From: Acanthopleura granulata
Taxonomy: Eukaryota > Mollusca > Polyplacophora > Chitonida > Chitonidae
Reading direction: 5' to 3'
Assembly: GCA_016165875.1 (NCBI GenBank)
Contig: JABBOT010000010.1
Coordinates: forward strand, 8,587,875 to 8,651,874
Length of the DNA stretch: 64,000 bases
The position numbers and the translations under genes were made by a program. The notes beneath the pieces are model-generated. The model was given only the letters and a program-made list of their open reading frames with translations, did not search any database and had not been told where the DNA came from. This document shows, one piece after another, positions 1 to 64,000 of this stretch. The first letter of the stretch is position 1, and each line of letters begins with the position of its first letter.

Positions 1-336
1 GATTTCTCCACGAGAATTTTAAATGGTGCAAAATGCAACACATGATACCAAACCCATCTTTGTGGTTTTTCTCTACAAAATATAATTTGGTTCTAAGAGC
101 ACTGCTTTGAAATAATTTAACTTCGGCTTAAAATACATGTATATAGGCCTATAAATGCAATGGTTAGCATGACAGAATTCACTGTACTAACGGACCGTAG
201 CGTGGTAGCTGAAATTCTTCTTCTCATTCCGACAAATTCTTCTTTTTGTAGGCCCTCCTTTTTTGTTGGATTGTATTTGCCAATTAACATGCTTAGAATG
301 GTGACTTTCTCTGCTCTTTACTGACTCTTACTGCAG

Positions 337-3300
337 GTCTGATGACAACGTCACCGTGTCAACACAGAGGCAGAATGAGGAGACTGACACAATCCGGCTA
401 TTACACTTCAGAGCTGTCCACGCACGGAGACAGTTCAGTGATAAGATGCGCCGCTCTGTGTCTTAGTGACCCATCATGCTCCGCAATATCCATGACGTCA
501 CTAAATTCCAGCCTGGCTATGACGAGGGAAGATCGAGGTGTGGCCTGTAGAATATCAGACGGCACCGGGGAGTTTATGTCCGACAGTAAATGGTTCAGCT
601 ATACATTGCAGTCGTACCACCCTGCAGACGGTACATGCGACTCCCGCGTCATTTCAGGTAAAACTTAAATCAGTCTGACGATGTGACATGGGGCAAGTGA
701 TCGAGTGTCCATTTCTGGTAATGTGACCGGTGTTTTGAAAGCTAAACGTATGATTACTGACCCGTAAAGCCCATTTTGGTGGACGGCCGGTATATGAATG
801 TCTGTTTCGATGTCTACATTCAAGATCCAGTGATCTTTGGTTTTGGTCCTTGGACTTAGGCCTATGATCCGGGTTAAAATGTCGGGACTTCAGTCCTTGG
901 GGTTTCTGTCCTTAACCGTGTGAAGGCGTTAATTCCAGCGTAACGCCCTCCTCTAATGCTCTATAGGTCCTACTGCCGACAGATTGCAGCGTTTTATTTC
1001 ATTTCTTTATATAGACCAATTAAGCCTTTCAAATGCATAAAATAGGCCCTGCTCACCAGAGTTTCAATTGTCCACCTATAAGTTATACAATCCAACCATG
1101 TTTCGTCAAGCGCCAGTAAAATTTAGACAGAGCTTTATTTTTCAACAGAAACAACCTTCCCTGCAACAACAACAACGGAAGTCTCAACAACCCCGAGAAC
1201 ATGCCCTTCAGATTTCCTCGTCCTAGACGGAGGCTGTTACAAGTACCACACGGAAAAGAAGACCTGGATGGAGGCCAAAGCAACGTGCGAGTCGGAATCC
1301 AGTCACTTAGTGTGGCTGACGTCATTGAGGGAACATAATCAGATTGCTATTGTTATATACGGCCTCAGAGGAGGTAAGACCGCACATACACGGCGTCTTA
1401 GGAGGTAAGACTAGTCCTACTAATCGTCATGCACGGCGTCAGAGGAGGTAAGACTACACATACTGTCCGTCGTACACGGCGTCAAAGGAGGGAAGACCAC
1501 ACATAGTGACCGTTATACACGGCGTCAGAGAAGGTAAGACTACACGTACTGTCCGTCGTACACGGCGTCGGAGAAGGCAAGACTACACACACTGACCGTT
1601 ATACACGGCGTCAAAGGAGGTAATACTCATACTGGCCGTCTTATACGGCGTGAGAGGAGGTAAGACCACACATACTGACCGTTATACACGGCGTCAGAGA
1701 AGGTAAGACTACACACACTGACCGTCATATACGGCGTGAGAGGAGGTAAGACCACACATATTGACCGTTATACACGGCGTCAGAAGAGGTAAGACCACAC
1801 ATACTGACCGTTATACACGGCGTCAGAGAAGGTAAGACTACACATACGGTCCGTCATACACGGCGTCAGAGAAGGCAAGACTACATATAATGACCGTCAT
1901 ATACGGCGTCAGAGAAACGAAGACTACACATATTGACCGTTATACATGGAGTCAGCGGAGATAGGACTACACATACTAACCGTCATATTTAGCGTCCTAG
2001 GAGTTAAGACTACACATACTAACCGTCATATGTGGTGTCGTAGGAGGTAAGACTACACATGCTGACTGTCATATACGGCATCTGAGGAGGTAAGACTACA
2101 CATACTGACCCTCATATACGGCGTCAGAGAAGGTAAGACCACACATACTGGCCATTATACACGGCGTCAGAGAAGGTAAGACTACACATACTGACCGTCA
2201 TATACGGCGTCCTAGGAGGTAAGACGCCATATGCTGACCGCCATATACGCCATCTGAGGAGATAAGACTACAAATACTAACCGTCATATTTAGTGTCGTA
2301 GGAGGTAAGAGTACACATGCTGACTGTCATATACGGCATCTGAGGAGGTAAGACTACACATACTGACCATCATATACGGTGTCAGAGAAGGTAAGACTAC
2401 ACATACTGACCGTCATACACGGCGTCAGAGAAGGTAAGACTATACATACTGACCGTCATATATGGCGTCAGAGGAGGTAAGACGCCATATGCTGACCGCC
2501 ATATACGTCATCTGAGGAGATAAGACTACACATACTAACCGTCATATGCGGCGTCGTAGGAGGTAAGACTACACATACTGACTCTAATATACGGCCTCAG
2601 AGAAGGTAAGGGTACACATACTGACCGTCATATACGGCGTCAGAGAAGGTAAGACTACACATACTGACCGTCATACAGGGCTTCTGAGGAGGTAAGACTA
2701 CACATACTAACCGTCATATACGGCGTCAGGTGAGGTAAGACTACACATACACGTACCTACCGTCATACACGGCATCAGCGGAGGTAAGACACATACGTAC
2801 CCTTAAATACGGCGTCAGCGGAGGTAAGAGACATACTGACCGTAAAATACGGCGTCAGCGGAGGTAAGACACATACTGACCGTTACGTAAAGCGTCGGCG
2901 GAGGTAAGACACGTACTAACCGTTAAAGACGGCGTCAGCGGAGGTAAGAGACGTACTGACCGTTAAATACGGCGTCAGCGGAGGTAAGAGACGTACTGAC
3001 CGTTAAATGCGTTGTCAGCGGAGGTAAGAGAGGCACGGACCGTTAAATACGGCGTCAGTGAAGGTAAGACACGTACTGACCGTTAAATACGGCGTCAGCG
3101 GAGGTAAGACACTTACGGACCGTTAAATACGGCGTCAGCGGAGGTAAGACAGGTACTGACCGTTAAATACGGCGTCAGCGGAGGTAAGACACTTACGGAC
3201 CTTTAAATACGGCGTCAGCGGAGGTAAGAGACGTACGGACCGTTAAATACGGCGTCAGCGGAGGTGAGACACATACTGACTGTTAAATACGGCGTCAGCG

Positions 3301-5107
3301 GGAGTAAGACACGTACTGACCGTTAAATACGGCGTCAGTGGAGGTAAGACACGTACTGGCCGTTAAGTACGGCGTCAGCGGAGGTAAGAGACGTACTGAC
3401 CGTTAAATGCGTTGTCAGCGGAGGTAAGAGAGGCACGGACCGTTAAATACGGCGTCAGTGAAGGTAAGACACGTACTGACCGTTAAATACGGCGTCAGCG
3501 GAGGTAAGACACTTACGGACCGTTAAATACGGCGTCAGCGGAGGTAAGACAGGTACTGACCGTTAAATACGGCGTCAGCGGAGGTAAGACACTTACGGAC
3601 CTTTAAATACGGCGTCAGCGGAGGTAAGAGACGTACGGACCGTTAAATACGGCGTCAGCGGAGGTAAGACACGTACTGACCATTAAACACGGCGTCATCG
3701 GAGGTGAGACACATACTGACTGTTAAATACGGCGTCAGCGGGAGTAAGACACGTACTGGCCGTTAAATACGGCGTCAGTGGAGGTAAGACACGTACTGGC
3801 CGTTAAATACGGCGTCAGTGGAGGTAAGACACGTACTGGCCGTTAAATACGGCGTCAGTGGAGGTAAGACACGTACTGGCCGTTAAGTACGGCGTCAGCG
3901 GAGGTAAGACATACTGACCGTTAAATACCGTGTCAGCGGAGGTAAGACATGTACTGATCGTTAAATACGGCGCCTATTGCCTCCAAAAGAGAAACAAACA
4001 AAGCTTTACTGTAATAAGTTTAATGGCCTGTACATAACGTTATGAATTCGTTTTACATCAATTTGAGAGCTAAAGCTTAAATATAAAGAGAATCACCATG
4101 TCCTTGTTTAACTTATTTGCGTTGTTGGTTATACCGTGACCGTTAGTGACATGTTGTGAATTTCTTCCCAGCGGGAGTGACGTTTCACGGTGGAGGCAAT
4201 GACATGGACAATAACGGGATATGGGAATGGACAAATGGACAGCCTTTTGGTAAGCCTCAAGACCAGACTGATATTTATACCAATATTTATTTATCTTCAA
4301 TGCCTTAGTCAGTTCGAACATTCCTTACAGGTATATTTATGCGTAATACTTCTCTGTTCTAGCAATAAATCATACACTTGCTTACTCAGGTATTGCGATA
4401 ATCGCCAGATGTTTCTTGTGTAATAGCATTATCCACCTGTTCAGGTAATTAAAGATATAATACAGATATAATACTTGCGAATTGCTAATACTGTAGTTGA
4501 AGTCACAAAACGTAAGAAGATTTCGCCGATAGAAGGAGGGCCCAACCGCAATCTGATTAAAAACAAATCGAACATATTAAACCCTACACTATCAAGCATT
4601 TAACATGCATCACAAGTTACACACGCTCAGTTCACGGCGCCGAGTTAAAATGGTGACACGTACCTCGGAAGGTCCGCCAGAAACCTGCGGATGGTCGTGA
4701 AATTTTGCCCCGGACTTTGCCCGGTTTTCTCCGACCCATAATGGTGGCCGCCGTCATATAAGTGTAAATATATGTAAGTATGTCGTTAATCATCAATCAG
4801 ATTAATAAATAAATAAATCAGAATGTTGGCGTAAGCCACTGTACACTGACCGTTGCTCCCAATTATGGATCACTTTATGTAGGCCTGGGCTTCTAAATTG
4901 ATTGACAAAATAGACAGAAAGTGAATATCAAATCTTTGACATCTACGTTGAATGTATGTGTACGTTTCACTGTTGGCAGATTTCTCGCACTGGGGGGGTG
5001 CCGTTCCGACAGGTGATTGCCTGGTTGTGCCGGTGCATCCTGAGAAATGGACAACCGGAAGCTGCACGTCAGACATGCGCGAATTCATGTGTGAGATTGA
5101 TATTTGA
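337..5107 (+). CDS. PAN/apple-like plus C-type lectin domain protein, 3' four exons (partial)
   Basis: Four exons join in frame: 337-657, 1149-1373, 4172-4249 and 4980-5107 (TGA at 5105-5107). All have GT-AG borders; the three junctions within the window are phase 1. The first exon encodes a Cys-rich module (IRCAALCLSDPSCSAIS, later a Tyr/Phe-rich strand and GTCDSRV) resembling a PAN/apple fold. The second gives a Thr-rich linker, then the start of a C-type lectin domain (CPSDFLVLDGGCYKYH, W-x-EAKATCESE). The third carries the IWEWTNGQPF segment, and the fourth ends the domain with GDCLVVP, KW, SC and FMCEIDI-stop. The family usually binds glycans outside the cell. Here the usual QPD and WND calcium/sugar motifs read QPF and WTT, so classical sugar binding is doubtful. 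The 5' end, including any signal peptide, lies left of the window. The domain calls are from motif recognition; ligand and tissue are unknown. Confidence 0.82.
1352..3975 (+). repeat. Minisatellite spanning lectin exon 2 donor (43-bp then 40-bp unit, about 60 copies)
   Basis: A head-to-tail array begins inside the 3' end of the lectin exon and fills most of the 2.8-kb intron. The exon ends ATATACGGCCTCAGAGGAG and the intron starts GTAAGAC; nearly every unit repeats this as ATACGGCGTCAGAGGAG followed by GTAAGAC. The unit is about 43 bp up to roughly 2760 (with CACATACTGACCGTCAT) and about 40 bp after that (with ACGTACTGACCGTTAA). A block at 3001-3400 recurs almost unchanged from 3401, a 400-bp higher-order duplication. 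So each copy carries an exon tail plus a 5' splice-site-like sequence. Confidence 0.95.
4670..4822 (+). mobile_element. Decayed tRNA-derived SINE, 3' part
   Basis: This fragment matches the 3' half of the fuller SINE at 45.1-45.4 kb: CTGCGGATGGTCGTG, a TGCCCGGTTTTCTC segment, CCATAATGGTGGCCGCCGTC, ATATAAGTG and a terminal AAATAAATAAAT. It sits in the last intron of the lectin gene. The tRNA-related promoter part is missing. Confidence 0.7.
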
Positions 5108-5930
5108 CCAGCTTCAAGCCAGTCCAATGGGAACTGCTTGTCTCGTCTGGGCAAGGATCTCTGACCAAAAGAATCTCTGTCGCTCGTACAAAAGAATTCA
5201 CAGAAACTTAAACCCTTCATCAGAACATATCCCAAGGAAAAATCCTTTTGTGTGCTCTTTGTGGTCCACCACCCGCACAAAGATAACAACATCCTGGAAA
5301 TATGCCTACCACAATTATTCGGGTGAAAGCTATCGTGATGTCTACATGGAATTCGATGTTTGGATTTTGCGAACACTCGTTAAGCCCGCTGTGTGTCTAA
5401 CCAAGTGGGGCCATGTTACCTATGTAAGGTCGAGCATGTGCATGGGGCAACACACCGTCTTGGTTTCAGGGCTTCATACTTACTTAATTTCTTATCTTTT
5501 CAGTATGTTTGTAAAAAAAGTTGTTTATTTGATTGATGTTTTACATCGTACTGTAAAATATTTCACTATATTTCACGACTGTGCTAGCATGTTATTATGA
5601 TTGATTGATTGATATTTCAGTTACACAAATGTGGCCAGCATTATTGTGGGAGGTATTCTGACATATGGTGCATTTCTGTGTAATCAACTCCTCCTGCAAC
5701 AAGCTAGGGAAGTATCACTCTCAACGACAGAGCAGCTGAGAGCTGTCGCTTCCTGCTCTGTCGAAAAAGACCGGGATTCCAGTGCAACCACGTGTCTGAC
5801 TCAGTACTCAATATGCATAGGCGTGAGGTAACGAACATCCATTAGAACCAGTCGTCACGTTTTGACGCCGTTCGCAAAACAGCCTACCCACGTCTGACAG
5901 CTGCAAAGCAGGTGTTAGTCAGACACGATC
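5108..5930. other. 3' flank of lectin gene, no gene recognised
   Basis: The sequence downstream of the lectin stop codon is presumably 3' UTR and flank. A forward open frame of 214 codons crosses 4956-5600, but it reads the last lectin exon in the wrong frame and has no recognisable domain. A short ATTGATTGATTG run occurs near 5600. No clear AATAAA was seen close to the stop. Confidence 0.5.
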
Positions 5931-5934
5931 TGCC

Positions 5935-6262
5935 TATGTATGCGTATTTAATATACCGAGAGGTATTGCATACAGACGTCAAACCGAAAAGATGTGGATG
6001 GCGGCTGCCGACCCTCGACCGTCATCAGTGTAAGGGCGTGAGAAATGCAAAAGAGATTTATGGCCGTTTTAGAGTATCTACACCAAGGTGAAGGCAAATT
6101 ATCAAGGAACCCAGCAATGCTAATTTTAAGTGAAAGGATCTGTGGTTTTGGAGATTTAGGCGATAGAAGGGAGCAAGCAGTCCTCAGCCAGCCTTCTGCA
6201 GGCCTTTCGGTAATACCTATCAGTATATTGAATACCGATACGCATACAGACGCAGATCGTGC
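5935..6262 (+). mobile_element. Non-autonomous element with terminal inverted repeats, copy 1
   Basis: The left end (around 5938-5985) reads TATGCGTATTTAATATACC then AGGTATTGCATACAGACGTC. The right end (around 6205-6255) carries the reverse complement with small changes (GTAATACCTATCAGTATATT, ACGCATACAGAC). The inside has no coding capacity but includes a block (AGAGATTTATGGCCGTTTTA, AAGGCAAATTATCAAGGAA, GGTTTTGGAGATTTAGGCGA) that recurs at 36.2-36.5 kb (inverted) and 36.9-37.2 kb. This fits a MITE-like element; no target-site duplication was established. Confidence 0.65.
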
Positions 6263-6384
6263 CGGTTCTCTAAAAAGCCAAGCAGACCGACTTTCCACCA
6301 GCCGTCTTTCTGCACACCTTCATACTAAAAGCAGCACCTAGACACTGTTTCTTGTGGTGGCTTGTTAGTGCCATTTGATTTCAT

Positions 6385-6655
6385 TGATTTTCTTTGGCTG
6401 TTTTCTACATATACTTGTATTAAGGGGCTTATCAAGCTGTTTATGAGTAAAGATAGTTAAACACAGAAAACAGCTTTTAGCGAAAAACATTCTTTTTCAC
6501 ATTCGTAATCATTTTTTGTGGCCACTACTGTGAAAAAGAATTTTCTTCGCTAAAAAGTTAAATTCTGTGTAAACCGATCAACTAACTGTACTGATAAACA
6601 ACTTGATAAGCCGCCTAACTTGCAAGTATACATAGATAACTGCCTGAAAATAACT
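6385..6655. mobile_element. Fold-back (long palindromic) element
   Basis: Two arms pair across a centre near 6515. The outer arm CTACATATACTTG with GGGGCTTATCAAG (from about 6405) is mirrored by CTTGATAAGCC with CAAGTATACATAG (about 6600-6635). The inner arm (AGCTTTTAGCGAAAAACATT, CTTTTTCACA) is mirrored by TGTGAAAAAGAATTTTCTTC and GCTAAAAAG. The whole segment could fold into one imperfect hairpin of roughly 120 bp per arm. No coding sequence is present. It is most simply an inactive fold-back or MITE transposon. Confidence 0.7.
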
Positions 6656-7134
6656 TTATAGGGAAGAAAATTCTTTTCCACCGTCATATTTTTCATTGGT
6701 GCTAGACCAGTTTATTTCTTTTCAGCAAATTTCTTATCCTTTTAGCATATATTATTTTGATATGGGTAGCATTTTTATGTAATCAGCTCTTTTTACAGTA
6801 GGCCCCATATAAGAAGAGGCGTTTTTAGAACTCATAAGTTTTGTTGTTTATACTTTTAAGATGTCCAGGCGCAGTTTTGTCTGTTTTGTGCCGCTATACT
6901 CTGCTACTTTCACCCTTTTCCAACAGGATGCAATTCTCCCTTGAGGCTCGACCTGGATCCTTTGAATGCTTGTTTTATACCATAACTGCACAGACACATT
7001 TGGTGAAGAATCAGCCGGAAATAAACACTGCGCAACTCACTGGAGTAAAGGGTTACCACTTGCATTGCTGTGATTTCACATATTCCACTGATTTTGTTGG
7101 TCACCGGCTTAATATTTACAGGTAGCTATAAAAT

Positions 7135-8030
7135 CTCAGATCCGAGTTAAACTGGCTCCCCTTGTGTGAACAGAGATGATATTCAACAATGTCGACAGGT
7201 GTCCCCCGAGGCTCTGTCCTTGGGTCCCTACTCTTTCTTGTATATATAACTGATTTTCCTGAAAATATTATAAGTGTTTTTGCAGACGACTCGTCTTTGC
7301 AGTGTTCGTCACCTAATACCACGTAGAAACTGAAGTAGTTATGAACCATGATCCCCAAACCCTGTCTGACTGGTCTAAGCAGTGGCTTCTGAGTTTCAAC
7401 GCCCTAAAAACAACTCGTCTGAATCCTGAATTGATTATCCCACTTACTATGTCTGAGACTCAAAATCATCTTCGGCTCACATTTCCAAACTAGCTAAAAT
7501 GACATTGCCATATAGATAATATAATCAGCGCGTTTGGTAAAACCCTGCGGAAATTAAAATAAAATCTTGGTAGACATGCATCATCTACAATCTACCTCGC
7601 CTTTATATGACCATTTTTTGAATACGCTAGTACTGTATCGGATACTGCACGAAAGAACAGTCTGATCAACTAGAAAAACAGGTTATTTGCAGCAAGAACT
7701 GTTACCGGCCTCCTTTTATTCACTCCATCCAAAAACCTTTACATCGAAACTGTACGGGACACTTACGCTCACAGGCACTACCTTGCTTTAGTCAATGTGA
7801 TGCATAAACTCTTGAATGGCAATGCGCCCAATTTTATGACAGATTTATTACCTCCCTTAGTGAATCAGTTATCTCATTCTGACTTCAAAAAATCACTTAA
7901 TCTCAGTATACCAGCTTGTGAAGGTCACTAGCTCGTGAAGGCCACCAGTTTGTGAGGGCCACCAGCGAGGCCAGGAGCTTGCCCACGAATGTCTACAGAT
8001 CATAAAGTAGGTCTACTTTGGGCGCTACCT
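7135..8030 (+). pseudogene. Decayed non-LTR retrotransposon reverse transcriptase
   Basis: One frame from about 7180 reads STGVPRGSVLGSLLFLVYIT, then FADDSSLQCSS, which is the reverse transcriptase core (GVPQGS-x-LGPLLF and FADD) of LINE-type elements. It hits a stop at 7322-7324. Further fragments in other frames at about 7690-7910 (TVTGLLLFTPSKNLYIETVR, HKLLNGNAPNFM) match the C-terminal region seen in such proteins. Multiple frameshifts and stops show it is dead. The 5' part and endonuclease domain were not found, so it is probably a 5'-truncated insertion. Confidence 0.85.
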
Positions 8031-8579
8031 ATGCCAAATAGAACAAATATCACTCCAAAGCATCCAACAGCAAGTTTAACTTCTATCTAAAGACCAACAA
8101 AGAAAGATATTAAAAGTAAATCATTTATTTATATTTTCAATTCATTTTCTTCTGGCTGATTTGTCGTTACACATGCATGTCTGCACAATTAGCAAATCCT
8201 GCTTTACGTGGCATCCAATAAAATGTGAATGAATTGTCGATGGTAATATTCGCATCTAGCCCATACATACACAAGTTAAATTGGTTAGTCCAAATAAATA
8301 CTCACTACACTACACGTACACAACGAATAAATAACACGTCTGATCTATCTACATCACTGGGTTACCTAAACACGTTAATCCAAACACCTACAAGCAGATA
8401 TGAGATTAAGAAATGGCATGAATGGATCTTGGCACACAAAAATCTTTGTACTTAAATCACTGAAATTGTCATATTAAAGTTACCCTCAGTTTGCCGACTA
8501 TATTTTCCAGCAAGGTAAACATTTATTTCATGTCATTACGGTCACACTAAGTGATAGCTATTCAAGTATAAAAAGGAAA

Positions 8580-9025
8580 TTTTGTAACTGCAGACCCGAA
8601 AAGGTAATATTGTGAATCAATGATACCTTTGTTATGGTGCAGATGTCGGCTGTATTTCTGAAGTTAACGTTGTTTTCAGGCATGTCGGACAACCTTGTGG
8701 TCTAATAACCCCAAAGGGTAATTTTGTTACATGTTGTAGTGATGTATTCGTGAAAGGTTGTGAACATATATTCCCAAAATGTAATGCTGTGATTAAAGAT
8801 TCCCACTGGGAAATATAGTAGACAAATATTACCCAGTTTGTCTTGTTATTACCTGTTGTAATCACCTATTCCCATAGGTAATACTGTCGTCACATAACCT
8901 CAGAAGGCTACACTTCCACAAGGAAATGTAGTTGTCAGTCATTCCCAACAGGTTGTGTTCAAATGTTCCCCACAGGAATGTGATCAACTATATATAAAAG
9001 GTAATGTAGTGGTCAAGGCCCACTT
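8580..9025. repeat. Degenerate minisatellite, unit roughly 30-35 bp
   Basis: Variants of ATTCCCACAGGTAATGTTGT recur about every 30-35 bp (for example around 8700, 8770, 8800, 8865, 8920, 8960 and 9000), heavily diverged. No exon was recognised beside it. Period and copy number are approximate because the copies are old. Confidence 0.45.
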
Positions 9026-9029
9026 TCTT

Positions 9030-11510
9030 CGTTTTCTGCGTAAATTTCGCCTGCGGAAAAGATTACAAAAGCAATCAGGTATTTCCAGACAGGTCGTGAT
9101 CACACTGAAAGTAACCACTTCATCAACACAGAAAAGCAGTACATTAACACTCTCTCTCTCTATCTCATATCCAGAACATTCACCTTAATAAATACGTAAG
9201 AGTAAAAGCACCTAGATCAAAACATAACACGTATATGAAAGAAATCAATATCATGTGGTATAATGTGATTTACCCTCCATTATAGCAAAAGCCATTATTT
9301 TCACGTGACTTGAACCGGTTTGATGTTCAATGCTTAGAGCAGGGTTCATACCAAACACTGCAATAATGTAATAATATACTTGTGATCTTAAATAATAGAC
9401 TCAGCACTTACCAGCAGCTAATAATGATGCTTTAATGTAAATCATGCAGTTTGACATGAAGTCCTAGACACTGGGGAATTACATGTTTATGACATAAGTG
9501 CTATTCTTTATAGTGAATCATATGAACAGACTCCACTGAGAGACAACTTGCTTCATGGGTTAATGCATTAAAAACATGGAAGTATGATGTAACAAAGTGA
9601 AATACAATGCCAGTTCTAAACCACTGACACAGGATGACCAGTACGGGGAGGTAAAAACCAAAATGAGTAAAATACTCATGTATCCTACAGGAGTATAAAT
9701 TAACACAAAATGTGACACCAACAGTTAAAACCAGTTTACAGTTGTAATAAAGCTTTGCCCAATTACAAAAATCCAGGCCCAAAGCGTTCATAGTGCTGTG
9801 TCTGTACTAGTTGTTACTCTTCCCATAAAGGAGTGTGTATCCCGTCCCATCACATGTCCCCCCCTTCCTTTACAAATTACACATGAGTGTACGAAATTTC
9901 AACATGCTTCTCAAACAATACTACTAACCACAGCATTTATCATGTACAGAACCAATGGAAGAATTAAGAGATTTACATTTGCAAAACCTGGTCACAGTTG
10001 ACATGCGCCCTGTGACTGTATTCATTGAAAGCAGAAGGTTCATCTGTAATCACAGGACATCAACTCTATCACAAGATCCAATATACAAGTTACTGTTTAT
10101 ATGTCTATGTGGAAACAAACAATTAAACTTGTTATCCTTTGACCATGTCATAAACAATTTGAATGAACATAAAACATTTGATGATCTGGCAAAATGTGAC
10201 TTTAAAATCATTAACATTTTGATTTGCATGTAAATACTGGTTTCAGGCATGAACACAGAACATTCCGTTCACTACGATCGTTCTGGCATGTAGGTGATTG
10301 ATGATATAAAATATAAAATCTGTGGTTTGCATCATTAATTCCCACCAAATTTCTCATCTGTCCCAAGTTTCATGGCAATACTTATATGTACATATAAAAA
10401 CTGACAAGAGGAACTACCTTAAGTCTCTTATCAAATGAGTTTGGATGTGTAGATATGCCACAATAAAACTTTGAAACCCACATTTAATACCCAACCCTTA
10501 TGGCCATCATAAAACCAGTGGCTACACCTGCCAATGCAAGGGATGATTGAAAGATATCTACTGAACATGTAACCCTAGACTACCTTGCCTTTCTCTCACC
10601 CTCACATCCGCAAGTCTTGACGGACACTCACAGGACCAGGAGCTTTAACAGACGCTTTTGACAACGAACTTCCAGAGCTCTCTAGGGCATGTCGGTTATA
10701 ATTTAACCATTGATACCTGGTCTACATCATCGTCACAGTGCATAAAGGTATACTGAATACTGTATCATGACACAAAGGGGGTTGGCCTTACTGTATAGAG
10801 GAGACTGTTCCACGTTCCACGTCTCCAACTAAAGTCTTCAAAAAGTCTTCCCTTTTTTCAATAACCATTACAATCAATGCTGGTTTATTTATATTCTCAT
10901 CAGGTCAAATCCTGTTCCTTTCTACAAAATCTTAAAATGCAATAGTTATAGTTGTAACCATTTCATAAGAACCCAAAACAATCACGAATAATTCAAAACT
11001 TTATACCTGGATTCTTGACAAGTTACAGTTTTTCTGCTATACTAATGTCAAACAATTTGCATAGACTGTAAATCTGTGTCGAGTACTGCAACTGTTTTTA
11101 TACAAAAAGCAAGCAGCTCAGTTCATACACTTTTAAGGGCTTCATAACAATTGATCCCAATACCTAATTGCACATAATCCTAAGTAGAAAACCTTTACCA
11201 TTACATATTGATATTTCTACATTTTAAAGGGAACTTGTTGAAGGTACAGAAATTGGACTTGACCTCTTCACCATATACACAGGCTTGTGTGAGATTGGTA
11301 AAGAGACTAGCGGGTTATCTCTGCTTTAACATTTCTCAGATACTTCTGTCTTATAATCTTATCTTGTCACATCAATCTATTATGGCATAGATCTTAACAT
11401 TTATCTAATTTTGACTTCTTTAATGCAGTTCTGTAGACTTCATAACTGCCTTTCTTCAATATTAGCTAATTTCCAACCAGCAATTACTATATCCTGGAAC
11501 AGTTATTGAT
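9030..11510. other. No gene recognised; region 3' of WDR81
   Basis: This AT-rich sequence lies downstream of the WDR81 stop codon on the minus strand and may include its 3' UTR. Open frames here are short, overlap on both strands and show no domain or splice pattern I can defend. Confidence 0.5.
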
Positions 11511-11514
11511 ACTG

Positions 11515-12150
11515 GTTCAGGTGTTGATGTCACACAGCTGCCTGATGGTGTCAGCATAGCTTTTTGATGATGTTGATGTCAGCAGAGCTGTATGATGGTG
11601 CTGATATCAGCATAGCTGTCTGATGGTATGGAGGTCAGCTCAGTTGCCTGATGGTGTGGATGTCAGCACTGATGTCTGATGGTGTAGATGTCAGTACATC
11701 TGTCTGATGATGCTGATAGCACATCTGTTTGATGATGTTGATGTCTGCATAGCAGTATGATAGTGCTGAGGTCAGCACAGCTGTCTGATGGTGTTTATGT
11801 CAGCACAGTAGTCTCATAGTGTTGATGTTAGCATAGCTGTTTGATGGTATTGATGCCAGTATAGCTGTCTGATGGTGACGTCAGCTTAGCTGTCTGATGG
11901 TACTGACGTCAGCACATGTGTCTGATGATGTGGATGTCAGCACAACGGTCTGATGGCGTTGATGTCAGCACAGCAGTCTGATGTTGTTGGTGTCAAACAG
12001 CTATCTGATGGTTCTGATGTCCGAACATCTGTCTGACGATGTGGATGTCAGCACAGCTGTCTGCTGGTGTTAATGTCAGCATAGCTGTTTGATGGTGCTG
12101 ATGTCAGTACAGCTCTCTGATGGTGTGGATGTCAACACAGCAGTCTGATT
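11515..12150 (-). repeat. Minisatellite spanning the WDR81 stop codon (about 28-bp unit, about 22 copies)
   Basis: On the minus strand the last WDR81 codons are ATCAGACTGCTGTGTTGA, ending in the stop at 12134-12132. From there the sequence continues as about 22 tandem variants of CACCATCAGACAGCTGTG followed by CTGACATCAA. The unit therefore contains a diverged copy of the terminal codons IRLLC-stop plus the first bases of the 3' UTR. The array would lie in the 3' UTR of the mRNA. Confidence 0.9.
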
Positions 12151-15100
12151 GTGCCATTGTCAGCTCCTAGCAACAGGGCTCTGTTCATAGGTAGAACGTT
12201 CATACAAGTCAGCACACCTTTAAATGTGTCGCTTCTCAGTCTGGTGCTGGTAAAGGAATGCTGTAAATAAAGTACCCAAAAGAATGTGTAAATCAAGCAT
12301 CAAACGCAATTTATATACTAGTTAGTTTCTGACTTTTATCATTTTAAATTGGCATGAAAAAGAAAATTCAACGAAAAACATTGTATCCTTTCGTTTTTCT
12401 GTCCAACTTCTATTTTTGTTCCCACAATATGGTTGAGATACTGGCGACATAGCATTAAGCCATCATCATTCCTTCAATTTTTGTATGTGCAGCAAGAAAT
12501 ATAAATCCCTTTCTGACACATTTTACTGGGTTACAATATTTCATTGTATTGTTAGGCACTAATGATGTAACAAGACTTTTTTTTTCCTTGTGATTTTTCT
12601 AAAATATCAGGATTAAATGGTCAGCATAGCTGTTTACATTCACCAGTGAACTTCAGAAGAATGTTCAAGTTAAAAATTTCCCATATACATGCAGGGCACC
12701 CTGAAGTCTGCCTTAGAATTCAAAAGACATGTACTTAAAAGCACTTTTAATTCTATTCAAGAAAGCTTTTAAAAGTAACTGAATACACTTTTCAGAAGTG
12801 CGTTTTATGAAAACAACTTCTTTTTTATGTGTATTTTCCTTTAAGATATAATACAAGCTGACTTGGGCACTGTGGTACAAAAAACGGCAAAAAAATCATG
12901 TTTAACTAGGACAGAGGACAACTTACATGTGCTTCCACAGAACTATGGACTCCTATCTTATTGGCAGTGGTGGCTGTGATGATCTGATGATTGTAGAAGC
13001 TCAAACAGTGGACTGGCTCAGACGGACCTACAGTACAAATACACACACATTGGTCTGTCAACCATATGCATTTGGCAGGAACATGAAGTTTAATAGTTTG
13101 ACTGCTGAAATTTCTTTTATTTTATACTTTTGTCACACAATAAAATAGGTAAAATAATAACTCAGCAGCAGTAGAAAAATGAGCATGTGATTCAGTATAA
13201 ATGAGTTCATAGAGTTCAATCAGATCCTAAACTTATATCCTCCACCCATGATGGCCGGATTGTCAGAGTATGACCCTCTGACCATAAAACGACCATACAC
13301 TGACCACGGGCCAATAGTGAACAAATTTGCCATCACTATCGGCATGTCATCCGGCCATCATACATGGATGATGACTGGATCATGGTGCCACAATGCGCAT
13401 ATGATTATGGGACATCACCCGGCATGCATCACTTCCATATTCTAGCCTTAGTTTAAAGATACATATTTATTTTACTATCTTGTAAAACTGTGATAACTAT
13501 GTAAAAGTCTTTCTAATTCTGATAAATTGGCACAACTTTAGTTCCAAAGCCTTCTACGGACAAAATTCATAATCAGCTTTTGTAAATCTGTCATGGCCGT
13601 AACGAAATATCTCAACCTGTGGCAGTTTTGCATGAGGGAGCTCCATAAGGTCATATCATTGTCTTCAGTATACTGCTTATGTACTGATTACAGTGTTTCT
13701 CAAAAATAAGAGGCGACAGCCTTATGATCCTCTTCAGTGATCTCAAATTGGCACCTTTTGCATGTAGCAGCGCTTTAAGGTGGCATCTGTAAGGTAACAT
13801 CTGTAAGGTAACATCTGTAAGGTCACATCATTATGTTCATCACACTGCTCCATGCAGTCAATGCAAACTTAAGCTTGTCGAAAATAGGACATAGCAACCT
13901 TTCGATCCTCATCTGAGAGGCACAAGTTGAAAATGGCGAACAACTTTCCATTCTCCTGAATGGAGTAAATAGTAATGTCAAGAAAACACATCAGCTGGGG
14001 ACAGAGGCCAAGTGCTAGATACAGTAGCTGGGTATGTCACATTATCATGGCCTGACAAATGACAAAAAGTCATCAGATGAGTTCAATTTGTGTTCACATG
14101 ACTGAAATCAGTACATCTGAATGATCGGTGTGCCCAAAATCGGTACCTTCTAATGACAATAAACTCTAATGAGCATACGCCGGTCATTCAGCAATCACCC
14201 ACGGATGATGGCCGGAGGATCACGGAGCGAGGGGAAATGATCGGCGTTGGGTGAGCCGAGGGTTAGCATATCCTAAGGCTATGATGGGCATAGAATTTAA
14301 GGTTAGGATCCAACTGTACTGTACATCATTAAGGCATAAAGTGGAAAGGTCCTTACCTCTGAAGTGAGAGACATCTTTCCCATCATCTACCTTCCATAGC
14401 TTGATGGACTGGTCAAAGGAAGTTGTCACAAAACTGTTCTTATTGTAGGCCTTAATCTGAAACAGCCATGGGTCAGAAGCCGCTCAAGACTCATAAATAC
14501 CAAATACATGTGCAAGACACACTTCAGACTTTTTTCAAATCAGTTAATTTTTTATTATTCTTCTTGTCTGTTTCAGTTCAAGGTAGGATATCACAGTGCA
14601 CTGTGAACTTTTTCTTCAGTTCAAGCCATGGTTCCTTATACTAGGAAGCTATCACATGTAAAGTGTGACCCATTATTCTCCATAGTTACCATGCTTTTTG
14701 GTCGTAAGTACATGTGGTAACAGATTACTTCTCCTCTTTGACAAGCGTTTCTGTCTGGTAGGATCATACAAGCTTCTTTCTGCTCTAACCTCACCTGTAG
14801 TATTTCCCCATCATGTCCCTTCCAGGCCCCCAACAGCAGCCCAGTCCTGAGGTCCAGCACGGCCAGGAGGCCTGTGGAGTAGCCCATGGCCACCCAGTCT
14901 GAACTGGGACTCACCGTCACACATCGGATCAGCCCTGTAATAAACCAACACATCAGATCTGCCACGTAACAAATTATAAACGCATCACATAAGCCATGTA
15001 TAAACAAATCAACACACTGAGCCAGCCCTGTAACAAATCAACACACTGAGCCAGCCCTGTAACAAATCAACACACTGAGTCAGCATTGTAACACACCAAA

Positions 15101-18100
15101 AGATCAGATCAGCCATGTATGAACAAACCAACACACTGAGCCAGTCCTGGAGCAAACTATTAACACATCAGATCAGCCATCTATAAACAAAAACACACAC
15201 TGAGCCAAGCCCTGTAACAAACTGACACACTGAGTCAGCCTTGTAACACACCATCACACTGAGTCAACCCCGTAACAAACCAAAACAATGGGTCAGCCCA
15301 GCAACAAACCAACACGTCAGATCAGCCATCTAAGACACCAGCATACTGGTTCAGCCCTGTAACAAACCAACACACTGAGTCAGCCCTGTAACAAACCATC
15401 ACACTGAGTCAACCCTGTAACAAACCATCACACTAAGTCAGCCCTGTAGCAAACCAAAATATTGGGTCAGTCCTGTAACAAACCAACACAATGAGTCAGC
15501 CCTGTAACAAACCAACATACTGGGTCAGCTCTGTAACTAACCAACACATTGAGTAAGCCTGATAACAAACCAACACAATGGGTCAGCCCTGTACCAAACC
15601 AAGCCATCAGATCAGACAAACCAACACACTGGGTCAGCCCTGTAACAAACCAACACACTGAGCCAAGCCCTGTAACAAACTGACACACTGAGTCAGCCTT
15701 GTAACACACCATCACACTGAGTCAACCCCGTAACAAACCAAAACAATGGGTCAGTCCAGCAACAAACCAACACGTCAGATCAGCCATCTAAGACACCAGC
15801 ATACTGGGTCAACCTTGCAGCAAATCAACACATCATATCAGCCCTGTAACAAACCAACACACTGAGTCAGCCCTGTAACAACCCAACACACTAAGTCAGC
15901 CCTGTAGCAAACCAAAATACTGGGTCAGTCCTGTAACAAACCAACACAATGAGTCAGCCCTGTAACAAACCAACATACTGGGTCAGCTCTGTAACTAACC
16001 AACACATTGAGTAAGCCTGATAACAAACCAACACAATGGGTCAGCCCTGTACCAAACCAAGCCATCAGATCAGACAAACCAACACACTGGGTCAGCCCTG
16101 TAACAAACCAACACACTGAGTCAGCCCTGTAACAAATCAACATATCGATTCAACCCTTTAACAAACCAACACATAAATTCAATCCTTTAACAAACCAACA
16201 CATCAGATTAGCCCTGTAACAAACTATAAATACATCACATCAGCCCTGTAACCAAGACATCAATCCAACTCAAAAACCAACCAACACATTGGATCTGCCT
16301 TATAACAAACCAACACCTCAGACCAACTCAGTAAAAAATCAACACATCAAATCAACCCTGTAATAAAACAACACATCAAATCAACCCAATAACCAACCAA
16401 CACATTGGATCAACCTTATAACAAACCAACATATCAGATCAGCCCTGCAATAAAACAAGCCAATAAAAAACCAGCACACTGCAGACCTGTAACAAACCAA
16501 CACAGAGGATCAGCCTTATAACCAACCAATACATAGGAACAACCCTGTAACAAAAGAAAGAAGCCAAAAATATACTTACCTGAGGAATTTGAAGTACACT
16601 TGAACTCATGAGCATACTTAGGACCGCGCAGGTCCAGAAACCTACAACAAAGCACAGATTTCATATCTTCTGAAATACCCAAATTGCTGTGATATGCATC
16701 CACTCTTCCACTGGTTTATGCTTGTTCGTTTCAAGTGCTTTCAAGACAGTTAACATTTCAGTGGAGACTCAACTGGTCTGTACATGTAGGGTACAAATTC
16801 TTTCTAACATACAAGTTCTGTCTTGCCTAAAATGGAATTATAAGACTGGATCAATGGAGAAATTCTTTATATTTTAACCCTGACGTTGCGTTTTGCATCA
16901 ACACCTATCAACCAATTCATAAAATATATTTTTCCAAATGTTTGTTTTAATAATAAGATAATTTGAGACTCAAAATTTGGAAAATGGTTAACATTAGGCA
17001 ATGCAATACCTAAAACCATGTGTAAACATCTGCACCTGATACTTGAAACAACTACTAAAAAAGAATTAAAAAATCACTTATTTATCTGATAAGGGTTCAA
17101 TGCCATACTCAACAATATTCCAGTTACGTGACAGTAGTTAGGTTTATGATTGGTGGAAAGACAAATTTATTTGCTGAGAAGAAGGAATCAGGTTTACTAC
17201 CTGAGCGTGCCCTCGGTGGTGGCAGTCATCAGGTGGGGATTTGGGGCCGGCAGCGGGGAAAGGGCCAGCACAGGGCTGTGCTTGGAAGAGTCTAGCTGAC
17301 TGACCACCATTGCTGTAAATGGGTCCCAGATCTGACCAATACAAAAACAGTATACATATCAGGTTGGCACAAGACATGTATACATATATCTAACGTTCTG
17401 TAAGACCCCTGGTGTGTTTTCTGAAGGTCAGATTAACACTGTGCACAGGTATGCTGCTTGATACAGTTTATGCCACAGATAGCAGGTAAAACACCCATGT
17501 CAATCCTCTGACACACTACTACATACATGTTCCGTTTATGCCACAGATAGCAGGTAAAACAACCATGTCAATCCCCTGACACATTACTACATACATGTAC
17601 GGTTTATGCCACAGATACCAGGTAAAACAACCATGTCAATCCTCTGACACACTACTACATACATGTACGGTTTATGCCACAGATAGCAGGTAAAACAACC
17701 ATGTCAATCCCCTGACACATTACTACATACATGTTCGGTTTATGCCACAGATACCAGGTAAAACAACCATGTCAATCCCCTGACACATTACTACATACAT
17801 GTACGGTTTATGTCACAGATACCAGGTAAAACAACCATGTCAATCCCCTGACACATTACTACATACATGTAGGAGTATAAAACTGAACATTTTCTGCAGG
17901 GTACAATTTTTGCTATTAAACAATGAACATTTCTTCTGACTTCAGAATCATGTACCCATTCTGTAATACATCAACAGGAATAATTTGTACTCTGTTTATA
18001 AGCCAGAAGCCTCCCACCAATGCGGTCGCTGTGAGTGCAAGCCCAGCTCATGCTGGCTTCCTCTCCAGCCATACAAAGGAAGGTCGATCAGCAACCTGCG

Positions 18101-20645
18101 GATGGTCGTGGGTTTCCACCGAGCAAGCCTGGTTTCCTCCCACCATAATGCTTGCTGCCATTGTGTAACTGAAATATTCTTGGGTACAACGTAAAACACC
18201 AATCAAATAAATAAATAAATAGATCTTACATGGACTGTGCTGTCACATGAGGCTATATATCTCATGGTCTCCACAAAGGCCACAGAAAACACAGACTTCT
18301 TGTGGGAGGAGTAACTCCACTGACACCTGGAACTGAAAACAACAAATGTATAACACCTCTGTGATCACCAAACCTAGCAAAACAGCAAGAACAGAATACA
18401 CTGAGCAGATACATACATGGAGCTAATAAAAAGGGTACCATGAGATACGATTATCTCTGCTAAAAGTCTGGTGAGGCCCTAACACCAATAAGACTGCCTT
18501 CCACCAAAGAACTGCCTCAAAGGTAATACATGTAAATGTTTGAAATTATTTTACAGAACTTTCAGAATTCTGAACACAAGATTAAATGCAGTACCATTAT
18601 TTGATCCAGTCTCAACTATATGGTAGTTTTCACAGATCACATTCATAGTTTATTATAGCTTGAAATCAAAATACATCTAACTTTACTACTTTAAGATTAT
18701 GACAAAATTATTGTGGGCTTCGTCGGTGTTTGCTACACTGAATACATGAAAAATATTAAAGACATCAATGTTTCATGTGGGTTGGAACAGTCTAGGCCTT
18801 TTTGTCTACAGCCAATGAAACAATTTAGAAACAAAAACAACAACACAAATCAAACAGCATATTTACATAAATAACCCTGCACACCAAATGAATACAGCTT
18901 TCACTTACATATGATTATCTTGTGGCCACAGAAGACACAAACTGCAGTTGAAGGTCACATCTTACACACCATTTCAATGATGTCTTTAATTCTGCGGTAT
19001 GTTGGCAATTCAAAGAGAGCTAAGTCAATGAATCTACTAAATATATTACTGACTGACTGACTTACACTGCTGAGCCGTCGCCATCACTACGCAGTGACCA
19101 CAACTTGACTGTCTTGTCCTTGCTGGCACTGATGAAGGAGTTCTCATTATTCATCACACACACGGACCGAATGCTGTTAGTGTGACCTGTAAACACACAT
19201 ACAGGTGACCGGAGCATAGACAAAAAGATACACTGCAGGAGCAAACACAAGCACACATGCTTGTATGTGTCAGGAACAAAGTTCACAAACATATGACAGG
19301 AGCAAGTACGCACCCATACACATCAAAAGCAAAGACACACACACTTGTCTGTGCGAATAATGCAAATGAAAAAACCCATATGTCAAAATTAAACACAAAT
19401 GCAACAGCAGCAAATGTATAGAAAACTGTTACATGAACAAATACAAACCCAAACATTTCTGAAAATGTCACAATTACCACACTAGACATGGCAGTAAACC
19501 AGCAACCTCAAATATACACTGAAATTTGGACAGCTTGATCGTTTTACCACTACCTGTACATGAGATCATTTTACCAATACCTGTACATGAGGTAATTTTA
19601 CCACTACCTGTAATTGAGATCATTTTACCACTACCTGTACATGAGTACCATGACTTCTCTACATTTGCTTATTTATCAATTTACCATTTATAAATGAGAA
19701 AACCTAAAAACAGCTCTGACTCCAGAACTCCAGTATTCTGTTTGGTTCTTGTGTGGCAGACATGTACAATTACTGTCTTCATATTTTCATCCATCCTAAC
19801 TGAAGTATGAGTGCACTCCAAAATTTCAGATTTTCTTGCTGCTAAGGTTACAAGACATCCCAGACATTATCATCTTCATCATATCACAGACACTGAATTT
19901 TAATTTTGGTATCCACAAACAATGAAGATTACGAAATCAACATCACATAATACGAGTTCAATAATGTACAGGTATGTATGCAATGTACGTATGCAATATG
20001 TTATGTATGTAATAATGTACAATAAATAAATGTGTACATACATGTACATATAAACCTGTACATTCACAAGTAACAAAACTTACCACGGAATGTTTGAAGT
20101 TTTATCTGTTTAAAATTAAACATGGTATCTCTTTCACTGAGGCCTGAAAATAGAAGTAGTTTAACTGATGTCATGATTTGTTCATCATGTCTTTATCCTA
20201 TTAAATGCTCTACAACCATGTGCATTGCACTGTACATGAAAAGCAATCAAGTAAACACTCATTTACATGCAGCTTGAAATCACAGTTTGAATCATTATTG
20301 CCTTATTGAGGCACACTCTTAACCTGTACTCCATCTGATTATCTCCCAGTAATAAAACAAAAACAAACTGTAAGATAAGACATGTCGATAATGAAATCAA
20401 GACCTAACAAAACATTTCAATATACATGATTTATTTTATATATATATGTGTATCAGTATTCCAATCAAGGCACATAGTCTTTGATACTCTTTTAACCTAT
20501 TGTAGTAACCAGTAAAAGTATACATATACAGATATGAAGCAACAGTTGCAATGTAAGGTGTAAGTCTACATTACCTAGTTCATGTTCCCAATAGGCCAGC
20601 CAGTTGCCCCTCAGGTGCCGTTCTGTTTGCAGGTCCATGTCTGTG
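12132..20645 (-). CDS. WDR81: WDR81 exons 18-27: C-terminal WD40 repeats
   Basis: Ten short exons encode about residues 1699-2037. WD-type strands are visible: [20 protein letters not shown] ending in [26 protein letters not shown] ending in [27 protein letters not shown] ending in [31 protein letters not shown] ending in [30 protein letters not shown] with IGVHS, and [20 protein letters not shown] ending the chain. A beta-propeller of this type would mediate protein contacts. All ten exon phases agree. For exon 21 the acceptor at 18333-18334 was chosen, giving [13 protein letters not shown]; another AG six nt downstream also keeps frame. Confidence 0.92.
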
Positions 20646-23600
20646 CTACAAACAACAGGAAAATCATGTAAGGTGAATACCACTCTACTACAACTACCTT
20701 CAAAACAAAAACAAATTCCTTTACTGATTACGTGATTCTTGAGCACGGCAAAAAACACCAATCAAATAAGGAAATAAATACTGATTTCCAGTATAGGTTA
20801 ACTTTATTTCTGCCAAAAACGGAAATCTTTCAAAACCTTGCACAACCACATTTTACCTGGCATCTGGCCAATACTAAGGAAACAATAAAACAAGACACAT
20901 CAAATCGATACGATGGCCCAACAGCAGTACAGTGCAGCCTACACTAATGAGCTCCTGTAGTGCCACTGATGAGTTTTACCTTATACATGAGTAGTGTAAC
21001 TCAGAAAATGATGACTTCATTCTAACTCAATATTTCAGCATTTTATTTTGCCATCATTAGGAGAGTACTGAGCTCACCATCTGAGCTTCTCAGGATCAAC
21101 GGCCAGTATCCCTGAGCTTTTCAGCTTCTTGTTCAGCTGTATATCAGTGACCGGTGCCTCAGGCTCTCCCTGGAACTGAATCCTGTTCCCAACTATGGCC
21201 ACATTAGAGCCAATCTCTCCACTCTCAGACTGCTCAGGGCTGAATGGAGGCGCCTTTAAGTCTGGAGTCAGAAATATGTAAGACTGTAATACAATCAATA
21301 CATGTAAATCCTACTGATCTGTTGTATATGAAAGACATTCCCTTGGAAATACTTCATGTGTAGGTCAGAAAAAAGGAATAGCTTGTAGATTCTGAAAATT
21401 AGACGCGGAAAAGCTTAGTACAAATTTCTCATGTCATAATGTTGCAATATATGTATATCCTTTATGGTTAAAGACAGGCAATGCAAAATGCATTCTGGAT
21501 GCATAAGAAGAGAGAACAAGTAAAGCATGACAACGTCTAATATAAACTTCATAAAACATACCTCCAAAATCTGAATAAACCAGACACATGTACATGCAAA
21601 TGAGACATAAATATCAAACTATCATCTAATCTGTCTGACTACATGACTGTCACATAGATTAGTTATATCTGCCTCAGTGGACAGTTAAGATGTCTTACCC
21701 GCGACAGGTGATCCAGGTGTGACATCCTCACTGACCTGAGAGGACATCTGATCATGTTGACTACACAATTGTCACACAGTGCTGTCTGCCTCAGTGGGCA
21801 GTTAAGATGTCTTACCCGCGACAGGTGATCCAGGGGTGACATCCTCACTGACCTGAGAGGACATCTGATCATGTTGACTACACAATTGTCACACATTTCT
21901 GTTTGCCTCAGTGGACTGTTGTCATGTCTTACCTGTGACAGGTGATCCAGGGGTGACATCCTCACTGACCTGACAGGACATCTGATCATGTTGACTACAC
22001 AACTGTCACACACTGCTGTCTGCCTCAGTGGACAGTTGTCATGTCTTACCTGTGACAGGTGATCCAGGAGTGACATCCTCACTGACCTGAGAGGACATCT
22101 GATCATGCTGACTACATAGTACACGGATCAAGTCATCATTCTTAAGATGTTGTTCAATATGTATGCTGGAAACAAAGTAGTGTATATGCATATGAAAATA
22201 AAAAGACAATTGTGCAATCATAATGACAATGAGAAACTCAAACCACATGTGATGTTTCATATATCCACTAGCTTTTAATCTTCAAGGGCAAAGCCAATGG
22301 ACATATGAAACGTCCTACATGACGATGCCTTGAGTTTTTCATTAGCATTATCAGAGATCACATGTACTAGGATGAGTTTCAATAAGTATATAATTTTGAC
22401 GTTATTTCAGCGTTTCACCAGGTATTCATTGGACAGGATCTGACGTCAGTACTGGCTGAACACAGCGGGTGTATAAAATCTGCAACAAAATTTTGACTTC
22501 CTGTCTATAAATACTTAAATAAGCTTCATTTTTGTCAACATTAGAAATAACTTTTCCAGAAATGAAACAAAATTTGAGTTTTGTTTAACATCATTCCTTA
22601 AAGAATTTTTATGATAGTTTTATGGATTTGAGAAACCAGGAGGCCCATTATAAACCATTAGCATTTGGCAAGTTTATATTGACCGACTTTCCCATGTGTG
22701 ACATACAGAGGCACAGCATATGTACCTGTATGACAAGTGTTCCTACACAAACATATATGTACACTGTAAGACTGCACTAAGGGCCACAGAAGCACCAGTG
22801 ACCCCTTATGGTGTCAACAGTGAGAGCGGCCAAATCTAACTGATTCCCTGTTCAAGGCCTTGTTGAAACGTATATCTCAAAAGCAATGAAAGCACTGAAC
22901 ACAATCTTTTCTATGGCTCTAATCCATTAATATTAGTACACACCAACTGAATTCTTTCTCATAAATTGCTGGAATGTTTTTTCAAAGGAATATATCCTTA
23001 CATCACAACAAACACAACACTGTTGGCAAATATGTATACCTGCCAAAGATTCTACATAATGGAATGTATGAAGTGAAGGCCAGTTCAGGGGAGAAGACTC
23101 TTGCTAACTCCTCCATTATCCTCTCCTTGTTGGCTGCTTTAGTTTCACATGGTTCTTCTGTTGAAATATGCATACAGTTCAAAATGAATTAATTTTATGA
23201 CTACATATACATCACACAGTTCAAATACAATTAATTACAAAGGACTCACACTTAACACTAACTCGATTAAAGGGTGTACCACATTAGTTCATGAAAACAA
23301 GAAGATTCATGGCAAGCATTTTAGGAAGGCTGTTAACACAACCAATCCTGCACATGTAAGCAATTAAGTGTGTCCTGGGTGTCAAGTTCATTCGTAACTA
23401 ACAATGCCATGGGGGTATTTGAAAGTACTACTAAAATACATCAAAATGCACAACATCCAACACAGGAACCCCAGAACAGACGAACTTTCAATTCTGTGGA
23501 AATAATGGCATTCCTTACTCCTTTAAAATGTTTCCAAACCAAATGGTAACATGATCCGAAGTCCATAAGTAGTGCCATTTGTACACTGGGAATTTCAATT

Positions 23601-26600
23601 GATTTAAATTGAGGAGATAAATGTTATCTGGTGGACATGGAAAAAATTTTTGCCTTAACCCAGGACTATGAAATTTCCATATAGTACCCTCTATATGAGT
23701 GATCTGCACATGTAGATGTAAGTAAACAGGCCTTACCCCTGTCATCCTGGGCAGGTGAGAGGCTGTACTGCTTCTTCCAGGAGCCCGTGTTACTTGGGGA
23801 CTGGGCAGAGCTGAGGTAACTCACACTGACAGGGGTGCCTATACTGTACTCCTGAGTCTCAGAATCCATCTTGATGTTCAGGTAACTGTCATCAGTGGAC
23901 CCAGGACTGGCACCTGTGGGTAGGACAGGTGTACACAAGTTCAGACAATTATCCCAATTATGATGTTATGGTCACAAACAGGCATTAACCATATACCTAC
24001 GTCACACAATATGGCGATGACATTAAGTAAATCTCGCCATTTATATGAGATAATCAAAGTCATCCAAGTAGGATAAAATGAAAATCGCCAATGACAAAAT
24101 ACACATAGTGGACATCTACATGCAAGTCATAAGCGAAGAGAAAAAAGTAAGTCACCACAAAGATAAGTTGTTCAGATGTTTGCTTTTCAATCAGTATAAA
24201 TCACGTGTCGGTTTAATCCCAGACAAAGGATCCTAAGCATAGTTGGTTTACGTGGTCTCACATGAAGTTCGTCAGATATCACCTGCTTTCCACCAATACT
24301 AGTATAACTTTACATGTATTCGGATCCTGAAGACACAAAATACAATGACGAACCCAGGCTATTACTGAGAAGTCAGAAATTAGGGAAAAATGTCAGAAAT
24401 ACAAATATTAATCATCAATGAAGAGATAAAAAAAATAGCCTGCTACATTTATCTTGTTTGTCAACAGTTTTAAAATCTATTCAATTCATATACAAATGAA
24501 TATTGACAATTTTGAAGATAACATAAAGGACAGAAATATATTTCCAAATTCAAAAGAAAACATTTAACACATTTTAAAAGCAAAACATTTGAAAATGTAT
24601 AAGCTTACAGAGACTTGATGCTGAGGCGACCTTGCTGAGAGTGGGAGCTACCCCAAGCTCTTTGGTGGACAACGAATCCCCCTCTGGTTTGGGCTGGGTG
24701 TGTACGGAATCAAAAGCAGCAAAGAATTTCTGCAGAAGGATTGTCATGTGTTTACGTGTCATCTCAAAGCCGATTCGTAGTCCGAGAATATAGATAACGT
24801 CTATAATCTTATAACAGAGGATGAGTCTGGGCAGAGAGCCTGACGGGAAACTGACGGATGGAATGGAAGCGAGACGAATGACAGGTAGTAGCATATCACA
24901 GATTAGTGTGTCCTGAAAATATAAACATAGTCTGAATCACTCGTTTTTTCCTTCACCGGGAGTTACAGTGTGTATATGTTGTATACAGGATTACTTAATG
25001 ACAGACAGGTTTATATGAGCCTTGTGGAAAGACCTAATTTTCATCAGGCATCAGAATTCATAAAGCATCACCTGTGCAGGTCAGAGATTGGGAAAATGGT
25101 ACAAGGTTTACAGCTCACCTACATTTACCCTTTAGTTGAAATGACCAATAGTTCCTTCTTTTGCTTGCACAGATTATTCACTAAGATCAATATTATATGT
25201 AACTCCTGTTGTGTCCAGACACTCTCTTAAATAGGCCAGCATTTAATCACAATAACAAGAAAACCAAAAGCAGATTACGTGCACCTGAATTTGTACATGC
25301 TAATGTGCCTAACTCTCTGCTTATACGTAGTAGTGCCGCACCTGTAGGATGTCCATGAGTGTCTTGTCAGAAAGGTACTGTGTGGCATGTCTCAGGAGAA
25401 CCACGGCACCGATAAGTCCCGCCTCTGCCCGCACTGTCATCCGCTTCATCGACACAGATATCTAAGGTGATACAATACATCAGCAGCATCACACAAATTG
25501 TCACTTGCCACACACACAAATATACCAGGCCAATTTTCAACCTGGCACTCAAACAAGTACACATGATGAAAAAATCACAACAAAATGATGTAAAATCCAA
25601 TACATTTGATTTATATTTTTGTGTTGTATGAGTGCCGAAACTTTCAACCTAGATCAAGCCCTGTACACACAAATTTACGTCTGTGTGTATTCAGCCTTTA
25701 TTCTTCATCTCATAGCCAGTTAAAGTTTTCTTCTGAAGTAATGGAGACCTGATACTTCACTGAACAGTGTTTTTCCAAGAGGCACTCACACACTTCACTG
25801 TTAATTCAAATGTTATTATACCATTTAGCTGAAAGGAGTCAAGTTATGGGTGAAAGAAAGCAGACTGCCTGAAGTAAACCATGGCACCTTGCCAGGCACA
25901 AGGACCTGACACAAACAACCTGACTTAAGGCCACAACCTGACCAGTGGGAGGCATCTGTGCTTCAATGACATGAAGCAGATGGAAGACTAGATTGCTCAG
26001 TTACATGAAGTAAAAACCTTCCCATCTTATTAAAAAGCGGATTTTAAAAAATATCCATTATCTGAAAGACAAATATCCATCAGTTGCTCACAAAATTAAT
26101 TAAATCTCCTGAAGCAGTTTATCACTTCAGATGCACATTAAAAGGTGATGAATTATCTTCACTGAAACTTATCTACACATTAGTAAGCTATTTCAGTTAC
26201 AGTTTTCTCAGAAGATGCTAAAACACACTATCAGAATGAAAACCTTAAAGAAAGATGTGTAAATTCTACAAAATGTGTACGAAGTTACCATGTCCTGTAT
26301 ACAGGGGAAGAATTGTGAGAGGACCACTCTCTCTCCATACAGCACAGCCATGCGACCCAAACAGTCCAGCAGCTTCCACGCATTCCTGTCCCCGGCCACC
26401 AGCTGACATGACTGCACTGAAGACACACCTGTAACAACACATCAAACTTCATTATCCTACACACTCATGCAGGTAACAACACTTCAAACTTCATTATCCT
26501 ACACGCTCATACAGGTAACAACACATCAAACTTCATTATCCTACACGCTCATACAGGTAACAACACTTCAAACTTCATTATCCTACACACTCATACAGGT

Positions 26601-29600
26601 AACAACACATCAAACTTCATTATCCTACACACTCATACAGGTAACAACACATCAAACTTCATTATCCTACACACTCATACAGGTCACAACACATCAAACT
26701 TCATTATCCAACACACCTGTACAGGTCACAACAGAACAAACTTCATTATCCAACACACCTGTACAGGTCACAACAGATCAAACTTCATTATCCAACACAC
26801 CTGTACAGGTCACAACAGATCAAACTTCATTATCCAACACACCTGTACAGGTCACAACAGATCAAACTTCATTATCCAACACACCTGTACAGGTCACAAC
26901 AGATCAAACTTCATTATCCTGCACAACACAACTCTATACAACGAAAAAAACTTTAGCCTACACAAGATGAAAACATACCACTGTCTCAAATATTCATACT
27001 CGCCACAATATGGCTGAAATATTGCCAAGGTGGCATTAATCATTCATTCATTCAAATATTCATGAACCAAAATGTTTATTCATTCTTCTCAAGGGTACCC
27101 AGAGTAGCACAATATTTGATACACCTGATATCCTGTCCCATCAACAACTCACCAAAGTGTGTACTCACCTGTGGGAGGCTCAGGTAACAGTTCCAGTTGT
27201 TCCTCACCCAGGTAACACAGTCCCAGCATGCGGATCAGGTTACGGGACAGGTACTTGGCAGTCAACAGAGGGCCCAGTCGGACGGATAGCCACTTCACAC
27301 TATCTGAAGCCACATCACTGATGTTGGAGTGAGGGTTTTCTGTAGAATGATTACAGTATGCCGATCTGAACTCATCTGTCTCACTTCGGACTAAATTAGT
27401 GTTTAGAAGTGAGGACAGATCGTCAGATTTCTGTCTCAACTTGGAAGCGCTGGAATCAACAGCAGACTCTGGAGTGTAATACTCTGATTTGGACACACTG
27501 AGTTGCTCCCTTTTCTCCTCAGGGACAGCTGACCTATCCTGAACTTCGGCTGAAGAGTCACTATCAGGGTTGAAAGTGGAGGGTTCATCAAAGACAGAGT
27601 ATAGATCACCCTGGCTTTCAGGGAAGTCTACATCACTGTCACCTGTGACATCTGTGTTGTTTCGCGTAAATCCAACGATGCGTGATATGCTGTGGAGGGA
27701 TTCCTTACCAACGCTGCCAACACCGTACTTGAATACTTCTGTGTCTGTACTGGCATCTGGAGTGAGTGAGCTCCGACTTCCACGTGGTCCCGAGCTCTCA
27801 GAAAGACTGTCATCCTGGCTGTGATTTGCTCTTTCCTCATCGCCTGTTTCCCCGCCAATCGACAAATTGTCTGGGAAGTCCTCGTCTGGCTCCGGACTTA
27901 TCTCGAGCTGAGACGATGCCGTGATCATCGATGCATTATTGTCAAGGTCAGAGTCATTATCAGAGTCCGTGGGGTCAGGATCCATGTAGCTGTTCGGAGA
28001 CGGTTCATTTTCAGTTTCACTCTGGTGGTCATCTTCTTGGATTTCTTCATCAGCTATGTCTTGCTCATTTCCCCAGACAAAGTCTTTGTAGCCTGCCACT
28101 GCTTCCACCAGAAGTGTTGAGAAGTTGTTCAAAAACGTCTCCATACCTAGGCGAATGATAATCTGAAGCAAATAAACATGATGGTACAGCTTCATGTGTT
28201 TGGGTGAAGAATTCTCCCCACTTAGCAATGTTGTCAAATATTTCAGAAACTTTTTCTTGCTTTCTTTCGGACCTAATGCTTTGGCCGTGACATTGAAGAG
28301 ATGCCAGGCTGCCTGGACAGAAGTATCAGGATTCTGGAACATCTCCTCTACATAAGGGAGAACCAACTCCAGCTCCTCCGAAGACAGCTTCATGTGAGTC
28401 CTGGATAAAAACCTCTCCAGGGCTGTCACTTTTTCTCGGGCCAGCACCTTGATCCAGCGAACTTTCTCCACAATGAGCATATTGCTGAGCCTCACTTTCT
28501 CTATCTCGAACTCTTTCTGCTGAATGGCATACAAACACTCGTACAGGTCAGGGAAGTGAGCTGGGAAGGGGAACACGTCCACACAGGGATGTAACAGCAG
28601 AGCAGCATTGGGCGGTGGGTAACCCAGATCATTCACAGACTCGTACACGAATAATGGAGTGTTGGAATCTTTAGGCTCCTCAATAGTCTGGCTCTTGTTC
28701 AACTGCAACAGCACACTGGCTGCACAACGCAATGGTCTGAGGATAAAAGACCAGGACTCAGTCAATACAGTAATACAATCATCCTTTCTTGTTGGAAAGC
28801 TGCAAAATTCTGCCTTGCTTCAAGCTATTATTATTCACTGATCAATAAGAAATAGCTTATTCTGAAACACAAACACAACAGCAATCCTAAACATGTAAAT
28901 GTAGTTACAGGCTCCTTGACTTCAACCTAAGCCTTTAATACATGCATATACCTCTAACAAAACATTACCTTTTTTTACCATAATTAAAACTTTTATTATT
29001 CTCGTCAACTCGAAAAAAAAACAAACACAACGTTTCAGCGGGGGATTTCCTCAGTCTTACCTTGGTAAAGAATTAGGATCAGCCTGGTACACTTTACAGA
29101 TGAGCTTGTACCTGTCCAGCAGGCTCCCACAGGGGTTGGACAACCTCAGGGCAGGGGCATAGAACATCTCACACATCATACAGCCTAGGGCCTGCATGTC
29201 ACACCACACCAAATCCTGGTGACCACTAGACCTCTTCATGTTTCCTGTCATCTGAACATAAACTAGTTTTCTGACTAACATGTACAGTACAATGTTTTCC
29301 AACTCTACACTTTGTGTTGTGCCCCGACTTTATTTTTTCCAAAAAATGGCCTGTTATTGGTTTTACATATGAACCATTTATTTTTATTATATCAGTCATA
29401 AAAATTTCTTTCCTTATCTCTTTCCAAATATTGGTGAAAGGTGGGTCCAGATTAACTATTGACTGATAGGTGTACAGCTATAAATTTGCATGTTGTAACA
29501 ATTAAAATATGTGTGTACCTGTTTAACTCAAGTACAACTTTCTGGTAACAGAAAAAAACTTGGAAAAGAGGTGCCCCAGTGAAATGTATTTAAAATTGTA

Positions 29601-32600
29601 TGTGAAATCCTTTCCAACACCATAACACACTGTGTCCCAAACAAACCTGTAGGGTGGAGGAGGGTGGTAGGCACTGCATTGTTCTCACAGAGAAGCCGTA
29701 GAGAGACTCAAGATGTTCCAGTGCTGCCAGGGGATTGTAATCATGGGGTAAACGGATAGGGGAGTGCTCCGGCCGAGGCAAGGACGACAACTCTGCACCA
29801 GAGTTGCTTGACAACCTGTAACCAAGTTGTTAACATTATACATTCTGTTCAGATACAATTTCTAACATCCACACTGACTCAAGTTGAGACAAAGTTACAG
29901 TGCTTTTTTGTCAAAAAAAAACAAACAGGTGTAGAAAGTGCTTGTTACTGATAAGCTGTGTATAGCAGTCAAATACCAGCACAGTGAACATACCTTGTGC
30001 GTGGGAAATCTGTTTCGGTGTAAAACCTATTCTCTCCTGGTACCTGAAATGAACATTTGATTGTGATTATGAACTGTACATGGACATGTATGCCATTTCA
30101 ACAAAAAAGTCTAAGTTTAAACAATAATGACCTGGCTTAACATACAGATCACCGACACACCAATAAGTTAGTACAGAATGTTAACAAGTACAAACTCCAT
30201 GCAAATAACTCAAACATAACACGTGTTAACCACTGCACAGAAACAGAGGTGCTTCAACAATAATGCTGGGCATGCAGTCGGGCAGCAATACAAGAACGTA
30301 GCTGTTATGGATTAACCACTGACTTCAATGAGGGCAGTCACCTGTACACATGAACATGTTACCTCTCTTGATAGTTTGCCACTTTGTTGGAAATGTACTG
30401 TAAAGGAGTCCAGTGTATACCTCTGACTGACATGTGCTTATGATGAACACCAAGTTTATGTGCACAAAGGCACAACTGATAAATTGCAGCCACCAAAATG
30501 TAATAAATGTTCATACACAGAAGTGCCTTGAACATATTTATCCCAAAGTTATTACAATTTGCTATTTTCAAGTTACATCACTGTGGCAACAGAGACATAT
30601 CGCAGTGAATGGATGACGTTGCAGCTTAACATCACAATAAGTCTACCTGTCTATCTTAATACCATGGCAGTATTTGTGTTTTATAGATAAATCTACCCAG
30701 AGAATATCATTATTTTTACACTCTTTGAAATTCAAACCACCACAGAGTTAGATGATTAAATTAATGATTTTTTTAGTTAGCTTTCTATATTCTACATGCC
30801 ATTATAATCTGGAAATTGACCCAACTGTGCCTTAATGCCACAGCATCTAATCATATAAAGGATGTTACTGTGTTGACAGAATATTGTATTTCAAATTGTG
30901 CACTAGTTATGGTAATATATTACAAGTGTTAAAGAAAATCATTACATCCTCAGAATTTATGAAGAAAACTAGAAAAGAGAGCAGTACCTGCAGCAATGAC
31001 ATGGCATGTTGTACCTCTGACAGGGTGCACTCCGGGGTCACACTTGCACCCGCTTCTATATCATCAAAATGCACAGTCTACAGACAGCAGTTAATAGAGG
31101 CCAAAGAGACAACAGTCAAGAAGACAGGTATAAGAGCGCAGAAAACATGCCAGGTAATGAATCTGTGAACTCATTTGTCAATCTTTTCAACACCCGAATA
31201 AGATGCTTTAGACTCAATTATGAAACTTAAAGACAGTTATACAAATATAGTTATCAAATACGGTACACTTTTAGCGCACGAAATCACTTTCTGACTCCCA
31301 CAGCTTCTTACAGTATTATCAGAAAGATGGTTTTCTCTGAAAGGTCAAACAATACATCATCAGAACATGCGACAAGATTGACAAATTTGGGTACTACTCA
31401 TGCAGACACAGAATGTGAGCAGTTATGTTTTAAGCAAATCACACAGCCTAGTACTTGTGCAATCCACTAAACTGCTTGACAGTGTTGCAAGAAATCATGG
31501 TTTATACAAGGTTAAATGTGTTATTCTTTCTCTCTTCCTCCGCTGAAGAACACACATCATATCTTCAGAGCCATTAACACTTTCAACTTTGACTCCAAAT
31601 TGTCAAATTTAAATCTGAATTTCCAAAACAGGCATTTTGGCAGAAAACCAGAGAAACAAAAAGAAGAAAATCCTTCATAAAGGATCAATTTGAAACACAA
31701 AATATGACCATTTTAACCAGATAAAAGTTAACAACAATAAAACTTAAAATAATAAATATTTTTGATAACTACAATTTCAGAGAGCTAGGGCATTGGGGGA
31801 GAGAGAGAGAGAAAGGAAGCTACTAAAAGTCTAATTTTCTTAATACATGTACTATGTTTCTGGTGCTGTCTTAATTTTTCTATATATTTTTACACACCAG
31901 TTGTTAATGACAATAAAACTAAAGAAGAAACAGAAATTAGTACACAACAATTCATACAACAAAGCAGACTAAAGCGGTAGTGATAAGTATGTCCATAATA
32001 CAAACATATTCCTAGCAGAAAATCAGGTGTTTGTTTGCTTTATCAAGACTAAATGAGCATAGCGTATAATAGGGTTGTGAAGAAATTACAGTGTTTATTG
32101 TTATAAAATATGACACCGAAGGCTTAGACAAAACATGAAGCACTGGTAGCAGAAACATCCAGTTAACATACAACACATTTACAGGTAAAGTGCTAGAAGC
32201 TTAAGCTTAACAGGGTTACAAAGGTTCATCATCCATGTGCTACATGGAAATCTCACTTTTGACACGTTAATCCATTACTAAATCATCTAACAATAAAGGT
32301 CAGATGCTCATTATTAAAGGGAGATAACACCATGACTAACCTTATGACGTGTCTGAGCCTTGGGGGAGACTTTAGGTGGGATACATGGGTACTGACTGGG
32401 GAGAGTGTTGCGGTAAGGATGGGGCTGTTCAAACAGCTGGACCACCCCATGGTTTGTCACATTAGTGTGCTGATCTGCCAGGTGAAGGTACACGTTCTTG
32501 GATTTTACTGCTGCATGCGAACTCAGCTGAAAAAAAGGTGAACATCTGATTATGAAAACATTTTCAAGACAAAGGTACTTAGCTGTTAACAAAAGTTAAT

Positions 32601-35600
32601 ATCCTATAATGCAAAATTACAGGTTTTGATAAAATGAAAAATGCTGCATAAACTTTAATGTAGTTTGTTGAAAGCTGATCTTTGCCTTTTGAAGTGAGAT
32701 TGCCACCATTAAAATAGCAGCATAACTCAAAGTATTTCAAAGAATTATGCTCACTAAATGGTAAATTTTACCTCAATGTGCTAAGTCTATTATTTTCACT
32801 TGAGGGTTACCTGACAGCCAAAGGTAACGTCTACCCAGTGATGGAGCCTAAAGCTGATGTGGCCACTCTCTAACATTACACACTGACAGAGATGTTACCT
32901 GATAGCCAAAGTTAACGTCCATCCACTGACGTAGCCTACAGCTGAGGTGATCACTCTTTTCAACATTACACACTGACAGAGGGGTTACCTGAGAGCCAAA
33001 GGTAACATCTATCCACTGACGTGACCAACAGCTGATGTCACCACTCTCTAACATTACACACTGACATAGGGGTTACCCGATAGCCAAAGGTAATGTCTAT
33101 CCACGGATGTAGTCTATAGCTGATGTCATCACCCTCTAACATTACACACTGACAGAGAGGTTACCTTATAGCCAAAGGTAACTTCTATCCACTGACATAG
33201 CCTACAGCTGATGTGATCACTCTATAACATTACACACTGACACAGGGGTTACCTGAGAGCCAAAGGTAACATTTATCCACTGATGTGGCCTACAGCTGAT
33301 GTCACCACTCTCTAACATTACACACTGACAGAGGGGTTACGTGACAGCCAAAGGTGAGGTTTACCCACTGATGTAACCTACAGCTGAGGTGGTCACTCTT
33401 TTTAACATTACACACTGACAGACAGGTTACCTGAGAGCCAAAGGTAACGTCTATCCACTGATGTGGCCTACAGCTGATGTGACCACTCTCTAACATTACA
33501 CACTCACAGAGGGGTTACCTGATAGCCAAAGGTAAGGTCTATCCACTGATGTAACCTGCAGCTGATGTGGTCACTCTCTAACACAGCCAGGTGTTTCTCC
33601 ACAAAGTCCTGGGGTGAGTAACACCACTGAGGGACCTCTAGGTCAGGGAGGTCATCGTGGATAGTAGTGAACACGGTGGGGTCAGTGAAGAACTCGGGGA
33701 TACACTCATCCGGGGTCCAGTCCTGTAACCTCTGCATGGTGCTAGGGTACTCATTAGGCACCCACTTAGTTCGCACGTGAGCACACAGAATATTTTTGGG
33801 CGTGATTCTGGCTTTGTACACGTAGTAAGTAATATCAGAGAGGACATCAGATATATGGTGTGGGGTTTGAGTGAGTGTAGGCTCCACAAAGGAACTGCCC
33901 AGAAGAGGCATGCTTTCATACATGATATCCAGCTGCCTGTCGCCTTTGTTGATGCGATACTTGGACATGGAGAGGTCTCTGTAGCCTCCGTCTGGGTGGG
34001 AGAAGTCCATCACCCAGGGCAACACAGGGTGGTTATTTGGGTCATTCATCCTCCGTCCAGCCAAATAGTTGAGAATCATTAAATAACGGAAGTTTGATAT
34101 ACGCCTATGTACCCAATCATCAACAAGGGTTGGCAAGTCAGTTTTCTTATAGGTGGCATAAATGTTTTGACTTAAAAATTGCCTGGCGTCAGCAAGTGAT
34201 GATGCAGCTTTTGATGAAACCGAATTAGTTTGCCAGGGAGAAACTTGTGTATCTTTGACCTTAGAAGATTTTGGGTCTTCCTTTGTGTTCTGACTGTCTT
34301 CGCTTTCTGACTTGTTCTCAGTTTCACATTCTTCCAATTCCTTGGTGATGTCGCTAAATCTAGGTGTGGAGATGTAAACCCAGAGTTTACTGTCTATAAG
34401 CAAATTCCGTAAGCTCAGGTCCCCTGCACGCAATCCTCTCTCATGAAGACGTCGTAATGTCTGCAGAATCTGGTACAATACAAACAGCACTTTAGCATGT
34501 GAGGTAGCAAACAGTGCTGGACTAAAATGAACAATGTCTTGAACAGAGTGTTGAATGTAAGGTTGAAGAACAAAGAAGAACTGACTAGTCTCGAAGAGCG
34601 CCAGCACTGGGACAACATTAAACATTTCTGTTGTGTCTCCGTGGCCTGTGAAGGGACGATTGTCTTCAGAGTTGAGATTATCCAAATCATGGTAAGCTAA
34701 AGGCTGAAGACGATTAATCCACTGACGAATCACCTCTGTAAACTGCAACAACAACAGCATAAAGGCAGTGAAAAATATAAACATCCCTACTTTGTAAATC
34801 TTTATTCAAATAACAAGTTCAAAAATTACTCTAATCAGCATTTCATCAGGGCCATTTTTGACCCAATATCAGCTTTACTGTATTCTCTGCAGTTCACAAA
34901 TGAACGACTGGTTTCTATGCCAGCCTAGGTATTTGGAAGACTAAACCAAAAAGACTTACATGAACATTAGTCCTATACAATATGACTCAATGTGACTGTC
35001 AGAACAGCCAGACCAGAGAGTCATATTGTATAGGACTACACGTCCATGGCCTAAATGGAGATTGTGCAATTATACTCACCTTCTCTTCTGCTTTCCTTTC
35101 TGGTCTTGGGGTGGCATGTGAGTATTTAGTTGTGGCCTCTTGCCATATGTTAGAGTAGTTCTCCCTGGAGATGTGGGCCATTAACTCTGTAAAACTCAAC
35201 TTAGGATTCAGGTTGCAAAGTGGCCCTTCAGATAAACTGAAAATAAAATCAAAATGTATTCAAAGTGTTCAAAGTATTATTAAGCATAAATACAGTATAC
35301 TTAAATTCAATTGTAACAATGTAGATTAAAACAGTACACCTAAATGAGATTTACTAAGATATTCAGATTTAATGCCTGTCCTATATGTCTTTCAATATTT
35401 ATAACCTCACTTTTGCATATGTTAAAATGACATGCTTATACAAGTTCACTGTTGTTTAACAGTGCTGTTCTTAAGAATAATTATTTATTTGAAATTATTA
35501 TATCAGCATAAATGATATCATTCAATATTATTAACACAAGTAAATTAACAATAATGATACCAGGTAATGTTAAACTTTAGAGACCAGGTTAGAGTTATGT

Positions 35601-37700
35601 ACATCAATGATCCAGTACCCATGGATTAATCTTTCTGACTTTGGGATGCATTTGATGGTGACTCTGCGCCATGGCCTGGGGAGGGTCACGAGGGACGGGG
35701 CCAGGAGCTGCTCACAGTGAGATTTGTCCAGATCTTTAGGAAACAGTCCAAATCCACCCTGAACTGCATGTCGTAGCCACTCCTCCTGAACCTATATAAA
35801 CAGATAGCTACATATATATGTATATGTGCATTCTATAATCAAAAATGCTAAAAGTCACCTTAGATTGTCAATGAAATAAACAGTTGATGACATTTTTTGT
35901 ACACAGTAAGCCTGTGCATTGTGTAAAAGCATAACTGTTCTATTGAGTATAGTGTAGCATTACATGACTTGTGACAGAATGGCGCCAGCAAGACATTTAC
36001 TACCTAACAGTCCCACTATCACTGTAGAATATATGCAATCTCCAACGTTAATTAACCCAACCAAACTTCTTCTATTTCCATTATTAAATTGACAGCGAGA
36101 CTGAGATAATCATATGATTCAGATTTACAAAAATATGCTTATATACATCATTAGCACTGTCTTACATACATGTACATGTATATCCATCATATTCCTTTGT
36201 CCAACATGATCTTTTCCTGTATGCATATTTAATATACTGACAGGTATTGCATCCTGACATCAGATCGAAGATAGCCGCATTCGTGGTGGCCCTGTGGCGA
36301 CAACTTGATCGCTGGAGTACTCCTTCCCTCCGTTCCCCTGGATCTCCAAAACTACATATCCTTTTCATGTCACACTGAATGGGGTTCCATGATAATTTGC
36401 CGTCTCGTTGGCATATAATATAGGCATAGATGATCAAGTGTTCATACTCTAAAACAGCCACAAATCTCTTTTTCACTTCTCACCTCTTTGTCAACACAGA
36501 TAACCAAGGCATGACCCAATTCCCAAGTCTTGTTATGCAAAGCCATATGTGATGCGTGGGGTCAATGGCATGGCCCATTACCTGATGAAATAAACACTAA
36601 TCAGAGCTGTCAGTAATCTCATCAAGTGTATTTTCCTGTGAACCATTAAGCAACAGAGAACGCAGTAAATGAAATTTTGCATAAAACTGAGGTTATTAAC
36701 ATTAAACTGAAGCAAGTTGAATTTGTTTAATACTGAAACAGTCTGATGCCTTATGTGTATCGTTAACGGCATACCGCACCCATCCATTATTACTGGTCTC
36801 TGTATAGCTTTGATCCTCTGCTTCACACTGGCTAGTCTCATGTTTTATACCAGAAAAAACACGATCTGAGAAGTGGTCATATCCTGATTATCTCTGTTGA
36901 GAAGTGAAAAGGAGATTTGTGGCCATTTTGGAGTATCAATGCTTGACCATCTATGCATATATTATATACCAGCCTGAAGGCAAATTATCAAGGAATACTG
37001 CCTTGTCAATGTTATGTGCAAAAGATATGTAGTTTTGGAGACCGAGGTGATAGAAGGGAGGGAGTACCCCAGCGACCAAGTCATCGCCGCAGAACCACCA
37101 CTTCTACGGGTGAAATCAGTCTGACGTCTGCATGCAATACCTGTCAGTGTAGCTTACAGGCTAGAGATCTAGTGTGAGACACATCGCGATTAACAGTTGG
37201 AACCTCGGCAAAGCACTCTACCGTCCTCTAACTGGTCAAATCCTTGTCACAAAATCCCCCCTTCCCATCGCCACACATAAATTTCTGAATCTTTCCGCTT
37301 TTCATATTGTTGCAGTGTTTGAATATTTTGCATGATGTAAACATTAACATCTAAGGACAGTGGCTGTGGCGGTGTTCCAAATTAAATATAAATGGTAAAA
37401 GAGAGGTTTTGGAAAGAGAACCATTCAACACATTTTCCAAAACATCATACCTCATTGCCCCACCCAGAAATAATTAGACGCAGAGGACGTTTCAGCGTCC
37501 ACTCCACAGAGAATGTCTTGTCAAATCGAAGCTGTACAGTGGCAAAAAAAAATGACGATCTGCTGACTTACCAGACAGACAAGGCGATCCTCTGACAAAG
37601 CCTTGACGTGTTGCGGCGGGAGGTTGAAGCGCTCCAGCACAACGCTCATGGAATCCATCCTCATGAGCTTATCGTCCGCCTGACCCGCTAATCTTTTCAT
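12132..37700 (-). CDS. WDR81: WDR81, BEACH and WD40 endosomal regulator, complete gene (27 exons)
   Basis: Exons, 5' to 3': 37700-37572, 35791-35619, 35236-35080, 34742-33519, 32526-32341, 31077-30988, 30043-29994, 29815-29647, 29251-29061, 28736-27169, 26428-26289, 25461-25342, 24912-24609, 23913-23737, 23157-23040, 22165-22050, 21261-21078, 20645-20575, 20143-20084, 19186-19066, 18332-18230, 17331-17201, 16641-16580, 14934-14795, 14456-14357, 13027-12927, 12260-12132. They total 6114 nt with continuous phase, giving 2037 residues (human about 1940). ATG at 37700 follows an in-frame TAA, so this start is favoured. Landmarks recalled from WDR81: [14 protein letters not shown] and [14 protein letters not shown] (BEACH region, about residues 355-620), [41 protein letters not shown] and [18 protein letters not shown]. 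In vertebrates WDR81 works with WDR91 to restrain endosomal PI3P synthesis and promote early-to-late endosome maturation. Exon 2's donor (GTACTG) is weak. Confidence 0.95.
12415..12480 (+). mobile_element. Dispersed repeat fragment (CACAATATGG family)
   Basis: The fragment reads CCCACAATATGGTTGAGATA, then CTGGCGACATAGCATTAAGC and ATCATCATTCCTTC. A second copy of the same family lies at 27000-27055. I recall closely similar 3' tails of short interspersed repeats in gastropod and bivalve DNA. It lies in WDR81 intron 26. Confidence 0.55.
14922..16560 (-). repeat. Minisatellite spanning WDR81 exon 24 acceptor (29-bp unit, about 50 copies)
   Basis: On the minus strand exon 24 starts with acceptor TTACAG followed by GGCTGATCCGATGTGTGACG. 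The array repeats GTTTGTTACAGGGCTGA then CTCAGTGTGTTG, and some units are closer (GGCTGATCTGATGTGTTGG). Each unit therefore holds about 12 nt of intron end with AG plus about 17 nt of exon start. It fills nearly the whole intron between exons 23 and 24. A block from about 15202 recurs from 15660, a 458-bp higher-order duplication that also copies the 15441 region to 15899. Confidence 0.93.
17466..17873. repeat. Tandem repeat, 68-bp unit, six copies
   Basis: Units start at about 17466, 17534, 17602, 17670, 17738 and 17806 with GTTTATGCCACAGATA, and contain AGGTAAAACAACCATGTCAA and CTACTACATACATGTA. The copies are nearly identical. The array lies in WDR81 intron 21, about 130 bp from exon 22, and I see no exon sequence in the unit. 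Confidence 0.95.
17990..18222 (+). mobile_element. SINE in WDR81 intron 21, abutting the exon 21 donor
   Basis: This plus-strand SINE lies antisense to WDR81. It includes AGCCTCCCACCAATGCGGTC, GCTGTGAGTGCAAGCCCAGC (decayed B box), GCAACCTGCGGATGGTCGTG, TTTCCTCCCACCATAATGC, ATATTCTTGGGTACAACG and an ATAAATAAATAAAT tail. The tail ends at the 9-nt donor GTAAGATCT of exon 21 (18229-18221 on the minus strand). Confidence 0.85.
19540..19650. repeat. Short tandem array, about 28-bp unit, four copies
   Basis: Variants of GATCATTTTACCACTACCTG followed by TACATGAG recur four times in WDR81 intron 19. No exon sequence is included. Confidence 0.85.
20720..20780 (+). mobile_element. SINE tail fragment
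   Basis: The run GATTCTTGAGCACGGCAAAA, AACACCAATCAAATAAG and GAAATAAAT matches the 3' end of the SINE at 45.1-45.4 kb. Only the tail is recognisable. It lies in WDR81 intron 17. Confidence 0.6.
21675..22140 (-). repeat. Repeat spanning WDR81 exon 16 donor (117-bp unit, four copies)
   Basis: Donor sequence GTAAGACAT occurs at minus-strand positions starting 22049, 21932, 21815 and 21698, exactly 117 bp apart. The first is the real end of exon 16 ([12 protein letters not shown] then G). The following three copies repeat about 70 nt of the exon (coding [20 protein letters not shown]) plus about 45 nt of intron. Because 117 is a multiple of three, the copies also form a long spurious reverse open frame. 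Confidence 0.96.
26418..26920 (-). repeat. Minisatellite spanning WDR81 exon 11 acceptor (42-bp unit, about 12 copies)
   Basis: On the minus strand exon 11 begins after TTGTTACAG with GTGTGTCTTC. The array upstream repeats a 42-bp unit; in the five distal copies the junction reads CCTGTACAGGTGTGTTGG, reproducing the acceptor and the first six exon bases, while the six or so proximal copies read CTGTATGAGTGTGTAGG. The rest of the unit is ATAATGAAGTTTGATGTGTT. As 42 is divisible by three, the plus strand shows a spurious open frame with a 14-residue repeat. Confidence 0.9.
27000..27058 (+). mobile_element. Dispersed repeat fragment (CACAATATGG family)
   Basis: The fragment reads CGCCACAATATGGCTGAAAT, ATTGCCAAGGTGGCATTAAT and CATTCATTCATTC. 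It is a second copy of the family at 12415-12480 and ends in a short CATT microsatellite, as short interspersed repeats often do. It lies in WDR81 intron 10. Confidence 0.6.
27169..28736 (-). CDS. WDR81: WDR81 exon 10: central helical and acidic linker region
   Basis: This 1568-nt exon covers about residues 790-1312. The first half ([80 protein letters not shown]) matches the human helical region (compare [20 protein letters not shown] and [20 protein letters not shown]). The second half is a long, poorly conserved acidic and Ser-rich stretch ([19 protein letters not shown] and similar), probably disordered. The end, [20 protein letters not shown], is conserved again. Confidence 0.95.
31090..32330. 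other. WDR81 intron 5, nothing recognised
   Basis: This 1.26-kb intron is AT-rich, with a GAGAGAGAGAGA run near 31800. No exon, RNA gene or transposon was recognised. Confidence 0.5.
32805..33590 (-). repeat. Minisatellite spanning WDR81 exon 4 donor (88-bp unit, nine donor copies)
   Basis: Donor-like GTAACC (one copy GTAACG, one GTAACA, one GTAAGG) recurs on the minus strand from 33518 down to 32810 at steps of 88 bp (one step of 90). Each copy is preceded by about 63 nt homologous to the end of exon 4 (coding [25 protein letters not shown] peptides) and followed by about 25 nt of intron (CCTCTGTCAGTGTGTAATGT). Only the first copy joins in frame to exon 5, giving [15 protein letters not shown]. 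Confidence 0.95.
33519..34742 (-). CDS. WDR81: WDR81 exon 4: N-terminal lobe and BEACH core
   Basis: This 1224-nt exon is phase 0 at both ends and encodes about residues 154-561. It contains [20 protein letters not shown] and [19 protein letters not shown], a kinase-like helical segment also seen in human WDR81. An acidic, low-complexity insert ([25 protein letters not shown]) follows, then the BEACH core [62 protein letters not shown]. It ends WIDLTFGYQ just before a GTAACC donor. Its last 63 nt are the source sequence of the 88-bp array downstream. Confidence 0.95.
34968..35038. repeat. Perfect 21-bp inverted repeat with 29-nt loop in WDR81 intron 3
   Basis: The left arm 34968-34988 (TAGTCCTATACAATATGACT plus C) and right arm 35018-35038 are exact reverse complements. 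Imperfect pairing extends outward for about 10 more positions (CATGAACAT opposite ACGTCCATG). The hairpin begins about 40 nt past the exon 3 donor. It could be a transposon remnant or a miRNA-like hairpin. Confidence 0.9.
36205..36480 (-). mobile_element. Non-autonomous inverted-repeat element, copy 2
   Basis: The plus strand shows TATGCATATTTAATATACTG then ACAGGTATTGCATCCTGAC, the same terminal sequence as copy 1. The minus strand shows GAGATTTGTGGCTGTTTTAG and TTTTGGAGATCCAGGGGAAC. It lies in WDR81 intron 1, inverted relative to copy 3. Confidence 0.65.
36895..37175 (+). mobile_element. Non-autonomous inverted-repeat element, copy 3
   Basis: It contains GGAGATTTGTGGCCATTTTG, GAAGGCAAATTATCAAGGAA, TTTTGGAGACCGAGGTGATA and a right end GCATGCAATACCTGTCAGTG matching the family termini. 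With copy 2 it forms an inverted pair about 0.4 kb apart in WDR81 intron 1, which could fold back in the pre-mRNA. Confidence 0.65.
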
Positions 37701-39257
37701 CCATTACATTTTGGCTGATTATTTACACATAATGCAGAAGCTAACACATTACTGACAGTAGCTTGACAAGTCCCATGCTTAGGGGGCGGAGAATAACAAA
37801 CTAAACCAGAAGAGTATTTCCAAGGGGGATAACTATAATATTACCTGCGGACCACATTTTTCTTTGCTTTAAAATAACTTCGGTTTTTTAATAACTCACT
37901 AATACCCGAATGCCATAAATTTATTTATTTTTATTTATTTATTTATTTTTTTTTTTTATTTATTTATTTATATTTTCGATTGTCATGGCTGTGAATTCCT
38001 TGTACGGGGAACTCCGGAGTGTAATTAACCTGTGAGAGAGACCCATTATAAATATTTCTAAAATTACTTTGAATATAGGATTTATGCTTATAACTACTCA
38101 GACACACTCATACACAATGATGCAGAGGTGAACATGAACTCAAAGAAGATCAACTTCCTTCACAGATAGCAGTGCATGTGGATCTTTTCATAACGGTTAA
38201 GTTTTCTTTCATTGAAACTTCTTGTATTTTGTTATAGGCTTAGTGTATCTTTAACATTCTTCACATTCTAGTTAAGTATTTTGGATGGATGTGCATGGTT
38301 TACAAAGGTTCCAAATACAGCAAAAATGAAATCACAAATATGACAAATTTGAAGACGGCTGTTAAATCGAGGGTGAATTAGCTATAAGTTATGAAAATAT
38401 GATCAAGAGCAAGTATTGAAAAATATCAGTAAAATCATTGCTCTAACATACAAAAATAATATATCAAACAAATCTTGTTGTGTTTGATTTTGCTTCCTCT
38501 TGGTTTTCCTGCTTTGACAGTCAGGCTACAAAAATAAAATTCAGTCCAATATTATTCCTGATAATGGCAAAAATGTATTAAATTTTCCCTGCAAGTCACT
38601 CATTTTCAATTTAGATAGTTTAAATTCCTTGTTGCATTAATATCATTTCAAACAGTTAGAAATAGGTTAAATTTATGAATACTGTAATTTTAGTTATTAA
38701 GATTAAGGGATGGGAAATTTGAAAATATATTTCTGAAAATATATAAATTAATCAAAGCTAATATTTCATGTTTCATTTTAAACTTTTACATTTAACACAA
38801 CTTACATGCAAAGTACTGTCCATAGGTATAAATAGATTATTGTCTTCAGTAATTATGAATGTCTGTGTTCAAATTTATCAACAGCTTCACATTTCTTTAG
38901 AATCTGTGTACTTGAATATTTAGTTTTAACATTTAGTTCAGAGTGAAATATACACCATTTAAAAAGTTGCAATGATGTCAAATACATACATTTTTAATAA
39001 CTTATTTTTTTCATTATATTACTTACTAAAATTCATTGATGTACCTTTATTAACCACGTGTGGGGCTGAGCTCATTTAACTAGGCTTCACTCGCCGAGCT
39101 GTGGAATGAATTAGAGGTTATCTTTATAAAGCAGTCTACCGTGAAAGTGAAACTAGGTCAAAGATGACATATGTGAAATGTAAATAACGCCATCTGTCGG
39201 AGACCTCGAGGCCACGGGCGTGTGGACATATCAGCAGTGTCAGAGAATTTTTGGGTC
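37701..39257. promoter_or_regulatory. Head-to-head intergenic region between WDR81 and FH
   Basis: About 1.56 kb separates the two divergent start codons, so it must hold both promoters and 5' UTRs. A TTTA-rich tract lies at about 37918-37975. CACGTG boxes occur near 39055 and, inside FH exon 1, near 39277. No TATA box was assigned with confidence. Confidence 0.5.
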
Positions 39258-42200
39258 ATGCTTTCCCGTATTGTACCACGTGTAAGGCCGGCATTCTGCC
39301 AGAGCCTGGAAATTTTCAACTCGTCAAAACTTGCTACAGCTCAGGTCAGACTGCTTTTTGTGAAGAAAACCTTGCGTGGTACTACAAATAGAGCAGTTTG
39401 CTCCTCTGGAACGACAATGGTAAGTTCAATATAACACAGAATCAGTAACGCATGAAATGATGCTAACATAGTAAGAAATTGACATCATTATAAAACTTTC
39501 ACGTGGACCTTTCTTTGAGGTGACATGATTTCCACCTGTAGTAAAATGCTCAACGTCTTTACTGCTGTCTTTAAGCCAATATTAGTGAAATATGTAGTGT
39601 AAATTACCTTGTAATATTTGTTTAAATTGTTGAGTTTGGATAATGTTAATTTAAAGTTGACGATTATGGCATTTAACTCCGGCGGTATCCATGAATTTCA
39701 TTGTAAAGCAGATGAAGGTAGTGTAAGTTACAAGTATGCTTCTTACCTACAGTTGAAGGTCACCCCTTTAAAATGACGGTTATGTTGCAGCTGTTAACGT
39801 AGTCAGGGCTGGAGTTCTGTCACATCGTCATTAATGAGCTTCATGGCGACCTAAATGCACAAATATAAATATTTTTTTTTATTGCTTTTTCCATATATGC
39901 CATAAAAATAATTAAAACGTACCATTGTTCCTTCTTTGACCACTCCAACCAACAGTATTATACATAAATTATATGAATGGATACGAAAAAAAGATGACCA
40001 TTTCCACCCAGAAGAGTGTATCCATGTGTATTACCATGATGGAGCTATACATCTATACAACTGACAACACGATATAACCCAAGAACATTAGCAACATTTC
40101 CCTTTAGTCTAGTGATAGAGGCGTGGACTTGTATCACTGGTTCCAATCCCCAGCTGGTTAGCCCAGTCACAATATGTACATGTATGTATTTATATATAAA
40201 CCTACCTGGTTAGGAGGTTCCCGGCAACCAAGACTCACAGCAAACAAGACTCCCGGCAAGCAAGATGTTGTTACAATCCTACCATAAAATTGGGTGGATT
40301 CGAATAGTTTTTGTATGAAAGCATGAATTTCCACACTTGAATATAATGTGCTCATATCATATGCTTAACCTTACTACATTTTAATGCGTTTGACTTTTAA
40401 ATAAGGTGGGTATAAATATTTATTGTGAGCCCGCCAATAAACTGTTCTAAATTACCCCATGCATTAGGCTGACATCGGACACTATTATTAACACACATAA
40501 TGTTGAAAACAAGATTTTTTGAAGAATAATTCGGTCACACAAAACACTTTATTTAAAGAGAGGTGATATACTGTTACTGAAAACAATGGCATAATAATCA
40601 TTTTGAACAGTGTAGTCCATAACCATGATGTCTGCGATAGTAGTGTGGTTAAGCTATTTATAAATCCCTTGCATGGAAACAGTTTCTTACATCCTCTCAG
40701 AAGCTTCAACTTCAGAAGCTTGCCAATGTTGAAATGACTGCCAATGCATTTTCATGGGATGAAAGAAAGCCATACTCAAAGGTTGGGTCAGATCGGTTGA
40801 ATTATTAAGGAGGAATGTTTGTTAGCCTCTTTGCACTTTTCTATTACAAAAGCAGATAGAGGACTGCTCACATTATCACCAATCAGGACTTTTTTGCCAT
40901 CTTGGCATCTCATGCGTTGTAGAATAACATTAGAGAACCAGTCCTCGAAATATAAACTGTCAAACCAACAATTATGATTAAAGCGATACCTGTCTGGACT
41001 GTCCAGGTGCCATACAAGTGTTTAGCGTTGTAGACAACCTAATAGGGCAAGATAGTACCATCACCTCCTCCTACCAGCATCAAGGATGCTGACGATCTGG
41101 AAGAATTTTGTATTCTTTCTTAGATACCGGCATCCCGGTTTCACGATCACCGTTTTCTGACTGGAGTGATATGTCAAGTTTATCTCATCGTAATTTACAA
41201 TGTTGTTGGGTGACACGCCTGCAAGTTCCCGCTGTAGGTTTTCAAAGATTTGACTGTCTCCGGTCCCACTTCTGCTCGGGATAATTTATTAAAACTCTGC
41301 TGCCTTTCGAATACTAAGCAACCTTTCCTTAACTGCTTTTATGACTAATATAAGTTACAGGGAACAGATGAGTTCATTGGGCGACCTCCCATTTGTTTCT
41401 TATACTTTAGTAACATTATTCCCGACTTTCAAACTTGTCCTGCAGATAGGTGTCCGAATTCACCCCTCACTGTAAGATAGTAATGCACCAAATTACAAAA
41501 TTTTGAAACTAATTTGATACTTTGTTAGATGGATATGAAAAGAAATATGTGCACTACATTATCATTAACTTAATTGTTTAGATCCAGGGATGCTGTGGTG
41601 GCAAGAAGGGCACTTACCGCTATGATAGGAAAGTTTCCATATGGTCGCCAAAACAGCAAAGTTGAATGTGAACCTTTTAACAGCGCTTACAGATTATGCC
41701 TGCATGCCTAACCATACCGCATGCACTGTGTGCAGTGATACACTCATGATGGAAAGTTTTGAAAGCCTAAACTATACCTATGTTTCTTTTTCTGTAACAT
41801 AGTGCAACATGTTTGATTTTCTTCTTGCCTGGTCCAAATTCACCCCTTTTCCGAATTCACCCCAATGCATGGTACTGAAATATATTACCTACATGTATTG
41901 GCAGTATACCTGCCGTAGTAAGATATCTTCTGTACACAACACCTCAAGGTAGGCCTATTTGCATGTATTATTACTGATCTGTTCTGTACTCAACACCTCA
42001 AGGTAGGCCGATATATACATGTATTAAAACTGATATATTCTGTACACAACACCTCAAGGTAGGCCTATATATACATGTATTATTACTGATATGTTCTGTA
42101 CACAACACCTCAAGGTAGGCCTATATATACATGTATTATTACTGATCTGTTCTGTACTCAACACTTCAAGGTAGGCCTATATATACATGTATTATTACCG

Positions 42201-45200
42201 ATCTGTTCTGTGCACAACACCTCATGGTGGGCCTATATATACATGTATTATTACCGATCTGTTCTGTACACAACACCTCAAGGTGGGCCTATATATACAT
42301 GTATTATTACCGATATGTTCTGTACACAACACCTCAAGGTGGGCCTATATATACATGTATTATTACCGATCTGTTCTGTACACAACACCTCAAGGTAGGC
42401 CTATATATACATGTATTATTACCGATCTGTTCTGTACACAACACCTCAAGGTAGGCTTATATATACATGTATTATTACCCATCTGTTCTGTGCACAACAC
42501 CTCATGGTGGGCCTATATATACATGTATTATTACCGATCTGTTCTGTACACAACACCTCGAGGTGGGCCTATATATACATGTATTATTACCGATATGTTC
42601 TGTACACAACACCTCAAGGTGGGCCTATATATACATGTATTATTACCGATCTGTTCTGTACACAACACCTCAAGGTAGGCCTATATATACATGTATTATT
42701 ACCGATCTGTTCTGTACACAACACCTCAAGGTAGGCTTATATATACATGTATTATTACCGATCTGTTCTGTACACAACACCTCAAGGTAGGCCTATATAT
42801 ACATGTATTATTACCGATATGTTCTGAACACAACACCTCGAATTGGGCCTATATATACATGTATTATTACTGATATGTTCTGTACACAACACCTCAAGGT
42901 ATATCAAGGTCTTGATATTGGTACTTGTGTATGTAACTTGTGATTTCAGGGAAGTTTCAGGACAGAGTCTGACAGTTTTGGGGATCTCCAGGTGCCTGCT
43001 GACAAGTACTATGGAGCCAATACAGCCCGATCTCTGATCAACTTCAACATTGGAGGAGAGCAAGAACGAATGCCTGTAAGTACTGTGCTTATCTAATACA
43101 TGTGCATTAGTTTACTATGACACACCTAGAATATCATATGGATGAATTTATACTGCTGTTTCAGATGTCTTTAAACTGTTGAAGTCAAATGGGGATTATA
43201 CATAAAAGCTGGATTCTGTTATTGAGTTTTGTGTTAATAGTCAGTTGGCATGCCGTCTATTGAAGGCAAGCATTCCCATGACCTAAAGTACGAAGCTGGT
43301 AATATGCTAGTAATGGTTTGTATGAAAGATTTCTGATGCCCCTTAAATCAGTCAAGCATGTTTTTAAATGTTTGTAAACATAAGTACATGTTTTTCAAGT
43401 TCTGTAATGTGTCCTGTAGGCTCCGGTAATCTGTGCATTTGGGACGTTGAAAAGAGCTGCTGCCCAAGTGAATCAAGAGTATGGGCTAGACGCTGAACTT
43501 GTGGAGGTGATTGTACAGGCAGCAGATGAGGTAAACAAGAAACCTGTATTGTACAGCTGATCAAAGCAGCCCCAGGTCTTCTTTGACACATGGCTGCAGG
43601 TAGATCGTGCCAGTGGAATCAGTCTGTCCTCCATTACCCCCCTCGTTACTCAGATAAGTCGTCCTTGTTCAAATTATCAACAGCTGTATTTACCATCCAG
43701 CCACTGCCGCTGTCCGCCCATCAACGATTGAATCAGTTACAAACCCTTTTAGCACTTACATATACTGTGCACAGGCATATAATTCAACCAATTAGGCAGT
43801 AGGTCAGTTATTAATTGAATAAGTAAACAAAAGCTTTTAGAGCTTTAACATACTAACTGTCAACAATTGTAAAACCAGTTACTCAGTTGTTCCCCTTAGT
43901 GATTGAATTAGTAAGTCAGCTGACCCAGTCAGTCAGTTTATGATCAAATGAGGAAAACTCCCCAGCGGAGCACCCAGTCAGTCAGTGAACTAATGACCGA
44001 CTGAGTGAATGAGTGAGCGTGTGTTTCAGGTGAGGTCTGGGAAGCTGTACAGTCACTTCCCCTTGGTTGTCTGGCAGACAGGCTCAGGTACTCAGACCAA
44101 CATGAACGTCAATGAGGTCATCAGTAACCGGGCGATCGAGCTCCTGGGGGGTCAGCTGGGCAGTAAGATACCTGTCCACCCTAACGACCACGTCAACATG
44201 AGCCAGGTGAGCCAGAATATTCTGCATGCAAATTATGTTAAAAACTGTCATGCTTTACTCTGCTCCCAATGTGAAAATAAATGTACACTTAAATATGTGT
44301 AATTTAGATCTAGTATGTATCAGTAACATGTATCATTTTGGAATGAGAGTTCACATGTGCAGGAAGAAAATCTATAACAGATATTATACTGAAATTCCCT
44401 GCTGCAAAAGACACCATATATAAAAGACAGTTGTATACTATGTCAACTTCAAAATAAACTCCAATTCTGTCTCCAATCATATATTGTGTAGCATTGAGTG
44501 AAATACTGTACAATAATAGTATTCTGTTCCAGAGTTCAAATGACACATTTCCAACAGCAATGCACATAGCCGTGGCCACGGAGATAGATAAAGTGTTGTT
44601 TCCAGGACTGAAGCTGTTGCAGCAGGCCATCCAATCAAAATCAGAAGAATTTAAGGATATTATCAAGATTGGAAGAACCCATTGCCAGGTGATGTGAGGC
44701 TTTCAGTCCATAATGTTGCAGAAGAGCCTTAAATGAAATCTCTACAAAACACACAGTGGGTTTCAGTCCCTGGTTTTCTATATTAAAATGGAAGGAGAGT
44801 ACCCACACTGTGCCATTAATACAGCCTACCACAGGCACTCTACCAGTATATCTTGATAAGTGGTCACTAGTGTGACAAGTTCAAATTCAAAACCAGCTTG
44901 TGGCAGATCAACTCTGGCTTTGTGTTCTGTAGCCTGGTACATTTGTTATTAATGATAATGCTGTGGTGATTTTGTTTCCCGTGTTAAAATCTTTGGCATG
45001 AAATGACCTTGTGATATTGAACAAGTTATATGTATTTACAGTATGACACAAAGCAGTACTGTTATCAAGCACTCTTAGTTATGGGGTGGGGGCCTTCATG
45101 GCCTGGTTGGTTAGCGCAACAGCACAGCGCAATAACCCAGGAGCCTCCCACCAAAGTGGTCGCTGTGAGTTCAAGTCCTGCTCATGCTGGCTTCCTCTCA

Positions 45201-48200
45201 GGCAGTACGTGGGAAGGTCAGGCTGCCAGCAATCTGCAGATGGTCGTGGGTTTCCTGTAGACTCTGTTCGGTTTCCTCCCACTATCAAACTATAATGCTG
45301 GTCGCCGTCGTATAAGTGAAATATTCTTAAGTACGGCGAAAAACACCAATCAAATAAATAAATAACTAGTTAGGAGCCTATTGGTTTACGTACTGTCTTG
45401 GTAGTTACTTGCATGTAATGCTGTGCACAAGTATGTTGAACCAGAGACACACGCTTAAAACACACTTGTATATTTTGTGCTGAAAACCTGGTTTGTCTGT
45501 TCCCTGTTTCAGGATGCAGTGCCTTTGACGTTAGGCCAGGAGTTCGGGGGCTATCTACAACAGCTGACCAATGGTGTGCAGAGGGTCAAGTCCACTCTGC
45601 CCAGATTGTACCAACTGGCTGCTGGTAGGCAAATTGGGTTTTTTTGTGTGGATACAGATAATGTCATGGCAACACAATGGCATTTACTTACACCTGTTGT
45701 TTTAATAAGGACATGTGGGATATCCTTCACCCTGAGAGCAGGACATGGCTCACCGGTCAGCCGTGGGTTCAGTCCCTGTCTAGGGCTCTAGCTACAGTGC
45801 TTGTCATTTCTAATTTCACTTGCCCTTGTTCATAGGGACAACAGTAAGAGTTTGATGGTACCTTGTAACTGTACATCAGTACAGTTACATCACCTGGCTG
45901 TCGTTTCTCTCATGTAGCCATGAATTGCAGTAAGACTAGAGGTGTATCCCTAATTATATGGTCAGTTTTATGTGCCCTACCTGTTTGGCTAGTTGAGTAT
46001 GTCGTGAGTATGTGTAACTGTTTTTACCCTACAGGAGGAACAGCTGTGGGTACTGGCCTCAATACCAGAGTGGGATTTGCAGAGAAAGTCGCTGAGAAGA
46101 TTGCCACACTCACAGGTAGCAATTAAATCGTTTCAGTTCCTTCATGATGGTGTAGGAGTCTTTGTACTCAAGGCATGTCTCTGTGAACACCCATACTTGA
46201 CTGCTGCTATACAAGTGAAACACTAATAAGTTAATGAATGATTAAATCAGTATCATTGCAATTTACTCTGTCGTCATTGAGGCAACATATTTTTGTCTAA
46301 CCAGTTTTCTTGCTATATACACTCTACTGGTTGTATATCTCCCACATGTAGTCCTGTATGCACCTCAATGATGCAATATCTATTTGCACAGGATTACCAT
46401 TTGTGACAGCAGAGAACAAATTTGAGGCTTTGGCATCCCATGATGCTCTAGTAGAGGTACACGGAGCTCTGAACGTGTTAGCGGTGAGCCTGATGAAGAT
46501 AGCCAATGACATCAGGCTGCTTGGGTCAGGGCCTCGGTGTGGGCTGGGGGAACTCTCTTTGCCAGAGAATGAACCAGGGAGCAGTATAATGCCAGGTAAG
46601 TTACACCGTCTGTCTGCTGTGGTGAGGGCCTGACTGGGGACTGGGGAAACTCCCTCTGTCAGAGAATGAACCAGGGAGCAGTATAATGCCAGGTAAGTTA
46701 CACCGTCTGTCTGCTGTGGTGAGGGCCTGACTGGGGACTGGGGAAACTCCCTCTGTCAGAGAATGAACCAGGGAGCAGTATAATGCCAGGTAAGTTGCAC
46801 CGTCAGTCTGCTGTGGTGAGGGCCTGACTGGGGACTGGGGAAACTCCCTCTGTCAGAGAATGAACCAGGGAGCAGTATAATGCCAGGTAAGTTACACCGT
46901 CTGTCTGCTGTGGTGAGGGCCTGTGTGTGGACTGGGGAAACTCTCTGTGCCAGAGAATGAACCAGGGAGCAGTATAATGCCAGGTAAGTTACACCGTCTG
47001 TCTGCTGTGGTGAGGGCCTGACTGGGGACTGGGGAAACTCCCTCTGTCAGAGAATGAACCAGGCAGCAGTATAATGCCAGGTAAGTTACACCGTCTGTCT
47101 GCTGTGGTGAGGGCCTGACTGGGGGCTGGGGGAACTCTCTTTGCCAGAGAATGAACCAGGGAGCAGTATAATGCCAGGTAAGTTACACCGTCTGTCTGCT
47201 GTGGTGAGGACTTCTCTGTGGACTGGGGAAACTCTCTCTGCCAGAGAATGAACCAGGGAGCAGTATAATGCCAGGTAAGTTACACCGTCTGTCTGCTGTG
47301 GTGAGGGCCTGACTGGGGACTGGGGAAACTCCCTCTGTCAGAGAATGAACCAGGGAGCAGTATAATGCCAGGTAAGTTACACCGTCTGTCTGCTGTGGTG
47401 AGGGCCTGACTGGGGGCTGGGGAAACTCCCTCTGTCAGAGAATGAACCAGGGAGCAGTATAATGCCAGGTAAGTTGCACCGTCAGTCTGCTGTGGTGAGG
47501 GCCTGACTGGGGACTGGGGAAACTCCCTCTGTCAGAGAATGAACCAGGGAGCAGTATAATGCCAGGTAAGTTACACCGTCTGTCTGCTGTGGTGAGGACC
47601 TGTGTGGACTGGGGAAACTCTCTCTGTCAGAGAATGAACCAGGGAGCAGTATAATGCCAGGTAAGTTACACCGTCAGTCTGCTGTGGTGAGGACCTGTGT
47701 GTGGACTGGGAAACTCTCTCTGCCAGAGAATGAACCAGGGAGCAGTATAATGCCAGGTAAGTTACACCGTCTGTCTGCTGTGGTGAGGACCTGTGTGTGG
47801 ACTGGGGAAACTCTCTCTGCCAGAGAATGAACCAGGGAGCAATATAATGCCAGGTAAGTTACACCGTCAGCTGTGGTGAGGACCTCTTTGTGGGCTGGGG
47901 AAACTCTCTCTGCCAGAGAATGAACCAGGGAGCAGTATAATGCCAGGTAAGTTACACCGTCTGTCTGCTGTGGTGAGGGCCTGACTGGGGACTGGGGAAA
48001 CTCCCTCTGTCAGAGAATGAACCAGGGAGCAGTATAATGCCAGGTAAGTTACACCGTCTGTCTGCTGTGGTGAGGGCCTGACTGGGGACTGGGGAAACTC
48101 CCTCTGTCAGAGAATGAACCAGGGAGCAGTATAATGCCAGGTAATTACACCATCTGTCTGCTGTGGTGAGGGCCTGACTGGGGACTGGGGAAACAGAGAA

Positions 48201-51200
48201 TGAACCAGGGAGCAGTATAATGCCAGGTAAGTTACACCGTCAGTCTGCTGTGGTGAGGGCCTGACTGGGGACTGGGGAAACTCTCTCTGCCAGAGAATGA
48301 ACCAGGGAGCAATATAATGCCAGGTAAGTTACACCGTCTGTCTGCTGTGGTGAGGGCCTGACTGGGGACCGGGGAAACTCCCTCTGTCAGAGAATGAACC
48401 AGGGAGCAGTATAATGCCAGGTAATTTACACCGTCTGTCTGCTGTGGTGAGGGCCTGACTGGGGACTGGGGAAACTCTCTGTGCCAGAGAATGAACCAGG
48501 GAGCAGTATAATGCCAGGTAATTTACACCGTCTGTCTGCTGTGGTGAGGGCCTGACTGGGGACTGGGGAAACTCCCTCTGTCAGAGAATGAACCAGGGAG
48601 CAGTATAATGCCAGGTAAGTTACACCGTCAGTCTGTTGTGGTGAGGACCTGTGTGTGGACTGGGGAAACTCTCTGTGCCAGAGAATGAACCAGGGAGCAG
48701 TATAATGCCAGGTAAGTTACACCGTCTGTCTGCTGTGGTGAGGACCTGTGTGTGGACTGGGGAAACTCTCTCTGCCAGAGAATGAACCAGGGAGCAGTAT
48801 AATGCCAGGTAAGTTACACCGTCTGTCTGCTGTGGTGAGGACCTGTGTGTGGACTGGGGAAACTCTCTCTGCCAGAGAATGAACCAGGGAGCAGTATAAT
48901 GCCAGGTAAGTTACACCGTCTGTCTGCTGTGGTGAGGGCCTGACTGGGGACTGGGGAAACTCCCTCTGTCAGAGAATGAACCAGGGAGCAGTATAATGCC
49001 AGGTAAGTTACACCGTCAGTCTGCTGTGGTGAGGACCTGACTGGGGACTGGGGAAACTCCCTCTGTCAGAGAATGAACCAGGGAGCAGTATAATGCCAGG
49101 TAATTTACACCGTCTGTCTGCTGTGGTGAGGGCCTGACTGGGGACTGGGGAAACTCCCTCTGCCAGAGAATGAACCAGGGAGCAGTATAATGCCAGGTAA
49201 GTTACACCATCTGTCTGCTGTGGTGAGGACCTGTGTGTGGAGTGGAGAAACTCTCCCTGGTAGAGAATGAACCAGGGAGCAATATAATGCCAGGTAAGTT
49301 ACACCGTCAGTCTGCTGTGGTGAGGGCCTGACTGGGGACCGGGAAACTCCCTCTGTCAGAGAATAAACCAGGGAGCAGTATAATGCCAAGTAAGTTACAC
49401 CGTCTGTCTGCTGTGGTGAGGGCCTGACTGGGGACTGGGGAAACTCTCTCTGTCAGAGAATGAACCAGGGAGCAGTATAATGCCAGGTAAGTTACACCGT
49501 CAGTCTGCTGTGGTGAGGACTTCTCTGTGGACTGGGGAAACTCCCTCTGTCAGAGAATGAACCAGGGAGCAGTATAATGCCAGGTAAGTTACACCGTCTG
49601 TCTGCTGTGGTGAGGGCCTGACTGGGGACTGGGGAAACTCTCTGTCAGAGAATGAACCAGGGAGCAGTATAATGCCAGGTAAGTTACACCGTCTGTCTGC
49701 TGTGGTGAGGGCCTGACTGGGGACTGGGGAAACTCTCTGTGTCAGAGAATGAACCAGGGAGCAGTATAATGCCAGGTAAGTTACACCGTCTGTCTGCTGT
49801 GGTGAGGGCCTGACTGGGGACTGGGGAAACTCCCTCTGCCAGAGAATGAACCAGGGAGCAGTATAATGCCAGGTAATTTACACCGTCTGTCTGCTGTGGT
49901 GAGGGCCTGACTGGGGACTGGGGAAACTCCCTCTGCCAGAGAATGAACCAGGGAGCAGTATAATGCCAGGTAAGTTACACCATCTGTCTGCTGTGGTGAG
50001 GACCTGTGTGTGGAGTGGAGAAACTCTCCCTGGTAGAGAATGAACCAGGGAGCAATATAATGCCAGGTAAGTTACACCGTCTGTCTGCTGTGGTGAGGAC
50101 CTGTGTGTGGAGTGGAGAAACTCTCCCTGGTAGAGAATGAACCAGGGAGCAATATAATGCCAGGTAAGTTACACCGTCTGTCTGCTGTGGTGAGGACCTG
50201 TGTGTGGAGTGGAGAAACTCTCCCTGGTAGAGAATGAACCAGGGAGCAATATAATGCCAGGTAAGTTACACCGTCAGTCTGCTGTGGTGAGGGCCTGACT
50301 GGGGACCGGGAAACTCCCTCTGTCAGAGAATAAACCAGGGAGCAGTATAATGCCAAGTAAGTTACACCGTCTGTCTGCTGTGGTGAGGGCCTGACTGGGG
50401 ACTGGGGAAACTCTCTCTGTCAGAGAATGAACCAGGGAGCAGTATAATGCCAGGTAAGTTACACCGTCAGTCTGCTGTGGTGAGGGCCTGACTGGGGACT
50501 GGGGAAACTCCCTCTGTCAGAGAATAAACCAGGGAGCAGTATAATGCCAGGTAAGTTACACCGTCTGTCTGCTGTGGTGAGGGCCTGACTGGGGACTGGG
50601 GAAACTCCCTCTGTCAGAGAATGAACCAGGGAGCAATATAATGCCAGGTAAGTTACACCGTCAAATCTGCTGTGGTGAGGACCTCTTTGTGGGCTGGGGA
50701 AACTCTCTCTGCCAGAGAATGAACCAGGGAGTAGTATAATGCCAGGTAAGTTACACCGTCTGTCTGCTGTGGTGAGGGCCTGACTGGGGACTGGGGAAAC
50801 TCCCTCTGTCAGAGAATGAACCAGGGAGCAGTATAATGCCAGGTAATTTACACCGTCTGTCTGCTGTGGTGAGGGCCTGACTGGGGACTGGGGAAACTCC
50901 CTCTGTCAGAGAATGAACCAGGGAGCAGTATAATGCCAGGTAAGTTACACCGTCTGTCTGCTGTGGTGAGGACTTCTCTGTGGACTGGAGAAACTCTCTC
51001 TGTCAGAGAATGAACCAGGGAGCAGTATAATGCCAGGTAAGTTACACCGTCTGTCTGCTGTGGTGAGGGCCTGACTGGGGACTGGGGAAACTCCCTCTGC
51101 CAGAGAATGAACCAGGGAGCAGTATAATGCCAGGTAAGTTACACCGTCTGTCTGCTGTGGTGAGGACCTGACTGGGGACTAGGGAAACTCCCTCTGTCAG

Positions 51201-54200
51201 AGAATGAACCTGGGAGCAGTATATTGCCAGGTAAGTTACACCGTCTGTCTGCTGTGGTGAGGGCCAGACTGGGGACTGGGGAAACTCTCTGTGCCAGAGA
51301 ATGAACCAGGGAGCAGTATAATGCCAGGTAAGTTACACCGTCTGTCTGCTGTGGTGAGGGCCTGACTGGGGACTGGGGAAACTCCCTCTACCAGAGAATG
51401 AACCAGGGAGCAGTATAATGCCAGGTAAGTTACACCGTCTGTCTGCTGTGGTGAGGGCCTGACTGGGGACTGGGGAAACTCCCTCTGTCAGAGAATGAAC
51501 CAGGGAGCAGTATAATGCCAGGTAAGTTACACCGTCTGTCTGCTGTGGTGAGGGCCTGACTGGGGACTAGGGAAACTCCCTCTGTCAGAGAATGAACCAG
51601 GGAGCAGTATAATGCCAGGTAAGTTACACCGTCAGTCTGCTGTGGTGAGGACCTGACTGGGGACTAGGGAAACTCCCTCTGTCAGAGAATGAACCAGGGA
51701 GCAGTATAATGCCAGGTAAGTTACACCATCTGTCTGCTGTGGTGAGGGCCTGACTGGGGACTAGGGAAACTCCCTCTGTCAGAGAATGAACCAGGGAGCA
51801 GTATAATGCCAGGTAAGTTACACCGTCTGTCTGCTGTGGTGAGGGCCTGACTGGGGACTAGGGAAACTCCCTCTGTCAGAGAATGAACCAGGGAGCAGTA
51901 TAATGCCAGGTAAGTTACACCGTCAGTCTGCTGTGGTGAGGACCTGACTGGGGACTAGGGAAACTCCCTCTGTCAGAGAATGAACCAGGGAGCAGTATAA
52001 TGCCAGGTAAGTTACACCGTCTGTCTGCTGTGGTGAGGGCCTGACTGGGGACTAGGGAAACTCCCTCTGTCAGAGAATGAACCAGGGAGCAGTATAATGC
52101 CAGGTAAGTTACACCGTCTGTCTGCTGTGGTGAGGGCCTGACTGGGGACTGGGGAAACTCCCTCTGTCAGAGAATGAACCAGGGAGCAATATAATGCCAG
52201 GTAAGTTACACCGTCAGTCTGCTGTGGTGAGGACCTGACTGGGGACTAGGGAAACTCCCTCTGTCAGAGAATGAACCAGGGAGCAGTATAATGCCAGGTA
52301 AGTTACACCGTCTGTCTGCTGTGATGAGGGCCTGACTGGGGACTGGGGAAACTTCCTCTGTCAGAGAATGAACCAGGGAGCAATATAATGCCAGGTAAGT
52401 TACATCGTCAAATCTGCTGTGGTGAGGACCTCTTTGTGGACTGGGGGAACTCTCTCTGCCAGAGAATGAACCAGGGAGCAGTATAATGCCAGGTAAGTTA
52501 CACCGTCAGTCTGCTGTGGTGAGGGCCTGACTGGGGACTGGGGAAACTCCCTCTGTCAGAGAATGAACCAGGGAGCAATATAATGCCAGGTAAGTTACAC
52601 CGTCAAATCTGCTGTGGTGAGGACCTCTTTGTGGACTGGGGAAACTCTCTCTGCCAGAGAATGAACCAGGGAGCAGTATAATGCCAGGTAAGTTACACCG
52701 TCAGTCTGCTGTGGTGAGGACTTCTCTGTGGACTGGAGAAACTCTCTCTGCCAGGGAATGAACCAGGGAGCAGTATAATGCCAGGTAATTTACACCGTCT
52801 GTCTGCTGTGGTGAGGGCCTGACTGGGGACTGGGGAAACTCCCTCTGTCAGAGAATGAACCAGGGAGCAATATAATGCCAGGTAAGTTACACCGTCAAGT
52901 CTGCTGTGGTGAGGACCTCTTTGTGGACTGGGGAAACTCTGTCTGTAAGAGAATGAACCAGGGAGCAGTATAATGCCAGGTAATTTACACCGTCTGTCTG
53001 TTGTGGTGAGGGCCTGACTGGGGACTGGGGAAACTCCCTCTGTCAGAGAATGAACCAGGGAGCAATATAATGCCAGGTAAGTTACACCGTCAAATCTGCT
53101 GTGGTGAGGACCTCTTTGTGGACTGGGGAAACTCTCTCTGTCAGAGAATGAACCAGGGAGCAGTATAATGCCAGGTAAGTTACACCGTCAGTCTGCTGTG
53201 GTGAGGACTTCTCTGTGGACTGGAGAAACTCTCTCTGCCAGGGAATGAACCAGGGAGCAGTATAATGCCAGGTAAGTTACACCATCTGTCTGCTGTGGTG
53301 AGGACCTCACTGGGGACTGGGGAAACTCTCTCTGTCAGAGAATGAACCAGGGAGCAATATAATGCCAGGTAAGTTACACCGTCAAATCTGCTGTGGTGAG
53401 GACCTCTTTGTGGACTGGGGAAACTCTCTCTGCCAGAGAATGAACCAGGGAGCAGTATAATGCCAGGTAAGTTACACCGTCTGTCTGCTGTGGTGAGGGC
53501 CTGACTGGGGACTGGGGAAACTCCCTCTGTCAGAGAATGAACCAGGGAGCAGTATAATGCCAGGTAATTTACACCGTCTGTCTGCTGTGGTGAGGGCCTG
53601 ACTGGGGACTGGGGAAACTCCCTCTGTCAGAGAATGAACCAGGGAGCAGTATAATGCCAGGTAAGTTACACCATCTGTCTGCTGTGGTGAGGGCCTGACT
53701 GGGGACTGGGGAAACTCTCTCTGTCAGAGAATGAACCAGGGAGCAGTATAATGCCAGGTAAGTTACACCGTCAGTCTGCTGTGGTGAGGACTTCTTTGTG
53801 GACTGGGGAAACTCTCTCTCCCAGAGAATGAACCAGGGAGCAGTATAATGCCAGGTAAGTTACACCGTCAGTCTGCTGTGGTGAGGACTTCTCTGTGGAC
53901 TGGAGAAACTCTCTCTGCCAGGGAATGAACCAGGGAGCAGTATAATGCCAGGTAAGTTACACCGTCAGTCTGCTGTGGTGAGGACTTCTTTGTGGACTGG
54001 GGAAACTCTCTGTCAGAGAATGAACCAGGGAGCAGTATAATGCCAGGTAAGTTACACCATCAGTCTGCTGTGGTGAGGACCTCTGTGTGGGCTGGGGAAA
54101 CTCTCTCTGCCAATGAACCAGGGAGCAGTATAATGCCAGGTAAGCTCCACTGTCTGTCTGCTGTGGTGAGGACTTCTCCGTGGACTGGGGAAACTCTCTC

Positions 54201-57200
54201 TGTCAGAGAATGAACCAGGGAGCAGTATAATGCCAGGTAAATTATACCGTCAGTCTGCTGTGGTGAGGACTTCTCTGTGGACTGGAGAAACTCCCTCTGT
54301 CAGAGAATGAACCAGGGAGCAGTATAATGCCAGGTAAGTTACACCATCAGTCTGCTGTGGTGAGGACTTCTCTGTGGACTGGGGAAACTCTCTCTGTAAG
54401 AGAATAAACCAGGGAGCAGTATAATTCCAGGTAAGTTACACCATCAGTCTGTTGTGGTGAGGACCTCTCTGTGGACTGGGGAAACTCGCCCCGCCAGAGA
54501 ATGAACCAGGGAGCAGTATAATGCCAGGTAAGTTACACCGTCAGTCTGCTGTGGTGAGGACCTCTTTGTGGGCTGGGGAAACTCTCTCTGCCAGAGAATA
54601 AACCAGGGAGCAGTATATTGCCAGGTAAGTTACACCGTCAGTCTGCTGTGGTGAGGACCTCTTTGTGGGCTGGGGAAACTCCCTCTGTCAGAGAATGAAC
54701 CAGGGAGCAGTATGATGCCAGGTAAGTTACACCATCAGTCTGCTGTGGTGAGGACCTGTGTGTGGGCTGGGGAAACTCTCTCTGCCAGAGAATGAACCAG
54801 GGAGCAGTATAATGCCAGGTAAGTTACTGTCAGTCTGCTGTGGTGAGGACCTCTGTGTGTGGACTGGGGAAACTCCCTCTGTCAGAGAATGAACCAGGGA
54901 GCAGTATAATGCCAGGTAAGTTACACCATCAGTCTGCTGTGGTGAGGACCTCTCTGTGGACTGGGGAAACTCGCCCCGCCAGAGAATGAACCAGGGAGCA
55001 GTATAATGCCAGGTAAGTTACACCGTCAGTCTGCTGTGGTGAGGACCTCTTTGTGGGCTGGGGAAACTCTCTCTGCCAGAGAATAAACCAGGGAGCAGTA
55101 TATTGCCAGGTAAGTTACACCGTCAGTCTGCTGTGGTGAGGACCTCTTTGTGGGCTGGGGAAACTCCCTCTGTCAGAGAATGAACCAGGGAGCAGTATGA
55201 TGCCAGGTAAGTTACACCATCAGTCTGCTGTGGTGAGGACCTGTGTGTGGGCTGGGGAAACTCTCTCTGCCAGAGAATGAACCAGGGAGCAGTATAATGC
55301 CAGGTAAGTTACTGTCAGTCTGCTGTGGTGAGGACCTCTGTGTGTGCACTGGGGAAACTCCCTCTGTCAGAGAATGAACCAGGGAGCAGTATAATGCCAG
55401 GTAAGTTACACCATCAGTCTGCTGTGGTGAGGACCTGTGTGTGGACTGGGGAAACTCTCTCTGTCAGAGAATGAACCAGGGAGCAGTATAATGCCAGGTA
55501 AGTTACACCTTCAGTCTGCTGTGGTGAGGACTTCTCTGTGGACTGGGGAAACTCCCTCTGTCAGAGAATGAACCAGGGAGCAGTATAATGCCAGGTAAGT
55601 TACTGTCAGTCTGCTGTGGTGTGGACTGGGGAAACTCCCTCTGTCAGAGAATGAACCAGGGAGCAGTATAATGCCAGGTAAGTTACACCATCAGTCTGCT
55701 GTGGTGAGGACCTGTGTGTGGACTGGGGAAACTCTCTCTGTCAGAGAATGAACCAGGGAGCAGTATAATGCCAAGTAAGTTACACCGTCAGTCTGCTGTG
55801 GTGAGGACTTCTCTGTGGACTGGGGAAACTCCCTCTGTCAGAGAATGAACCAGGGAGCAGTATAATGCCAGGTAAGTTACACCATCTGTCTGCTGTGGTG
55901 AGGACCTCACTGGGGACTGGGGAAACTCTCTCTGTCAGAGAATGAACCAGGGAGCAGTATAATGCCAGGTAAGTTACACCATCAGTCTGCTGTGGTGAGG
56001 ACCTCTGTGTGGGCTGGGGAAACTCTCTCTGCCAATGAACCAGGGAGCAGTATAATGCCAGGTAAGTTACACCGTCTGTCTGCTGTGGTGAGGGCCTGAC
56101 TGGGGACTGGGGAAACTCTCTGTGCCAGAGAATGAACCAGGTAAGTTGTGTCATCAATCAGCTGTGGTGAGGGTCTCGCTGATTTGTTTGGATTTTATGT
56201 AAGGTTTAACCCCTCAGGAGTTAGCTCATAAGGGACGTGAAGGTTCACGTGGTGAATTTAAGTCATACAGCAAATTAAGCGATACAACTGAATGTTATAT
56301 TAAGGATACCCCTTGTTATCCAAATTTCACATTAGCCCAAAATATAGATCAAATATGGCCATATGTATATATATTCTGAAGGCTAAACAACTCCTACTTC
56401 CAAAAAAGCTTTTAAAATTTGCCTAAGTTAATATTAATCAAAATAAATAGAAAGTTTGACAAAAATCAGAGCTTTTTTTTGTCCAGTTTTCAACATTTTC
56501 CAGCTTTTCTTACTATTTAAACTAAAAAACGTCCCACAGATTTTTACTATTCATCTTAGATTGTTCTGAAGGATCATTTAAAGGTGAAACTTTCAAAAAA
56601 AAAAAAAAAGTTTTTGGAACTTTGATTTTCTTCTACTAATATCTTAATATTTAAAAAAAAGACATCAAAAATTTGTAAGGGTGTTTTTTGTGCGTTTAGT
56701 ATTTAGCTAAATTTTTGCCAAGTTTTACCGCATTATGTTGAACAATAAGTGAGAAATAAGAAGTATTTCATCACACAACCGTCTTAAAAAGAGAAAGGGA
56801 GAAGAAGACCAAAATATCTGGAGGAGCATTATGTGTGACAAAATTCATTATCAGTTCATTTACCAATTAATTTTAATCATGAGCTGCCCTGCCTCTAGTT
56901 AACGTGAACATATCTACTTATGTTAAATTTTAAAACTTATCATGTTCCATGAAAGCTTAAATTGGCGTTTTATCTTAACATTTCTGATCAAAACCTGCTA
57001 AAAAGTGTTTATAAACCCCTTCCCCATTGGCACCCCATGTGGTGATTAACGCAGTTGTTTTAATGAAAAGGTTTGCCTGAGTAATCTGCACAGCCAACCA
57101 AGCACAGTCAGTAGCAGGAGGCAATACACATTTACTAAAGGCCTGTCAATTCACAGCACGTAACCCCCTCCCCTCAGTGAGCCAATCCCATAATCAGGTG

Positions 57201-57898
57201 GAACAAAGAAAACACAGCAGCCTTGGTTCACAAAATGTTGTACATTTTGTCAAATTTAAGGTATTTACAATTGGTATTTGGTTTTCTTTAAGTCAGAGGA
57301 AAGATAGGAGAGTGGAGAATAAAAACGTGAAAAAGAGAAACTTCGATCAAGTTTCACCCCTGAGGGGTTCTAATGTCCTCAGTGAACAAGAATGCAGTCA
57401 CACTTGGTCTCCATAATCTCTGTAATTGTAAAATAATCTTCTGTCTGTAGAGCCACCTTTTGTTTCTTCATAGGTAAGGTGAATCCAACACAGTGTGAAG
57501 CGGTTACCATGGTAGCAGCTCAGGTGATTGGTAACCATACAGCGGTAACCATTGGCTGCAGTAACGGCCATTTTGAACTGAACGTTTACAAACCAATGAT
57601 CGTGCGGAATGTTCTGCAGTCCATCAGGTTATTGGGGGATTCCTGTCGCTCGTTTGCAAACAACTGTGTCATCGGTATCAAAGCAAATGAAAGTCGTATC
57701 AGTCAGCTGCTGAATGAATCTCTTATGTTAGTGACAGCTCTGAACCCACACATTGGGTATGATAATGCCTGTAAAATTGCCAAACAGGCCCACCAAGAAG
57801 GGACAACTCTTAAAGAAGCTGCCCTCAAGCTGGGCATTCTAACATCAGAGCAGTTTGAGCAGTGGGTCAGACCAGAGAACATGATTAGTCCAAAATAA
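39258..57898 (+). CDS. FH: Fumarate hydratase, class II, mitochondrial type (9 exons, complete)
   Basis: Exons: 39258-39419, 42950-43075, 43420-43530, 44030-44206, 44533-44688, 45513-45624, 46035-46115, 46392-46595 and 57474-57898. They total 1554 nt in continuous phase, giving 517 residues (human 510). FH interconverts fumarate and malate in the citric acid cycle as a homotetramer. Exon 1 is basic and Ser/Thr-rich with few acidic residues, as expected of a mitochondrial import signal. Class II motifs are present: [72 protein letters not shown], and [11 protein letters not shown] across the exon 8/9 junction (about residues 369-380). An upstream in-frame GTG was rejected as start in favour of ATG at 39258. 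Intron 8 is about 10.9 kb and almost entirely one tandem array. Confidence 0.97.
40490..41440 (-). pseudogene. DDE transposase pseudogene in FH intron 1
   Basis: Minus-strand fragments in shifting frames match a transposase type I recall from invertebrates: [116 protein letters not shown], and NSTDLTQPL. The D of NYDE and the GDN motif are the expected acidic residues of a DDE/DDD nuclease. Stops and frameshifts (for example after ILDAGRRR) make it inactive. I would place it among DDE_1/pogo-like elements, with moderate certainty. Confidence 0.75.
41930..42899 (+). repeat. Minisatellite in FH intron 1 (56-bp unit, about 17 copies)
   Basis: The unit reads ACCTCAAGGTAGGCCTATAT, ATACATGTATTATTACCGAT, CTGTTCTGTACACAAC. 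The array ends about 50 bp before exon 2 but contains no recognisable exon sequence. The marked variant TGTGCACAACACCTCATGGT occurs twice, 280 bp (five units) apart, showing block duplication. As 56 is not divisible by three, staggered spurious open frames appear. Confidence 0.97.
45095..45366 (+). mobile_element. tRNA-derived SINE, fullest copy
   Basis: From 5' to 3' it shows an A-box-like GGTTGGTTAGCGCAAC, a B-box-like GAGTTCAAGTCC, a body (TGCTGGCTTCCTCTCAGGCA, CAGATGGTCGTGGGTTTC, GTTTCCTCCCACTAT) and a 3' tail ATATTCTTAAGTACGGCG, AAAAACACCAATCAAAT, AAATAAATAA. The polymerase III boxes mark it as tRNA-derived. It lies in FH intron 5 in the sense orientation and is the reference for other copies here. 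Confidence 0.9.
46392..46595 (+). CDS. FH: FH exon 8, carrying the first half of the fumarase signature
   Basis: This 204-nt exon encodes about residues 308-376, from [20 protein letters not shown] through [20 protein letters not shown] to [13 protein letters not shown], with the last Gly codon split by the intron. GSS-x-MP-x-K-x-N is the family signature and forms the flexible catalytic loop. The donor is CCAG followed by GTAAGTT. The last 60 or so nt of the exon, plus about 35 nt of intron, are the template of the 97-bp array that follows. Confidence 0.96.
46520..56145 (+). repeat. Giant minisatellite spanning FH exon 8 donor (97-bp unit, about 98 copies)
   Basis: The array starts inside FH exon 8 and runs about 9.6 kb. 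Measured from CAGAGAATG at 46563 to the next at 46660, the unit is 97 bp. It holds the exon tail (CTGGGGAAACTC, then a segment coding [11 protein letters not shown]), the donor CCAGGTAAGT, and intron sequence TACACCGTCTGTCTGCTGTG with GTGAGGGCCTGACTGGGG. Most units keep CAGGTAAGT exactly; a minority read CAGGTAATT, CAAGTAAGT or CAGGTAAAT. Block duplications are visible, for example the CTCGCCCCGCC variant at 54485 and 54970 (485 bp, five units). The last unit, near 56115-56145, is shortened. Confidence 0.98.
56150..57470. other. Unique part of FH intron 8
   Basis: About 1.3 kb of AT-rich intron follows the array, with a 15-nt A run near 56596. It ends with the acceptor TTTTGTTTCTTCATAG. No gene or element was recognised. 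Confidence 0.6.
57474..57898 (+). CDS. FH: FH exon 9, C-terminal exon
   Basis: This 425-nt exon starts GTAAGGTGAATCC after CTTCATAG and encodes [60 protein letters not shown] and [20 protein letters not shown]. It completes the signature begun in exon 8 (K-V-N) and the C-terminal domain of the superfamily. Confidence 0.97.
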
Positions 57899-58725
57899 TA
57901 ATCTCAGCCAATCAAATTATTTGCGTAATGATTTGCATTTTCTGCGCAGGTGCAATATAAATTCCTAACTGCTTGTCTGGCCCGTAACTTTGAGCAATTT
58001 CTACTGCCATCAGTTTATAAAGAGGGCTTCCGTCTTCATGTTTTTGAGAATAGCTGTTATAGTTCTGACATGTCAGAGTCACAGGTCTTTTTGGCCGACT
58101 TGGTTTGGAGGCTTAAGTATAATATATGCAGTTTACTAGAGCTCTAGCCGATACATACCAGTGGCCTATGTACAGTTTTATATGTGTGAGTATAAATTGC
58201 CTTCATATCTCCACAACTCCTTTCTTAAAGGCGGAATATCTGCAATTTAAAAAACATCATTACCCTTTAATACACAGATGTCACCTTTTCCAATTTAGCC
58301 CTTGTTAATGATTAACATCCCTTGTAGATCATTTTATGATATTTTGGGAGAGAGGAGAGGATGAGGGGTTAGGAAATTCCATACGAGGGTCGGAGTATGT
58401 AGCTCTTGCTATCGAGAGCAGGACCCTGGACACACTGCCGAAGTGCTGTGAAGAGTTATGCTTTGAACAGCTAAAATTCAGAAGTGTTTACATTTAAAGT
58501 ATTAATCCAAGTGCAACATATTTTATGGAAATAAGAGTTCACAACAGGAGAGTTGTCTCATCAGTACTGATTTACACATTTTTACACTATGTATGGTTTG
58601 GCATTCCAGTAACTTACAAGCCAGGTTCTCCTAACTACAGCAGACATGTATAGTCTGACATACTGTTCATGACGACCTGAAATTTCCCCCAAAGTGCATT
58701 TTTGGATTCAAGTAAATGTCATCAA
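57899..58725. other. FH: FH 3' UTR and flank
   Basis: This is non-coding sequence after the FH stop, presumably including the 3' UTR. I could not fix the cleavage site. Open frames here are short and unsupported. Confidence 0.5.
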
Positions 58726-58729
58726 AAAT

Positions 58730-58935
58730 AATTTATTTATTCAAGTGATTGATATTTTTTGCCGTACTCAAGAACATTTCACTGATGACGGCTAGCATTA
58801 TAGTGTGAAGAAACCGAGCAGTGCCAGAGTTGGAGGGGAGGGGAAGGGAACCCTCACCGTCCTCACCATTCTCAGGTTGCTGGCAGACCTTCCCACGTAT
58901 GTTGGAGAGGAAGCCTCAAAGGGAACTTTCGGTGC
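58730..58935 (-). mobile_element. SINE copy, reverse orientation
   Basis: The reverse complement reads CTTCCTCTCCAACATACGTG, GGAAGGTCTGCCAGCAACCT, ATAATGCTAGCCGTCATCAG, TGTTCTTGAGTACGGC and a TCACTTGAATAAATAA tail, matching the family. The 5' promoter part is eroded or absent. Confidence 0.8.
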
Positions 58936-59489
58936 TAAATCTTGCATATATCTATACGGATACCATCCTACCTTCCGAACAAAGTTTCGAGCACCTTCCT
59001 GTGATGGACATAACTCTTGAGCAACTTAGTCATGGACAACGTTTTTATGTCATTTACACTATGTAGGCACAAGCATGCAACTGCTGCCTACTGCCATCAT
59101 TACACCTCATTTGCAGGTGTTGTAATGTGGGCCTGTAGCGTGTTGCCATTTGTAACCAAAGGTTACTTGCATTAGTATTACGTTATTGTGGTATATATTT
59201 GAAAGATAAACTAACATATTTCAAAATCATTACTTGCACTAGTCGTTCATACATGTATAATTGTTTGTTTTTTAATTTGTTAACTGCATTTATAATTGTA
59301 TATGTAAACCTCAAGATTTTGTAATACAAAGTTTGACATTATGTTCAAATGAGTTATGAGAAAAACTTTGAATTAAATCCACATTATCCCAAAAGGAATA
59401 ATCCAGAGACAGCCACAGAAAAGCTCTTATTTACTGAATAAATAACAAAATTTTAATGCAAGGTTGACTGTTTATTTCCCTAAAGCTAC

Positions 59490-59692
59490 AGAGGGGCCCA
59501 GAAACCTCTCACAAATGTGGTCGCCGTGAGTTCAAGTCCAGCTCACGCTGGCTTCCGTCAGCAAACTGCTGATAGGCGTGGGTTTTCCAGGGCTCTGCCC
59601 GGTTTCCTCCCACCATAATGGTGTTCGCTGTCATATAAGTGAAATATTCTTGAATACGGCGTAAAATACCTGTCAAATAAATAAATAAATAA
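59490..59692 (+). mobile_element. SINE copy
   Basis: The copy includes AAACCTCTCACAAATGTGGT, CGCCGTGAGTTCAAGTCCAG (B box), GCAAACTGCTGATAGGCGTG, GGTTTCCTCCCACCATAATG, TTCTTGAATACGGCGTAAAA and an AAATAAATAAATAA tail. Confidence 0.88.
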
Positions 59693-60829
59693 AAATACTA
59701 ACCAAATTCAGAAGAAACTCCACAACAAACTGCAATATAACAGGAGTGGCGTTTTGCGTTCATGCTGACTGTAAACTGTTCACGTGCACATCCTCAGACT
59801 TATGTGCTGCTGGGGCATGCTGCAGCGGTATGGACACTCGGCACATTTTGACTTCTCAAAGTTTCCACCGTGGTTTCCTGTGGTTTCTTCTGGACATGTA
59901 GCTTGGTTTCTTCTGGGCATTGTCTGGGTCCTCACATATACCATGCTATTTAAGTTCTCCCAAAAAGTCTGTGTCGTCTTGCAGCAGGGCCTTTCGTTAA
60001 GTGAATGACCAGTGTTTATAGATGGCATATCAAGAAGTTACTGGCCGATGGACGGAACAGCAATCTTTCGCAGCCGTTTACTTGTAACCAAAAATCTACC
60101 AGATAATGCCTGATGGCATGTACACACGTAAACCAGCTGTGATGAGGACAAACGTCGGGTGCAAGATAAAAACATTAAAAGTTTTCAATGGTGAGGTAAT
60201 AGTCTGATCCATTTCAAGCCAGAACATCTGCTTTAAATTTCAGTCTCGGAAGTTGTAGGGAAGTATGCAGGCAGCACAATCGTATCTCAAAAGGAGGTAT
60301 GCCACCCATTTTGGCTAAAATTCCAACTTTCCGCCTTCACCTACAGATTTTCTCAAAGAAACTTCCAGATCCTTGAGATACACAATTAAATTATCCAGAT
60401 AAAATAATACTTTAAGTCACACAATTCAACCCGATTGAGGCTCATGCAAAACATTTTGTGCCCAAAATGTGAAAGCCTGTAACGTTTCCGTAGAAAATCT
60501 CAGGTGTAGTTTCGTTAACTCAATCCGGAATGTGATAACGTTAGAAATAAACTCTGGAGACACAGTAGAGAGAAACAGTCGTGTTTCAATGCGAATATAT
60601 TTTCATCTGATAGAAATCATTACTAATATCAGTGTCACGAACTTCGAAACATTCCTTAAACTGAAGATTATTCATTCCGATATCTTTTAACTGGCATGTT
60701 GTCCTTTTTCAGTATGGCGAATAACCTTAACCGCATGCAGTTGTCCCTGGTCTGGTGTAAGACCGTTTGAGAAAGGAATGACGAGCACTGTGTCTTGAAC
60801 ACTACGGGAGAGTATCCCAAATTGAATAG

Positions 60830-60962
60830 GGTCCGCTAGCAACCGCGCTTGGTCGTGGTTTTTCCTCGGGCTCTGCCCGGTTTCCTCCCACCATAATGCT
60901 GGCCGTCGTCGTATAAGTGAGATATTCTTGAGTACGCTGTCAAACATCAATGGAATAAATTA
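60830..60962 (+). mobile_element. SINE copy, 3' part
   Basis: The fragment includes GCTAGCAACCGCGCTTGGTC, GTTTCCTCCCACCATAATGC, GTCGTCGTATAAGTGAGATA and TTCTTGAGTACGCTGTCAAA. It is 5'-truncated. Confidence 0.8.
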
Positions 60963-61167
60963 GATAGCCATAAGACGACGCCGCAGAGAGCCTCGCATGC
61001 ATATTTTAACACTGGTATGGCCACTGACATGTCCTGCGAAATTAAAATAAAACCAGACATGTCTATTCAAAGCTGTAAATATATACCCCTACTGTACACG
61101 AGTTTTACCCAATTCGATTTGAAATACTAACACGTCGCCATTTCACGAGCAAACAATAATTTTTTAT

Positions 61168-61290
61168 TATTGACTGCTGTCGATAGATGGGAACTACTGT
61201 CGAAGGATGCGGACTACTGTCAATGAATGGGAACTACTGTCGATTAATGAGGGCTACTGTCGATGGCCGGAGACTCTTGTCAGTGGATAA
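61168..61290 (+). repeat. Short minisatellite, 20-bp unit, about six copies
   Basis: CTACTGT (first copy CTGCTGT, last CTCTTGT) recurs at 61194, 61214, 61234, 61254 and 61274, exactly 20 bp apart, with consensus GGAACTACTGTCGATGAATG. It lies in intergenic DNA. Confidence 0.92.
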
Positions 61291-61299
61291 GGAATGCAG

Positions 61300-62200
61300 T
61301 TGATAGAGGGGCACAGCAGATCTTCTGCGTTTGTTTTTGAATAGGATTTACAGCACTTTCCTTTGTCGTGAAACACTGAAAAAATATTGGGTGTATACAT
61401 ACCGAAATGTACGAATGTTTGTCTTAGTCATTTACCTGACATACATTGCGCGTTGCCAATGTGAAAAACGAACATTCTATTCAAACGCTGAAATGTTCAA
61501 AAGTCTTTTTTTCACGTTCAGAGCACATAATGGGTATAATGTGAATAAAACCGTAATTCAAGTATATCAATTATTTTATGTATATTTTTGTAAAGAATTT
61601 TAAATTATTCGTAGCTTTTCAACCTGAAAAATGTATTTATAATGACAAAGGGCATTTCAGATATAAAATGTGAGAGAGTTGAAAAGTTTAAATTCTCTTT
61701 CAATCTGTTCGTATCTTGGATAAATCTCGTAAGCAATCGCTTATCAAATGCTTTTTGGATGATGCGAATAACTTAAGCCGAGAGAGGAGAGTCTCTTTAG
61801 AAATATATCTATCTTTCTGAGTGATTTGAAACAAGTCAGTCTCACCTCTAATTCTTAAGGAGCTGGCCATTTTGTAAACCTGACCAAACCTGAAATGGCG
61901 CGTTTTCTTCTTACAGTGCTTTCTATTGACTTGTGCGGTAAATAAGACATATGATACCATCGAATAATTTTATTTTTACATTCAGTGTTAAAAGAAATAT
62001 ATAAATATTTTTTCTTCTCATAAATTCTCAGTGTTTTCTTCAGAAATAGAATACTTGATAATATATATTTAAAAACACACAATATTGCAACGCCTGGTCT
62101 ACCAAAGTATATGTGATGAGTGGAACATGCACATGGACGCAATACCAAAACAAACCTGGAATAATACCCTGTTCACACAATCTGTGTGATGCACATATTT
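61300..62200. other. Intergenic, nothing recognised
   Basis: This AT-rich sequence upstream of the last gene has only short overlapping open frames on both strands and no domain. Confidence 0.5.
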
Positions 62201-62460
62201 CATGACACGTTACATGAAGTTAAGAAACATGTTGCTCAGCCTGCATGTATCCCATGGACCCCGAGCTGCGCTTCGCCAATTGAACACACGGGATACTCCT
62301 GAATAACGGCTCGAACACCACCGACGGTCACCAGGACATCCTGGCTACAATCATACAGGTATGTGCCGAAAATTTTTCAGACATTATTTGTATGTTAGTA
62401 CAAAGAGAACCTGACTGCATTATTTCATTACATACGCATTTTACTGTCCATTTCAGGAGT

Positions 62461-63703
62461 ATGGCACTGCTCCAGACCATCGTAGTCGTTATTCTTTTGG
62501 CCGTAAGTATAACTATTTCTGAAATACTAAACACTCTAGTCAAGTGCGAGATGTTACTGGGAGAAGGCAGGACATTTGCGGAGTGATTCAAGTTTACATC
62601 AGACCTTATTCTGAGTTTCAACTGGATTTATTAAAACAGAAATCAGGATAAGGCCAGTCAAGGGAAAATACTCGTGAAGTCCTGGTATGACGTTGTAATC
62701 CAGTCAACACCGTTGTCCTTGATATCAACCTAAGACTGTATACAAGTTTCTCTTGCCCACGGGTAAGCGCGACATATCTACACACTGTCACAGCTGGTTG
62801 GGGAAATCACCTGCATCTTTACTTTCCGGGCACAGATATGGCCTATACTGCAGATATCTTTTTGTACAGCTATGGGGAATTGCAGCATATTTGCTTCATC
62901 AAACAGGAGTGAAACTAAGGTACTTCACACACATATGGTGTTCTTTGGTGATATCATACTGTATAACTACTATAGTGCAAAAATATGAATGCCTAGAAAT
63001 TTCAGCGAAGTAATATGCTTTTCTATTGCAGGACGATGCGTTTTCCTTTATCAACAACAACCGATCAGAATACATAATTGACGGTCAGTAAATTCAATAA
63101 TTGAAATAGTTAAATATTGAATTTTCCCCCGGAAAAAATCACCCCAACTGAATCACTGGAGTTTGTGATTTATAGCAGATCCCAAAAAATCATATTTACC
63201 AAAATGTGTTCAGTATGATAAATGTTGCCCTCGGAAAAATTCAGCCAAAGTTACTCTCGTTTCCAGTCACTAACAGATCGTCTCGTCTCCACTAAATTTA
63301 TATAACCGCAAGTTAGCTTTTAGTGCGAATTTATTCTCCATAATTCATGCATCTGTGCATTATTGCTCTTCAGACACAAGTTGACCTTTTTTATGTCTAA
63401 TTTTATGACGACTATGTGTATTGTTTGTACCAAAACAAACGCAAAGTTACTGTTAAACGCTAACCCGTGAAGATTGATGGTTTTATGAAAGAAAGAATTT
63501 TGTTTGCAGTGACGCCAGCGTGCCCCGCCTACCCTTACGGCCCTGGGGCAACGTTCAAGCTGTTGGCCGACGTGCCAGCGTACGCCACGGCCACTTGTAA
63601 GGGCAACTACAAATACGACTTCCGACCAATCGGTGATGGCATCACTTCTACACTTATGGTTGGCTTCGACGAAAGAATGGCTCACAGACAGTGTGTTTTC
63701 AAG
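62461..63703 (+). CDS. Unrecognised secreted protein, 5' exons (partial)
   Basis: Three exons join in phase: 62461-62502, 63032-63083 and 63510-63703. A probable non-coding first exon ends at 62358 (CATACAG before GTATGTG), with acceptor TTTCAG at 62451-62456. The product starts MALLQTIVVVILLADDAFS, a clear signal peptide, then INNNRSEYIIDVTPACPAYP, YGPGATFKLLADVPAYATAT, CKGNYKYDFRPIGDGITSTL and MVGFDERMAHRQCVFK. The mature part is rich in Tyr, Ala and Gly with three Cys so far. The gene continues off the right edge after the donor at 63704. I recognise no domain. A secreted structural or defence protein is possible but unproven. The phase-consistent exons and signal peptide make a real gene likely. 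Confidence 0.75.
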
Positions 63704-64000
63704 GTGATTCTTTCTGTGCGGTCGGTTTTTAGAAAAGATGGAGTCCTCTTAAAAGGACATGGTCGCCCAAATAGTGGGTATTTTTGTGTTATTACGGTAT
63801 GACATGGGTACCCCGGTATTAGGTATATTTCTCAAGAAGTAAAAGTTACGAGTTTTCCGTTAATCCCACCACCAGCATTGTACATAAAGTGAATGTTTAA
63901 AAATAACAACAAAAAAAATGAAAACTAAAAAGTTTGCTAGAATATTTAAATGAGGGTCTGTGAATTCAGTGGAAATGGGGCATGTGTACAGCGCTCGGTA

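Follow-up and report, generated by a model that had tools for sequence, protein, structure and literature searches.

The window, by which we mean the whole 64,000-nt stretch of DNA analysed, carries three modelled genes that together supply 76 coding-sequence edges: a C-type lectin gene (Pfam Lectin_C, E 8.2e-11) modelled without its 5' end, a WDR81 gene, the top matches of which are annotated WDR81 proteins, and a fumarate hydratase (fumarase) gene modelled without its first exon (Table 1). Modelled coding sequence amounts to 8192 bp (12.8%), in agreement with the fraction of about one eighth estimated in an earlier note on this DNA. The WDR81 model is open throughout with a single, terminal stop, and the fumarase model encodes 463 aa plus a stop and is open in all 8 exons. 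Alignment with other spiralian WDR81s reveals no insertion in the protein at the array-bearing junctions 33519 and 14934, and its end residue is that of 11/11 other spiralian WDR81s aligned. Overall, the gene models work without any exon being placed inside an array.

Table 1. Genes and tandem arrays of the window, with the exonic sequence carried by the repeat units and the number of units in which the signal at the edge is intact.
Feature	Position	Strand	Model or repeat	Location	Exonic nt in unit; identity	Intact in units
C-type lectin gene	337..5107	+	4 modelled exons: 337-657, 1149-1373, 4172-4249, 4980-5107			
WDR81 gene	12132..37700	-	26 exons, 2015 aa			
Fumarate hydratase gene	42950..57898	+	8 modelled exons			
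A1	1352..3972	+	40/43 bp, ~63 units	spans donor (edge 1373) of C-type lectin exon 1149-1373	22; 27/29	GT 55/63
A2	11530..12164	-	28 bp, ~23 units	spans WDR81 stop codon 12134-12132	33, up to stop codon; 37/45	TGA 17/23
A3	14919..16570	-	29 bp, ~57 units	spans acceptor of WDR81 exon 14934-14795; TRF bounds 15003-16570	16; 25/27	AG 33/57
A4	21668..22116	-	117 bp, 3.8 copies	spans donor of WDR81 exon 22165-22050	67; 73/77	GT 4/4
A5	26431..26925	-	42 bp, 11.8 copies	reaches to within 2 nt of acceptor AG, WDR81 exon 26428-26289		
A6	32804..33583	-	88 bp, 8.8 copies	spans donor of WDR81 exon 34742-33519	65; 73/77	GT 8/8
A7	46517..56141	+	97 bp, 99 units	spans donor of fumarase exon 46392-46595; TRF bounds 46544-56141	79; 78/91	GT 99/99
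N1	17462..17871	.	68 bp x 6	within WDR81 intron		
N2	19537..19645	.	27 bp x 4	within WDR81 intron		
N3	41928..42901	.	56 bp x 17.4	ends 49 bp before fumarase exon 42950-43075		

Seven arrays with periods of 43/40, 28, 29, 117, 42, 88 and 97 bp had been proposed from the letters of the sequence, and all seven were recovered by TRF near the positions given for them, each as head-to-tail repeats of minisatellite type. The accompanying proposal that every unit contains a coding-exon edge was borne out for six of the seven, in which the unit carries 16-79 exonic nt, and did not hold for A5. The edges in the six clear arrays comprise 4 splice donors and 1 acceptor, the sixth edge, that of A2, being a stop codon and no splice site, and in all six the authentic edge sits in the unit nearest the exon. 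A3 occupies almost all of WDR81 intron 16579-14935, its homology extending into the acceptor exon, and a search at the donor end of the same intron found no exon sequence there. In A5, no exonic nucleotides were found in the consensus unit, and the exonic match is weak (<=6 nt), consisting of an 11-mer, TACAG/GTGTGT (TACAGGTGTGT), that recurs in five units as well as at the edge; this 11-mer has 6 matches in the window, the edge itself included, vs 0.15 expected.

Ten arrays reached a TRF score of >=150, together covering 17750 bp (27.7% of the window), and three of these (N1-N3) lack exon sequence, so that the earlier description of only a few clear arrays without it understates their share. 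Weaker TRF arrays (score 51-125) overlapped a modelled edge in 0/6 cases. N3 displayed no homology to the edge of the fumarase exon that follows it (score 10; null maximum 26). We also asked whether N3 conceals the donor of fumarase exon 1; it was not counted as an edge array because its donor-like AAG/GTAGG gives the wrong phase for the start of exon 2, a start that we take to be correct partly from comparison with the human sequence. The six clear edge arrays have a unit GC of 0.45-0.54, compared with 0.37-0.41 for the non-edge arrays, a contrast that depends on just three non-edge arrays; A5 has a unit GC of 0.36, and non-coding sequence outside the arrays has a GC of 0.370. The intron or 3'-flank portion of the unit is also GC-rich (0.44-0.57) in 5/6 arrays.

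The direction of these events was examined through protein conservation. Eleven other spiralian WDR81s preserve the residues coded at WDR81 edges 14934 and 33519 and at the WDR81 stop, and E. coli FumC preserves the fumarase edge; these comparisons show that exon sequence preceded the array at the four edges. At the A4 edge, where the exon end is poorly conserved, the comparison gives no such direction. Duplication inside arrays is also evident: A7 holds exact repeats reaching 409 bp, offset by 485 bp (5 units), and A3 has a higher-order period of 458 bp, 96% identical.

Taken together, these features suggest that the arrays are probably mirage-type minisatellites in a mollusc genome, that is, edge-crossing duplications whose copies are tolerated outside the coding exon. 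In each of the six cases, the two breakpoints of a tandem duplication would have lain on either side of the edge, one within the coding exon and one in the intron or 3' flank next to it, leaving the authentic edge in the unit beside the exon body and the protein thereby unchanged. The extra copies, lying outside the coding exon and tolerated for that reason, would be free to multiply and homogenise through unequal exchange and slippage. Each array was presumably seeded independently, and only the authentic site is likely to be used by splicing. In the four donor arrays, read-through past the authentic donor reaches an in-frame stop in 8-35 nt. In A1 the authentic donor is followed by a first decoy donor at 31 nt and, directly behind it, by the in-frame stop at 32, so that splicing at this one decoy would alter the reading frame before the stop was met. 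The excess at edges may come from GC-rich exon-edge sequence being seeded or retained, together with tolerance of copies in introns, rather than from a dedicated machine. Counted against this explanation are the choice of a single window for its pattern, the whole-array null described below, which stands, and A5, which is nearly without exon sequence.

Mirages at amphioxus Adh3 were reportedly described by Canestro et al. in 2002. The earlier statement that no described system of this sort was known is contradicted: amphioxus mirages are tandem repeats across exon-intron boundaries, and two reports place them at Adh3, globins, PGBD5 and troponin C, with two more loci cited, and give unit lengths of 10-72 bp for Adh3, 150-160 for BflGb6, 157 for BflGb9 and 60 and 108 for PGBD5 (PMC3087553; PMC3902484). 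According to the same reports, many mirage copies retain splice signals and RT-PCR suggests regular splicing, while haplotype copy-number variation and somatic instability are reported for Adh3 (PMC3087553; PMC3902484). Judged against that material, an exon-intron boundary within the unit is likewise found in A1, A3, A4, A6 and A7 and is weak in A5, whereas the A2 unit spans a stop codon and no such boundary. Copy number also differs, at 99 in A7 vs 3-6 in BflGb6 and 2-7 in PGBD5 (PMC3087553; PMC3902484), as does the host, a cephalochordate for the mirages reported there and a mollusc here, where the arrays are known from one genomic sequence. The window's WDR81 clusters with molluscs with tree support of 100/100 and, among the 120 of 665 matches listed, its best mollusc identity is 44%, with Branchiostoma at 35-36%; these identities and trees rule out amphioxus as the source of the window. 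In the WDR81 tree the window branches outside a group of gastropods plus bivalves, which suggests an aculiferan (chiton or aplacophoran) as its probable source, its split from cephalopods being weak (82/56). Protein P0001 (source 'lgn'), 87% identical across 66% of the query, marks a close relative. Duplication across a boundary is shared with the potato RdRp gene, in which a tandem duplication crosses an intron-exon boundary (PMC4974935); the window differs in that it shows no new intron and its copies enlarge an existing intron or 3' flank at high copy number. N1-N3 resemble instead an ordinary mollusc intronic minisatellite, the 27-bp repeat in intron 3 of an abalone TSSK1-like gene, which is likewise a short-unit repeat in a mollusc gene intron and for which the accessible part of the report mentions no exon edge in the unit, unlike the edge arrays (PMC6905558). 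With mirages described in amphioxus, exon-edge arrays are not new in kind; the window shows them in another animal phylum and densely clustered.

Whether the overlap with exon edges exceeds chance depends on the null, as evaluated in this one window for the 10 arrays with a TRF score of >=150. Under random circular shifts of whole arrays, a mean of 4.87/10 lay over an edge (P(>=6) = 0.31, P(>=7) = 0.13), edge 12132 being absent from the edge map of this run and of the run with weak arrays and present in the ancestral-unit test. When one ancestral unit per array was placed at random, 1.05/10 were expected over an edge and 6 (strict) or 7 (lenient) were seen, giving P(>=6) = 1.4e-4 and P(>=7) = 7.9e-6 in a window selected for its pattern, which means that none of these P values is genome-wide. 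Restriction to genic spans raised the expectation to 1.69, with P of 2.0e-3 (six) and 1.9e-4 (seven); splice edges only, with 5 strict and 6 lenient, gave 1.3e-3 and 1.0e-4, or 1.4e-2 and 2.0e-3 within genic spans, and addition of the 6 weak arrays gave 5.1e-4 and 4.6e-5. Ancestral units are over-represented at exon edges within the window, while the whole-array null stands, and the earlier assessment of seven edges in arrays as far from chance survives under ancestral-unit placement and is not upheld under whole-array shifts. Chance joined to ascertainment, with common arrays meeting exon-dense genes in a hand-picked window, accordingly draws its strength from the circular shifts and is opposed by the ancestral-unit values, those for genic spans included; we consider it unlikely. 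Those ancestral-unit counts also speak for a splice- or transcription-linked mutational process by which tandem duplications start at exon boundaries, such as polymerase pausing, R-loops or the sharp GC step at exon ends leading to breaks repaired by local duplication, and so do the involvement of both donors and acceptors and the like structure in amphioxus, another phylum. Such nucleation is nonetheless doubtful: 0/68 edges outside arrays exceeded the 99th percentile of non-coding controls for cryptic tandem duplication, A2 lies at a stop codon, where a splice site would not be expected, A5 is nearly devoid of exonic nucleotides, the whole-array placement leaves chance standing, and the GC-rich intron or 3'-flank portion of the units equally fits selection of GC-rich seeds.

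The edge arrays could also be over-counted if a constrained exon copy anchored them and kept them visible as intronic arrays decayed. Retention of the donor dinucleotide in the units (Table 1) accords with such anchoring, which is nevertheless improbable in light of A7, where the authentic copy departs from the unit consensus at 13/91 positions, above nearly all inner units, which means that the exon did not serve as the template of homogenisation; many other positions of A7, moreover, are as invariant as GT. In A6 and A7, GT ranks with the best-kept dinucleotides, as do many others, and the two bases immediately right of the junction have a conservation rank of 0.79 in A1 and 0.62 in A3; with many dinucleotides kept as well as GT, there is no sign of selection on the decoys, either way. 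An assembly artefact in repetitive sequence would find its opening in the 9.6-kb A7, whose long exact internal repeats are prone to miscounting, and is very improbable, given that units differ within each array (in A7 mostly by 1-16% from consensus) and that seven unrelated arrays would need the same type of error. Array copy numbers may still be wrong even if the arrays are real. A mobile element or introner family can be set aside almost entirely: 5/45 pairs of units narrowly outscored every one of 100 composition shuffles, yet the ten consensus units share short local matches only (best score 24, ~12 nt), which upholds the earlier view that this is not one transposon, and each unit matches the edge of its own exon.

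It is conceivable, though we lean against it, that tandem duplication is seeded repeatedly at exon edges in distantly related animal phyla, cephalochordates and molluscs at the least, through a shared splice- or transcription-linked mutational process. If so, this process would keep making decoy splice-site arrays, some of ~100 copies and ~10 kb, and would thereby lengthen introns and supply material for intron evolution. If the same exon-edge arrays arise in both molluscs and amphioxus, they are a recurrent route of intron growth and spare splice sites in animals rather than a cephalochordate curiosity. Arrays with up to 99 intact donor copies offer a natural test of how the spliceosome chooses among identical sites.

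TRF on the window, with overlapping rows merged, yielded 10 arrays scoring at least 150 and six weaker ones, and the seven minisatellites described in the earlier note, with their periods, all fall among the ten strong arrays. These total 17750 bp, or 27.7% of the window when array extents are widened by homology where shown; a chiton genome paper puts TRF repeats at 9.21% of the genome (PMC11545220). The exon models are sequence-based predictions, hand-set from splice consensus and open frame and backed by E. coli FumC (fumarase) and 11 spiralian WDR81 proteins. The three genes together contribute 76 CDS edges, of which 72 are splice edges, and their coding sequence of 8192 bp occupies 12.8% of the window, in agreement with the one-eighth coding share estimated earlier. 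An open frame at 63464-63796 (111 codons) is coding-like in appearance, and Pfam gave no hit for it at E 0.1.

Gene models and strong tandem arrays, with exonic nucleotides per repeat unit
Feature	Position	Strand	Exonic nt	Remarks
C-type lectin gene	337-5107	+		Pfam Lectin_C E 8.2e-11; four exons modelled
WDR81	37700-12132	-		26 exons, GT-AG ends, 2015 residues, no inner stops
Fumarate hydratase	42950-57898	+		modelled without first exon
Array A1	1352-3972		22	lectin donor 1373
Array A2	11530-12164		33	WDR81 stop
Array A3	14919-16570		16	WDR81 acceptor 14934
Array A4	21668-22116		67	WDR81 donor 22050
Array A5	26431-26925			near WDR81 acceptor 26428
Array A6	32804-33583		65	WDR81 donor 33519
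Array A7	46517-56141		79	fumarase donor 46595
Further strong array	17462-17871
Further strong array	19537-19645
Further strong array	41928-42901

The proposal that all seven units hold an exon edge was checked by alignment of each edge, taken as its exon side with 12 bases of intron, against the tandem consensus. It was upheld for A1-A4, A6 and A7 (16-79 exonic nt) and not for A5, where the consensus match stops 2 nt short of the acceptor AG. TACAG/GTGTGT (slash at the edge) occurs at the A5 edge and in five A5 units, against 0.15 expected in the window, so that A5 holds at most a trace of exon sequence. Edge alignments of A1, A2, A4, A6 and A7 outscore 400 of 400 random windows. The edges comprise four donors, one acceptor, one stop (A2) and the weak acceptor case. 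Array A3 takes up nearly all of the WDR81 intron at 14935-16579 (-), leaving about 9 nt free next to the donor.

When whole arrays were shifted at random, 4.87 of 10 lay over an edge (P = 0.31 for at least six, 0.13 for at least seven); plain overlap is thus unremarkable, because the arrays are long and the exons dense, and the suggestion that seven such edges are far from chance is not supported in this form. It gains support from the better question, the position of the single ancestral unit, in which each array is collapsed to one unit and placements fully inside an exon are excluded: 1.05 of 10 are expected across the window (P = 1.4e-4 for six, 7.9e-6 for seven) and 1.69 within genic spans (2.0e-3 and 1.9e-4). 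Counting splice edges only gave P = 1.3e-3 for five (strict) and 1.0e-4 for six (lenient), or 1.4e-2 and 2.0e-3 in genic spans. All these P values overstate the real strength, since the window was picked because of the pattern and any exon missing from the models would add to the expected number.

This placement result speaks for the main rival explanation, a splice-linked mutational hot spot generating the edge arrays. Against it, A2 sits at a stop codon, and the 68 edges outside arrays are clean: within 600 bp of them, hidden tandem duplication is no commoner than in controls. None of these edges exceeds the 99th percentile, and their mean score is 17.28, where non-coding controls average 18.05 and exon interiors 17.02. 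We favour GC-rich seeding or retention combined with tolerance. In the six clear edge arrays the unit GC ranges from 0.45 to 0.54, and in the three non-edge arrays from 0.37 to 0.41, compared with 0.370 in non-coding, non-array sequence and 0.493 in exons, and the intron or flank portion of the unit is also GC-rich in five of the six. GC-rich sequence would be seeded or retained as arrays; edge copies landing in an intron or beyond a stop would leave the protein unharmed and be tolerated, while arrays within exons would not.

The earlier note knew of no comparable system, yet amphioxus mirages, tandem repeats spanning exon-intron boundaries, are already described in two papers: Ebner et al. 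2010, who termed the mechanism unclear (PMC3087553), and a report of mirages in PGBD5 that cites a troponin C case (PMC3902484). A potato duplication reported in PMC4974935 likewise crosses an intron-exon boundary. No mollusc case was found among the open-licence papers searched, within the limits of the search wording; the kind of repeat is known and, within that scope, the phylum is new for it. Separately, stretches at 4635-4796, 18051-18242, 36165-36479, 36947-37174 and 58796-59017 have translations similar by eye in ORF lists and may form a dispersed repeat family.

Within the arrays, GT is intact in 99/99 units of A7, 8/8 of A6, 4/4 of A4 and 55/63 of A1, AG in 33/57 of A3 and TGA in 17/23 of A2; because other unit positions are kept equally well, intact splice dinucleotides are no evidence of selection. 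The first in-frame stop lies 32 (A1), 8 (A4), 12 (A6) and 35 nt (A7) beyond the authentic donor, so splicing at decoys, the copies of the edge in other units, would usually disrupt the protein. A7 (46544-56141) contains exact internal repeats spaced 485 bp (five units) apart and reaching 409 bp in length, a sign of recent block duplication; together with the higher-order period of A3 (458 bp, 96% identity), this is the pattern expected from unequal exchange. More long exact repeats occur in A7 at greater lags.

Coded residues at the A3 and A6 edges and the WDR81 stop are common to 11 spiralian WDR81s without insertions, and those at the fumarase edge (A7) to E. coli FumC; because of this conservation, the exon is judged old at these four edges and the array made from it. 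This order is claimed for them only, and not for A4, whose exon end is weakly conserved against the same 11 proteins, for A5 or for the lectin edge of A1. After acceptor 26428 (A5; exon 26428-26289, -), the window's WDR81 has two more residues than the 11 aligned proteins. A further AG 12 nt downstream would preserve frame.

Among the best 120 of 665 matches listed, the top WDR81 hits are molluscs (Haliotis, scallops and Gigantopelta, at 44%), and three Branchiostoma entries show 35-36% identity. A 29-row tree places the window inside a mollusc clade of 14 rows with SH-aLRT 100, made up of the window itself, 10 named molluscs and three further rows. In a 25-row tree, the mollusc clade including the window received 100/100, gastropods plus bivalves, with the window outside, 100/99, and octopus plus the rest 82/56; from this branching, the gene is therefore a mollusc WDR81 outside gastropods plus bivalves, and its source is probably an aculiferan. 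P0001, an 'lgn' protein, is 87% identical across the exon at 33507-34805 and continues beyond the donor, and therefore derives from a close relative's genomic DNA.
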